Source: Polytrichum commune
Lineage: Eukaryota; Streptophyta; Polytrichopsida; Polytrichales; Polytrichaceae
Assembly: GCA_950295325.1 (NCBI GenBank)
Contig: OX485804.1
Coordinates: forward strand, 4,218,001-4,282,000
DNA: 64,000 nucleotides
Direction of reading: 5' to 3'
Shown here: positions 1 through 64,000 of the stretch, piece after piece
Numbering within the stretch: position 1 is the stretch's first letter
Layout of the letters: every line of letters begins with the position of its first letter
Made by a program: the position numbers and the translations under genes
Notes under the pieces: generated by a model
Told to the model about the DNA's origin: nothing
Seen by the model: only the letters and a program-made list of their open reading frames with translations
Database searches by the model: none

Positions 1-217
1 TGGGGATAGTATGTTACTACTTAGAGGAAAAGGAATCATTTCTTTGTGATTGTGGACTACACTTGTAATTTTTGCATCCACTATGAAATCAAGGAAACCC
101 CTAAATTATTGATGAATCAATCTCTTCATTGGATGGTTTTGTAATCTACTATGTACAATAATAGGGTTTTTCCAATTGAAATTCACAGGTTTTGAACTTG
201 ACTAGTGAAAGGGAACT
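1..217. other. Unassigned left edge
   Basis: AT-rich sequence with no open frame of note and no repeat partner seen elsewhere in the window. Confidence 0.4.
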
Positions 218-660
218 AGACCGTTTAGGGTATTTAGGATCACGTACACTATTTGCGAAGGGCCTAAAGGTCTAGATGCCTAGAGGTTTCAAAGTGTCAT
301 GCTTGCTAATTGTCAATATGATTCCATTCGTCAACATAAGCAACTTTGCAAGTGAAAAAATATCTACACTATGACATTTCGAGTAGCACATTGGGATACT
401 TTAGATGATAGTCTTGCATTTTAATATGCAAGGGGAAGATATTTTGGAGTGTACTAATGGTAACTGTCATTTGTGTACAATTTATTCAACTTGTAGACCA
501 TTGTGTACAATTTATTCAACTCGTAGACCATTGTGTAATATAGGCATACAGTGACCTCATAACACTATTGAACATACTCATGCCAAGATATTAATAAGCG
601 CACTTGAACACCAAGTGTCATGAGGTGACACTTATGATGAAGTTGTTAATCACACACATC
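218..660 (-). repeat. MITE family A, truncated inverted copy
   Basis: This stretch reads as the reverse complement of the element at 841-1944. Shared blocks include the region around CACTATTTGCGAAGGGCC and the block around TGATGAAGTTGTTAATC. It lacks the last ~70 bp of the family, so it is a truncated copy. With the element at 841-1944 it forms a large head-to-head inverted pair with a spacer of about 180 bp. A 29-bp direct duplication (TTGTGTACAATTTATTCAAC) lies at about 472-530. Confidence 0.65.
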
Positions 661-1368
661 GGAGCCTTTAAATTTCTCAAATTGCAATTTGCGACCAAGA
701 TCATCCTAGCGCACATGCATCCACTTAGGAGGCATTCACAATGTCTGGATGACACAAATGCTACTTTCAAATGAAGTAGGTAAACTAGCATATGCCATAT
801 ATTCGCAAAAAAACCAATGAATGGGCAACACCAACCGCTACACCGTTTAGTGTATTTAGTGTCACATGCGTAATAGTGTCAATTACCCTATCTTGAGGCG
901 CATGTTAGGTTACACGGATGATTAACAACTTCATCATAAGTGTCACCTCATGACATTCAATGTTCAATTACGCTTACTAATATCTTGGCATGAGTATGTT
1001 CAATAATGTTATGGGTCCATGTCTATATTACACAATATTAATCTACAAGTTCACTAAAGTGCACACAAATGACACATGTCATTAGTATGTTCACGAATAT
1101 CTTCCTCTTGCATACTCAAATGTACAGACATGGACACTTGTAATTTGTACGCTCAAAAAATAACTTCCCCTTGCATACTAAAATGCAAGATTGTCATCTA
1201 AAGTATCCCAATGTGCTATCTAAATGTCATAGTATTGATATTTTGTCACTTAAAGAAGTTACTTATGTTGACAAATGGAATTCATATTGACAATTAACGG
1301 GTGCAACACTTTGAGACCTCTAGGCATCTAGTTTAGGTCCTTCAAAAATAGTGTAGGCGACACTAAAT

Positions 1369-1926
1369 CCCGGGTACGCAACTCCCATATTATACGTAGG
1401 GGGCATCGTACTTAAAATGGCTTAGAGGACGGCTTTTTTAAAAATTATATCAAATTATATGATCAAATTAAAATGATCAAAAAGTTGGGTGAAGACCAAA
1501 TTAAATAAAATGAGATGAAAAAAAAGTTGGGTAAAGACCAAATTAAATAAAATGAGATGAAAAAAAAGTTGGGTGAAGACCAAATTAAATAAATGAGATG
1601 AAAAAAAAGTTGGGTTGCATATTTATTAAGCCTCCCATTAAAATTATAATTCATTCACAATGTTAAAATTTTATTAAAAAGTCCAAAAAGTTGGGTAGTT
1701 TGACCTATGGTACATGTATTAAAAAATCATATAACTAGGTTTTTAATGCAATTATATGCTTCAAAATATATTCATTTCCTATATATAATTACATTTTTGG
1801 ATTCCTTGTTAGAAGGGCTACAAGGGTTTCCTACATTAAAACAAATTGTATCACTCAATATTGGACTAAAACGCATTATAAGTGATTATAATCAGGACCA
1901 TATAATACGGGAGTTGCGTACCCGGG
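1369..1926. mobile_element. Non-autonomous hAT-type element, 558 bp
   Basis: Starts CCCGGGTACGCAACTCCC and ends with its exact reverse complement, followed inward by matching TATTATA blocks. An 8-bp duplication CACTAAAT flanks it at 1361-1368 and 1927-1934. The related MITE at 21090-21635 carries only one CACTAAAT followed by ACCATAAATG at the same place and so serves as a paralogous empty site. An 8-bp duplication is typical of hAT elements, although the CCCGGG terminus is not the common CA(G)GG start. The open frame at 1707-1982 runs out of the element and is not considered a gene. Confidence 0.75.
1484..1609. repeat. 42-bp tandem repeat, three units
   Basis: Three consecutive 42-bp units beginning TTGGGTGAAGACCAAATTAA and ending in a poly-A stretch lie inside the hAT-type element. 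The third unit is one base shorter. They produce the repetitive Leu/Trp/Ser-rich shadow frame on the minus strand, which is not a gene. Confidence 0.8.
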
Positions 1927-2304
1927 CACTAAATACCATAAATGTAGTTACAGATGAACCGGTTGCGGTAATTGAGAAATAACCAATTGAAGTTCAAGAC
2001 TTCAGGAAAGTTTACTGATCGTTTTTTAAAGGATCTATAGAATATACCTCAAATGAGTAAAGAAAAAATAAAGATCACAAGATGTAACTGCTTGGACTTG
2101 GAAACACTACTATTTTGACTGAGTATGCCCCAAAATCTCCCTGGACCCTGAGTAATACTTTCTTTGAGGAGATTCAAGTCAACAAAATTCTGTTTGTCAG
2201 ATTAATTCTCTTCGTCAGATTGGCAGCTCCGCTCCTTCGTTGACATTTATCATAATCCCTTCAAGTTGGCACTGTAGAATTTTCCTCAACGTACTTATAC
2301 ATTC

Positions 2305-2740
2305 TCAATGAATGGGGAGAACTGGCTGCTACACTGTTTTGTCTGATTAGTGTGCATTACGATTCGGAGCAAAGTGTCACTATGACTTTTTACCGAAATT
2401 ATCTTCTTTTACTAACTAAGTTATATCATATTTTTCAGTGTGCATAATAACTACTATATGTTATTTGGGTAAAAAAGGATGCTCTCAGTAAAATGTTATA
2501 GCAATGCCTGACTCCAAATTCACCCAAACTAATTAGACAAAACAATATATTAGTGACAGATGAGCAGGATGAGTTCGAGAAATAACCGATTCAGAAAAAT
2601 TACCGACCATTTTAGAGGAATTTAAAAACTATAGCCGGTTTTAATGAAGAAAACCTGAAAGGTGCCAACATGTAACCGGTTGGACTTGGAAACACTAGGA
2701 TATGGACCCCCTATGTCCAAAAATCTCCCCAGTAATTGTA
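2305..2740 (+). repeat. MITE family B copy split by another MITE
   Basis: The left tip AATGGGGAGAACTGGCTGCTA and the right part from about 2551 (ACCGATTCAG... CATGTAACCGGTTGGACTTG at about 2670-2690) match family B. The interruption is at the same internal site as in the copy at 815-2145. Confidence 0.55.
2332..2550. mobile_element. Small MITE (family G) inside family B
   Basis: Ends are CACTGTTTTGTCTGATTAGT on the left and an imperfect complement, ACTAATTAGACAAAACAATAT, on the right, with TA on both sides. About 219 bp, AT-rich, non-coding. It has no second copy in this window. Confidence 0.55.
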
Positions 2741-2916
2741 TACAGTACTTTCTAGTTACTTAATGTGTATGAACAAAAAAGTCAACGGTGCCTCTTGAGC
2801 TAAGCTGGCAGCAGGCCCACCACTCCATATGACAGTTATGGTGGTGGCCCATTCTGGCTTTTGCGCCTTTGGCGGCCCTGCAACCAGGAACTAATAAGTT
2901 GCCGACTTCGGTAACG

Positions 2917-2948
2917 ACTTTTGGGTTTTGGGTTTTGGGTTTTGGGTT
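2917..2948 (+). repeat. (TTTTGGG)4 short array
   Basis: Four direct TTTTGGG units in a row. The four G3 tracts with 4-base spacers meet the usual pattern of a G-quadruplex. The unit differs from the plant telomere unit TTTAGGG. Confidence 0.8.
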
Positions 2949-4222
2949 GAATTAGGGGATGATAGATGAGAAATTAAGCGGCTGCCAAGAAATGGCTCAA
3001 ACCATAATTTATTTACGCTCCGCACTTAACAGGTGCAGCATTGTGAATACAAGGTCGTCTTGGATTTGATGTTGAGGCGTCGAATCATATCTGACGTTCA
3101 CATACCCGTGCAACGGGTATTTGCGCGGATAAAATTGACTTGCGCACACTAGATGCATTTCACAATATTTTGCTTCAGTAATCGATAATAGGTTTGATTC
3201 TTACAACTTTGGGGCGACGGTACACTTGCAAATCTCCACTGATACCTCTGAATGTTCATAGCAGATCACGTGGTACAGAAGAAAGATGCATGTGTGTGGA
3301 ATGTCAGTGATTGTAATCCAATTTATGCCCAGGTTGGACATTCCAAATTATGTGATGCTATCATTGTATGCATAACACAGTACTTACAAAAGAGGATGGC
3401 AAATTGCAACCCAGATCCCTCGAAGTCTTGATTGGCAGCACAAGATCCGACAACGTGACGAAGGCTTTTTTTGAACATTGATTGATTCAATGTGAAAATA
3501 ATCATACAAAAGTTCGGCATGACGAGGGGTTGATCAACATATGAGAGCTGCTGTGAACCTTTGAATTATAGTGATAGTGGGTTTATATCACTTGACATGG
3601 TATACAATGCATCATGGGTTCCGATCGAAATGGGATCAGAATATATGATGTTTCCCACAACCACAAAAAAATTGATTGACTCGTCTACTATCTGATTCAA
3701 CGTAGAAGGTCTAGTATTTTCGACGCTGATGTTTATAAGAATGCCTTTGAGGATGATGAAGCTAGTAGTATTGCTCGTTTTACTACATCAATGAATGTGG
3801 GCATGATGTGCCGACAAATCTGCGAGAACTTGGTTATCGGCTACCACCCGACCGGCAACATCCTCCCCCACTTGAATATAAGTATTGGGTCAGTTCCTCC
3901 AATTCTTGGATTTAGGTGCCCTTCGTCTGTTGCATGCAAGGTCGATCGGCCTTGAAATTTCAAGAATCGTCAACTGAATCTCCATCTTCTTCACCAGTGA
4001 AGGTACGTTTCAAAGATCATTGTTGATCGAACTCTTGCAGTAGAGCAGATTCATCTTGTTGTCGAATGAAAGAGGCGAAGGTGGTGGAGTAATGACTCCC
4101 TCCTAACCAACCGCGTACCGCTCCATTTTTCAAGAGATGTGAAAAATGGAGTTCGGCATTGAGGATGTAGACACTTGAGCTCGTCGGTGTTTTGGCAACG
4201 CTGGTCTTAATTACCTCCCTCC
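2949..4222. other. Intergenic; 3' flank of the first small-peptide gene
   Basis: No gene recognised. The part from about 3960 to 4222 is the downstream flank of the minus-strand small gene at 4223-4405. Its TGACTCCCTCC block at about 4093 resembles the flanks of the copies at 16 and 20 kb, which suggests these loci were duplicated with flanking DNA. Confidence 0.4.
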
Positions 4223-4405
4223 TCACGAGTCGACCAGCGACGCACCCCTCCTCCATTTTGAGCCACCACCATCACCTAATGAAACATTTCGCTGGCGCCT
4301 CCATTTGGAGCCACCACCATCACCCAATGTCCTCCTTCGCACTACTTCCGACCTCTCACCAGGTGGATTCCACCTGGAGACGCCACCATCACCTGCGGCA
4401 CCCAT
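4223..4405 (-). CDS. GDGG-SKW repeat microprotein, layout A (60 aa)
   Basis: A 60-residue hydrophilic protein of unknown function. It starts MGAAGDGGVSRWNPPG and has three motif units: residues 5-15 (Trp12), 28-37 (GDGGGSKWRR, Trp35) and 44-53 (GDGGGSKWRR, Trp51). The linkers are basic (VVRRRTL, QRNVSL). There is no signal peptide, transmembrane segment or cysteine. The ATG is chosen because other copies begin with the same M-[GA]-A-[AT]-GDGG string. A TATA-like box lies about 470 bp upstream at 4874-4881, and two TGACG cores lie upstream of it. Closest relatives here are the copies at 19952-20137 (open) and 15898-16046 (frameshifted). Reality as a coding gene is inferred from conservation among copies. 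No known family is recognised. Confidence 0.62.
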   Translation of the reverse strand: MGAAGDGGVSRWNPPGERSEVVRRRTLGDGGGSKWRRQRNVSLGDGGGSKWRRGASLVDS

Positions 4406-4873
4406 GGCGATCGAAGACTCTGGCTAAACAACCTCCGAGACTAGAACTAACTCAACTCTCAATCGCACTTCAGGTCACCTTCCAATGCCAACCCAACGAT
4501 CCACCAGACTCCGCTAATAATTCGAGTAAGTCTGTATCTAGCTCTTAAACCTCAACTCAATGAAGCTGAGTCCGAATAACAGCTCCTCTCCAGGCCGTGA
4601 ATGAAACCGTGATGTGAAAGTGCAGCTGAGAAAACTTCTGAACACTTATGAAGACTTATGAAGAATTTGTGTTGTGTGCAGCTGAGAAGATTGATGAAAA
4701 ACAACTCATGTGCTGTGGAGTCTGCAGCTGATGATGTGGTGCTAACCTAACCTCGATTTGAACCCCGAAAGTTTATCGTGTGCAGAATTGCAGTGAGAGA
4801 TGGGGAGTGTATTCGATGGTGAGTGGAAGATTCAAATGTGTGTTTGTGGTGCTGAATGAGAGGCGTCGTGAAG

Positions 4874-4881
4874 CTTATATC
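4874..4881 (-). promoter_or_regulatory. TATA-like box for the gene at 4223-4405
   Basis: Reads GATATAAG on the minus strand. Farther upstream on that strand are GTTGACGAG and CCGTGACGCTG, which contain TGACG cores (bZIP/TGA-type). The distance to the ATG, about 470 bp, implies a long leader or a leader intron. Confidence 0.35.
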
Positions 4882-5518
4882 CGACGAGGAGATGATGAAG
4901 TGGATCTAGTTCTCGTCAACTGCTTGTGACCGACAGTCGGGACAGCGTCACGGTCCCGACTCCCCAACACGGTCGTCGCTGGGTCGTCGTAACCGCGTCA
5001 GCAGGAATTTTTGTCCCTGCGACTGATCTTACTAGGCTCCACGCTACAGGAGACTCCACCCATTTCCTAATTCAGGGGGTTTCCTTTCTCTTTTCCTTTT
5101 TGAGGGAGGGCCGGCCAACGAATGACTTTCTTTAGATTACATCCATCCGTCCCTCATTCATTTTATGAGTGAGATTTTCTGGCCGGGTCTAGTGAGCGTG
5201 TGTCGGCCAGCATTTGAAAGGTAGTAAGTTACGTAGTGGGTTGACATAACATACTTTAGCGGTGCGCATTTGTTCATGTGGGCCTTACCAATATAATCAT
5301 GGGATATCCCAATCTATTGCAAGGAGATTCATTTAAGTCTTAATCTGCACAAGATTAGGGTTTCCTAGGGTTATATTTGCAAGGTTCACATGAACACTCT
5401 CAAATTGCTCAATAATGTTATGGATCTATGTACTACCAAGGGTGAGATTCCATGTGAATAAAGACAAACTTGTCCAAATGTAGAGGGAATTTGGTGGGGT
5501 AGAGTTTGTATGCGCCAA
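4882..5518. other. Intergenic promoter region
   Basis: Upstream flank of the gene at 4223-4405. An inverted pair around GACAGTCGGGACAG / GTCCCGAC occurs at about 4932-4962. No gene is supported. Confidence 0.35.
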
Positions 5519-5763
5519 CTATACTAAATATGATGTTTAGTGTCATCAATTCTAACAATCTTGCTCAATACTAATTGTAAACCACCGTATAGTGTCACCA
5601 ACACTAAACTTCAACTCACCATTATTTGTCATTCCTTGGAGATTGTTTGGGGATAATAGATCTACAGTGATGCATGACAATATTTCATCACAAGTTGCTG
5701 ACAAGAGAAGGTGGGGTTTTGGCCAATGGGTGAACTCATCCATCATCCATGACAATATTTGTA
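5519..5763 (-). repeat. MITE family F, partial inverted copy
   Basis: Matches in reverse the element at 42781-43166. The shared blocks include the ACTAAATATGATGTTTAGTGTCA end, TTGCTCAATACTAATTGTAAAC and CATCCATGACAATATTTG. The far end is lost or diverged. The frames here are repeat-derived and not genes. Confidence 0.6.
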
Positions 5764-6559
5764 AACTTATATATGTATACTTAATACGTAATGCTACACA
5801 GTGACATAATATAGTATGTATGCTCCAATTGGAATAGTGCGTATAATGAATGAAGTAATTCTAGGCCTAGGATCACTTTTACCAGTTTTAGCTATAAATA
5901 TCCACTTGAAGTAGTTTTAAATGTTGAATGCATGATTCAAAGGTTGATGAAAACCAAAGAATTTGTACTATTATAAAATATGTGTTAAAGGTTTGATTTG
6001 ATATTGGCATGCAAATTTAAGGTTTAAAACCAATGAGTTTTCAAGGTTACATCCATACGTTGGAATCAAAAGTACAATAAAATTTTGGTAAGTAAAATTT
6101 TGAAGCATTTATTTTTTGAAATTTCTAAAAAAAATTAATTAAAAACAATCCACTTAAATTTTTTTAGGATTGGATGGAAGTATAAGGTCTACTTGAACAA
6201 TGCCAAAAAATTCAAGTGGAATGTCATTGAATCATTTAAAACCTTAAAAACGTCCATATATAAGAAATTCTCCAATAAAGATTTTTTTTTGACATAAACC
6301 ACTTTCATCTTTTTCCTGAAAAATATGCATACCTATATGCCACTTGATCATGAGAAATATACTATTTGAGAGGAATTTTTCTTGTGAATCCAACAAAGTA
6401 TGGAGTGACCTTCCATCATGAAGCTTCCTTCTAACAGAGAAGTGTGTCCAAAATCATCCATCGGGAAAGAAAGACACTGGATTCTTCTGGGCTTTGCATC
6501 TGAAGGCCCAATTCATGCTGAATTAATCTGGTCTCAAGGTTTGAAAGAAGGGGAAAAAT
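5764..6559. other. AT-rich intergenic DNA
   Basis: No gene, RNA or repeat partner seen. Confidence 0.4.
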
Positions 6560-6690
6560 CAATGAACGGGGAGTGCTGGCAGTTAGTTACAAGCTAGCCA
6601 GTTGATTTTGAGAATTTCCGAATGAAATAGAAATGTTTAGGAAGGGGTTCCAGAAGAAAAATCAAGGTTTTCGGAAATGGGCCAATTAGA
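6560..6690 (+). repeat. MITE family B fragment with an empty insertion site
   Basis: Begins AATGAACGGGGAGTGCTGGC and continues AGTTAGTTACAAGC, so the internal GTTA site that is occupied in three other copies is uninterrupted here. The remainder is diverged. Confidence 0.45.
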
Positions 6691-8314
6691 AGGAAAAAAA
6701 TGCTGGCATTTAGGCAAGCTGCCCTGGGAGTATCCACTGCAAATTACCAATTAAAAGGCATTTTTCATGGCGGGCAGCCAACTAGACATGTACTTCTTAG
6801 GATTTTTTTTTAATATTATGCATAGTTGGAGTTATTGTTGCCTTGCTGGCTTGAGGGTTTAGGGTCTAGGGTTGTTTGAGTGCTGAAGTTTAATCGGTTG
6901 AGTGATTGAGTGAGTCTGTAACTATGTGAGTGTTGAGGTAAGAATCTCGGGGCAATGCTGCGAATTGCCTTGGAAGCGCCAGATGAGGGGATAGATGACA
7001 TTATGTGTGATGATGTCCCACTTTGGAAGAATGACAGTAAGTATTGTTTTTTGTATGCTAATCCCTCTTCTTATTTGAATTTTCCTAATACACAGAGTGT
7101 GAGTGATGTGTCTTGTTTGTTTGGGGCAGTTCATACTAACAACAGTGGTACGCAATTTTTTTGACTTTCAATACTAACCAACCTCCAGAAAATACTTGGA
7201 CCCTTTGTGGATCTTGTATTTTCTGAAGGCTACATCCTTGCTCCTAAGATGGTAGGGACTTTGCCAATTTCAACTCATGCTAAGGATACTATTTAGACGA
7301 CAAAATAGTCTTGATGTATTTTGGTGGTGTAAATTGGCTCATTTTAGTTGATAAGGCCATTGAATGCCAACATTCTCTAACCCTGAATACTTGAAAAAAG
7401 AAAGAAGGAATGAATGACAATGAAACTTAAAGGAAAAAAATGGGGAGAGAATAAACATCCACCACCAAAATACAAAACCGACCCCAAAATACAAAACTTG
7501 AACATTGACTCTGAAGCGACAGTTGGTTTTATTGGTAACCATAGACAACCATCTAGTTGAAGGAAAGACGACCTTGAGAACACAATGTAACTTGATTGAA
7601 AAAGAATTCCATATTGAATTGTGATGAATTTCATGGTGTACAATATATCTTCATCAATCGGTCTCCCTGGTACCAGGATTCTAGGACTTTGTTTCTTGTT
7701 GGCAAAGTTGCATCCGCAAAAAATATTCTTAAATTGAAGACAACTAATGCATGTGAGATCTGAGAATCTACATGCAAATCCAAGGGGAACGATCTTCTGT
7801 ACCCATGAATTTGTCATTAAATTCTGGAGGTATCTTGAAATTCTCTGAATAAAAAGGATTCGATTGACGCACACATCATCACTAGTACGTTCTTGGGATA
7901 TGGCATTAAATTATGGAGATCTTGATCTTGTGACTCAAATGGTGATCCACTAGCTGCTATGGATTTTCTCAGCTCCACGTGTCAACCCTTCGATCCTCTC
8001 CTTGTGCAAGGTGAGTCCTGTGCTTCAAATTGCATTTTTGAAATTTTGACGAGCTGGAGGCTTTGAATTTCCCCCCATCTTTTGTCTTTGCTCCTCCTCC
8101 AGGTCCATCGTCTTCCTGCCGCCGCCATGGCGTCATGGATCATCAACAAACCAATACCGGAATGTGAATGAGATGATCTCCTGTGTATGTTGAAGAGAGC
8201 CCTGAAATGATCTCTACTTGATCAATAAATTCCTGCAGTGTAATGATCACTACAAATTTACTGTAAGAAGAATTTGACAGAATTTTGTACTGCCAGCTTG
8301 TTGTGAGCCTGCTC
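6691..8314. other. Intergenic; unrecognised frames only
   Basis: Open frames occur at 6955-7164 (+, 69 aa) and 7377-7874 (-, 165 aa, the second-longest in the window). Neither shows recognisable domains, a conserved partner or clear gene context. The 6955-7164 frame has a GTAAG-like donor at about 7036-7040 and might be an exon remnant. I see no sufficient reason to call either a gene. Confidence 0.35.
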
Positions 8315-8452
8315 TCACGATGGCCTGCGTGGCCTCCATTTGGAATTACCACCGTCACTTTCTAAGTCGTGCTGTTGCTGTGGAGCCCGACCTCTTGTGC
8401 CTCGAGGGGGGTTCCACTTCGACTGACCACCATCACCCCTCACATGAGCCAT
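8315..8452 (-). CDS. GDGG-SKW repeat microprotein, layout B (45 aa)
   Basis: A 45-residue protein beginning MAHVRGDGGQSKWNPPRG. Unit 1 spans residues 6-16 (Trp13) and unit 2 spans residues 32-42 (SDGGNSKWRPR, Trp39). The linker TRGRAPQQQHDLE is the same length and style as in the gene at 44020-44157 (SRGRGPARQDKEF), which identifies them as orthologous-type duplicates despite many DNA differences. The start is the ATG in a CCATGG context and the stop is TGA. A good TATA box at 8829-8835 lies about 380 bp upstream, with GACGTCA immediately before it. No signal peptide, cysteine or membrane segment. Function unknown. An antisense-strand frame offset from this one (8143-8358) is a shadow. Confidence 0.65.
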   Translation of the reverse strand: MAHVRGDGGQSKWNPPRGTRGRAPQQQHDLESDGGNSKWRPRRPS

Positions 8453-8828
8453 GGAGTGGATTCAAGTAATTGGTGACAAGAAATTGTCAATCTCAAAGAG
8501 GAGCTGGATCAACTTAGTCCCGCAGGCAGCAGAACCCTAAAGTTCACACTGTCTTTCTAATGCTGCCAGATGAAGTTATGAGGTTTGAGGAAGAATAAAG
8601 TATGAAGGATGCTGAAAACCCCTGAGGTTTGAAAGTTTCTCTAAAGTCAAGTTCTTTCTTTCTATTGCTGCCAGATGAGACTATGAGGTTTGAATGTACT
8701 GAGGAGGATACCTTAAAAGGCCGACGACATCTGAGTCCAGAAGATAATATAGAAGAATGCTCAAAACCCTGAGCAATTGAATCATTCGGAACTCTGCTTG
8801 ATTTGGAATGTTTAGAATTCTGTTGTGC

Positions 8829-8843
8829 ATATATAGTGACGTC
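8829..8843 (-). promoter_or_regulatory. GACGTCA plus TATATAT promoter block
   Basis: On the minus strand GGACGTCACTATATATGC places a TGACGTC-type bZIP site directly upstream of a TATA box, about 380 bp before the ATG at 8452. The gene at 52237 has TGACGTCA about 30 bp before its TATA box. Confidence 0.45.
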
Positions 8844-10315
8844 CATGGCTCCCAATTGGCGTGATCGACAAGCTCCAGCAGTTTGCCGACACACACGGAA
8901 TTGCAAATGAACCCAAGCCGATGCAGATGATGTGGAGCCTTCGACGCGGCCAAGTTTACCTACCAGCTTCCTTGTGACGGAACACAGCACTGGGAGCTTC
9001 TTGGTGGCGCCACAAGCACCCATGTCAAAGCGGAGGATTCTTGATTAGGATATTCCCTGGAACTTGATCAAAATTCTCCGTCGCAGACTGCTCTTCGCGA
9101 GTCATTTCTCGCCGTCTGTATCGACCATCGATCTCTAGAGCCTGCACGCGCTTACCAACTTACCTGCGTAACTTAATCTGCCACTGTGTGAATTAGTCAG
9201 TTGTCTTTTAATTTGGCAGCGGCGGAATGGGGTGCGCAACCCGGGGACTGGCACTGTCCGCGGCAAAAGAAACACAAGAGTAGTATCCCTCCCTCCTTCC
9301 TTCCTTCCTTCCTTCCTTCCTTGGCGGGTTCGCCGATTCACCGAAATTCAATGGTTTTTTGAAGATGTGGGAATATCCGGAATAGGTAGATCCTTGAAAC
9401 TGAGGGATACTCTGAATGGCCTCATTACAAAGTGCTTTGCACCGTACACGTCAAAGTGAGAGATGTGATCGCGCTATCATCATAGTTCATTTTAAGAGCC
9501 CAGTGGGAGCCCCAGTGCATTGGTTTCTAGCCCACGTTGAATCTCTGATGTAAAATTAGTGTGGGTCAAAAAAGATTTTTTTTTCTAGGAAATCGATGTG
9601 GGTGAGTAGTTATTCTATACTACTTTTGATGTAAGGTGAGTTTAATGAATTCACTACTAACAATGAGTAAATTTATTCAATTTAGTGTATTTGAGAATCA
9701 AAGTATGTACCTAGTATGAGTTCTTCCTCAGAGCGTCCCCACCAGACCGGGCATGGGGCATGCAACGTAAAAAATGGGGCATCCCGGGTTCTTGGGTGGC
9801 GGTACCGGCATAAATTGAGCCCCACCAATGTTTGGTCCCCCATAATTTAGAACAGAACTCTTCCGGCCCGCCAAGAGGTTACTTTAATATCAGATACTCT
9901 GATATCCTACTTTATCCCATGTCAGATTATAGGTGTCGTTGTCTTATTGATTGCTTCCTAATTATACCGGGGGTATGCCTAGGCTTTGACGGGCTTCGAC
10001 TCAAGATGAGCTGCCCCGCCCAAGATGGAGGGCTCCCCAAAGGTATAAAATATTATATACTCTATTTGGCGTGTACCCGATCTGGTGGGGATGCTCTCAG
10101 TAGTATGCAGAGGTTCTGCTCATGAGTTGTGCTAAGTCATGGATTCCTTGTTCCATCTACTGGAAACACATTCAATTGAAGTAACTTCTAATATGCTCTA
10201 TAATTATTTTCTACTGTAATTTTGGCCCAATGCTAGGCCAACATCGCAGTCATGAATATAATGGTACAAAGGATATTTCTGAAATGTGGGAAAATTCGTG
10301 TTTAGTCACACTAAT
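8844..10315. other. Intergenic; contains a (TTCC)n microsatellite
   Basis: A (TTCC)n run occupies roughly 9287-9322. The overlapping short frames here are derived from it or are random. Nothing else is recognised. Confidence 0.4.
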
Positions 10316-10559
10316 CACTATATTCGTTAATTAGAGACTTTGGAAAGTCTCAAAATAAATGCAAATGTTTGAATATCTAGTTCAATTTCTTATTGTGATG
10401 ACATGTATTTGTGCCAAATTGGTTAGTGCCGCCCATGCAAATCACTTTATTAAGTCACACTGAATATATTTTTTGTGTTTTTCTTGTTCTATATTTGAAA
10501 AACTATGTTCTTAAATAGTCTCAAAATCATGAAAAAGTCTCCGATTACCGAATATAGTG
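10316..10559 (+). mobile_element. MITE family C, copy 1 (244 bp)
   Basis: Terminal inverted repeats are CACTATATTCG at the start and CGAATATAGTG at the end, extending imperfectly inward. A second copy of the same length lies in inverse orientation at 25388-25631. Non-coding. The target duplication is ambiguous. Confidence 0.75.
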
Positions 10560-10906
10560 ATACTAATGAGATTGTCTTAGTGTAGGTAATGCACAACCCT
10601 AATAGCAACTTGGAAAATGTAAAGTTATACAAGATTGCCTAGAACCAACACAACATAGTTGGGTAGTAAACCCAAGCTAGATCAAAGTCCAACTAGTAAT
10701 GATGCGCAAAGTCACATGGCCACCTCCATGATCTTACCATGTTCTCTTGCAAAACTGTCACCTTGCATCTCATGAACTGACCCCCTTTGTGCTTTGTGGG
10801 CCTACCTCCTTGGCTTTGTGAGTAAAATGATTAGAACCGTTCCCCCACCATGTGTCTAGAATGCTTAGAATAGGCATTAACAAGCTACTCTAAACCCACC
10901 TTGCAC
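10560..10906. other. Intergenic spacer
   Basis: No feature seen between two MITEs. Confidence 0.4.
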
Positions 10907-11214
10907 CAGTGTGTATTTTTGACAAAGTTTTTGGAAGCTTTTGGCATTTGACACACACAAACTTGCACAAAAGTAAATTGCATGTCAATTGACATGTAGA
11001 ATTTAGATGTTGACATGCAGTGTGACTTGCGAAGAAAAAAACAACAAGTCAATTCACACTTTAGAAATTGAAACTAGGCATGTGACATTGAGGTGACCTT
11101 TTAGAAGAAAATAGATGTCAATTGACATTCATTTTTGTCTTTGAAAACGTCATGTACGTGACACTTTGGATTTGAAGTTGAACGCCAAATGAAATTTGTC
11201 AAACATACACAGTG
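10907..11214 (+). mobile_element. MITE family D, copy 1 (308 bp)
   Basis: Starts CAGTGTGTATTTTTGACAAA and ends TTTGTCAAACATACACAGTG, which are near-complementary termini. A second copy in the same orientation lies at 18138-18453. Non-coding. Confidence 0.75.
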
Positions 11215-13850
11215 ACTTGAACCAACCCAAGATAGAGTAGAGCATGTTACCTACTCTACATGAAGGTAATGGAACCTGCTATGAGGTGGCACCACTAATG
11301 ACACCTCCTACATCATGGGAAATGGTTCATGGTAGTAAACTATTGGTATTCATTATGGGTGGGGTGTTGGTTTTAGCACCCTCTCTACCTTATCTGAAGA
11401 CTCATCAGTCTTCATCACAGTGCTGCTGCTTCCGTAAATTCTATTCACAAAGCTCCTGGAAGTTGGTACAACAGACTTGTAATCAATGAAACTGTAGTGT
11501 CAACGGTCCCTTTTCAGCTTCGACAGTTATGGTGGGGCCTAATCCACTGTGTATGTGTCTTTGGCACAGAATCGCCGACCTGACCCAGTTACAGCTTCAG
11601 GCTTTCTAAGGTAGAATCATGGGTCTTGAATGGTTACTTTTTCCAACTAGTCCGCTTCTTTTAGAATAAGGAACACGACATTAGTATACAGGAAGCATCT
11701 CAGAATAAGGAACACGAAATCGGTATTTACATATGAGATGGTTAGCAAATCCAAATTAAAGTCATACATTTTTGGAGCTCTTATGAATTTCGTATTCATT
11801 CTCAAAATGAAGGCTCGTGCTCATTAGTTGGTCATATAGCTAGGTTCCCTAATTATGTTACCTATTGGTTTTAAAAGAATGATTATCATATTATTTTGAA
11901 CACATAATCCAATCTCTTCTGAACACATGACATCTTTCTGGTATATGTTCTTGGAGCCACACATGACTTTGAGTCAAATAATATACTGTACTAGGTGTCC
12001 AATTAAGAGAAGCAATCGAATTAGACATGTATGTACCTTATTAGATTTTTTGCGTCGATACAAAGAAATTCTTAGAGGAAAGTTGGGGAGCTAACAACAT
12101 ACTTTGATTCTGGCCCAACTGAGATTGAAGAATATTTAGACAAAAGTCTTGTCCAAAAAAAATAACCAATCAACAAGATCACTTAAATAATAAATCTCCT
12201 TTTGTTGATCCAGTTGACCACACTTAGGAGTCTATTCATCCTATTTGAAGTTCCACCATGTGCACCCTAGAATGTAACTCTCTCTCAGGTCTCATTTAAT
12301 CTTGTAAGGTTTACGTGACAATGGAATTGAAAAGCTCCTCCCTTGTTTGAGCTGATTTAATCTAAGAAAACCCCTTCTCGTGTACCCTAATATGAGAGAA
12401 AGGTATTAAGAACAATTTTGCTCAGAAAGAATTGGATGCTCACTATTAATATGGGGTTGTGAGATTATTTGGGTGAATTCGGTGAATCAAATCATGTGTC
12501 ATAATTTGTAGGTAAACTAGATTATGCATCAATTTGAGGATGTATTCTGAGTACAAATATAGAGATTTAAATAGTTGTCTATATATCTATAGTGGACTAA
12601 GGCTAGACACACACCTCTTTGAGTTGGCCCCAGTACTTGGCCATCTATAACTTTGAGCTAGTGTAATTCAATTCTCTTTGAGGACACTACTAGGATAGTA
12701 GGGGTTTTGGGCAAACCAACCCATACACTCGTTCCTTGTTGGATGTCTAAACCCTTGTCTCCAAGGAACCAATGTATGGGTTGGTTCGCCCCATCCGATA
12801 GTAGGGTCAAGGCGACATCAATTTTGACTAGAAATGTCTAATGTGACTGTAGTCAATATAGTAACAAGAGCTGACACCTTCAATTGCATAGTTGTCGTTT
12901 GGGTCAAGTTGCATTGACCATGGTAATTTTTTCACTTTTTGTGTGGTGTGCATATTCTATTTAAGATATTTTGACACTCTGTACCGCGGGATCCGATTCT
13001 TTATTATTATTAATTTTTATTACATTAAAGATATTCCGACAACCTATGTGACGAGACCCACTTTCATTATTTTTTATTTTGATTTTAGTAAGGTGAACTT
13101 CATTATAATTTTTTTGATATTTTAGAATACATTGTTAGTAAGCTATCAAATGTACCGGCATTTCTAAGTACCTAAGGTGCTAGCCAAGGAAAAGTCAACA
13201 GCAAGGGGGCTTCAACCCATGACCTCATGGATATCAAACCAAGCCCTTAGACATCAACTCCACTCACATCACATGTGCACAAGAGTAGTATGTAATGTAA
13301 TTATTGGGTAAAGGAGTTACTCACCTAGTTATTGCACAAATATATTGTTGATTATTACTTCACATACTTATTGTATATAGTTACTATACATAGTTATTAC
13401 ACCATTACTATATAGAGTTATTGTATAGTTTGCAGATTTTTGTTTTAAAATAATTATTATGTGGACTCTTTATAGGTTTTTAGATCTATGGATTTTTTGG
13501 AATTTATTAAATTTTTTTAACTACCCTAAAAGGCTCATTTCTTTAAACACTTTGCGAATTTATGTACGTCATATTTTTTTAATTTCTTGAAAAAATTGTA
13601 GACCCTTTAGCCTTAACCATATCTATATATATACATTGGAATTTTCCCAAGCTACGTGACATTCTTGAAAGTATGTCTTAGGGTCACGTTATACTTGGGG
13701 CCAGATTGAGGGTTGGTCTGAACTCTCAAAATTTGGGCCAATAGGATTGCTCGATTTCATGGAGCCAGATTGGGCTTATCCATTCGATTGAGCTCATCTC
13801 GTCCGTAAATCTTTAGGGGATAAATTTTTCTTCTCTCCTCTCCACTCCTC
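11215..13850. other. Long intergenic stretch
   Basis: AT-rich, with scattered short frames only (for example 11244-11489 and 12892-13125), none with recognisable protein features. The CGACAGTTATGGTGG block at about 11520 also occurs near 2834 as ATGACAGTTATGGTGG, a possible small dispersed repeat. Confidence 0.4.
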
Positions 13851-14250
13851 TAGTAACGCAACAATTAGCATAAATATGATTGCATTAGACTAGTAAGGCA
13901 ACAATTAGGGCGTTAATCACACACTTAAGATAAAAATGAAACATTCAAGCATTTAATCAAGCATATAGTATGGCTTAGGCTATGGGTTAGTTTAATAACA
14001 CAACAATTAGCATAAATATGATAGCATTAGGTTAATAACACAACAATTAAGGTGCTAATCACACACTTAAGATAAAAATGAAATAATTAAGCATTTAATC
14101 AAGCACATGGTATGACTTAGGCTATGGGTTAGTCTAATAAGGCAAAAATTAGTATAAATCTGGTAGCATGAGGCTAATAACATAAAACTTAAGGTGTAGA
14201 CGACAAAAATAAAACATTCAAGCCATTAATCAAGAATTTGGTGTGCCTCC
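13851..14250. repeat. 142-bp tandem repeat, about 2.8 units
   Basis: Units start near 13851, 13993 and 14135, each beginning TA[AG]TAA...CAACAATTAGCATAAAT and sharing AATCACACACTTAAGATAAAAATGAAA. Each unit also holds an internal partial duplicate of ACAACAATTA. Confidence 0.75.
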
Positions 14251-15897
14251 TAAATCACACCCATCGGTTAATCTATGGAACATGGTAGATAAATTTATAG
14301 GAGGATTTTGATGCCGGAATTAGATTTAAAGGCCCCGATTTAGTCTAGTGGGACCCAACTTCGATTCACTAACCACAACCATATAGAAGTCATCCCCCAT
14401 GGTAAGTGTTGTGAAACTTAATTGTCGAGAACACCGGGCATTGACAATGGTAAGCTTCATGAAACTTAACCCTCAAGGTCATCGGGCCCTGAATTTGGGC
14501 CTCATCACTTTACATGGGACAAGGTTGGGCCCGAAAAAAGTTCATAAAGTGGGGCCGGATTGAGGGCTTAAAGGACATGAATCGGACCGGCCCCAAGTTG
14601 TGTAGAAAGCCGCCCTTAGGCTTTTAGGTCTCATTACTTTGCCATGATCACATGGCCAAACGATAAGGATCTTACATAGTGACCATATATGTGCATGAGT
14701 GGGCAAATCTTCTATGATTAGGACGATGAGTTCAAACACACACTTGTAATTGAGTCAATGATCCTTTGGTGTAAAAATGACCATTTGACAAATGGCTACT
14801 TCAAACACAAAAGACCATTGTGTGACATGCAAGTGTGTGGTAGTACCCACAATCCGAGTAGTGCGAGATGCAACTCTTTAGAATTCCAGTTCTGACATCA
14901 AACACTATTAGGACAGGTGACACACTTATGTGGATGGGAGAAAAATAGCTTTGCGTAACGGAACGAATTTCGAATTTGGATAAAGACGCAGATGTGCAGG
15001 AGATTCAACACCAAATTAGGACTTGGTGTTGACTTGGAACCAAAAATTCATTACTTCGACCGAAATCCTTAATGGCATGTCGAAATTCTACAACAAAGAC
15101 TTCTCTTCAACTACGACCCGTGAACATGAGGATCATTCAAACGTTAAAGAAAAGAGTGATTCGACCCAAATTAACATCTGTAGTGAGGCCTGACAGTCGT
15201 TACTAACAGTGATGTTGATTAATTATAATTCTTGAAGGTATGATGTACATGAGGCCCGATCCAATTGCTCGTGCAATGCTCTGCGAATCATGAGTGTTTC
15301 CCACAAAAGAATCTATAACAGGCATGAAGGTTCACAAACCACGAGAGCCCACCTCTATCTGAACGAAGTTAGAATGTCTATTTTTCATTGCAGAATCTCT
15401 AGCTAGAATTTTCCAGCCTAGCCCTGAAGTGGCTTAGAAGTTTGTGGCTCCAAAGTATACAGATCCTTGATTTACCGCTTTGATTCATCGCAACTTCGCA
15501 GCATAATCTAGGTAGGGCCACCATCATGATTCCGTCTGTTCAACGATTTTGTCTCAAAATTGCAATTCTTTTGTCGGAACTAGAGATTCAGCTTAGTACT
15601 CGACCAGCCTGCACCTGTTGCATGGCGCATGCAGGATGTGGCTTCGACTTGTGAAGTGAACTCTCTTCCATCTCTACCCCATCCCGTAACTTTGGTAAGC
15701 CTGCTGGTGTCGCCCAGCTTCAATCTGCTGAGGGCGAATTACTCCCTCGAAACCAACCTCCAAACTCCTTGGATTTCAGTCAGGCGGGTGAAGGAAGAAG
15801 ACACTGAGCATTTTCGAAGATCACATAATTTTTCCAGTAGTGGTTGTCGCCGATCACCGAGTCCATCTTCACGAGAGCGCACATGATCCCCGCTTTC
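14251..15897. other. Intergenic
   Basis: No gene recognised. A short direct repeat GGGGCC[AG]GATTGAGGG occurs near 13698 and 14552 and could mark the edges of an old insertion. The final ~250 bp is the downstream flank of the pseudogene at 15898-16046. Confidence 0.35.
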
Positions 15898-16046
15898 ATT
15901 TGGAGCTACCGCCATCGCCCAATGTATTATTTCGTTGGCGCCTCCACTTGGAGCCACCGCCGTCACCCAATGTAGCAATTCGCACTCCGGACCTCCCCCT
16001 CTCGCGGATTCCACCTCGAGACGCCCTTATCACCTGCGGCACTCAT
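15898..16046 (-). pseudogene. Frameshifted GDGG-SKW copy, layout A
   Basis: Begins MSAAGDKGVSRWNP, the layout-A start, but the DNA between units 1 and 2 is 2 bp shorter than in the gene at 4223-4405. The first frame therefore ends at a TGA after 27 residues. In another frame the two downstream units (TLGDGGGSKWRRQR and TLGDGGSSK) are intact up to a TGA that replaces the third Trp codon. Unit 1 also has GDKG instead of GDGG. It was clearly once the same gene and is now broken, unless the short 27-residue product is used. Confidence 0.7.
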
Positions 16047-17614
16047 GATTCAAACAAAACAAATCTGAGTCGTCAGCCTGCCTCCCGGTCAGCTTTATGT
16101 CTCCTCGATCGGCCTGTCTCCCACGCATGCAGGCCAGGGCGTGAGCTGAGGAGTCTGAGCCACCAGTGGTAATCCTGAGAAGAGTCTGTGAGTGTGATGA
16201 GCAATTATTCACTGGCCAGTAGCTTGTGTTGTGTGTTGGGGTTGAGATTTGGCTGTGGTGTGTCTCTACGGAGAATGACAGGATGAATTAATACCTAGCT
16301 AGGTATGTGGAGATCAGGCTGCATATACTTACACAAGTCCCACTCATGCTGAGGTATGTGGGTGTTGTTTGGTTCCTTTTCCATGTTCTCCAACTCCTAC
16401 TGATTAGATTTACACAACAAAATTCGTGTTGCATTAGCAAGTCTATGATGAAACACCTGCAAAAACCGGATTGAAAATTGGATGTCCCCCCTTTTAGTTA
16501 TTGTTGTTGATAGTGCATGCTTATTGATTTCTCAATTGGATACATACAGTAGGTCCTCTCAATTGCATTCACTATAATTGAGTGTAGTATAGTTATTAAT
16601 ATTTGAAAATGTTCTAGCCCAATCTCTTTTAAACATGTGTCTTTATGGTGTTTTCTCTTTGATCCTCACTGGACCACATATCGATTAAAAAACGTTATTG
16701 CATAACACCCGCATACCTTAGCAAATCCCAACTTTTGAGCCTCATTAAGACATCATTAAAATATAGTTATTTATCATCAAAGTCGGAACTTGATTATTTT
16801 ATGTAAAAATATTTGCAGGACTTAGTGTCTTGAGACTTGGGATGCGGGGCTCGGTATGAAGTGGTAAGTCTCAACTTCCATCCTGTCATCCTCCGACATT
16901 GAATGAATTGACCTCAAGTGACTTGGGACTTAGGACCTGGGACCCATGTGAAGCGGCCCTTACTCAATGTATTCCTAATCAAATATGTGGAATATGATAG
17001 AGTACTTCACAGTTTTATCAGCTCAAAAAGAGCCTAATTAAAGAAAAATCTGAAGACATGTCTGCAAGATGAAAGTCTTGGTTTTCCAACTAAAAATCAT
17101 TTCTTTGCAGCTTTTGCTCCAGTTTTCCCGTTTTTGGAGTTAAGAACTCAGAAGGAAATTAAATTCCTGTCTCTGAATTCATAAGAGATGATTTTCATAC
17201 GAGTTTTTTCAAAACATTTATGGGTGAGGGAAAAGAATCAAGGCCAAAATGCATAACTCGATTTTTTCAAATAATTCCATACATTGGTGAAAGAATAGCT
17301 ATTCATGGAAAGATTTACGAACTAACTTTTTGGTGATATCTAGGTACTGAGTTTAATGGATTGTTTTCGGACTTTATAGCCAGTTTTGTGAAGTGCATGT
17401 TTACAAGTGTGGTGATGATTGGGAGGGTCAGTCTTGGATGAATACATCTATTTGTTTTCTGTTACCATATCATATTTTGATTCCCACTGCCATTGTTTGA
17501 ATTCCGAAGGTGGCCCACCACCTAGACCCACATCTTGGCTTCTGCAGGATAGGTGGAACCCTTATTAAGCTTAAGGTACACAAAGTTCCTTATTTCGTTA
17601 CTTTTCTTATGAGG
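16047..17614. other. Intergenic
   Basis: Includes the upstream flank of the pseudogene, with a weak GTATATGC TATA-like site at about 16322 on the minus strand. No other gene seen. Confidence 0.35.
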
Positions 17615-17893
17615 ACACTTATATTTGAGTGATATGTGATCTGGTGTGGCTAGACTCATTAGTCAACAAAAATTCATAATTGGGAAGATCACCAATTTCA
17701 GAATATGAGAATCTTCACTCCAATTGATAATATAACTCAAGATATTCATACAAACTCAAAAAAATTATGAGAAAAGTGGCTCCCGCCTCGATTTGGATTT
17801 GTTAACCTTCTTGTACTAATCACGTGTGTCATATCCTAGGAGAAGTGGGCTAGTTAGAAGAAGAAAAAAAGAACCATGTAAGACTCATCCACC
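17615..17893 (+). repeat. Dispersed repeat H, copy 1
   Basis: Shares ATATTTGAGTGATATGTGATC, CTTGTACTAAT and GTGTCATATCCTAGGA with 22445-22765 in the same order and orientation. Probably an old transposon or a segmental duplicate. Confidence 0.55.
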
Positions 17894-18137
17894 TTAGTGG
17901 CTTCCCCCAAATGAGTTCGAGAATGGCTGCCCATGAGATGTTTCCAACCTGCCCGTGCTGAAAGGATGAAAACCTCCTCATTTCATCTACTAATGCATCT
18001 GATTTGATCCATTAATTATCGTGAGCGGCAAAGGGGCCCTCCAGCGTTCCCCATGAAGTTCCCCCGCGTTCTCATCTTGGCTCCTGTGCGATGTGGTCAA
18101 CTTACTGGCTGACGTGGAGCCTCGCCTGTTTGCCGAA

Positions 18138-18453
18138 CAGTGTGTATTTTTCACAAAGTTTTTGCAAGTTTTTGACATTTGACACACAAAAACTTGCACA
18201 AAAGTAAATTGCACTTCAATTGACATGCACAATTTAGACTTTGATATGTAGTGTGACTTGTGAAGAAAAAAATAACACATCAATTGACATTTTAGAAATT
18301 GAAATGACACGTACGACTAGGCATGTGACAGAGGTGACCTTTTAGAAGAAAATGTAAATGTCAACTAACACTCATTTTTGTTTTTGAAAACGGCATGTGC
18401 CACTTTGGATTTGATGTTGAACGTCAAATGAAATTTGTCAAACATACACAGTG
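18138..18453 (+). mobile_element. MITE family D, copy 2 (316 bp)
   Basis: Same termini and body as 10907-11214. It ends about 360 bp before the frameshifted small-peptide copy at 18813-18994 and so may supply part of that copy's upstream region. Confidence 0.75.
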
Positions 18454-18812
18454 CTACCGAAGTTCTATTTCTGGTCCCGACAGTGACCGACAACCGTGTC
18501 TGTTCGAATACCCTTGTTCTGTAACGGTCTGCATGTCCCCCACGCGCCACGATTCAACACATAAAAGGCTATTTGGTCACAACAAGTATGCTCACTTGCA
18601 GACGACACTAGTACGGGACTGCAGTGATCCATTCTAAGCACAGCGTGAGTGATTCGGAGATCATTTCACTAATTAAGTTAGTTCGGAAGCAGAATCCAAG
18701 CCGATTTCGATTAGGTTGATAGATATTTGAGTGGTTGGTCTCCATCAGTCTACGTGCAGTCCGGTATAGAGATTGGCAGAGATTGATTAGACAGGGATTA
18801 GACATAGTCACT

Positions 18813-18994
18813 ATGGGTGCCGCAGGTGATGGTGGGCGCTCAAGGTGGAAACCGGCGCTTGTAAGGGGAAGTCATCAAGAGTACGAGGAAAGTCGTTAGG
18901 TGATGGCGGTGGCTCGAAATGGAGAAATCAATTAGATACGTTAGGTGATGGTGGAGGCTCCATCAAATGGATTCGGTGGAGTAAGCTCTTGTAA
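18813..18994 (+). pseudogene. Frameshifted GDGG-SKW copy, layout A
   Basis: Begins MGAAGDGGRSRWKP like the other layout-A genes, but a frame change in the first linker makes the initial frame stop at 18897-18899 after 28 residues. In another frame the two downstream units follow (SLGDGGGSKWRNQL, then TLGDGGGSIKWIRW with one inserted residue before Lys-Trp), ending at TAA 18992-18994. A weak ACATAAAAGG lies about 250 bp upstream. This is the only layout-A copy on the plus strand. It is probably decaying, and the first 28 residues could still be expressed. Confidence 0.68.
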
Positions 18995-19951
18995 GGCGGG
19001 AGGTGACAACGTCGTTGGAGATCAACACACACATACGTCCTGTCTGCCAAGGAGGTGGTTGAGAAGAGAAACACACCGGCTCATTGCCGACAGGCGTCAG
19101 TGTTTTTCTCTTCTCAACTCCCTCTTTGGCAGTCACGAACTCACGGCAGTTGCGAAGCTGCACCCCGCGACCTCAATGTTTGATCAGGTGCCATCCTCTT
19201 CAAACGAGGACGGTAAGGTCATCACATCGGGTGTCGGAAAATTTCATCCTACAATAAGGGATCAATCATGTCCGTGTTTGACACGACTGGCAAGGGATTC
19301 GCGGTGTATGATCATTGACAAGCTAGCGAGGTCACGCATGGCGAGATGTCGAATATCGATGTGGAGACCATCACTGGCAGAAATGGAAAGAATTTTACTC
19401 GGCTTTTGAAACTCATGTAGATTACCTCCAATGCAACTGCAGGAGGTCCAGTAATCCTGTCTTGAAGTAAAGCATGGAGAAACTGGGACAGTATTCCACA
19501 AGACACGGCAGGATGATCATTGGGGACTTGATAAATAATCAAGCACCTTGGACCATCATTGCTGCAGAACGAAGTCTGTGATTCACGCTCGCTTCACAGC
19601 TGCATAGTATTCCCCAGACATAGTATCCTCCTTTCTAATATAGAACGAATCATGTGCATGTCTCAATAGCTCTGTGTCATGGAGAACTCGTAAGCTATTT
19701 GTAGTGGCGTGGTGGGTCGGCCTCAATGTTTTTGTCAACTCTCTTCCATCGCTGTTAGTGACGATTGCAGAAATTGATAGCCAATCTCTTGCAGCATGTG
19801 CTCCAAAGAAATCCAGCTGAAAGTCCTATGAATTTGGAGTCACTCCTTCGAGTACCGATCCAACATTTTTGAGGAGTTTTCAATGACTTCTGTTGTGCAA
19901 AACGAGCATGATGAGCTTTTGAGGATATTAGATTTCCCATCCTCTCCGACT
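18995..19951. other. Intergenic; overlapping frames not assigned
   Basis: A 154-codon plus-strand frame covers 18945-19409. It begins inside the frameshifted peptide copy and has no recognisable domain. The minus frames opposite are shadows. The AACTCTCTTCCATC block at about 19738 matches the flank at about 15660, which supports duplication of flanking DNA. Confidence 0.35.
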
Positions 19952-20137
19952 TCAAGCGAGCCGGCTGCGTTCTGAGTGTTCAGTTCCCCGTCTCCACTTC
20001 GACCCACCACCATCACCCCATGATGCACTCCTTCGTTGCCGCCGCCATTTGGAGCCACCACCATCGCCTAGTGTTGCCCTTGGCACTCCCGACCTCTCCC
20101 CAGGCTGGTTCGCCTTCGAGACGCCACCACCACCCAT
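19952..20137 (-). CDS. GDGG-SKW repeat microprotein, layout A (61 aa)
   Basis: A 61-residue protein with MGGGGVSKANQPGERS at the start. Compared with 4223-4405, three codons of the first unit are missing and the Trp-Asn-Pro core is replaced by Ala-Asn-Gln. Units 2 and 3 are intact (residues 24-33 GDGGGSKWRR, Trp31; residues 41-50 GDGGGSKWRR, Trp48). An extra Trp sits at residue 40, and a charged tail ends ERSRLA. The leader just before the ATG (GTTGTTTAGC...CCAGA) matches the gene at 4223-4405, so the start is well supported. No clear TATA box found. It is open and so possibly functional with two working units. Confidence 0.58.
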   Translation of the reverse strand: MGGGGVSKANQPGERSGVPRATLGDGGGSKWRRQRRSASWGDGGGSKWRRGTEHSERSRLA

Positions 20138-21089
20138 GACGATTCTGGCCGCTAAACAACCGAACCAATTATAAATCTTTAAGTCCGCTACCCACCTGTG
20201 CCAAACTAATCAAACACCAACTACACTAAAATCAGTAACTCTGATATAGCCCTCCCGCGCGCTAAACCCACCCTTGGCTCCTGTGCAGGCCTTCAGAATT
20301 GGCTAGACTCAGACTAAGACTCGAAACGATTCAGTCACCAGTACTGTTTGCGCACTAGAGATCGAGGTGAAGGGAGATGATTCAGAGTGGCCGCTATACA
20401 AATCTTCAGTGGCAGGCGACTAGCTAGAATGAGTGGAATGGATTCTTGTATGGCCTACAGGTAGATGAAGAAATTTCCAGATTCAGTCGTCTATTCGTGA
20501 ATCTGCTTGGAGAATGCTGGAGACCTGTTTAGATATTGTCCCAGGTAGGGCTCTCGGTGTGCAGGTCGATTGTGAGAAGAAGAATGAGCTAGAGTGAGGT
20601 TGGATGTGTAGAATAATGATTTGCGCCTGACATTCCGGCCGAGGTAGCTGTACGTGTACCTTGTGTTGAATCTAGTGCAGTTGAAATGAAGTGGCATGCA
20701 GCTGTGGATGTGTAGAGAATGAGAGGAATGAATCCTTCTTATGGGAGAAGAAGATGGCGAAGCTGGAGTGCATCTCAACTGTCTTGACCGACAAGCCGGT
20801 CCGAGGTAGTTGAGGAAACGGAGAGAGCTCGTGCCAGAGACGAGGGAAAAGCTCTACCGCGTCGGTAGAGAGAGAAAGAGAGGGATAGAGAGAGAGAGAG
20901 TGAGAGATCGCGCGCACGAGAACAGGGAAAAGGACTAATTTAGTCCACGGTGGACAATTGTCAAAGACGACTTGGAGCTAGTTGGGCGGTCAAAGACATC
21001 ATCTGAGGTAGATGGATGAGGAACATTCATCCATCAGCTGTTCTCGTCAATAGTTAGAGTAAGGATACCTACACTAAATAGGCTCATTA
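20138..21089. other. Upstream flank with GA-rich tract
   Basis: A purine-rich GA tract occupies about 20868-20912. Short frames on the minus strand (20491-20917) come from this simple sequence. No gene supported. Confidence 0.35.
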
Positions 21090-21635
21090 CACCGTGTATG
21101 GTATTTAGTGCCACATGTGTAATAATGTCACTTACCCTATTTTGAGGCATTTGCTAGGTTACATTGATGATTAACAACTTCACCATAATTGTTCCCTCAT
21201 GACACTTGGCATTCAAGTGTGCTTACTAATGTATTGACATGAGCATGTTCAATAATGTTATGAGGGTTCATGCCTATGTTAAACAATGGTCTACAAGTTG
21301 ACTAAAGTGTACACTGTCAAATGACACTTGCCATTAGTATGTTGAAGAACGTCTTCCTCTTGCATGCTAAAATGTAAACATATGACACTTACCATTAGTA
21401 TGCTCAAAGTATCTTTCTCTTGCATACAAAAACGCAAGACTATCATATAATATATCCCATTTGTGCTACTCTAAATGTCATAAGCCTAGGTAGATATTTT
21501 TTAATTTAAAGAATTTACTTATGTTGACGAATGGAATCATATTGGCAATTAGCAGGTGTGACACTTTGAGACTTGTAGGCATCTAATTTAAGCCTTTACA
21601 AATAGTGTACATAACACTAAATACCATAAATGGTG
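21090..21635 (+). mobile_element. MITE family A, uninterrupted copy (546 bp)
   Basis: Starts CACCGTGTATGGTATTTAGTG and ends CACTAAATACCATAAATGGTG, flanked by TA. It provides the empty-site reference for the hAT insertion at 1369-1926. Confidence 0.8.
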
Positions 21636-22444
21636 TACTTGTGATGAACACTAATTTCTCTAACATTTCATAAATATTTTTGATGCTTACTTTTACTATG
21701 ATAGTAATTAGTAACACTTAACATTGAGTACCAATGCTAGCGGGGTATCTTATGAGTACCCATAATATTATCTCAACAAAAAGGGGAAAGCTTGCAAAGC
21801 AAGGGCAAATGCATGGGAAATTAACAAAAAATAATAATATCTTCAAAAACTTAGGTATTGAAAAGGTTTCCAATTAAGGTATGAAAATACTTATCCAAAA
21901 AGTACAACTACCTTTTTGGCCCCATCAATTTTTTATGTTGCTTTTTAGCTATTTAGATTAATTTGCATTCTAATATAGGCTAGATTAGAACCTAGACTGC
22001 CACTTGATATTAGTTTTATCCTAGGAACTGACATAATTAATTCTTAGTAGTGAAAGTAACTACCCAAATAGATTAGGGATAGCCAAAAAAAACTTAATGA
22101 TAGTGCCACCTTTGCTCTCAAAAGAGCATGCGGGCTTGTTACTTAATGTTATTCAACCGTAACATTATTGGACCAAAAATATTAGAGAAAATTAAATTTT
22201 ACATTAAACAAGTAAGAAGACACTCACAATGTTCTACACATTGTCACCTCCAATTTATTAAATGTGTATCAAATGGAAGAATGGTCAACTTTATCTTAAC
22301 TTTAACTTGGAACCCTATTAAGTCTAAAACATGGTAAGTCATTATAATGTTCAAAAGGTCACACTTAACATAGGATCCATGTCCCAAATCTTGGGGTAGA
22401 CATGCCTAGATTGATTAATATTTATCTCTATTTGGTCAATGCAT
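21636..22444. other. AT-rich intergenic DNA
   Basis: Only a short plus frame at 22128-22337, with no recognisable features. Confidence 0.4.
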
Positions 22445-22765
22445 ATATTTGAGTGATATGTGATCAAGTGACTGCGGCTTCAAAATTGATATCAAGAAGA
22501 CATGTGCGCAAAATATGATAACCATTCTAAGTCCAATTGTCAACATAAATGAGAATCTATATGACCATTTAATGAGCATGGCAATCTTCACCTTTATTTG
22601 AGATAAGATTTTCATATTATAAGCTCCATTCTTTTTTGAGGAAAGTGGTCATGACCTCAATTTGGAAACATTAGTAACCATCTTGTACTAAATTTATGAT
22701 GTGTCATATCCTAGGAAAAATTGGCTAGTGAACCAAAAAGAAACCATTCAAGACCCATTCAACTT
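22445..22765 (+). repeat. Dispersed repeat H, copy 2
   Basis: Partner of 17615-17893, diverged and longer by internal insertions. Confidence 0.55.
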
Positions 22766-23480
22766 AAACAATTCTTTGATTGAAGAGTTCTAAAGTTGTA
22801 GCCATGATGTCATTTTGCAAGACAACGTACAATAAATCAAACAGCTTTTCCCCAAATGAGGCTGTGAATAGGAGAACCGTATCTGCATCCGCAAACATAA
22901 AAAAGTGGATGAAACAAAGAGGATTTGTTAATATATGGATATAGAGTCACAGACCACAACAACATGATGTAGGCTTACCCTAACATACACTTTTCATCCA
23001 TAAGCAATGTTTGTTATGTGGGTACGGCACTGGGATGGACTTGCCCTTTATCTAGATCATAGAGACTTGGTGCTTTAGATTTGGTCCTATGTACTATGTA
23101 TGCTGAAATCAGTTACATGAGATTTATAATTTATCTAAGAACCATGATGGATCTTGATATTTGTTGCATATTGGTTGACAATTGGAGTAACTGTTATCAA
23201 CTTTCAATTGTGCTGAAGTTCTGTTACACAAGGTAATTAATTGCAATTTGCCTACCAACTTTACTTCTTGAAGACTTGACAGTAGGTAACAAATGTCAAC
23301 TTGTATTCACACTTTCACTTTACCATGCACATTGTGAACCAATGATGGTTTGCCAGGTGACGTGTCCATTGACCCAATGTTTCACATCATGTCAAAGACT
23401 AAATTAGACATGTAGGGCTCAGTTTGAGGCCTAGTGATTTGCTGACTTGTGATGTGTCTATTCATGATTGGATATATATA
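22766..23480. other. Intergenic
   Basis: No feature seen. Confidence 0.4.
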
Positions 23481-23488
23481 CAAGGAGG

Positions 23489-24581
23489 CAGTGCTCAAAA
23501 TTGAAGTCTTCAGTGCCCTTCAAATGGGTTTCGGGACTTCACAAAATACCTCAAGGAAAACAACCCTTCAAAACATAATCCTCATGTCTAAGTGCTCCCG
23601 TCACTTGAAGTGCTGGATAAATAGTACCCTTCAAGTACTGTTCATCATCTCAAGTAGTTGTTTAACTCCAGCTGTCTAACTTTGGGCTCCAGATCTCAGA
23701 TCCAGATGGGAATTGTATGTTGATAGGTTTGGTTGTGAGAAAGTGCATACTTTGCACTATGACTCTATGCCCGGGTGTGATGTAGGGGGCTCGTTGGAGG
23801 ATTGCATCACCCTTGGTAGACTATACGTCCAAAAGGTTATTGACTCACTAAATGATCGCTTCCCCGACTTTCCCATTTTTAATGCGGCCATGTTTTTCAG
23901 CCCAAAACACTATCCCATGGATGCATTGGATCGAGGCACTTTAACTGAGCAATGGTTGAACCGGTTGGTGACACATTTCAAGTGGAGCTCTGTTCTTGTT
24001 GATCAAGCCAATGCGGAGTTGCTCGAATTTGTGGAGATGTTATCTTCAGCTTGTCAACACCAAAGTATGCATGAAGATTAGGTTTTTTGTGGCCGTGACC
24101 GAGAGTTTAAGATCAATTGGCCAACCCTAATGTCGCTATGGCAAGCCATACTTGTGATCCCTACCAACACTATTGTTTGTGAGCGTGGTTTTTCAAAGCA
24201 AAATTAAGTTAAGAGCGAAAGGAGAACATGCCTAAACCTTGACACACTTGATGCATTGATGAGGGTTAGCCTAAACAGTTTGGGAGTTGAATTCATGGAT
24301 TGGAATGGCATTTTTGACACTTGGAAAACCGCTACAGTAACCAACAAGCGTAGGGCATTGTCACTTCAAGAGGTGGAGTTAGATGGTTGATTCTTCATTA
24401 TTTCATTGTACTAGAAGCATGTAACATGCAAATCATGCATAATTTTAATATTATAAGTTTTATATTTCTTTGAAAATTTTCCATTGACGTCCTAGATTTA
24501 GATATGCCCTTCAATTGCAATGCTGAAATTTCAGAGCCCTTCAAAATGAAATTCATATGAGGGCTTCAATTTTGAGCACTG
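23489..24581 (+). mobile_element. hAT element, internally deleted (1,093 bp)
   Basis: Perfect terminal inverted repeats CAGTGCTCAAAATTGAAG / CTTCAATTTTGAGCACTG, with subterminal AGTGCCCTTCAAATG-like blocks. It is flanked by an exact 8-bp duplication CAAGGAGG at 23481-23488 and 24582-24589. Inside is the C-terminal part of a hAT transposase. The exact termini and target duplication suggest a fairly recent insertion. Confidence 0.9.
23713..24390 (+). pseudogene. hAT transposase C-terminal fragment
   Basis: One frame runs through the fragment with two in-frame stops, TAG at 24079-24081 and a TAA at about 24207. The part before the first stop (MYVDRFGCEKVHTLHYD...) has the acidic/aromatic pattern of hAT middle regions. 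After it, WPTLMSLWQA, PTNTIVCERGFSKQN and LDTLDALMRVSLN match the hAT dimerisation domain pattern (ERgFS, then a Leu-rich stretch). The N-terminal zinc finger and most of the catalytic domain are missing. It cannot encode an active transposase. Confidence 0.75.
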
Positions 24582-24589
24582 CAAGGAGG

Positions 24590-25387
24590 CACTTGATATT
24601 ACGGCTAGGGTGAACCAACACCCACACTCGTACCCTCGGGGGATGAAGGCCTCGCGGATGACACTGAAAACTTCATCCTTCTTTATGGGGAAGCCCCCCC
24701 TTAGAAAGGGGGCCAGCCTCCAAGGAAATTTCTGAACCCGACCGAAAAGTGCTACCCGCCCCGCCCAACTTCAAAAAAAATATTGCTCTTGCATTCTTGA
24801 AGGCTGCTTGACTACAAATCCCATATTGAGTGCACTTCGCCTTCAAGGTCTAAAATCCAATATATATGTGCACTTCCAATTAGTAAATAAGCAATTCATT
24901 GGGATTTCATTCCGGAAATGAAACCATCAATGAAGCATGTAATCAACTTGGAGGTCAAATAAAATCACAAAATCCTCATTAACATTAAGGTCATAATTTT
25001 TTTGACTTACCATTTGAAATTGTCTTTGTCGTTCTAAAATGACACTTAAATTTAGTGTGTTGATTTAGTATGTATATTCTATAATATTTTAGTAACGCCG
25101 CCTACTTTTCACAAGTATTCATAAACAATTAATTAATAAATTAAACTACTGGAATTAATTAATTAATTAAATGTAATTACTGGAAGGACATGTTTTAATT
25201 TAGTGTTAGTAAGGATATGGGAAAAAAAATAACAATGATAAAAGGAGAATTCCAACATATTTTTTAGTAAATCTTCTAACACTAATTATCAAAGAATTAA
25301 AATTTAATGTTGAGCAAGGTACGGTGGTAACAACATTAAATATACTCAAACACTAACTATCCTATAAAGTGTAGTGACAACAAAAAT
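24590..25387. other. Intergenic
   Basis: AT-rich with an AATTAATTAATTAATTAAA stretch near 25155. No gene. Confidence 0.4.
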
Positions 25388-25631
25388 CACTATATTCGGT
25401 AATCGGAGACCTTTTCATGATTTTGAGACTATTTAAGGATGCGGTTTTCAAATAAAGAACAAGAAAAACATAAAATATATTCAATATGACTTAATAAAGT
25501 GATTTGCATGGGTGGCACTAACCAACTTGGCACAAATACATGTCATCACAATAAGAAATTGAACTACTAGATAATAAACCATTTGAATTGATTTTGAGAA
25601 TTTCCAAAGTCTCTAATTAACGAATATAGTG
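25388..25631 (-). mobile_element. MITE family C, copy 2 (244 bp)
   Basis: Inverse-orientation partner of 10316-10559, with the same CACTATATTCG termini and identical length. Confidence 0.75.
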
Positions 25632-25941
25632 ATATAAGGTACATGTCACATGTAAATTACATGTCACATGTATAATTTAAATCGCTATTTTTTTGTAAAA
25701 ATTGTTGTGAGAAGATTTGCAAGCCACATCTTCGACACATTTAACAAGAAGTGAAGACAAGTGAAGCCCAAGAGAAAAGAAGAGAATGGTCAAACTTGAA
25801 TTTTTTTTTCAAAATTGCCCTTTTTGGGCATGTGTTAAAAATATCAGCACATTCACTTTTTGATGCCATGGTCATTCTTCTTGGTCAACATTCAGTTTAC
25901 ACCTAGAGAGGGGCCCAAGGCTTTCAAAACTAATCTTTCAA

Positions 25942-25999
25942 GAAGTCGGACCATGGAAGTTGGACCATAGAAAAAGGCCCTCTTCCATGGTCCGACTTC
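25942..25999. repeat. 18-bp perfect hairpin
   Basis: The arms GAAGTCGGACCATGGAAG (25942-25959) and its exact complement (25982-25999) are separated by 22 bases. The next TGGTCCATAG (26001-26010) pairs in turn with GGACCATAG in the loop, so two alternative pairings are possible. It may be a MITE core or a small-RNA-producing foldback. Confidence 0.6.
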
Positions 26000-27668
26000 A
26001 TGGTCCATAGTGTAGACCGGCCCTTAGCTTGAGATGGACTATCCACTACATTTGCTATTGAACATGTGTCATCTTGCCATTGGTTGTGGTAACCCACCTA
26101 ATATCTCACTTGCCACTACCATGGCTTGACAATCATGGTCATAACAAATATGATAATCACTGAATTGAGAGCTATAAGGGATACTCTCAACTTGAGACAC
26201 ATTTAGAGGGATATTTTTCCTTCACATATATGGGATGAGAGACAAGACAAATATGAACAATTCGAAAAGATAGATAAAAAGATTCATTTATGGAATGAAG
26301 TTTAAATTAGATTTGTGAACAAATTTATGTATGCGACTCTTTAAAAAAATTGTGTTAATGGATGTTTGGAAATACTTATGCAAATAAAAAATGTGTTAAT
26401 TTTGTGTTTGATATAAGTTTATTGATGCTCATCTCGGATTGAGTCCACTCTCTCCTATTTCAAACACCCATATGTTCTCATTCACTCATTTTCACATCAC
26501 ACTTCCATCACATCTACCTTGACCCTATCCCATCCCCATTCCCCATTTGCAGCTATTTGAAACTTGTCACGTGCCATCGTGGGGAAAACCCTAGCGGTGT
26601 GGTCTACCTCTCCAACACCACTTCCTTGTTTTGCATTTTAGTATGCAAAATAAGAGTATCGGAGCAAAGGCGGAGGCAAACTTAAGGTGAAATCTTGCTA
26701 TTTTTTTGGTGAGCGCTTGTGTGAGATTGTAAGTGCTTGTTTGAGATTGTAAGAGTTTGGGTGAGGTTTGAGAGTTGTGAGGATTGAAAGATAATATCTT
26801 ATGTTTAAAATTGAGAGGCTTGAATATGGGAGTTGGGGTTTGAATGGTATATTTGAGTTTTGAGTGAATGTGTTACACATTCTAAGTTGGAGGGTGATTG
26901 TAAGGATAAAAAGTGGATTGAATGTTGTGAGTTGATCCAAACAAATATTTTAGTATTTTCCACATCATGTGATTTTTTTTCCCCCTAATCTTGAAACCAT
27001 TGTCTGTTGTTTTCAAATCATTCTCTCTATCGTCTTGAATCACTTTCCATTGATTATCTAATCCTTGTATTCTTGGAAGTAATTTTTTAACATTCAATTC
27101 ATCGTGAATCTTACCTTGGGGTGAACTTTATAGAGCAGTGTATTGTTCTTAAACACAAAAGCACTGCTTCATCACATGTTTTATTTATTTAATTTTTGAT
27201 GAACAAACATTCTACCATGTTGAATTTTAATTTTTTTTAGATTTGGGATTTCACATTTCAACTCTTCGCTGATATGTTTCATCTTGTCAAGTTTGGAATG
27301 ATTCGTATTAGTATTTACTATCATGTATGACATTCTAAATTCACTCCCCTTAATTTGACTATTTGAATTCCTCAAATCTGACCCCCAATTTTTGTTCTTT
27401 AGATTCTCTAATCTTAGGAGTTAGAACTATTTTATTTGTTGCAATCAATCCTCTTAGTTCATTTCAAACTATGCATTGGTGCATTGACATTGTCATCCTC
27501 ACCGAGTATTTTATGAATACTATACAAATTCACATTTGCAAACCAATGCTTGCATTGCTTTTCACATCCAACTAGAATGTGGTATCCTTTAGTTTAAAAA
27601 CTCACGTATATATTCATATATATATAATCATAAATGTATGAAACACCTAGCATGCACCTAAAACGACG
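26000..27668. other. Intergenic
   Basis: Several short frames, none recognisable. The minus frame at 26698-26940 is from low-complexity GTTTGAGATTGTAAG-like repeats at 26708-26790. Confidence 0.4.
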
Positions 27669-28185
27669 CATATTTATGAATGGCCATTTGTAAATAACCT
27701 GCTCCACACACAAATGTACTTAAGAACTTACGAATGACTGTTCGTCAATGACACATTGAAAAAAAATAAAAATTAGAACTAAATGAATGGCTGTTGGTAA
27801 GTAAGGTGATTAAGACATACATTTTTAGAACTAAATGAACAACCATTCATAAGTAAGGCGATGAAGACGATGCATTTTTAGAACTAAAAAACGTCCATTC
27901 TCAGATAACACGGTGAAACCCAATAAATTCTAGAACTTACGAATGGCCATTCGTAAATAAGGCATTGAATTAAAATATATTGTAGAACTTACGAATAGAC
28001 GTTCGTAAATAATGCACTAAAGAAATATATAAACTAGACCTTATGAATGCTTATATGTAAATAATGTGGTGAAAACCAATACATTTTAGGACTTATGAAC
28101 GGCTGTTAGTGAATTACGCACTGAAAAACAATATATTTTAAAACTTATGGACGCCCGTTCGTAAATAGAGCGTTGCATTGTGGGC
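27669..28185. repeat. 52-bp minisatellite with a dyad in each unit
   Basis: About nine to ten units of 52 bp (+/-2), for example starting at 27774, 27826, 27880, 27931, 27983, 28035, 28087 and 28139. Each has TAGAACTTA followed by a dyad like ACGAATGGCCATTCGTAA. Weaker copies of the dyad continue to about 28350. The dyad can form a short hairpin on each repeat. Confidence 0.8.
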
Positions 28186-28365
28186 ATGTTGTAGGCATTG
28201 AGCTTTTAATAAGCAATAGAAATGCATTTCAATTACGAATGGCCATTTGTATTTGAGACAATATACATTATTGCAGATTCAATGAATACATTAACAAATG
28301 TAGAATAACCTTGCATCATGATTTCAATGTACACATTAACAAACGAATGTTCGTATTATATTACC

Positions 28366-28570
28366 CACTGTAGTTACAGGTGAACTGGTTGAGTTTGAGA
28401 ATTAACCGGAGGAGTTCAAGACTTGAGGAAAATTACCATCATTGTAGAGGAATCGATGAAATCTACCTCAAATGAATAAAGAAAAATCGAGAGGTCACAA
28501 CATGTAACCGTTTGGACTTGAATACACTAGGATTTTGACCGATTATTCTAAAACCCTCCCCGGACACTGC
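28366..28570 (+). repeat. MITE family B, right-hand part
   Basis: From GTTACAGGTGAACTGGTTGAG to CCCTCCCCGGACACTG, including CAACATGTAACCG[TG]TTGGACTTG. The left tip is not adjacent. The minisatellite array ends in front of it, so the array may lie inside another insertion at the same internal site. Confidence 0.55.
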
Positions 28571-29406
28571 TTCCAGCTATGAATATTGTAGTGTGCTTCA
28601 TCCTTTGGCTTTTAATAGACCAGTAATCTTATAATTTTTCCCACATAACAGGTTTGAAATCCACTCAGATCTCACTTGGAAATTAAGATTTGTTCGGCAT
28701 CAAAAAATATAAACAAGGAAGCACTTGATAATTACGTCGGTACTCTAAATTTAATTTGGGACTCACAATAATCAAGTGGGCATGAGCTTCATGAAGAGTT
28801 GAGTGCAAGAACATTAAACAGCGCCAAACATCGGCCAACAACAGGAACATGGCAATCTTCATAAACCTCTCAAAGCCATTTTAGCAGAAATTTATCTCCG
28901 ATCTGAACATAGAATACACTACAGTGGAGTTTGTTTCGCATTTGATTCAAGCACTTCTCAATGGGCAGGTTCTAAAATGATTCAAGAACAATTGATATGA
29001 TTTTAGAAATGGAGCGTCGACCTTCATGAAGCAGGAAAGAATCATATGTACATGATCTACGTACTGCAATGTCCACAAGCCCCTGTCACTGATTAATTAA
29101 TGTCAGTTTATATGACACGGATGACATGATCTCTAAATAAAGTCTGCTCATAATCAGTTCATCAACCAGCTGCACTACTAAATTAATGTTCAATGAGCTG
29201 TAATTTCCATGAGATGCACCATTTACATGCGTTTGTTGCTGTCGACTCAGAGGCTTTGTTGTTGAGGGACTTCGCACTCCGCAGCCGCTTAGATTTGATA
29301 AAAGAACTTTTTTTCTAGCTTCAGAAAATCAAATGAATATGAATGGCGAGTTCTCTGGTTCAGACGATCAAGTAATTAGCGCGTCATGCATGGATCACCA
29401 ACACTT
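28571..29406. other. Intergenic; downstream flank of the gene at 29407
   Basis: No other gene seen. Confidence 0.4.
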
Positions 29407-29589
29407 CTATCTGCCTCCTGATCCAGGCGGCTTCCACTTGGAGGCTCCACCATCCCCTTCTGATCTGCTCTTACTTCCACCGGGAGGTTTCCACTTGGAG
29501 GCTCCACCATCACCTTCTTGATCTACTTCTCTCCTCTTACCTCCAGGCGGTTTCCACTTGGAAGCTCCGCCATCACCTTTTACAGCCAT
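29407..29589 (-). CDS. GDGG-SKW repeat microprotein, layout C (60 aa)
   Basis: A 60-residue protein with three nearly perfect units GDGGASKWKPPGG at residues 5-17, 26-38 and 45-57 (Trp12, 33, 52; the last unit ends PPGSGG). The linkers are KRREVDQE and SKSRSE, with dibasic or Arg-rich sites. The frame is open for 57 further codons upstream, but the ATG at 29589 is preferred. It gives the MAVKGDGG start seen throughout the family, and the upstream codons show no conserved features. Units differ by synonymous changes (Gly, Ala, Pro codons). A TATA box (TATAAATA) lies at 30011-30018 and the shared motif GGTCAAGGCACGCA at 30094-30107, both on the same strand. No signal peptide, cysteine or membrane segment. 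Function unknown. Confidence 0.7.
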   Translation of the reverse strand: MAVKGDGGASKWKPPGGKRREVDQEGDGGASKWKPPGGSKSRSEGDGGASKWKPPGSGGR

Positions 29590-30010
29590 GATGTAGAATT
29601 TCAGTCTAAAGAGTCCCTTGCAAGTTAGGTTACCTTGGAATGAATGTCCAAATTTCAGTTCCCTACGGCAGCTGTAACTGTATGCTCTACTGCTCGGACT
29701 GTTGATTTTAGACAGATATGAATAGTACTTGGTACTACTTTTGCCAAGCTGAGATTGCAATGAATGGATGATCAGAATGTAACAACTGCTGAAGATTGAT
29801 TGATGTAACTGTTCCGCGCGAGGACTTCTGATGAGCCTGGCAGAAGCTTATGTCAAGAAAGAAGTAGAATTCTGAAAGAATGAAGTCGATCGAATAGTAG
29901 CTATGCTCTAATCGATGTGGGAGCAATCTCCCTGTAAACTGTGATGAGTTCTGAGTTCTGTTTTTAGCTGCTGTGTTGAGATGATGTAGAATGTTGGCAA
30001 TTCGCTTCTG

Positions 30011-30018
30011 TATTTATA
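30011..30018 (-). promoter_or_regulatory. TATA box for the gene at 29407-29589
   Basis: TATAAATA on the minus strand within CCCGTATAAATACAG, about 420 bp before the ATG. Confidence 0.5.
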
Positions 30019-30093
30019 CGGGTCCTGGATGCATGGTTCGCTGCAAAGTGCGGGCCTTGATTGTTTCATTTGTCTCAATAAAAAGAAAAAAGG

Positions 30094-30107
30094 TGCGTGC
30101 CTTGACC
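30094..30107 (-). promoter_or_regulatory. Shared promoter motif GGTCAAGGCACGCA
   Basis: An exact 14-bp match to 32035-32048 upstream of the gene at 32424, in the same orientation relative to the gene. It contains GGTCAA, the complement of a TTGACC W-box-like core. It lies about 75 bp upstream of the TATA box. Confidence 0.5.
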
Positions 30108-32034
30108 AATTGGTGGCTTGAATTGAACTGGTTTTGCAGACGGCTTGTTCCAAATTGCAGCGAGTCTATTGATGGTTGACGAAATCACCTGAGAGTTGTT
30201 ATTCTCCCGGGACAAAATTTGTTGAGGATACTTTGGATGTATGTCCACGAAATTAAATTCAGGCGCCCGGGGACATCAAGTATGCCGTTAACACTGTCAT
30301 TACAAGAGGTTTCTACAAAGCTAGGTTGACCTTCCATTTGACTCAAAATTTCTTATTTCATTGTCACGAGACATATACTGTAGATATGCGCGTTATATCT
30401 TGTAAGTTGTGAGGTATATGGTTGTTTCAACCTTTACAGCCAAAACGCCAGGGAAACCAATTTACTAGTGGTTTCAGCTCAGCTTCACGAGAGGTCCGAT
30501 CCCCATCTTGCCATCGTACTCATGTCTAAATCAGCCAGTCACAAAATCTACTTGATTAGACTCCAACTTTGAGGGGCAATATTATTCAGGAGGACTTGCT
30601 GTTGAAACTGGGCACAGGTTGCTACATAAGTGGACAAACCGATACTCAACACGAAGTTGACTGCTTTCCTACCCTGCAAATCGAACAAAATATTGACCGC
30701 CCTCCATTCGTCAATTTGTCAACACCACACATGACAATAAAAGAAAGAAAACATCATGTACTAGTATATTTGATCAGTATGCATCTTAACCGATAGTCAT
30801 CAAGTACGCATTTATGAGCTTACTTTCTGTAATCCTATATTATTTGCGGAAAGGAATTCCAATGCAGCCTTCATAATGATCCTGGCTCATCAAAAGAGGC
30901 TGCCTGAAGTACAAAGGACATGATTTCCGTGTACCACGATTATAGTCGGGGATCGGTCTGACATCATCAACTACCAACCCTGCAAGACAGTTTCTAATTA
31001 CCCTGGCATCATGCAGGTCGTTATTGAAACTTAAGTATCTGTGCAAGTTGACTGCAGAAGAACTCAGGAAATTTTTGTCCCTACACACTCAGTGATTCAA
31101 ATACGTCACTCAGGCTTCGCAGTCGAACTAATCTATCAATTACGCTCCAATCGACTACTTACTGAGGTGATCAATATTCTCAAAAGCTCGTGAGCCTCTT
31201 TGCAGAGCCCTGACTGCAGTAAGTTCGTGGACTTCTGCGTCCCCCCCCCCCCCACCCCCGAGAAATTAAAGGATACTAAAAGACTTTGAGCATTTGTGTC
31301 ATCTTGATTCATAATCAAAGTATCCGTACAACATACGCACGCAGTAGCATGTTCCGACTTAGTCAACTCACTACATGCACCCTTCTCTTCAAGAATATTA
31401 TAACTCTTATGTTGAAGTCTAGGTCGATACTATTGTGTTTTGAAGGGCTATATGAACTTAACTAGTAAATTCAGAGAGGAAAATCGCCCACCCAATGATG
31501 TTCTCTAAATGGATCTCCCGTCATTGCAGCTTTAAGACTTTAGATCAACAATAGCCCCACAGTAGGCCAAATGCTGTCGGTGGGCTGTTGGAACCGAATA
31601 ATTAGTAATATGTAATCGCAAAGTAGTCGAGAACGCTATTTTGACCTCGCCCTAGACACTGACTCATGGCACATAAAAGTTACTTGAAGAACAAGAGATC
31701 TCAACCAACTAAGTATTTGCTGCTGAAGGTGGTGCAGGGCCGAGGAACCTTAAGAGTCAAATCATGGGAGTACTCCTCGGAATGCATCGTATATGGAAAC
31801 CCTGCAGCTCCATTAATTCAAAAGCAAAGTTGCGGCGCCTATTAATTGTCCAGAATTTTCATGTTAACATGATTATTCAAAGCAACGTTTCTTGAAAAAA
31901 ATTTGAAAGTTTGAACTGCCATCAAGAAACCTTCAGATTTTCAAATAACCGTACCGTGGACGCGTTCCCGCCCTTCATCTACATAGGATTTCTCAAGACC
32001 ATGTGTGTCGACATGCCCCCACTAATGGTTGACT
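30108..32034. other. Intergenic between divergent small genes
   Basis: The genes at 29407 (-) and 32424 (+) point away from each other across this stretch. A 13-C run lies at 31241-31253, followed by A and five more C. Short frames are not recognisable. Confidence 0.4.
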
Positions 32035-32048
32035 GGTCAAGGCACGCA
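32035..32048 (+). promoter_or_regulatory. Shared promoter motif GGTCAAGGCACGCA
   Basis: Identical to 30094-30107. It is preceded by GGTTGACT, a W-box core, and followed 17 bp later by a TATA box. Confidence 0.55.
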
Positions 32049-32064
32049 TGCATTCCCAGCTGCA

Positions 32065-32071
32065 TATATAA
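32065..32071 (+). promoter_or_regulatory. TATA box for the gene at 32424-32603
   Basis: TATATAA in TGCATATATAATGCG, about 355 bp before the ATG. Confidence 0.5.
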
Positions 32072-32423
32072 TGCGAACAGAATCCTCACCATGCCAAATT
32101 ACATCCCACACAGCGTCAAACATAGCAAACACAAGAGGCACACAGCAATATCGGAGAATAATTCACTCTTCAGACTTACGCAGACGGTATCCTTAGCTTC
32201 AGAGGATCAGCTCCTGTGAATTCACCTTGTCTAAAAGAGTTGGACTTACGGAGCAGTGCATTTCATCATCATCGCTCCACAGTAGTCATCCGGCAGATTA
32301 TTCTCAAATTGGTAAATCAGATACGACTAATAAGTGTATTAATCCGAGTAAGTCTCGGGTAGCTTGATCCAGAGATTCATCGAAGTCGTTGGAGAAAAAT
32401 TGATTCCGTAAACTACATAATAT

Positions 32424-32603
32424 ATGGCTACTGTGAGAAGTGATGGTGGTTCTTCCAAGTGGAATCCACCTGGAGGAAGCAAGTCAAGGAGAGAAGGTGA
32501 TGGTGGTGGCTCAAAGTGGAATCCACCTGGAGGAGGTAAGTCGAGGAGAGAAGGTGATGGTGGAGGCTCCAAGTGGAATCCTCCTGGTGGAGGAAGCAAG
32601 TGA
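32424..32603 (+). CDS. GDGG-SKW repeat microprotein, layout C (59 aa)
   Basis: The cleanest member: a 59-residue protein MATVR followed by three units, SDGGSSKWNPPGG (6-18), GDGGGSKWNPPGG (25-37) and GDGGGSKWNPPGG (44-56), ending GSK. The linkers SKSRRE and GKSRRE are nearly identical, so the protein is a regular array with a 19-residue period. Units 2 and 3 differ at four codons, all synonymous (Gly GGT/GGA, Ser TCA/TCC, Pro CCA/CCT, Gly GGA/GGT). This indicates selection on the peptide rather than recent DNA duplication. The conserved SRRE before each unit could be a processing site, which is an inference. The antisense frame at 32339-32599 is a shadow. No signal peptide or cysteine. Confidence 0.72.
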   Translation: MATVRSDGGSSKWNPPGGSKSRREGDGGGSKWNPPGGGKSRREGDGGGSKWNPPGGGSK

Positions 32604-33916
32604 TGACTTAGATCGATGAGCTAATTCGCATGACTTGCTTCCCATCAAATGGAGTCTCGATCGGTAATCATGATCAGCTTGGCGGGGGTCAAGGAAAATG
32701 CATGAAAGCATCTGAATCAGAGTGCATGCAAACTAATTCACAGCAGCAACATTTCAACATGAGGTGATCCTTGTCTCATCAGAACTCTTATTCACCGGAG
32801 AACTAAGAGTGCGCAGACCAAGTTAATCTCATCTTGTAGTCATTGCAGTTGGAATCATCTTGGATCTTTAAATAGCTGACTTACCCCATTGTTCATATAC
32901 ATCGATCGTGTAGATTCCCAATTCAACAGACCTTCCAGGCAATTGACATTTGATTACAATTACTGGCAGCAACAGCACATTGCACAAGCTATGTAGATAG
33001 GATTCATTTTTTAGTTCGTTCTTCCAATATGTTCATCCATCTTAGATTCATTCCTCGATCTCTTAGAAGAAAGCAGTAGTTTCGTGGAATCAATCTACCA
33101 CAGGGTTCATATTAGGGCAGTATCGTAGGCAGGAAGAGTTGTTACCAGTTGTAGATTCACTCATGGAGTGAAGGAGTAAAGAGTTGATTTCATACATGAA
33201 CACGGTCTATCTTCTATGAATTGTTGATTATTGTCTATGCATATTCATCAATGAACTCCAAATCATTGTGGTCGTTACTAATAAAGAAAATTTAGTCTAC
33301 GTGGTTTCAGAATTTTCTTTATGTCAGTGGTCAAATTCAAGTGGAACCAAATCCCAAACGAGTTTTGATTTTATCAAATCTAAAAATTGACTTACCTTGG
33401 CTAGAATGGGCTACCAATACTCTTTGACGCTCCACATTCATCAGTACACTTGTCTTTTTGGATACCTACGTGTGAATTGAGGTTCCCCTTTGTTGATGTA
33501 ATGATAAGATCACAGAACTTCTTTGATGATAAGAATTTAAAAATCATTTAAACCTTATCATTAAAAGAACTACTCAAAAAGTAATGACTAAATTTAGTTT
33601 TGGATGTAAATCTCATGACTTTAAATATTTTAAAATTGGGATTTTTTTCATCTTCTTTGAATTCATAATAAACTTGAGGGCACCATTACAAAAATATGTA
33701 GAAAACATCAATTTAATGTAACTTTATCATGTTTTAAACAAATTTTAAGCAATTACATGTTCAATAAAGCTACTTGCACATTACTTACAGTGTTTTCTAA
33801 AATATGTAAAATTTTCTTTTAAAAAAGAATTGTCAATAAAAATTATTTGACTTTGTAGATCAATGTGTTTTCAAATGTTTATGATCATTTCTTTCACAAG
33901 ATTCAAACAACTCCAC
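32604..33916. other. Downstream flank and intergenic
   Basis: TCTCGATCGG at about 32654, after this gene, also occurs after the genes at 44020 and 52237 (near 44181 and 52447). It is possibly a conserved 3' UTR element. Nothing else seen. Confidence 0.4.
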
Positions 33917-34010
33917 ATGGTTCACATGATCGTCTGGAATTCACATAGCTGGAATTCACATGGTCGTCTGGAATTCACATAGCTGGGTTCACATGGTCGT
34001 CTGGAATTTC
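33917..34010. repeat. Short tandem repeat GGTCGTCTGGAATTCACAT
   Basis: Three copies of TGGTTCACATG[AG]TCGTCTGGAATT-like sequence interleaved with CACATAGCTGG, period about 32-46 bp. Confidence 0.65.
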
Positions 34011-35815
34011 AAACCAGAATTTAGTAAATCCACAATTATATTTCCAGTGGTGCGTTCCCACCAAATGATGAAATCGACCTCATGATGTTTGTCTCCTGTC
34101 TATCCAATATCGACCTCCCATAAAAGACCAGGTGCCCTAATAAGTTAATCTGAAGGCCAAGGCCTTGTCTGCTGCTGCTCCACAGGCCAACCAACTCCAA
34201 AGTACATAACTCCACGTGGATTCCACAACAATTCCCCCCACAAGTAGTTAATTGGCTGGCTAGGCTTGAGAAGCATTCCGAATCCATCATGTGCGTGCCA
34301 ATACGAGAATCTTTTCTGTCCTTGCATTGAAAGTTCTAAACAGTCTTCAAGGAAAACGACAAGGAAAAAGCATTGTCTGTGTTGTGCATTGTGCCATATG
34401 TGTGGTGTGTTGGAGGTCCGACCTTCAGTGGGTGACATATATAGCCTCGGTGGGCGAACATTGAGCCCCGGTGCAGCAACTTGCGCTTTAGAATTAGCAA
34501 TTTATTTTTGTTCATGTGGCTTTCACAAATTTTATTTTCTCAATGAAGTTGGTCTTGTTGCAAAGAAATTAAGAAGTTGAATCCAGAAGTGTCTCATTTG
34601 ACATACTAGTTGAGGTTTCCATAGTATTTCATGCAGGCAATAGATAAGAAGAGAAGAATAAGAAAGTGTACCATGCATGGGTCTTAGGATACAAGGATTC
34701 TCAAAAACCTTATTCAATAGAAATATTTTTATTAGAATAATTCTACCTTATTCTACCTTACGATTACAATAAATATTTTTATAATTATAACACTTTCATG
34801 CATTATTGTAAACTTATTATGAGTCATCAGAGTTTTCTTTTACCTGCAATGAGCAGTGCTTGTTATACATGTGTTTTTGCCTTGGGCATCAGGCCCTAAT
34901 CAAAACATAAATCTTCTTGGTAAGGTATATTGCCATGATTATGTTAAGGTACCCTCTTTCCATGCTCTAGGGAACAATTTCAAACACAAGGTCCTAGGGT
35001 TCCCAATGTTCTCAATGTAGTGAACTAATGAGGGAGGGGAGGTGTCGGAATTATGTGGAGCCCATCTTGATGAAGGAAACCTTTAGAAATTTGAGATTTA
35101 AGTAAATTTGGACGTAGGCATTGTCACAAAATAATAATGCAACATTGCATTGTCTAGCCACCATGCCAACAAATTTTCACTATGCAAATATGGCATTACC
35201 TAAATTGATAGTATGGGCTTCCCCCACGATGATAGTTATGCTTAAAATAATAGAATACCACATAGATTTTGACAAATGGATTTAGTGAAGTTGTTTCTTA
35301 TCGCCAACGCTATTGCTAAAATTGCAAGCCAACAAATTGGGAGTATGCATTTGGCACGGTGTATGGTCACAGTTTAAGATATGAGTTTTCCAGTACTAAT
35401 TGTAGATGTGAAAATATCATGGGAGAAGACACTCATCCACATTCCCGCAGAAACAAACCCATTACATGTGTCAGACATTATCTCACCACATGTTATGTAC
35501 AATCAATAGTACATATGTAGATATAAGGCCATACCAACATATTCATCATTTGCCATACAACCACATCACCATTTACTAGTATCATCAAATTTCACCATAG
35601 GATTAACATATTTTCATTTGGTATCATCAAATTTGTCCATGATTGCTATTTTATATTCCTCCATGGCCCACATGACCCTTAAAGAAACACTTGCCACTCT
35701 TCTTTCCACCACTCTATCTACATGCACACTGCTTCAACTACTCCGTTTGCAACTTCATAATTAATAGTTTGGAATTGTATTATCTAGTCGTTTTTAACAC
35801 CACCCTACCAATATG
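34011..35815. other. Intergenic
   Basis: Overlapping short frames on both strands at 34036-34717, none recognisable. The rest is AT-rich. Confidence 0.4.
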
Positions 35816-36163
35816 CTCGGGGGGGGGGGGGGGGGCAGTGTGTTAGAAAGTTAAGGATATAGGTGCGAACAATCACTATTTTATAGGGGGGTATTACTTT
35901 CAATTTTTTTTTTTCACATGCTATCATTATGTAAATTTCTACTTTGGGTTAATAGAAAACTGGCTTGCATTACTTATAATTCCAAATTCCCTATTATTCC
36001 ATACCCTATAGTACTTTAAAGATGTCCAGTGCCATTTTTGATACCCTACATTACTCTTAAGTCCAATTATAAAATTTTGCCCCCATGTTTTAAAAATACC
36101 CTATCATTTGTTCGCACGTATATTGCTACTCCAACCAATGACTACCCCCCCCCCCCCCCCGAG
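35816..36163. mobile_element. MITE family E with poly-G/poly-C ends
   Basis: The left end GCTC plus 17 G (35819-35835) and the right end 16 C (36145-36160) plus GAGC are complementary. Inward, GATATAGGTGCGAACAATCAC pairs imperfectly with ATTTGTTCGCACGTATATTG. The element is about 348 bp and non-coding. Confidence 0.65.
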
Positions 36164-38539
36164 CCAATATGTGGAAAATATTGAATCCCACTAAAGGGTG
36201 ATGCATTGGAGATAATGTTGAAAGTACATTCACTGCATTCCTATCAATGAGCTAGTACATCACCAATTGATACTCATAAGCCTAATATACATTTACAATG
36301 TTTTAAATTGTTAAAAGAACAACATTAACATGAATTATATGTATTCAACTTGGAATAGCACAACAACGATCACAAATTTCTTCACTGTGTTCATCTACTC
36401 TAATGTCAACACTACCGAGTTAGAGGGGTCCTCTATTAAATAGAAAGTTATAAGTACAATAAATGCAGTCATGTTGATGTTGTGGTATACAACTACATGA
36501 TCTTAACAATTATCCTTAAAGAATTCATGGTTTTAGATTTTTTTTTAAACTAAAATTTAAAATTTTAATTAATGTATAGAGTATAATTATGGTTGCATAT
36601 AGAAATATTGAATGTATATTATCATATGTGAGTAACACCACTAGATTTGGTATGAAATAGAACATGTCAATTGGATAATGTTCTTTCACATTATATTCTA
36701 GTGGATTTACTTGTATAAATCAATGCTCACTCAACATAACTATTGCTAGATATTTCATATGGCCTATATTTGGAAAGTCTAAAAAAAGTGCTTACAATGC
36801 AAAGTTAAAGAAGTTAGTTTTATGATAGAATAGTAATTTTGTTTTTAAAGTCATATAGGGAAGTGAGAATCAACGAAGTAGTAGATTTATTTTAAGAACC
36901 TCACAAGAATATGTTCTAGACATATGAATGGCCTTTATAGGATATGGAGGAGATTCAATTTCAGGCGGAGCTAGAAGAAAACTACTTGAAGTTCAAGATT
37001 GCATCAGCTGAGGTTAAAAAGGACGAATTATAATAGTATCTATAAAAGGGAAGTTCTACTTTCAAAAAGCGTCATTGTAGAAGTCACAATGCATTCAAAG
37101 TGAAAAGTCAAGATTCACATAGAAGATTGTAACGATTGAAATTAGCAAAAGAAGGCACATTTGGTAATCCGTTTGTGTGGAACTCTATTCCTACTTCAAA
37201 TCCTAGTGGGTTGAATGGTTGCATGATAGTATAATGGTTGCACTTTAAATTTGGACTTGTCTATCTTGCACTACCACGTTTGTGTGGACTCTATTCCTAC
37301 TTCAAAACCTTGCAACTCCATGATCAATAGATACATGTTGACATGCTGGACAAGTGGAGAAGAATTTGACTATTAGGCATGTCATGAAACTGCAACACTT
37401 TCCCTTTAAATGCTCCCAGGAACTATTCACATAAACTAATTGCTTCTTAGTACCATCTATTCAATTAGTTCATTTTCAACAGTATGCTCCAATTGTAAAT
37501 GTAGAGGTTTCATCCTCACCGTCGCCTAAGATGATGACAAAGTTCCAGAAGACGAAGACAATACTCGCTATGAGATGGATTATGTTTTGGATGCTACTGC
37601 CCGCACAACAACGTCAGTAGACGTCCAAGATTGTGTTGCCTCTGTATTCGTTCATAATTCTTTTATAATTTCCATGTCATTAACGCTCCATTTATCACAA
37701 AATGTCATCCACCAACGACCAACAGAAATGACCTTGGGTTCAGGCATTGGGCCCTTGGTCCAAGTAACTCAACTCAACATGCTTCTATCCATTCTACTGG
37801 ACTTATTAAGTTGAAACGAGCAATCTTGACTTGAATGGCGTTTGAGGTTTTGAATCAGAGCTGATTGTGAAGGTATTGAAATTAAATTGTACATATTAGG
37901 CAAGTTGTACTTTAATTACCTTCTGCGGCCTGCTTTTTGGGACAGTGAGTATATGACGAGGCCAATTTGCGAAGAGTATAAATCACTGACCTGAACCTCA
38001 CCATCCCAGTATGATGAAAATGTCTCCGTTTATTTTATTTTATTTATTTATTTGACGAAAATGTCTCTGTCTGAGGAGTAGCGTCAACGTGAAAAATATT
38101 CTAATATTTGACTTTCCAGGTGAAGTCATAAAACTGACAACATTTTCCCAGGCTCAATTATTCCACAGCCGCAGCTTGTATGGACTATTAAAACTTTTGA
38201 GTTGATCACTGTCGCTTGACACCACACCGGAATTCTTCGTGTACTGCTATTCCCAATTCAGCCACTTACTGATAACCCCAGTTATTGGCGCATGTTTGCT
38301 GAATCTCCAACCGCATTGTTAAATGAGAACAACTCATGTAATGGAAATCTCTACATGGGCACGAATGTTACCTACCAACTGACTTCGGAGCTGGAAATGA
38401 GCATGGTTTAATTTCGGTCCCAGCTTGCAGCATATCTTACCATCAGGCTTCAAGGATCTGGAGTAAAACATCTAATTTGCAGCCAGATTGGTAACAGACC
38501 AAAGCTTGCGAAAAGGAGGAAACAAATGCTGGGTGAAAT
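36164..38539. other. Intergenic; weak coding-like remnant near 37.5 kb
   Basis: The plus frame around 37575-37814 is preceded in frame by acidic codons (EDEDNTRYEMDYV) and could be an old transposon exon. No family is recognised. Confidence 0.3.
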
Positions 38540-38569
38540 CTAACCTTCCACATCACCTGTGACTGCCAT
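38540..38569 (-). pseudogene. Possible GDGG-SKW remnant
   Basis: ATG followed by AVTGDVEG and a stop. The start resembles MAVKGDGG, and the DNA GGTGATG directly followed by TGGAAG would fit a deletion of the Gly-Gly-x-Ser-Lys codons between GGTGATG and TGG. The match is short and may be chance. Confidence 0.25.
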
Positions 38570-39208
38570 GCCGAATCTGCTGGCCTTACCGCTCAAATGC
38601 TATCGCCTGGTCGAGTAGAGTTGAAATTATTTCCTGTGGAAGAAATCCAGCTGCTGAAGTTTTGCACATTGCTTGAAGAAACACTGGAAGAAGAATGCAT
38701 GCGGGATCCATTTGAAATTAGGATAGAGGTCAATGTCGCCAGACTTTTGCGTTGCAAGAAATAATTTACATTAACTTAATTACTACTGCAGCAGCGATGA
38801 TGCTTCCAAGCGCTAATTTTCTTTCAATTTCACCTCATGTTTTTCTTACCAATCCACATCGGCAAGGCGCCCCCGGACACCCTTACTTGCTGGCCACGGC
38901 CAAGGACACGAAGGCCGTGTCTGCGACAGCCATGGCCGCTGCAAAATCCTAACTTACTTCGAGGCAACTATCCTAGGTGGTGGTAATTTGTAATTAACGT
39001 GGCAACCTTCAAAAATTACAATGATCCCAAGGAATTGGAAATTGAGGAGAAGCCATCCCAGCCAGGCTCCTGGGTCATCCACCGAGCGAATTTGAGTGGG
39101 CCATGGCTGTCATCATTTTCCAAACCTCGGAGTGTGGGATGAGGGCAGGTGTTCACTGGGGATAAATTTTATTTGTTGGTGTTCACTGCGGGGTCTCCGG
39201 GGACAAAT
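38570..39208. other. Intergenic
   Basis: A short plus frame at 38752-38952 is Ala/Thr-rich and unrecognised. Confidence 0.35.
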
Positions 39209-39262
39209 CTGGAGTCTGCTTTCAGACTGTAGCAGACCCCGCAGACAGAAAGCAGACTCCAG
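39209..39262. repeat. 15-bp perfect hairpin, 24-base loop
   Basis: CTGGAGTCTGCTTTC (39209-39223) pairs with GAAAGCAGACTCCAG (39248-39262). The loop holds GCAGACCCCGCAGAC, itself a near repeat. Two copies of GGTGTTCACTG[GC]GG lie just upstream at about 39150 and 39179. Confidence 0.6.
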
Positions 39263-39586
39263 AGATTATCCATTTTGCACAGACCAATGTGGATGGCTAC
39301 AGAAGTAATTAGTGCGTTTGCATAACTCAGAGAATTAACAGGCAGCTTCCATGTTCACCACTGAGGCGGGCCCGACCACGGCTTCGACTCTGTGTCTGAC
39401 GAGGTGCTGCATCGGTTCTCAATTAGTTACGAGTTTTCAAGCACATTAAAGTCTAATGAATCATCTGAAGACGAACCTTGGCATTTTAGAGCTGGAATTG
39501 ATAATATCGCTGGGTTTATGCTCAAAAGACCCTTGTTTGTAGCATCGCCAACTTAGTTTACTTGTTACTCGACAACAAGACTAACT

Positions 39587-39895
39587 ACTACACTGTTTAT
39601 GGTATTTATTGTCATGTACACTATTTGTGAAGGGCCTAAACTAAATGCCTAAAGGTCTCAAAGTGTCATGCTTGCTAATTGTTAATATGATTCCATTTGT
39701 CAACACAAGTTTTTTTTAAGTGAAAAAATACTTACATTATGACATTTAGAGTAGCACATTGGGATACATTAAATGATAGTCTTGTAATTTAGTATGCAAG
39801 GGAAAGATATTTTTGAGCATACTAATGGCAAGTGTCATGTGTTTACATTATACTTTGCAAGAGGAATATATTCATGAGCATAATAATGGCAAGTC
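39587..39895 (-). repeat. MITE family A, truncated copy
   Basis: Starts TACACTGTTTATGGTATTTATTG and continues with CACTATTTGTGAAGGGCCTAAA and the CAAAGTGTCATGCTTGCTAATTG block in the same order as 218-660. The other half is missing. Confidence 0.65.
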
Positions 39896-40108
39896 TTAGA
39901 AATTACTGTGGTCGCGGGGTGCCACTTGCCATATTGACAAGAGCTGTGCCAACTTCATTGCGGTGGTTAATCATAGCAAGAACCATGGTGAAGCTTATTG
40001 TAGTATGGCGGGCCCAAGTCCTGACAGCCAAAATATGCTCGAATTGGAAGACATGACATTTTTGAGACACTATAGTTGAGAAAATGTCAAGCATAACACT
40101 CTGAGAGG
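39896..40108. other. Spacer between mobile elements
   Basis: Short frames on both strands, none recognisable. Confidence 0.35.
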
Positions 40109-40311
40109 CAATGTTCAATATTGAAGTCTTCAACACGTGTCAAATGCCATTTTGGCCATCAAAGAAGTTCTTTTTTTGGGCACTCCACAAAAATGTGCTT
40201 TGCAAAGTTTCCACCAATCACAGTGAAGGCCTCTCAAAAAATTGCTTGTCACAAAATACAGTGGTTGCAATTCGCAAATAAAAACATGACTAGACTCCAA
40301 TCTTGACACTC
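40109..40311 (+). mobile_element. Small non-autonomous relative of the hAT at 23.5 kb
   Basis: Starts CAATGTTCAATATTGAAGTCTTCA, shown here as the diverged form of CAGTGCTCAAAATTGAAG, and ends CTCCAATCTTGACACT, matching the other terminus imperfectly. CAAATGCCATTTTGGCC follows where the larger element has CAAATGGG. No intact 8-bp duplication is visible. Confidence 0.4.
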
Positions 40312-40914
40312 TAGCATACACTTTCCAATTCCAATAACTCTTGCAATTTCGACTCTGCACTTACACTGAATTTGTGTAGAGTTATGTAGAATTTCGTCTC
40401 AACAATCTCTATACATTTTGATATGGTACATGCTGGTGAAATATCCAACCTCTGTACATTTTTGATGCTAAAGTACAATCACAGCGTACTGCTGGAAGGA
40501 AAGGAAACTAATTTGCAGGTATGAAACAATTGATATTCGTTTCATTCTAGTGCTTCCTGCCCGCTTTCTGGAAGCGAATGGGAGACCTAATAATGTCAAC
40601 ATCTAGGTCGATCGCAACTGACTCAAACACTTTAATTTGCTGCAGTTTCTTGATGGGCCTGAGATTCAATTTAAGTTCCGACATGGCCTTGACCAACGGA
40701 TATTCTAGCTGCGGGGGATTGTGGAATTCGTCCGAATGTATCTCGCAATCAAAAGGCTGACCACTTGGATAGGTTTAAACTATCTACTAGCTGGCCATAC
40801 TGAAATCCTCGATGGAGGTTGCTGGACTGTCATGAGTCGACGACTTCTTGAAAGCTTATCAAGATAAGTCGACTCTTCTTGTTTCCTTCAACTTTGAATA
40901 ACACCGCCCCATTG
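40312..40914. other. Intergenic
   Basis: Downstream flank of the small frame at 40915-41031. A 60-codon plus frame at 40578-40760 is unrecognised. Confidence 0.35.
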
Positions 40915-41031
40915 CTAGCTTCCCATGTCAAGTTGGCACCTTGGTCGTTGAAAGCCAAAATCATCGTATCGAGTATCAGGTGGACTGCTGATTGGCGAGT
41001 TGGTTCGGCCCCCATCACCTTCTGCAGCCAT
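40915..41031 (-). CDS. Divergent relative of the GDGG-SKW family (38 aa)
   Basis: A 38-codon frame starting MAAEGDGG, the family start (compare MAPEGDGG at 52237 and MAAAGDGG at 44020), and then diverging to RTNSPISSPPDTRYDDFGFQ without the Ser-Lys-Trp core. A Pro-Pro pair is kept 10 residues after GDGG and an Arg-Pro-Arg occurs at residues 29-31, about where the second unit of layout B has its Arg-Pro-Arg. A TATA-like AATATAAA at 41271-41277 on the same strand lies about 240 bp upstream. It may be a decaying copy or a gene that has changed role. The antisense frames at 40830-41073 are shadows. Confidence 0.4.
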   Translation of the reverse strand: MAAEGDGGRTNSPISSPPDTRYDDFGFQRPRCQLDMGS

Positions 41032-41270
41032 CCTATAAAGCTCCACTATGAAAGGCTAGTCGAGACAGAGTAGTGGCCTGCAGAGACTGAACAATTGCAA
41101 CTCAAACTTACACTCAAAATTAGACGAGTTTTCGATCCAACCTAGACTCTTAAATAATCTGGCAGTGGCCGAGACTGATGTAGATTGCTCACTGGTGGCA
41201 ACCTCCAGATCTGTTTCCAGTATTGTTGACCTTGACAAGCACACCAATTCAGCAATCGAAACTCACTACA

Positions 41271-41278
41271 TTTATATT
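41271..41278 (-). promoter_or_regulatory. TATA-like box for the frame at 40915-41031
   Basis: AATATAAA on the minus strand in CGTCCAATATAAATGTAG, about 240 bp before the ATG. Confidence 0.35.
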
Positions 41279-41874
41279 GGACGAATGGGCTGGTTGGATC
41301 ATTATTTATGCAGCCCATTCACTGAGTAAGATGGGGGGGAAAAACGGGTCGGCACACGCGGGAGACTGAGAGCTGCACAAAATCCAGTTTCAAACTTGTG
41401 TCAAATTGTTAGACTACTACATAGTCATCCACTGACCCACCAACCCAAGTCGGCGACGATGCAACATTTTCACAGTCCGTTTCCAAATGTCAACTGGCTT
41501 TTAGATTTACTCAGCCATGGAGATTTCTTTGAAAGAATTTGTACATTCACGTACTAGGTTAGTCCAGCTCTGAACTTAATTGTCAAGGTCGCGATGTTGA
41601 CAACCAATTAGACTTTCATGAATTCCTTGAATCGCTATAATTCTAAGTAGTTTATGTAGAGTCGGCAGGCACAAATATCGAAGCACAAAATCCTCAATCT
41701 CGGTGGGGTAAAGACCAGACTGGTAAAAATTTCCAATGTTACCAGATTTGTGTTCCATGGTCACTGCAATTTGTCTGCGCCTCGATTTGGCGACAAAATG
41801 GATTACGGCGTACCTTCCCGTACCTGCTCATAAATCCCTCCCCTTCCTCGGAGAGATTTAATGGCAGGACGCTA
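41279..41874. other. Intergenic
   Basis: No gene recognised. Confidence 0.35.
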
Positions 41875-41975
41875 AAGCTTACTTTCCAAGTAGGCCAGTC
41901 GCCCACCAGATTCTAGTGGAATCTATATTCCCACTAGAATCTAGTGGGCTAGCGGCCTACAAGGAAACTAACTTT
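41875..41975. repeat. 101-nt foldback with 45-base arms
   Basis: The arms 41875-41919 and 41931-41975 are complementary at about 36 of 45 positions by eye, perfectly over the 12 pairs next to the 11-base loop (AATCTATATTC). The size and mismatch pattern fit a tiny MITE or a small-RNA precursor-like hairpin. The CCACTAGATTCTAGTGG region is strongly palindromic. Confidence 0.65.
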
Positions 41976-42780
41976 AAACCCACCCCAAGGAGCTCTTTCA
42001 AGGGGAGGGTCGGGCGAATTGTGAGGTAGGGCTCGCATGGGTTGAGTAGGCTAGAGCCTGCACCTCTACCCGAACCTTCATTTTTCATAAATTTGGTTAG
42101 CTCTCCCCAAGTTACTAGGTCTCATATCCCATATCGATTGCATCTCCGTTTCGAAGGAATGATAACAAATAACTATGATTGAAGTATATTTGGATTTATG
42201 CATGAACTTTGAACAATTCTAACATCCTACATGATGTATACTAGATAGCAAAACCACACAGATATGATGGTTGGCAAACATGGAGTTACAAAAAATTAAA
42301 GTTTTGGTTGTTGTGTTGTTGCTTTTGCTAATATTGTTTAATATTTTGGTCCCACAAGTGCACACCACTTATCATTTTTAGATAAGTGGGTTGCCCTGAT
42401 CTACTTAAATGTCATTCCAATATACATATATATATGGTTGCAATCCCACATGTTGGCTCCTTATCAAGAATTCAACAATTTAAACATGAATTTCTATATT
42501 TTACATGACTAACTCAAAAAAAAAAATTCATGAGTATTTGATTAGAAGTAAATAAATAAAAAATTGAACGCCATCATTAAAGTGACTTGGTGAAAAGTGT
42601 TTGTTCCAAATTACATATTAACAAATAAATAAAAATGCAATCCATTATATGAGATATGAAACGTAGTAGGTTGGGAAAAGCTAGCAGAATTTATGAAAAA
42701 TGGAGTTTTGGACAAGGATGGAGGCTCTAGCTTGCCCTTATCTCGTGATACACCTGACGCTTCTCCTTGAAAGTGAGCTA
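41976..42780. other. AT-rich intergenic DNA
   Basis: No gene or repeat partner seen. Confidence 0.4.
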
Positions 42781-43166
42781 CACTAAATAATATGGTATTT
42801 AGTCACATATGACATTAATTTTACTGCGGTAACTTTTTAGTGACACTTTCTATGAATAAGTTTACAAATACTATCATCCAACTTACTTTCAGTTCATTCA
42901 AATGCCAATTATTGAAACAAAGTTTGGTATGATTTGCATCCTAACAAATTTGGGATGAAATATTGTCATGGATGATTGAAATTTGGATGAAAAATCACTT
43001 AGTAAGTGACAATACTTGCAACATTGTAAATCTATGATGCCCAAATTTTTACAAAGGATGACAAATACTATTAGGTTAAGTTAGTGTTGGTGACACTAAA
43101 CTGCCGTTTACAATTAGTATTGAGCAAGACAATTAGAATTGGTGACACTAAATATCATATTTAGTG
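42781..43166 (+). mobile_element. MITE family F (386 bp)
   Basis: Starts CACTAAATAATATGGTATTTAG and ends ACTAAATATCATATTTAGTG, flanked by TA. The termini resemble family A, so the two may share a mover. A partial inverse copy is at 5519-5763. It ends about 570 bp upstream of the TATA-like site of the gene at 44020. Confidence 0.7.
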
Positions 43167-43741
43167 TAGTTAGGGAGAGCTCGTTAGGGGCCTCGATCGT
43201 CCTGCTATCACATGGGACATGCGTGGCCCACCCAAGCTCATCGATCGGCGACCCAGCGCCACGAGGACCACCGCGAGGCCCCGCAGGTTCAATTGCGCTG
43301 AGAATTCTCATCAATTTCCAACAAATTCTTCTCGTTCGATTTTGTTTGGGATTGCCACGTTGCGAGTCGCGAGCACCTGGGATTGTTGCCTCGAAGGGGC
43401 CTCGAAGCAGGACTGCCCCCAGCGTCTTCGCAGACAAATTTATGCTTTAATATTCTTGTGTCGTGGCGGACCTTGGCCACCAAGTAAGCAAGGCTTAGGA
43501 CATGGTCTGGGGCCCTTCCAGCTTTCCGGGTCGATTAGAACTGGACATGAGGCCATACATCAAAATTTGAATTCAACCTCAACGCACGCTCTGGGGAATT
43601 TCATGGGAACCTGACACTACGCGGGGTGTGGATCAACTGATCAAACTGAAATCAATCAAAATCCAGTCAAGTCTGTGACCCCGTGTAAAATGATCTTCCG
43701 GTATCGCTTGTCGGGCAAGGCGCACACAGGCCGCGGACGTG
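43167..43741. other. GC-richer upstream region of the gene at 44020
   Basis: Overlapping frames of 103-131 codons in several phases (43114-43614) reflect local GC richness. No domain is recognised, and the region is better read as promoter DNA. Confidence 0.35.
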
Positions 43742-43750
43742 TATATGTAA
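43742..43750 (+). promoter_or_regulatory. TATA-like box for the gene at 44020-44157
   Basis: TATATGTAA about 270 bp before the ATG. A CACATCCTCACTTGCTCATTC leader-like stretch follows. Confidence 0.35.
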
Positions 43751-44019
43751 AGGGAATTTCAGAACATTCTCCACACATCCTCACTTGCTCATTCTCTGTC
43801 AGATAGTAGCGCAGGAATAAATTCAGCAACAGATCAATTCAGAACTTCATCTGTCATTACAAGCTAACGAAACTCAAATTCTTCTGGCTTGTCACATTCC
43901 TCTCTCTTTCTCTATCTCCCTTTACCTCTCTCCAGCACTCATCAAATCTCACATCACAAATCACTCATTTACCAAGGTGTAAGTTTTAAGGGTAACTCTC
44001 GTAAATTCGATCCGACGAC

Positions 44020-44157
44020 ATGGCAGCCGCAGGTGATGGAGGTGCCTCAAAATGGAATCCGCCTGGGGGATCACGAGGTCGGGGTCCGGCTAGGCAAGAC
44101 AAGGAGTTCGGCGACGGAGGTGCTTCCAAGTGGAAGCCAAGAACGAGTCTCCAATGA
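44020..44157 (+). CDS. GDGG-SKW repeat microprotein, layout B (45 aa)
   Basis: A 45-residue protein MAAA followed by GDGGASKWNPPGG (5-17, Trp12), the linker SRGRGPARQDKEF (18-30) and the second unit GDGGASKWKPR (31-41, Trp38), with tail TSLQ. The two units differ at five synonymous codons (Gly, Asp, Ala, Ser, Lys), while the peptide GDGGASKW is identical. It is closest in layout to 8315-8452. The longer frame at 43889-44176 is out of phase and ignores this start. No signal peptide, cysteine or membrane segment. TCTCGATCGG occurs about 25 bp after the stop, as after two other members. Confidence 0.7.
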   Translation: MAAAGDGGASKWNPPGGSRGRGPARQDKEFGDGGASKWKPRTSLQ

Positions 44158-45706
44158 GAAATTAATTACGAAGTAGTCTGCTTCTCGATCGGACCATCTT
44201 CGAGCTGCTTGACGATCTAAAAATTCATTTGTCACGTAACCAGCCTTTGAGCAACCCCAGTTGGAAAAGATTTGGACACTCAGCTGAAGCTCAGCACCAG
44301 ATCATCAAGAATTTAATGATAAAAATGACCCAGAGTCAAGGAGGCGTTCACTGAAGAAATCAACATGATGGTGGAAAGACAAATGTTTCCCCCTCAGTTC
44401 ATCCTCAGACACTCTCGAATTCTCTGGAAGTGGGTTCATTTTTCATGATCCACCAAATGGGCACCAAATATACCAAGCTCGGAACACTGCAGTATCTGTC
44501 GTAAGAAAGGAGGGGCAAAGCTCATTTCAACTCCTAAAGCCTAAAGCTGCTTTGGGTAATATTGAACTGTTGAAGCGTTATAGAAATTAATGCTGTAGCC
44601 AGATTCTTTGCATGTGAGAAGAGTAAATCTCTTATTTCAAGTTTCATTCCGAATCCCGGCAGAACATCATGCTCCAATTTGCAATGTCGCTTAGGAGCTG
44701 ATTCTGGAAATGTAGGTTAGTGATCCACACGAAATGGAAACAATGTTGTTATTGAAGTCAGAAAAGCCTTCTCATTATAAGTAAATTCATTGAATATCAT
44801 GAGACAGATCATCCACATTTCCCCTATTTGTGGCTCCTTTTGCTGCTTGATGTCAGTATGAAGTGAAACAGTTGGTTCAGAAGGTCGAAATGCACGGTCC
44901 CTGCTATATATCTCAGGAATCCATAAATTCGACTACTTCAACAAATTTGATGTTCTTTTCTTCTTGAGATGAGTGAACAAATCTGTCATTCTCATCTTCT
45001 CAAGACTCCTGAAATTTGGGCTTCTATAGTAGTGATCAAGTGCGTGAAGCAACACCCTTACAAGGAAACGTTCGTGCTATGACATTGCGAATTGTTCAAT
45101 TGATGAATAATTAATGTTGACACTGCTTATACGACCAGTGTTAAGTCACGTCTACAGAAGTATCTATATGCAATGATGGTTAAGAAGTGATGTGAGGAAC
45201 ATCAACTGATTCATTGAATCGGCCAGACACCAAAACCAATACAGGTGTAATGGAGGCCCGAAATCATTAACTTTACTTCCGACGAGCTCAGTGATTCATA
45301 AGTACATTGGAAGTCATGCAATGTGCATGACGGTCTTCTACTACTAATTTACTGATGCTCGATTGATTCCAGTCATTCAAGACTCAAGAGCGGAATTGGG
45401 CATCCGTCCACCTTGTACACCTAATTTCTGCCGGATCGATCCTGATAATCGCGCAATCCACCCACTAGTTGAATTGAAGCTGCACTGGTTGAATAACAAG
45501 AGATGTTTATCTGATTGATCGTATAAACTATCTCTGGTTCCGGTGAACAAGAATATTCCTCAACAAACCCATGAACCAGCACTGCGTTGGAAATTCAATT
45601 TGTTGCAGCTTTCTGTTGCAAAGTTTGAGATTTGCACAGGTTAGGTTGGAGGGAAATTTGCATCCCCAATGTTGCTGGCGATATTCTGAATAATTTTGAA
45701 GGTTGA
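44158..45706. other. Intergenic between convergent small genes
   Basis: The genes at 44020 (+) and 45707 (-) face each other across 1.55 kb. No other feature recognised. Confidence 0.4.
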
Positions 45707-45856
45707 TCACACCCTGATCGTCATGATGCAAAGCCCCATCGACCTCTTACTCCCTCTAGGAGGATTCCATTTCGAAGAACCACCGTCTCCTTCGCTTCTC
45801 TTATTCCCTCCGGGTGGATTCCATTTGGAAGAACCACCATCGCCTGTGGCACCCAT
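45707..45856 (-). CDS. GDGG-SKW repeat microprotein, layout C (49 aa)
   Basis: A 49-residue protein MGAT, unit 1 GDGGSSKWNPPGG (5-17, Trp12), linker NKRSE, unit 2 GDGGSSKWNPPRG (23-35, Trp30), then SKRS and a hydrophobic tail MGLCIMTIRV. Layout-C genes at 29407 and 32424 have a third unit where this tail begins, so the tail probably results from loss of unit 3. Between units there are five synonymous changes and one replacement (Gly to Arg). This is one of only two members with a cysteine (residue 40 here; residue 31 in the gene at 52237). TATA-like ATATATATAT at 46186-46195 and GGTCAAGCCACGT at 46233-46245 lie upstream on the same strand. Antisense frames at 45696-45893 are shadows. Confidence 0.66.
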   Translation of the reverse strand: MGATGDGGSSKWNPPGGNKRSEGDGGSSKWNPPRGSKRSMGLCIMTIRV

Positions 45857-46185
45857 GGAGATAATCAGTTACCTCTACCCTGAATTTCTATAGCCTACGC
45901 GCCTAGCTCAAACTCCCTTCAGAAGCTATAACAGTACTAATTGTCGATCGGACTTGTATCTGGTTCAACCAAGCTGAAATACTGCAGTCGCCCGGTGGCT
46001 TCACAGAGAAACTGTAGATTAATGACGAGGCACAACTGTAAACATACAGAAGAGGAAGCACCAATTCTCAACTGCTGATAATCTCCTGGCGCACTAAGCT
46101 ATCATGTACAACAGAAGTTAGAACGAAGAGTAATTCATTTGCATCTGTCTTATGTCGCTGTGTAGAATGGATGGAAATCCTTTCC

Positions 46186-46195
46186 ATATATATAT
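46186..46195 (-). promoter_or_regulatory. TATA box for the gene at 45707-45856
   Basis: CATATATATATGG, about 330 bp before the ATG. Confidence 0.45.
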
Positions 46196-46232
46196 GCTGG
46201 CCCTGTATACTTGGGACTCACTGTGTCTAATT

Positions 46233-46245
46233 ACGTGGCTTGACC
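46233..46245 (-). promoter_or_regulatory. Shared promoter motif, variant GGTCAAGCCACGT
   Basis: Differs at two positions from GGTCAAGGCACGC at 30094 and 32035. Lies about 38 bp upstream of the TATA box. Confidence 0.4.
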
Positions 46246-49200
46246 ATCGACAACATGCCACGCGGACAAAAAACACAAACATTAATTTGAAGTAATTCTA
46301 TCATGTGGAGGGGGCAGAAACGCGTCCATGGTTTGCTTGAAATCTGGACTTGGATCTCCTGCCCAACTCCTGGTGGCACTAGCTAGCAATCAAAAAATCG
46401 GTCGGAAATTCTGAAATTAATTTGACAATTTTTAAGTTTCCAAGTCATTTGGTTGAAAGTTCTTACAGGACCTTCATTGAGGTTGCTTGAACTGCTTATA
46501 CCAGTCAGCGTCGGTTATAAAATACCTTCCTTTTGATGTTTCCTCAGATGTCTCACACCATGTAGTTTCGGAGATGATAGCCTGGAAAATATAAAGCTAC
46601 TTCTTTCCATGACATACAGCCTGGAATATTTAATGGAATTACTTGTTAATTATCTCGTAATTTCAAGTGTCAAACCCTAATGACAAGATCAATTGGTGCA
46701 CACAAAATCAAAGGTCAGTGTTCATATCAGGGATCAGTTTCCGATCACAAGTGATTAATTCGTCTCCAAAGCGTCATGAAAGTTATTAATGACGGCAGCA
46801 GGTCACTACAGAATGACTTCAAAGATGTTGTAAACTGGGCCTACCGTAACAGATCATCATGATTCTTGCATCAATACATTTCCCCTCGAACTCGGCAATA
46901 TTCTTCCCACCTAGTCGGCGGGCCGACACTGTTTGCCGCATACATACGGCTTGTTTGAATATCAATCAAGCATGGCACCAAATACTCAAAGTCTTGTGGT
47001 AAGATTTCTCAAACTTGGGGCCAGGGGGAGGGCAAAAGGGAGGGGCAAATATAAGCAACCAGAAGCAGCAGTACAGCACTTATTCGATCCACTCATGAAA
47101 AAATAGTTTGTAGTTAGTCCATTTGACAAATCGGATTACTGAAAAAATTTGGGGGCTGGGTCAGGGCTGGCTAGCTAGCTAGCTCGGAGGAAGCTGCAGT
47201 AACTGATACTATGAGCTCATCACGGGTCTGTTGAATTACCAAGAAAATTAAAAAGTCCACTACATGACTTTTTGTCGTCAACTTATCATCACGTTGACGG
47301 TACAATTTAGAAACATTACTCTGTACATGCACCCACCTACCTACCAACCAGCATGAGAGAATTACACATGAAATTCGTCGCTTTTCGCTCAGATTGTACT
47401 GAGACCACCCAATTGTCAGTTATTCAGTTGAAGGCGAGACATGTCGTCCTATAACTGCAGGCAGCCTCTTTTGAGTTACTAATAAAAAGGACCGTACTTG
47501 CAGGGGTTCTCATTTGTGATTCCTCGTCTCCCAAAGTAAGACTACTTACTAGGACATACAATTTCTTGCCAGGCAATTGTAAACAGCCATCGCTTGAAGT
47601 CACATTCAAGGCTGGAAAATCATGGGTAAAATTATCCGAGGTACGTCTATGAACTGACCTTTGTAGTCTGCTTTCAAAAGGTCCGATTAATTTCTAACTT
47701 CTTGGATACAGGCTATATGTGCTTGTGACTTGACCATTACATTGTAATTGCATATGTCAACTGTAGTAATCATCTCTTGATGCATTGAGAGGCAAAATCT
47801 AGACATGATTTCTTCAACGTGGGACCCACTTCTCCTAATTCATCACGTGGGGCCCCAAAACTCCATTGAGTGCGGAGCGTTTGCCTTCGATGTGTTGGGT
47901 TCATGAGATCAAAGGTAAGAATTTGGTCCAGGGACTCAAGTAGTTACTCTTTTCCAGGTGGCAAGAAAGGCTAGATGAAGAGTCAAAGTTTTGAAAAACT
48001 GCTCATCGACGAACAAGCCTGGCATGCCAGCTGGCCCCTTGACACTTGTCTTATGCATATATTTCAAGCTTTGTGATAAGTCGTAGGGGGGGGGGGGGGG
48101 GGCAAATATGTTGAAGACTAAAAGTATGTATGTGAGACTCAATTCGCTTGAGTAAGACGTAAGCACTGGAACAATCAATGTTTGACCAAACCAAAACCCA
48201 ATAAATCATGCTCACAGGAAACATCACTGGATGAAATGGGTTCATAATATTTCTGAGTTTGGTGAATTGTTTCAGGATGACTTGAAAGCTGCTCTTAATC
48301 AATCGGTATGAAAAACAAACTTACTTCATTGGGCAGCTTGTGTTCGCAAGTAAGAAAATTTTGAGGAATCCTTTTGGGCCATGAATGAAGTTCTTGTCAA
48401 CCTCCTGGTGGCTTTATGTACCTTTTCTGGGATGTTGCGTCAATTTATTGTCTTGTATTCTTGCATCTTAAGACACTGCCGCAGCAGTTGCTAATACCAA
48501 GCCCGGGGCGGCAACTCAAACAAATAATCCATCCATATTATCTTTGTACATTCATACCAAAGAATTAATTTACAGAACTTAGAATGGAGTGATGTAGTGC
48601 ACACTGAGATCGTCCATAATACGTAATAATTTTTTGATTTGAACATGTCTATGTATTATAATACATGAATCATTTGAAAATGATTTGGACTTTCTCTTGA
48701 ACAAGGGGACTAGTCCATAATTTGGTCTCCATCATACCTAATTATAATTTATATACTCTACAAAAATTTGAAGATAATTAGATTATTTGAGCTTGTAAAT
48801 CCTAACCCTAACTCTCGTCCCAACTTCTGTCCGTGGCTCCTCTCCCGTTTCTCTTTTGAAACTCTTCAACCTCTCTTCAATAGTTAAAAGTTGTAGATTA
48901 TTTGAAACATAATCTAGATTATATGAACGATTACGTGTACATAATCTATGCCTTTGTGAAATTTTTGGACAAGCCTCCTATAATTATTTGTTTGAGTTGC
49001 TGCCCCTAGATACCAAGAAAAGTATCGCAATATCAATCTGCAAAATTTACCACTTTTCATGCAAAGTTCGACTGGAATTAGGACAAGGAACAAAAATCCT
49101 ATTAAAACCCAATCAACTACAGGTTAAGTTGTTGCTGTACTTCGGTTCACCTTTCTGCTCTGTATGTGATACAATATAGCTTGATAAATTAGACTTAGTG

Positions 49201-50145
49201 TAAATTAGAAAAGAGATGATTTCAGTCAACTTCGCAAATCAGTATGGTTATGGGCGCAGAGCAAACCTAGGGCAAATCAATTGATCTTAACGACATAGAC
49301 ATGTTAACCTTACCAACAGACACAAAAGCCCACCACAGGAATATCACGTAAATTGAAAATTGAGGCTAATGGTGAAAAGATCCAGGTTTAGGGTCCAACA
49401 TTGAAAATGGTTATAAGATTACCCTTAAGACCATTTCGATTAATAGGCTTTGTCGCCGGAATCTGATTAAAAAATTGTCACATTGGCATTCAAGGAAGAT
49501 TGCTAACCTACACAATAAATTATTACAAAGGTCCCTTGATGTCACAAACACTTCACAAATCATGTGCTATGATATACAAACACACTTTGATCAAAGTTGT
49601 GAAACAACTATCAAGCATAAATTTGTCGAGGAGAAGTCAAGTTTGAAGCATTATAAGTGTAAAGAACATGACATTTTAGCTCAAGTCTACTCTCAGGCTT
49701 TTAAATGAAACTCTTGACCTATAACACTGGATATTATTACCAATTGCTTCCTCCTTGTGCAATATTCAAGCTCCCTTACATACATCATCGAAGTTTGCAA
49801 AATCTTAGTTAACTCATGTTTGTGATCACATTCACATTGAAACTCAACTCAAACTCCAAAAAAATTGGGTTTAGTTAGGGGTCACTTGCAAGTGCAAAAG
49901 TTGACTCATATCTCCTAAGTCATTATAAAAATGATGCATGGCCTATATATTACAAGATGAAAAATTGCTTTCCCATAGTTATGGGATATGGTTGATGGGT
50001 ATCCTTGAGAGGACCTTTTCATTTGATGGGCTAATTTTTTTTCTTCCTCTTCCATGTAACAGACTTTTCATCATTTTCGTTTTCCTTTCACCGGGCAAGA
50101 TTAATTTCAGACTTTATATGCCTTTCCTTTTGCTTGTGATGGGCA
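46246..50145. other. Long intergenic stretch
   Basis: No gene recognised in 3.9 kb. A 17-G run lies at 48086-48102. GCTAGCTAGCTAGCT occurs near 47170. Short frames (47424-47609, 47936-48302, 48988-49179, 49475-49708) have no recognisable features. Confidence 0.4.
48086..48102 (+). repeat. G17 homopolymer
   Basis: Seventeen consecutive G. Similar in length to the terminal runs of the MITE at 35816-36163, but without a matching inverted end nearby. Confidence 0.8.
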
Positions 50146-50705
50146 ATGAACGGGAAGAACCGACTGCTAATACCCCAGCCACACCGGGGATGTAGCCGCC
50201 CCCCATCCAACCCAACCAGTGCGGGGCCCCATACACCCTAGATGGCCAGCCCCAACTGCAAGGGGCCCCGCACCGGCCGGGCCGGCTGGGGGGCAGTTGG
50301 ACCCCCCGGTGTGCCCATGGTATAAGTTACAGTTGAACCGGTTGATGTTCAAAGCTTCAAGAGAATTACCGATCGTTTTAGAGGAGGTTATAGAACATAC
50401 CTCAAATCAATGAATACAGACCGAAAGATGTCAACATGTAACCGGCTGGACTTGGAAACACTCGGATCTTGACCAGTGATCGGGGAGATTTCTGAGCATA
50501 ATCGGTTGAGATCCTAGTGTTTGCAAGTCCAACCAGTTACATGTTGACATCCTCCGGTTTTCCTTTATTGAATTGGAATATATTCGTCTATAAATTCCTC
50601 CAAAATGATCATCAGTAATTTTCCTGCAGTCTTGAACTTCAACCGGTTGGTTATTTCTCAAACTCAACCGGTTCATCTGTAACTAACTGCCAGTTCTCCC
50701 CGATC
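50146..50705. repeat. MITE family B, inverted pair with GC-rich insertion
   Basis: The left half (plus, from AACGGGAAGAACCGACTGCTA) contains the insertion 50173-50320 and then TTACAGTTGAACCGGTTGATG to about 50470. From about 50480 to 50705 a second copy runs in reverse and ends AACTGCCAGTTCTCCCCGATC. The two halves are complementary over roughly 150-200 bp. Confidence 0.65.
50173..50320. mobile_element. GC-rich 148-bp MITE
   Basis: The ends CCCCAGCCACACCGGGG and CCCCGGTGTGCCCATGG are near-complementary and flanked by TA. It is strikingly GC-rich against the AT-rich surroundings and sits at the same internal site of family B that is occupied in two other copies. Confidence 0.6.
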
Positions 50706-51020
50706 ATTGATCTTGACTGATTATATCAAAGAAATTCCCCAGACACTGGTGACAGGTCCAAAAAGGAGCTTCGGTCCCACCCAATCCCATGTTCTTGGAA
50801 TATAAAAGCGCATGGCTTGGAGTGCAAATTAAAAGAGGTAGCAAATGATGAGAATGTCGGAACCAATATTTAGTGTTCTTTAGGACAGACAAAGAAAGAA
50901 TGTCCCCGAGTGGCCGACACAAATCGAGTCGGACATCACACACATCTGACTCTGATGAGTCGTTGCTCACGTCATATTATGCACTTTTTACTTATTACCT
51001 ATACAAATCCAACCCAAGCA
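50706..51020. other. Spacer
   Basis: No feature recognised. Confidence 0.35.
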
Positions 51021-51243
51021 GTGCCCGGGAAGTTTTTGGGCATAGTCGGTCAAGGTCATAGTGATTCTAAATCCAGCCGGTTACATGATGACATCTTCCG
51101 GGTTTGCCTTATTCATCTGACGTATATTCTATAGATTCCTCTATACTGATCGGTAATCCTCCTGAAGTCTGGAACTTCAACCGGTTATTTCTCACATTCA
51201 ACCGGTTCATCTGTAACTAACCGCCGGTTCTCCCCGGACATAG
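51021..51243 (-). mobile_element. MITE family B, near-complete copy (about 223 bp)
   Basis: Starts TGCCCGGGAAGTTTTTGGG and ends AACCGCCGGTTCTCCCCGGACA, with the ACCGGTT-rich body in reverse orientation. Its internal CTGTAACTAACCGCC site is uninterrupted. It lies about 0.7 kb upstream of the TATA box of the gene at 52237. Confidence 0.65.
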
Positions 51244-51565
51244 TGACTATTTTCTGGAAACCAATTTCTGACTGACTTTGTTGAGAAAGTCCCCGGCAAG
51301 GGTCCGCCTTCGGAGCTGCTTCCGGATTGCAGGTTCCGAAGCCGCACTTCACTTACCTAACCAATTTCTTGACACTCAAGCCGACTCATTTCCACCATCA
51401 AACCCCAAGTAAGTTCCTTTGAGTCATGTCCCTGGAGTCTAACCAATATTCAACGTCAGGTTAGTTGTTACTGGCAGCAGAAATCTCATGCGGTTTTGAC
51501 TCTACAGCGTTAATGTCAACTCCCAAAGGTAAACTCATGCTGGTGGGTCCGGACGGGTGGGTTGA

Positions 51566-51604
51566 GGGGGGGGGAAGGGGGGGGAAGGGGGGGGAAGGGG
51601 GGGG
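51566..51604 (+). repeat. (GGGGGGGGAA)n tract, strong G-quadruplex candidate
   Basis: Four runs of 8-9 G separated by AA, about 350 bp upstream of the TATA box of the gene at 52237. The frames on both strands across it are low-complexity shadows. Confidence 0.8.
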
Positions 51605-51916
51605 CAAATCTACAATACTTTTCTTCTTGTGGCGGCCGGCTAGAGTAGATAGTCGATCGCGGTGTTGCCGACTTTCAACTCTCAAGATGAGGGCCGTTAT
51701 CGATCGTGAGATGGAAATTAGGACCCTGTTGCCCCTCTCCTCTGACAATTTGAAACGCACTTTGAATTAGATTAAACGCGTTGCGTTGTTGGGACGTAGA
51801 GAGTCAAACTTCGTACATCCTCACACCAAGCCTGGTTGATCGATGACCTGCAACTCTAACCTGAAAAATGATGAATCTCATGTCCAAACGCACGATCCAG
51901 AGGTCCATCAAAGTTT

Positions 51917-51924
51917 TGACGTCA
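51917..51924 (+). promoter_or_regulatory. TGACGTCA bZIP-type site
   Basis: A palindromic TGACGTCA, overlapping TTGAC, 31 bp upstream of the TATA box. This is the classic binding core of TGA/CRE-type plant bZIP factors. Actual use is inferred. Confidence 0.5.
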
Positions 51925-51954
51925 GGTACCGCGTTCAACCGAGGATCCGGATGC

Positions 51955-51960
51955 TATAAA
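51955..51960 (+). promoter_or_regulatory. TATA box for the gene at 52237-52359
   Basis: GCTATAAAGGG. Predicted transcription start about 51985-51990, giving a leader of about 250 nt that contains a (CTT)n run at 52009-52029. Confidence 0.6.
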
Positions 51961-52236
51961 GGGAGCTCCTCCACTTCTGGTAATTCACAGCATCGCAAAC
52001 ACAAGATTCTTCTTCTTCTTCTTCTTCTGCTAGCTAAGAAGTTAACCTCGGAGTTGTGAGCTTGACTAGCTTATACTTGTTATCTTATCCACCTTCTGCA
52101 CACAGATTGAAATTTCTGATCAAGGTTGCCCTAGAAGGTCGACTTTCATCATTTATCTCACGGTCGACTAACATCTGCTGCCCGCGGCCGAAGATCCAAC
52201 TCGAAAGAAAGAAAGAAAACTACTTCACTTGCAGCT

Positions 52237-52359
52237 ATGGCTCCAGAAGGAGATGGAGGTGCCTCAAAATGGAACCCTCCTCGACGCGTTCATAATGAAG
52301 TGCAACAACAGATACAATTCGGTACCTGCAACAACTTCGAATGGCACCAAGAAAGTTGA
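52237..52359 (+). CDS. GDGG-SKW repeat microprotein, layout B variant (40 aa)
   Basis: A 40-residue protein MAPE, unit 1 GDGGASKWNPPRR (5-17, Trp12), linker VHNEVQQQIQF, then GTCNNFEWHQES (29-40). The last block aligns with the second unit of layout B: the position-matched Trp (36) is kept, but Asp-Gly-Gly and Ser-Lys are lost. The ATG is preceded by TTCACTTGCAGCT, which looks like a splice acceptor, so a leader intron is possible. Its promoter is the best in the window (TGACGTCA, TATAAA, CT-rich leader). The in-frame overlap of the upstream frame 52056-52295 is in a different phase. Function unknown. Confidence 0.62.
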   Translation: MAPEGDGGASKWNPPRRVHNEVQQQIQFGTCNNFEWHQES

Positions 52360-55300
52360 TCATCGTGGAATTTCTAAAGGACTTCGAATTTCAACCTAAT
52401 TCAGCCATGCACTCATACCAATTTTTGGCTTGAATGCTTGTTTGATTTCTCGATCGGTGGTACTTCTAGCAGCCATGGTACTTCTGATGACTCGCTCAAA
52501 GAGCTGGAATATGTAATTCCACTCATTACTTGTCAATCTACTTCTCGTAATCGGAGTACCGCTAAGTGCACTTCAAGTTGACACCTGGAGATGGGTTCGA
52601 CTCCTTTTTGCAATGGAGCTTCGAAAGAATTCTGCAAATCGAAGATGATTGATCTGCTCTTAGGAAGCGGTAATTCTGATCAAGCGAGCAAGCATCAAAC
52701 ACAGGGAATGTCATCAACATTCAACCACAGATCGGCCATCATTTGAATGGTTCAGTTCGGCTACAATTTTGAGGTCGGATATTTAGGTAGATGCCGCATC
52801 ATGATTCGATGAGGTTTCCCGCAGATGAGGGTCAATTTTTGTAGTTTGTGAGGACGTAGTTGACACTTTCGTCACCAATTTTTTGTCATCCAGATCTTGA
52901 GCAATTGCACAGTTGCCAACAACCTGTACTACTGACTGGACTACTTAAATCTGAAATGACAGCATATGTTTATTATGCAAATGAAAACAACATGAATGGC
53001 ATGTACAGATCTGAACAATTTGAATGTCAATATTATCTGAAACCTCAGTTATGAATCTACAAACTGAGCTCTTTCCTTTTACATTTTGATGAAGCAGGCG
53101 CAATATTATTATTGTCAACCTGCATCCATGATCACATGAGGATGGCTCTACTTGCATTTCACCACAAAAAATATAATAGTCACAACAAGCGCCAAGTCAG
53201 TCGCTCAATAAACTTCTGCATTTCATGGCTTAAGCATTTGGTTACACTAGTAGAAGAACACTTGTCCAATGCAACTTACAGCAAGAAAATGTATAAATAA
53301 ATTATTTTTCCTAGATAAAGGTTTTTGGTTGTCATTTATCCAAAAATTGTAATAAAAAACCTCCAGTTCACAAGAAATTATCTATCCATGCATTTTCTCA
53401 CCATGAGTTGCAATGAACAAGTTGCAACGGATGGTTACAATATTGGAAAAGTTTCTTCTAGGGTTATCCACATCATCGTAGCTTTCAATCATTGATTTGA
53501 AGCTAATGGTAGGTTTACACTAGGTCTCAAAGTCAAAGTTACTCCGAAATTGAGCAATCCTATTGGTTGAGAGCTATAATTTGGACCCAAGGAGTTTTCA
53601 CTAGGGTCCCATCCCAAAATGAGGAAGTAGCGCTTATGGGCATCACTATCTTGTCAAATTCTAACATTCGTCACTCAAGAGAATATTTTGAATCCTAGTT
53701 TGAGAAACCAATCTTCAAGCTTGGGTCCAATCTTGATCAAGTGTGAAAATAAGATCCATTAAGGGGTGTTTTGGACCTCAAGTTTCTTAGACCATGACCC
53801 TCATGTAAACCCACCCCAAGTAAAGGATAATGCACGGGCCCACATGCCTTTTCGCATGTAAAAAACTCCCAAAAGCAGGAGCCAAGAGGTTTGATTGCAT
53901 TTGTGCAGGTGCATCACAATGCATAATTCACCGGTACTGGTGCATTCACCTGCGAATGGACTGGTTGGCAAACCTCAATGAAACCCAAGTGTGCATCATG
54001 TCAAGAGGAATGTGGTTGGACTTTTCTTCTCTAAAAATATTCTTGACAGCTCTCTTCATTGAGTCATGGTTGAAAACTCTACAAGTAGTAACTTGTTCAT
54101 CAGTACTGGAGAAATTCAATTGAAAAAGGAATAAAAATGCCTCCCTCTGGGAAGACATTGTCAAGGGCAGTTGTCCCAGTGGAGTTGAACATGATGAAGA
54201 CTTGCAAGACTGCCTGAATCCTCTGTATGTTCATCTGTCAAGCACGCAATTGGAGCTGAACATTGACTTGAAGATTTGAACCCTTTCATGATGAATCTCG
54301 ATCGTCCTCTCCTTATAATTCTATCAATCGCTTGCATACAACTGTCTAAGGTGATTAAAATAGTTACTGGACATTACATGTTATAATCAGTGGATAAGAT
54401 TCAAGTCAGTGTGAGCCTACTCTAAATTCAGACCATGGTACTGCTCGCACAGTTGGATTGGAATGCCTTGACCTTATGGACTAAATAACTTTTCAGCAAG
54501 AGAAGAGAGGATGATGAGTTGTGATAGCAAGGAGACATCTATCTACTCAAGCCGTTCATGAGGTCCGATAATATGTTCACGTACAAACTTTAGAAGTTAC
54601 ATATGGACAAAATGTTCTTTGCGACCATAATTTCACACCTTGGACAAGCATATTGTGCAAGACGGCAAGTACTTGAATATTTCTTGCACATATCTAATTG
54701 TGTCTTATTTGATGTAAACTATCTAAAGTATTTTGGGTTGAAGGTTTTATTGGCTCATAGTGAATCAAGAAGGCTTTTGGTCAAGGATGTGCTTTGTAGG
54801 GCCCAAGAGGACACATGAAGGTGTAAAACCTACCTTTTGGGACGTAGAACTCCATATAAGGCTAACAGGCTCACTTTCATGATGGTCAACAATCTAACTG
54901 GCATTTTCTTCTTTTCTTTGGGAAGTGGAAGAGAGAGAGAAAGGGGAGGGAGGTGCGATAATTCCTATACGATTAATCTGGGAATATGGGGTGTTGGTGC
55001 ATGTCAAGTTTTTGTTTGTTACAACAGTGCTAACCGGATATCATTACGACAAATGCATATAAGTAACTTAGACAATAAATTTTGGCAACACTTAAAATAT
55101 AATCTTCACATGAACGATGGTAGTAGACGCCATGAAAGGCCAATTACAATACAGGTTCCACAGGGAGCCATTTAGCATTCAGGTGGTAGGTATGAACAGA
55201 TTCACAGTGAGCTTTGTCTACATAGCTTGTGATGAAACTAAGAAACATATGACACAGGCTCTCATGTAAGACTCTGCAAGCATATGTGTGACTTGTGCTT

Positions 55301-55789
55301 TAATTTCCCAGTTGGATGGTGCTTGATTGCAAGCTCTAGACATTAATCCGTGAACCCAGGTTTGCATTAATTATGGTGTATCATGGATTATCATGTATTA
55401 GTGGTAATTAACATAATAACCAGCTTGCGGAAGGTCAACCCATGAGCGAACTAGGAGGGTGTAATTATGCCCTACCATTACCGAACCCAATGGTGTATAC
55501 TGCAAAGTGGAAATCGAGACCCGTCAAAACCATCTTAGTGAGTTAGGGTTTCCAGAGCACCAACCTAGCCTTGCCCGGGTTGGAGTACCACACTGTTGGG
55601 TTGAGTTGCCCGGTCACCCACCGAGGCCACGTCTGTCCCCATCATCATGCCCATTCCCTTGTTACAGGGCACATCACATCAGTGCCCATGCCTTCCATCA
55701 TTACATCCTACTGCCATGAGGACCATGTGGACCATGGTCAACATCCATCCACCGAGGTAACCTAATCACCCTCGGGGATTGCGTTTTCC
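52360..55789. other. Intergenic
   Basis: Numerous short frames (for example 53830-54123, 54603-54818, 54837-55175, 55507-55719), none with recognisable features. TCTCGATCGG at about 52447 matches the 3' flanks of two other family members. A GA-rich tract lies at 54928-54952. Confidence 0.4.
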
Positions 55790-56340
55790 AATCATGGGAG
55801 GCTCTTTGAAAGACCTCCATCCAGCCATGTCTCTTAAATCATTGTAACCTGCACACTCTAGATTTCTACCGCAATGGAGTGCCTTGCATCAAGTGATGCG
55901 ATTGCAACAATGATGCGGTGAAGGGTTTATGGCCAAGATCAGTGGCTAGAGCGTTTCTTTTCAAACACGGTGGAACCGCGCTTCATTTTGATTGTAACCT
56001 AGGCATTTAGCAAACAGTCCGGATTTCTCCCACAATGGAGTGTCTTGCATGTAGTGATGCGAATGCAACATCGATGTAGTGAAGTTATACACGAAAAATC
56101 ATCTTGTGGAGCGCTCACTCCACAAACCGTGGTTACAGTCACCCTTTCTGACTGCGTTTTTCAAATATATTTGCAGATCTGCATTCAACCTTTGCTTATG
56201 ATTGATCGTAATCTACTCATTTAGTGCAGAGTTCGCATGTAAGCCACACTCAAATGTCTTCAAACAAGTGAAGTGACTGTAACAATGATGCAGTGACGCT
56301 ATACAAAAAAGATCTTGTCGTAATGATTGTCATGCTATGA
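55790..56340 (+). repeat. Left terminal region with about three subrepeats
   Basis: Three diverged units each hold ATTGTAACCT, [AC]AATGGAGTG[CT]CTTGCAT, AGTGATGCGA[TA]TGCAACA and GATG[CT][GA]GTGAAG. The period is about 165-190 bp. These read inverted at the far end of the element. Confidence 0.65.
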
Positions 56341-56343
56341 ATG

Positions 56344-57192
56344 TTATGCCTTCTTGAGTTTTGCAATGATGTTAGTCATGTTATACATGACATAATCACA
56401 CTCCCTAACCTCTGATTGGTGCATTAGGTTGATTGAGCCCCTCATTTTGGGGAGGTATGTTTCTCCATTGCCAGCACAAGCACTTGGAGGTCCTTCCAAC
56501 CACCCGGGATATGTGTGCAATGCTTTGAGCGCACCACGAGCGTTGGACGGACAATTTGAACATGTCCAATACGATATGGCGGTTCCGTCACCATTGTGCT
56601 GAAAACGGATTTGGAGACCGTTTGTTACTTGTATGTGGATGTTGTCATTAGAGATACAGGGCTTCAATGTGTGACTGTGTTACTGACGTCGTTGTTTAGT
56701 CATGTGCTGACTTGCATAGCGACCTACACCTTCCTCTAGATGGACATCCTACCCCCCAAACCAACACATCGTTTGTCGCATGGCCTGGAGCCCTAATATG
56801 ATTCTACATATCAGGAGGTACACAAGGTGGAGTTTGAACAGCTCCACAATTTAGTTCAGACACCTACAGCATGCATTTTCATGTACATTGATCTAGCGTG
56901 GGCAAGCCAGATCCGTGCCAAAGGGAGGAGGGCCAATCCCAGGCTTCCTACTCCAGTTTTGGTTGCACACATACCATAGGCAAGAGTCCAAGATTTTGTG
57001 AAAGGTAAAGAAGCTCACACTGATGGTCCTTGCAATTTTGTTTGTCAGGGCACTCCATCGAACCAACAAGAGAAACTCACGTTCACCCGCTGGAACAGCT
57101 ACTCTGCCCTTATGAGATGTGTTTGTAACATGTAATGTGAATTCCATTGTGCATGTTGCAATGTTACAAGTTTGAGAAATGGATATTCCCAA
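56344..57192 (-). other. Unassigned minus-strand frames inside the Mutator-like element
   Basis: Two frames, 56344-56667 (107 codons, with WTCSNCPSNARGAL) and 56893-57192 (99 codons), lie on the minus strand. They could be parts of an additional gene carried by the element. No family is recognised, and they may be chance. Confidence 0.25.
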
Positions 57193-57304
57193 TTATATAT
57201 TACTTTCACTTCCAACAGTTGTTGTTGACACCACACCCGACCAAGAAGTATCACTGCCAGTATGGGCCAAATGACAATGCATGGCACATAGCAATGGTTA
57301 CAAA
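57147..57304 (+). pseudogene. Transposase N-terminal piece, upstream of the CACTA insertion
   Basis: The frame ends ...KKYHCQYGPNDNAWHIAMV exactly where the CACTA element begins. With the element and one AAA duplication removed, the frame joins the next piece (58412-58900) without a shift. The upstream boundary of the exon is uncertain. Confidence 0.5.
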
Positions 57305-58404
57305 CACTAGTAGAAAACTATGCGTCCGGATCAACAGAAAGGCGTTGGTCGCGGTTGTTACTTAGGACGCGTTGACATGGACATGATGTAACACAATTTT
57401 GTTGATTTTTCTGTTGATATGCTCACAAAAATATTTTTTAAAAAAAACTTTTTTTTTAATATATATATATATAACATTAAAAAATAAAAAATGAATGGAT
57501 AGCAGTTCTGCAACTCCTAATCCCTTCCAAGTAACCCTCAACCTATACCTCACCTACAAGTATAGACTACCTATCACTCACCTATATGGCAAGGCCAAGG
57601 CCGAAGGTGTCGGCCACAGGAATCGAACCTTGCACCTAGTGACACCCACACATGTGCCTTAACCACTAGGTCATCACATCACACATGATATAAATTGAGT
57701 GTTTTAAACATTTCTAGAATAAGGCCACTATTTTCTCTTTACTACCTATTTGATGTATATATTTACAGTAAATATATACAGTATATATATATTGTATATA
57801 ATTACAGTATATAATTACAGTAAATATATATCGTATATATACCGTACATAATTACAGTATATATACAGTATATAATTACTGTAAATATATACTGTATATA
57901 TAAAGTATATAATTCCAGTAAATATATATTGTATATAATTCCAGTAAATATTTACTGTATATATTTACTATAAATGTACACATATTAATATATTATATAT
58001 TATATACATATATGTTACATATATTATATACATATTATACATATTTATATTAATATATTAATATATATATAATATTAACTATCAACTAATATAATATTTA
58101 TAATATTTACACACCTTTGAATTTGTAATTATTTCCATACCCATACACTTACAAGTCCATAAATTGCAAAAAATTAAAAAGATTTTACAATATTCCAATA
58201 GATCCTAGAATATTCCAAAAAGATTCCACATTTACTAAAATTTTGTTCATTTGGTCATTGTACTATTCTAATCAACAAAAATATAGGCAGCAAACTGTTG
58301 ATTTTTACAAAAATTCAAAAATCAGTGAAATCGGTCATTGCAGTGCCCGGATCGATAAAGATCTGTTGATTTTTTGTTGATTTGGTCATGATTTTCTAGT
58401 AGTG
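57305..58404. mobile_element. Non-autonomous CACTA element (1,100 bp)
   Basis: Starts CACTAGTAGAAAACTATG and ends CATGATTTTCTAGTAGTG (inverted CACTA[GC]TAGAAAA), with a 3-bp duplication AAA at 57302-57304 and 58405-58407. CACTA ends and a 3-bp duplication are diagnostic of the superfamily. The inside is AT-rich with no transposase. Confidence 0.88.
57730..58090. repeat. AT-rich minisatellite ATATATACAGTAAATATAT
   Basis: Irregular repeats of TATATAATTACAGTA and variants inside the CACTA element, then (TATTA)n-like DNA to about 58090. Confidence 0.8.
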
Positions 58405-58411
58405 AAAGGAC

Positions 58412-58900
58412 ATGTACCAAAAGAAACGGAAGCTCAACACAAAGGGTAAATATGTTCCAAATGGAAAGGAACACATAGGTCCACACACATCAGCGAGGAT
58501 GCATGGGTTGGGCCAAAGAAGGGGGTGCCAGTGTGGATTTGTCGTCAAGCGATTGTACCTAGAACCCTCAATGGCAGAAATAACGCACCATCAAATGAAG
58601 CATATGAACCTCAAAATGATCTTTTGTCATAGTCTTACAAAGATTGGTCATAAGAGCAGATTCTCCAGCCGTCTGTCGTTGAACATTCGGGAATTCATCA
58701 TGTGTCATTTGCGCTTGGATTTGTCTATCCTCCAAATAATGGGAATTCACACAAAATGCTTTATGGAAATGTGTGAGCGAGGGGAGGAATTCATCCGGGA
58801 CCTCTTTCTCTCAAAGCAAGACATCTGTAATATCATTGGTTACCTCGCAATAGAGACCTACAAACGCGACAACAATGATGCAAAATTTGTGCGCATGTGA
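58412..58900 (+). pseudogene. Transposase N-terminal zinc-binding region
   Basis: 162 codons. GCQCGFVVKRLYLEP...ITHHQMKHMNLKMIFCH has the Cys-x-Cys...His...Cys-His arrangement of the FAR1/WRKY-GCM1-like N-terminal domain of plant Mutator-like transposases. LFLSKQDICNI matches the FxTKQDVRNI-like helix that follows in such proteins. The next ~140 bp (FLITYYKESSIHVRGAITHH) continues in another frame, so at least one frameshift is present. Confidence 0.55.
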
Positions 58901-59064
58901 GTGCATGAATGTCATTTTCTCATAACCTACTACAAAGAATCAAGCATACATGTTCGCGGAGCTATTACACATCATCATATTCCATTCACAATTGGCATTC
59001 AGACATCTTGACAACAAGGTATGATGCTCAAGCACAGACATAAAAAGGTTATTTCCATTATCGT

Positions 59065-60080
59065 GCTGTGGGCCGGCTACTAGTTAGAACTTAGGCATTT
59101 TTATATGTTATTTTTATTTTTAAATAGAGATTTAATATGATGATCTAAATTAGTTGTTTAAGTTGAGAATCGGTCTTAAGTTTAAGACCTGGTGACTTGG
59201 TAGAAGGATGTGGTAGATAGAATTTGCGAAGAATAGGATTTACTGGCGGTGGCCGTTATCTAACCACCTAGGGGTTCTAGAAGGCCCAACTTTAAAGTTT
59301 CCTATTAGTTAGCCGGATAAGGATTCTAGTAGCCTTAAACCCAAACTTTCCTATTGGCTTGCCGGATAAGCCTTTAACCCTAAAAAAAAAATTATTTCTA
59401 GCGGGATAAGGGTTCTAGAAGCCTTTAACCCAAAGGTCTCCTATTAGTTAGCCGCATAAGGTTTCTAAAGGTTCTTATCCCAAAGGTATCCTATTGGCCG
59501 AAGGAGGCAAGGTGGAAGAATATTTAAGGGGTGTTAGAAGGGTGTTGAAGGGGGAAATTAGTATTTGGAGTTGATACTTATGTAAACTTGAAGGAGCTTT
59601 GAGCATTTTGAGATAGAGAAGTATTTAGAAAGCTACTATACTTAAGGGTGTAAGAGTGAGAGTTTAGAATGAATAGGTTGCACTAAGTGCATTATTTGTA
59701 TTGTTTCATTAGTTATTAAGAGAGCAGAACTTTGAAGTGAAGGATTTTGTGAATGGTGGATGATTGGCGTGTTCGATTGATATGAAAATTTGAGAAAATG
59801 TTCCTTGTGAAATATAAGTGTTGAGGTAAAAATTTGAAAGCTTCAGTCTTTCGAAAGAAAAAGTTGTGAAAAATTGAAGTGAAGAATGTCTAGAAGCAAA
59901 CGCAACTAAGAGAACAAGGTTAGAAAATATGGATCTTTTAGAGTATTATAGCTATACCTACAAAAATTTAATACTACTTTTTGATCTAATCTATCTATTG
60001 TGTATCAAAATTTGAGGTTGATTTGACTTAAAGGTTAGAAGTTATGAGAATTTTAGTAACCGGATGTTATAACACAGCAT
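59065..60080. repeat. LTR-like repetitive insertion
   Basis: Separates the N-terminal and catalytic parts of the transposase. It contains about four diverged units of roughly 60 bp (59275-59505) with CCTATT[AG]G[TC]TAGCCGGATAAG, then TATTTAAGGGG, a possible TATA of an LTR. No clear TG...CA ends or target duplication, so the class is tentative. Confidence 0.35.
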
Positions 60081-60149
60081 TCATGCTAGGAAGATAGAGT
60101 TTGTAAATTATGTATAATTTTTTAGTTTAAACTTTGTTTGTGTTAAATT

Positions 60150-60489
60150 TTGGTGTGTGAACTTTTAGTAAGGTATTCAATAAATGTACCAAGTTCACTT
60201 GAAGAAAGTGAGTTAGTTGAGAGTTATACTATTCTGAAATATGGTAGGACAACATTGAGGGGAATTTACAACAATGGTGTAGGAGAAGAGGAAGGTATTA
60301 GAAAGATTTTAAACACTACCATTACAAAAAAGTCCCATGCTTATAGGATAGTGCACAAACTTCTTGATACCGTTAACGCCACGTTTGCAACTAATGAGAC
60401 CAATATTTGGTGTTATCATAGTCTCACCCTTAGCATGTTTCACACTATGTCCGTAAAATTTGCTTTGTTTCAGGTTTCCCCCAAATCGT
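60150..60489 (+). pseudogene. Possible middle part of the transposase
   Basis: A 113-codon frame with an acidic/basic mix (SSLEESELVESYTILKYG) between the insertion and the catalytic domain. Position suggests it belongs to the same broken gene. No motif is decisive. Confidence 0.3.
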
Positions 60490-60540
60490 AACATATTATT
60501 TTCCTTATTGTAACAGTTTCCATTGTATACCTTGATGGTC

Positions 60541-61113
60541 TTTGATGATTGGCTAAACGGAGTGCCCATGACGTACATTAGTATTTCTAGTTTCAAGTAA
60601 CTTGATCTTGAACCATGGATGAAGGCACTCGCCAACAAATTGGCATCAATGCAAGAAGATTGGATGCCGAATGCGTTCATTACAGATTGTGCACAGGTTG
60701 AAATTAGAGGGTTGTTGTCTGTATGGCCTGGAATGAAAGTTTTTTTATGCATCTGGCATGTTCGTAGTGCCTATTTGAAACTAACGGTGGCAAAAATTAA
60801 AGAACATGCTATCCGGGGTGGTGTGTTAAAGGGATTGGGCCGTGTTATGTACAATACAAAATGTCCCGAGGGAGATGAAATGGGACCATGGGCTATTCGG
60901 CAATTGAATGTTCTTATAAATAGCTTCCCTATTGTGAGCAATTTTGGGTTTACTCCGACAAACAATGGTCAAACAAGACCCATATGTGGTTTGTGGGGCA
61001 TCGGAACCTGCCATATGTTGGGCAGGACACAAATGCAACAATTGAAAGCTACCGCTCTAATCTTAAAGCCACCTTGCATGCCTCAAAAGGTAGAGCGCAA
61101 CGACGTTATTTGA
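60541..61113 (+). pseudogene. Mutator-like (MULE) transposase catalytic region
   Basis: The frame opens FDDWLNGVPMTYISISSFK, hits a TAA at 60598-60600, and continues LDLEPWMKALANKLASMQEDWMP. Then follows FITDCAQVE with the second catalytic Asp, and WPGMKVFLCIWHV with the C-x2-H motif typical of MULE transposases. The length and order agree with the MULE DDE domain. The in-frame stop and the missing flanks make it inactive. Confidence 0.68.
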
Positions 61114-61168
61114 ACTAGGTGATATACAAGTTGACAGAAAAATTCTCTTTCATTATTGGTACTAGGCA

Positions 61169-61608
61169 ATGAAGAAACAACACAGCTTTATCCCCAACTT
61201 GAAACAAGAGCAATTCATTATAAACGCAGTGCTGAAAGCTAGAGAAATTCCCAACAGTTGTATCATTCTTCCCATTGCAAATGACGGTCCAACGTTGGTA
61301 ACTTCAAAAAGCAACGCAAAGAAACTATACTTTGTATACAACCCAGACTATGAGTGGGTTGTTGTGATTGCATGTGGGCACTAAAGGGGAAGATATGCAA
61401 ACATCAAATTAAAGTCCTCATGATACTCCATCCTAGCCTTGCAGAAGGAAAAATTACACGTTACTGTGGATGCCTTGTAGGTACAACCGAAGGAGGCCGA
61501 GGCCGTGGTAACATGTTGGATCATGTTGTGCATTTCCCAAACGATTGTTATGATACTGGACCACCCGGCCCTACCCTTATGGTGACGCGTGCTAGTGGCA
61601 ACCAATGA
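61169..61608 (+). pseudogene. Transposase SWIM zinc-finger region
   Basis: The first frame (61169-61384) ends NPDYEWVVVIACGH. A shift to the frame at 61354-61608 continues MWALKGKICKHQIKVLMILHP. Together they show the C-x-C...C-x-H pattern of a SWIM finger, as expected after a MULE domain, with one frameshift in the finger itself. Confidence 0.6.
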
Positions 61609-61629
61609 CTCACACCATCTGGGGAGGAC

Positions 61630-61908
61630 ATGAAAAAACATGTTCACTCCCTTGCAACAGATTTCATGGACTCTATCACAGGCGACATTTTCTTGCTCAA
61701 ACACCTCCTTGCGGACTTGCACGTCGTCCGAGAGAAACAACAAACCTTGCTAGCTCAAATCAAACATGGATCAATGGAGCCATCACAAGCAAAGTTGCAT
61801 TTTCGACCCATGAAGGCCGTGTCGTTCGGCCTCGGGGAAAAAATACAGTTTACACCTTATGTGAAGGAGAATAAAATTTGCCATAGACTGCAAATAACCT
61901 ATTCATGA
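61630..61908 (+). pseudogene. Transposase C-terminal tail
   Basis: A 92-codon frame with helical, charged composition (FLLKHLLADLHVVREKQQTLLAQI) following the SWIM region. Assigned by position. Confidence 0.4.
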
Positions 61909-61937
61909 ACGATGGGTCATTCTTCCACTTCTGAACC

Positions 61938-63327
61938 TCATCCTGGAAGGCATGATACTCGCCGCGCTCCAAATCGAATGTCAACAAACCACAAGCCAAC
62001 AAATGGAATAGGCTGGGGGGGTTGTATTGGGGGCCTCAAACCTGGTTTGGGAATGTCCATCTTCACAGACCCATGCGCTGCACTTGCGGCTCTGACATAG
62101 AAAGTGTGCCGATCCTTTTGGAGCCCCAATGCCATATTATGCAAACATCTTGAGGTCTCCATGTGCATCATAGGGGTAACAAATGGCATAAGGGCAGCCA
62201 GTGGCACATGCCCAACAGGAGTGGGAAGAGCCAAAATGGCAACCCTCTTTAGTGAGGGGTTGCGAGACTGTATAGGTATCACACAAATGGGGTGGGAAGG
62301 AGGTTCATCGTGGCCAACATTCGATGGATGCACAGTTCATGTTGTGTTGGGTGTCTACCGATCACCACCACCAGCTTGTCGTGAATGCAAAGGGTTTTTT
62401 TTCTTGTGCAGAGATCTGAATTCCTGGATTGAATGGAAAACATGATGCCCATCCACCATCTGGGCATGACTACGTTTCTTGGGTCAGGCAGGGGGCGTTT
62501 CGGGCTCATCATCACCATCATCTTCGAGGTCGACAAAATTTGCTAACACGGGCGGGGTAACACCTTGCATGGGAGAGAGTTGCCCTCTGGATTTTCCATG
62601 CGCCCGGGAATTTGTTCTTGGGGTTGGGCAGGCCGTCAATGTCTCCAGTGTGGGCTCCATGAACACATGCTCCTGCACTCTAGCTTCGGGGGGAGGGTAA
62701 GTGACATCTTTGAGCTCAAGGTTAAGATCCAACCATACCGAATTGTCGTGGAGGTTGTCCCATACGGAGCCATCACCACGTTGCAAAGTAAATTTCAGGC
62801 CCTTACCTTGTTTTGTTGTCTTAAGATTGGGGTAGACAGGGAGCTCCCACTTTGAGCCACTTGAATCCAAAGGTCCATGGGCAACCCCCGACTCGGTAAT
62901 CTATCAGCCGCAACTTGCTAGGAAAAGATCCTCTGCAATAGAGACACAACCAATCATCCCTGGCCTTGTGGACATTTCGAGAGCGGTTGCGAGTACACTC
63001 TAATTTCAACTCAATGTATACACACCTCCTCACGTGTTGTTCCAACCACCTAGCAGAGTCCTTATTCATGTAGTATGTCACCTCATCCTCTTCGGGCAAG
63101 GGCGCTTGTGGCTCGCAAGCCATATTCTGCAAACGACAATGGAAGTCAATGGCCAGAAACAAAGCACTTTGAGGCCTGACCAAGAATGAGGGGGGATGAG
63201 TGTTTGTGCCACGGGAATGTGGCGCAACATGCGAGGTTGAGGGTTGTTGAAGCCCTCCATGGGAGGAAATGCATCGATAGCCATGCCCACAAATGTCACT
63301 AAGCACGTCCAGAAAAAACACCCTCAA
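61938..63327 (-). pseudogene. Second, leftward gene of the Mutator-like element
   Basis: Three successive minus-strand frames read as one decayed gene. The first (63327 or, more likely, ATG at 63123, MACEPQAPLPEEDEVTYY) contains WLEQHVRRCVYIELKLECTR and WLCLYCRGSFPSKLRLIDYR followed by GGCP, a C-x2-C...C zinc-finger-like block. The next (from about 62870) reads SGSKWELPVYPNLKTTKQ and ends DLEDDGDDEPETPPA. A Pro-rich frame follows at 61938-62333. A frameshift lies near 62850. It is convergent with the transposase. Function and family unknown. Confidence 0.4.
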
Positions 63328-63659
63328 CCCTTAATAGTGAAAGGATATGAGTGAAATTCCTCCAAGAGAAGCAAGTGACCAAAAAACAAAGAATGCCTAA
63401 GCATACACAAAAATGCAATCTATGCTGCCACAAAAAATGATGTAGCAAAAATAACGGAAGATGTGACATGTTACAAGATTGACCGCTCCTGGGATGCCAC
63501 ATGCTCGCTGTAACCACCGTCTATGGACGTTGCGCTCGTGCAACAATCAAGGTACTCTACAAATCAGCAGCCTTTGTTGTTGTGGTGGCAATTAAGCCAT
63601 AAACCTGCACAAAATGAGGATGTCGATCACAAGTTAGGAATTACAATTATGTGATATGT

Positions 63660-64000
63660 AACACGATTGTCATGATTACAAATCTTAAGAAGGAAGCACA
63701 TTGATTGAATGGCAATCATCATAACAACATCTTGCCCGTCATGCTTCAACGCATCATTGTTGCATTTCCATCACTTCGTGGAAGAGATTGCAATGTGGGA
63801 AAAATCCAGGTTGTGCAGAAAATGATTAGGTCACACTCAGTCAAAGAACGTTGGTTGATAGGACATTTGCAAATAAACATGAAAAGTGATGTCACACTTC
63901 AAGGCATCATTGTTTCATTCCCATCACTTTGTGGAAGAGACTACAGTCTAAACCCTAAATCTAGGTTGTGCAGCAAATGAATAGGTTACACTCAATTAGA
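63660..64000 (-). repeat. Right terminal region, inverted subrepeats
   Basis: Two units with CGCATCATTGTTGCATTTCC and ATCACTTCGTGGAAGAGATT, and AAATC[CT]AGGTTGTGCAG, match the reverse complement of 55850-55940. The repeat is cut by the window end. Confidence 0.65.

Follow-up and report, generated by a model that had tools for sequence, protein, structure and literature searches.

Leaderless peptide signals, namely systemin, Pep, ZIP1 and GRI, have been described in flowering plants. Systemin and Pep peptides sit at the C terminus of their precursors, and the genes for Pep precursors are multicopy. The plant peptide families listed in the original prediction for comparison with the motif described here are known mostly from seed plants, and they are not the most apt comparison because the source plant is probably a moss. 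PMC11756074 lists systemins, PEPs, ZIP1 and GRI among the peptides that lack an N-terminal signal peptide.

We analyzed a stretch of 64,000 nucleotides, hereafter called the window, in which short open reading frames (ORFs) carry the protein motif GDGG-x-S-[KR]-W. The copies in the window are as follows:

4223..4405, minus strand: copy d, intact 60-aa ORF with motifs GDGGVSRW, GDGGGSKW and GDGGGSKW
8315..8452, minus strand: copy e, intact 45-aa ORF with GDGGQSKWNPP and SDGGNSKW
about 15905..16047, minus strand: copy f, broken; first motif altered, a frame change, then GDGGGSKW and GDGGSSK-stop
about 18813..18960, plus strand: copy g, broken; 28-aa open start, with later motifs out of that frame
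19952..20137, minus strand: copy h, open 61-aa ORF with two good motifs after a degenerate first one (GGGGVSKA)
29407..29589, minus strand: copy i, intact 60-aa ORF with GDGGASKWKPP three times
32424..32603, plus strand: copy j, intact 59-aa ORF with SDGGSSKWNPP, then GDGGGSKWNPP twice
40915..41031, minus strand: possible remnant q (uncertain), a MAAEGDGG start and 30 unrelated aa
44020..44157, plus strand: copy k, intact 45-aa ORF with GDGGASKWNPP and GDGGASKWKP
45707..45856, minus strand: copy l, intact 49-aa ORF with GDGGSSKWNPP twice
52237..52359, plus strand: copy m, intact 40-aa ORF with a single GDGGASKWNPP

These coordinates bear out the original prediction of short copies of 40-61 codons on both strands, eight of them open and two broken. 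One to three GDGG-x-S-[KR]-W motifs had been claimed for each open copy; the motif is indeed present in all eight, but some units depart from it: the first motif of copy h is degenerate, and the first motif of copy j and the second of copy e start with SDGG. The 48-kb interval had also been described as without ordinary genes, and a Pfam scan of one ORF within it (23680-24078) returned no match. The window region is repeat-rich. Rfam at gathering scores identified no family in the whole window.

When 408 Mb of genome were searched with a DNA pattern degenerate for GDGGxS[KR]W, 45 matches (24 + 21) were obtained, 19 of them in the window, whereas the reversed pattern gave 13 matches across the whole genome. 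The motif density in the window is thus far beyond chance. Genome-wide, the motif is concentrated in three places: contig C2 at 4.21-4.27 Mb, contig C7 at 10.30 Mb, and a third cluster at C2:9.64-9.67 Mb. The first of these extends past the left window edge, where further copies lie at C2:4207590(+), 4214032(-) and 4216956(-); in the copy at 4216956(-), the motif is altered to GDSG. The motif proteins at C7:10.30 Mb are longer than those of the C2:4.21-4.27 Mb cluster, and the third cluster carries a variant, GDGG-x-T-x-WN, in ORFs of mostly 20 codons (19-21). Many dispersed copies, as of a transposable element or high-copy repeat, were not seen, the repeat counts from this search being lower bounds; the copies seen were those of the clusters and one degenerate dispersed copy at C7:37.737 Mb. 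Among the genome matches inspected, no larger host protein bearing the motif was noticed.

The pattern of divergence among the copies indicates that the ORFs are almost certainly translated genes. Identity between copies is 74% over the first 45 nt from the ATG and 50% over the 45 nt preceding it, compared with 48% for random sequence. In frame-blind alignments, differences by codon position amount to 41% at the third position, and to 11% and 14% at the other two. Single differences in the true frame are 73% synonymous, and for the copies compared the pooled pS is 0.68 versus a pN of 0.29. The antisense wobble-matched frame is also 70% synonymous, but it contains stops in 4 of 8 copies, while the sense frame contains them in none of the 8. 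Similarity that sets in at the ATG, the third-position excess and ATG-poor leaders together point to genes rather than DNA repeats. Judged from the sequence, the protein motif GDGG-x-S-[KR]-W-([NK]PP) is under purifying selection, and the copies have grown apart in their linkers, leaders and 3' flanks. Trp is retained in 20 of 21 motif units, S-K-W is kept with the x position free, and the flanks of the C2:4.2-Mb cluster copies do not align.

It is exceedingly improbable that the copies are DNA repeats or transposon fragments that are not translated and have open frames by accident. Two window copies are broken, the dispersed C7 copy has an in-frame TAG, and the surrounding region is full of repeats; in the frame-blind alignments, moreover, 18 of 63 gaps have a length divisible by three, which is no enrichment, and phase is not kept at 294 of 2464 aligned sites. 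These points are outweighed by the third-position excess and by single differences that are mostly synonymous when read in the true frame, by conservation that begins at the ATG, by the depletion of upstream ATGs and by the lack of any dispersed high-copy family among the genome matches. Thus, the codon-structure, flank and leader tests support the original prediction of a small-gene family amplified in tandem and dispersed and constrained at the protein level, and the contrary pattern that it named, untranslated repeats without codon structure, was sought and not found. Of the conserved role that it proposed, the constraint is seen, but constraint does not establish the role itself. The copies are, as predicted from their DNA, a family of small protein-coding genes.

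The upstream DNA is consistent with this. Each intact copy is predicted to have a layout like that of a transcription unit, with one short ORF, and the motif ORF usually begins at the first AUG. Within the 240 nt upstream of the start, 14 copies together hold 6 ATGs, compared with about 49 expected. The closest upstream ATG lies at -304 in copy d and at -445 in copy i, where it is farther out than the TATA-like word. Such a word occurs at -430 to -270 for 10 of 16 starts versus 15% of random pieces, a control that is not blind because the slot was picked after viewing the words. In the window, the TATA-like words are:

8828..8835, minus strand: copy e, TATATATG at -383
30011..30018, minus strand: copy i, TATAAATA from -429
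32065..32072, plus strand: copy j, TATATAAT from -359
46186..46194, minus strand: copy l, TATATATAT from -338
51955..51961, plus strand: copy m, TATAAAG from -282

A TATA-like word was looked for upstream of copy k and none was found.

Short ORFs behind long leaders would also suit conserved-peptide upstream ORFs or first exons, such that the motif ORF would make up no more than the 5' portion of a larger gene. GTAAG spans G-K codons in some linkers (copies i and j), and copies of the C7 pair and of the third cluster also share conserved DNA downstream of the ORF, so that a further exon may exist there. We nevertheless regard this arrangement as very unlikely, since 13 copies in the C2:4.2-Mb cluster have no coding sequence in common over the 4 kb that follow them. 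This result comes from cross-copy tblastn of sense frames of at least 25 codons; the 147 hits, sorted by eye, were same-DNA overlaps, the a/b duplication, repeat pieces or the motif ORFs themselves. The unaligned flanks also argue against a larger gene, as does the short distance from the final motif to the stop, 6-28 residues across the nine cluster proteins. GTAAG as a splice donor was rejected: in the third cluster, only 1 of 7 ORFs (U2b) ends in GGTAAGTGA, and the others lack it.

Searches for known families gave no relatives. With nine proteins, Pfam returned nothing over cut-off (DUF7255 for one, at E 0.0081, fell below its cut-off) and no LEA match; NCBIfam returned no family over cut-off, a PDB search with copy i only gave no match over cut-off, and motif strings retrieved no paper from PMC full text. 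The main text of PMC4365561, on the moss peptidome, contains no word starting GDGG or SKW. A search of viral contigs with A1 gave 24 pattern matches and no relative. The sole genome-contig match to copy i, a Dactylosporangium locus, was dropped, its frame having EGDGGAP and no SKW. The Pfam, NCBIfam, PDB (copy i) and PMC full-text results are consistent with the description of the family as undescribed.

We then considered what the proteins might do. Their N termini are not hydrophobic: within the first 30 residues, no 12-residue stretch has a Kyte-Doolittle mean above -0.10 in any of the 11 proteins, as measured by simple hydropathy rather than by a trained predictor. By this measure, they lack the N-terminal secretion signal of a secreted peptide hormone precursor and, like leaderless phytocytokines, have no N-terminal signal peptide. 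The first motif begins within seven residues of the N terminus, and repeated units are separated by variable linkers. AlphaFold2 gave no confident structure for copy i (mean pLDDT 58, pTM 0.14), low confidence being no proof of disorder. Eight of the nine cluster proteins have a pI of 10.0-11.8, the exception being copy m (pI 5.4, net charge -2); the C7 proteins are acidic. All nine contain 2-3 Trp, and across 11 proteins glycine makes up 10-31% and GRAVY is -0.41 to -1.86. The high pI and the Trp content would fit small, cationic antimicrobial peptides, but proteins this hydrophilic and Gly-rich, with acidic members in copy m and on C7, make that function most improbable. The same glycine and GRAVY values would suit hydrophilin-like stress protectants, small flexible proteins that build up during drying and protect in bulk, and many genome matches read as early-light-induced-protein-like, fitting a stress-tolerant plant. 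LEA proteins, however, are poor in Trp, and an 8-residue motif constrained position by position, with its Trp nearly always retained, is unlike bulk protectants, so we consider this unlikely.

The leading, though tentative, possibility, reached by analogy, is that the GDGG-x-SKW products are leaderless peptide precursors working like systemin or Pep. The start without a hydrophobic stretch, the lack of a confident structure for copy i, the mostly high pI, the repetition of the motif between variable linkers and its concentration in three clusters of short ORFs speak for this. Such products, probably unstructured, would each carry one or more copies of a short peptide motif, joined by variable, often basic linkers. 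The precursor would be made in the cytosol, wounding or stress would lead to cuts in the linkers, and the released motif peptide would be sensed; the arrays would evolve by duplication, loss and change in motif number. Against this, no common cleavage site is evident across copies (adjacent basic pairs number none in copy k and one each in copies e, m and a and the C7 proteins), copy m has a single motif and is negatively charged, the C7 proteins are acidic, the first motif lies near the N terminus and not, like the systemin and Pep peptides, at the C terminus, and the third cluster's ORFs, at 19-21 codons, offer little to process. Those one-motif members would suit intracellular microproteins, in which a short linear binding motif, carried one to several times by a flexible and largely basic chain, would titrate or bridge a single protein or RNA partner inside the cell, with no cleavage or secretion. 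A start unlike a signal peptide, the lack of a confident fold, a motif adjoining the start codon, and S-K-W kept while x varies all accord with this reading, which is tentative too and nearly as likely as the first. Against it, no larger motif-bearing protein was noticed among the matches inspected, no partner is known, and a binder acting one-to-one would have no need of so widely varying a number of motifs.

Taken together, it is quite possible, if somewhat short of an even chance, that GDGGxSKW proteins form a class of bryophyte peptide signals that lack a leader and are encoded in multiple copies, or else of microproteins that present the motif multivalently. The class would comprise three sub-families on two contigs, of about 20 to 139 residues, with a common TATA-type promoter, AUG-poor leader and N-terminal motif, and would be so old that synonymous sites approach saturation between neighbours. 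Tiny genes with no signal peptide or known domain are easily overlooked in annotation, but this family is recognisable from DNA alone by codon-position bias and AUG-poor leaders, and its motif of 8-13 residues is defined well enough to synthesise.

Among described systems, LEA proteins and hydrophilins are likewise glycine-rich and hydrophilic with repeated motifs, but differ in having no strict 8-residue Trp motif, and none of the nine proteins scanned had a Pfam LEA match. Conserved-peptide upstream ORFs are, like the motif ORF, very short, conserved and placed behind a leader close to the 5' end of what is presumed to be the transcript; unlike them, the motif ORF is multi-copy and repeat-bearing, and the C2:4.2-Mb cluster has no conserved downstream main ORF. 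CLE, CEP, RGF, PSY, IDA and SCOOP resemble the family in their short, sometimes repeated conserved motif and small multicopy genes, but the proteins described here lack a hydrophobic N-terminal stretch and have a different motif. With systemin and PROPEP, they share a small leaderless precursor in which a short peptide is conserved and the rest is variable; they differ in that the motif lies at the N terminus and is repeated, and we know of no motif common to them and systemin or Pep. If the precursor reading is correct, the family would add a probable moss member to the leaderless signals exemplified by systemin, Pep, ZIP1 and GRI.

Six-frame reading of the window bore out the original prediction of short genes encoding GDGG-x-S-[KR]-W, with eight open and two broken ORFs that span 4.2 to 52.4 kb and use both strands. 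The window covers C2:4218001-4282000 in a genome of 408 Mb and 64 contigs, and three more copies (a, b and c) lie to the left of the window. Copies and relatives on the contig of the window (C2) and on a second contig (C7) are as follows:

C2:4207590 (+) and C2:4214032 (-), inverted near-identical copy pair a/b, 95% over 1.7 kb
C2:4216956 (-), copy with GDSG-altered motif and changed second half
C2:9643012-9673386 (stretches L021-L024), third cluster, repeated units in both orientations
C2:9673327, further third-cluster copy, with a stop
C7:10298495-10302384 (stretch L006), two tandem genes of 139 and 105 codons
C7:37.737 Mb, degenerate copy with TAG in frame

A DNA pattern for GDGGxS[KR]W has 45 matches genome-wide, compared with 13 for the same pattern reversed as a control. 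The cluster at C2:4.207-4.270 Mb accounts for 23 (19 of them in the window), C7:10.298-10.302 Mb for 9 and C2:9.646 Mb for 1; the other 12 lie elsewhere. Likewise, a G-x-S-[KR-like]-W-[NK]-P-P pattern has 19 matches, of which 15 fall in the cluster, one at C7:37.737 Mb and 3 elsewhere (control 2). A GDGGx[S/T-like]xW[NK] pattern has 32, of which the cluster contributes 17, C2:9.643-9.670 Mb and C7:10.30 Mb 6 each and other places 3 (control 5). We read two isolated matches: that at C7:28.07 Mb is directly followed by a stop codon, and that at C2:9.646 Mb led to the third cluster.

The tandem genes at C7:10.3 Mb repeat GDGGGS[RK]W every 17 residues, five times in the 139-codon gene and three times in the 105-codon gene. 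They also have in common a middle of some 44 residues and a last motif, GDGGPSKW, which is altered in the second copy, and they resemble each other in leader and 3' flank too. No further gene was found to contain their shared C-terminal half; the one other match, at C2:4237877-4238068, is weak and includes a stop. The third cluster has seven ORFs at C2:9.643-9.670 Mb, of which six are of MGQNNDGDGGKTTWNGGGGK type with 19-21 codons, while a 17-nt insertion shifts the frame of the seventh to give 70 codons. Identity in five pairs is 75-95% in the ORF, 61-75% in the leader and 53-66% in the 3' part. The seven ORFs have between them six conserved ATAAATAG boxes, placed at -246 to -314; relative to the second ORF of its unit, one of these boxes stands at -466. 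Downstream of the box, five of the seven leaders are free of ATG, that of unit U3 has one, and that of the unit-sharing second ORF has five. The motif, its position beside the start codon and the gene layout suggest common descent of the three clusters, which the third-cluster ORF is itself too short to prove.

Nei-Gojobori analysis of protein-guided alignments gave pS greater than pN in every one of the 28 pairs (0.681 vs 0.293 when pooled), with dN/dS of 0.06-0.37 in the 19 pairs with finite dS; dS was saturated in the remaining 9. Since protein-guided alignment is biased toward this result, the test was repeated on frame-blind alignments. In these, codon positions 1, 2 and 3 differ at 11.3, 14.0 and 41.3%, and single-difference codons are synonymous in 73% of cases (209/288) in the true frame and in 13% and 11% in the two other frames. 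Two contrary signs, gap lengths that are a multiple of three in just 18 of 63 cases and 294 out-of-phase sites among 2464, are put down to the linkers being unrelated. The wobble-matched antisense frame also has 70% synonymous changes; stops interrupt it in four of eight copies, and the sense frame is open in all eight. The ORFs are very probably translated genes.

When copies were compared by blastn, each extended by 800 nt on its upstream side and 1200 nt on its downstream side, the alignments started a few bases from the ATG and ended near the stop. The exceptions are the a/b pair with its C7:37.7 relative, the C7:10.3 pair, a 91-nt upstream piece common to copies c and e, and a 101-nt piece common to copies g and h. 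Among eight ORFs (28 pairs), identity over the first 45 nt is 74.1%, compared with 49.6% for the 45 nt before the ATG and 47.5% for random 45-mers. Global identity is 56.6% for the whole ORF, a value kept low because lengths and motif numbers vary between copies; leaders of 150 nt reach 52.3%, 3' pieces 52.4% and random pieces 51.0%.

Upstream ATGs were counted in 14 copies, namely a to m minus b (the broken f and g and altered c and h being kept) and the two C7:10.3 genes; the doubtful remnant q, the C7:37.7 copy and the third cluster were omitted. Positions -240 to -1 contain 6 ATG, alongside 86 AGT, 64 TAG, 77 TGA, 58 GAT and 48 GTA. A first-order Markov model predicts a mean of 48.7 ATG and never fell below 26 in 2000 runs; the mean is 78 for 240-nt pieces taken at random from the region, and positions -500 to -260 of the same copies contain 65. 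Of 12 cluster copies, 11 have no upstream ATG closer than 163 nt (the exception is f, at 82 nt), compared with ATG-to-ATG gaps of at least 160 in 2.7% of 7218 neighbouring pairs in the region. The start codon context is ATGG in all eight tested. Between -430 and -270, 10 of 16 starts have a TATA-like word (TATAAA, ATAAATA or TATATA), a and b not being independent among them: it is present in a, b, c, e, i, j, l, m, q and one C7:10.3 gene (C7b), and was not found in that slot in d, f, g, h, k and the other C7:10.3 gene (C7a). This slot was selected after the data had been seen; random pieces contain such a word in 15.1% of cases, and five other 160-nt slots in 0 or 1 of 16.

Several other features were recorded in the window and elsewhere in the genome. 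A MULE transposase piece at window 60601-61110 (E 0.00055, below cut-off) is flanked by ORFs on both sides, and 58400-63300 is perhaps a decayed transposon. Left of the cluster, a 692-aa frame (L009:7218-9293) matches DUF7869, which we take to be a transposon-linked domain, at E 2.4e-46. An AT-rich tandem array with a period of about 13 nt occupies window 57754-58075, and a dispersed repeat family with a core near TTGGACTTGGAAACACTA occurs at window 2070-2729, 28422-28561 and 50356-50495, certain copies being inverted. At C5:1751760-1846160, 14 LHC genes cluster on both strands with equal best PF00504 scores, which suggests recent duplication or gene conversion. For a light-harvesting protein of the genome, the top PDB row, 9vfj_2, is the sum of two repeats (284 + 234 bits); single-domain matches are led by 8htu_U (461 bits, 200/208 identical residues by our own count) and 7xqp_a, presumably Physcomitrium patens chains, and chains presumably from seed plants score about 430 bits or less. 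Many weak chlorophyll-binding-family matches cluster at C2:29.39-30.91 Mb and C4:5.55-5.57 Mb and were read as ELIP-like. Taken with the clustered LHC genes and the PDB scores, they make it likely that the plant is a moss.

Nine proteins had nothing above cut-off in Pfam, nor did four in NCBIfam; a PDB sequence search with copy i returned nothing at E <= 10, the window had no Rfam match at gathering scores, and 12 motif strings did not occur in PMC literature. Relatives were not found in IMG/VR, and a single GTDB-genome match was discarded as chance; both being non-plant collections, they are a weak guide to how widely the family occurs. AlphaFold2 with a seven-sequence input gave copy i a pLDDT of 58 and a pTM of 0.14, without secondary structure. 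The pI is 10.0-11.8 in eight of nine cluster proteins, 5.4 in copy m and 5.0-5.1 in the C7 proteins, and cysteine is absent from seven of the nine. Across 21 motif units, position x is free and the remaining positions are nearly fixed, a count that is partly circular because the units were chosen with a relaxed motif.

A hydrophobic start is absent in 11 of 11 proteins. An intracellular multivalent microprotein is one possible reading, and the data hardly distinguish it from a leaderless peptide precursor, which we tentatively favour. The motif would be under selection as a peptide or as a binding element, the number of motifs may be adjustable, and the linkers would act as cleavage sites or spacers.
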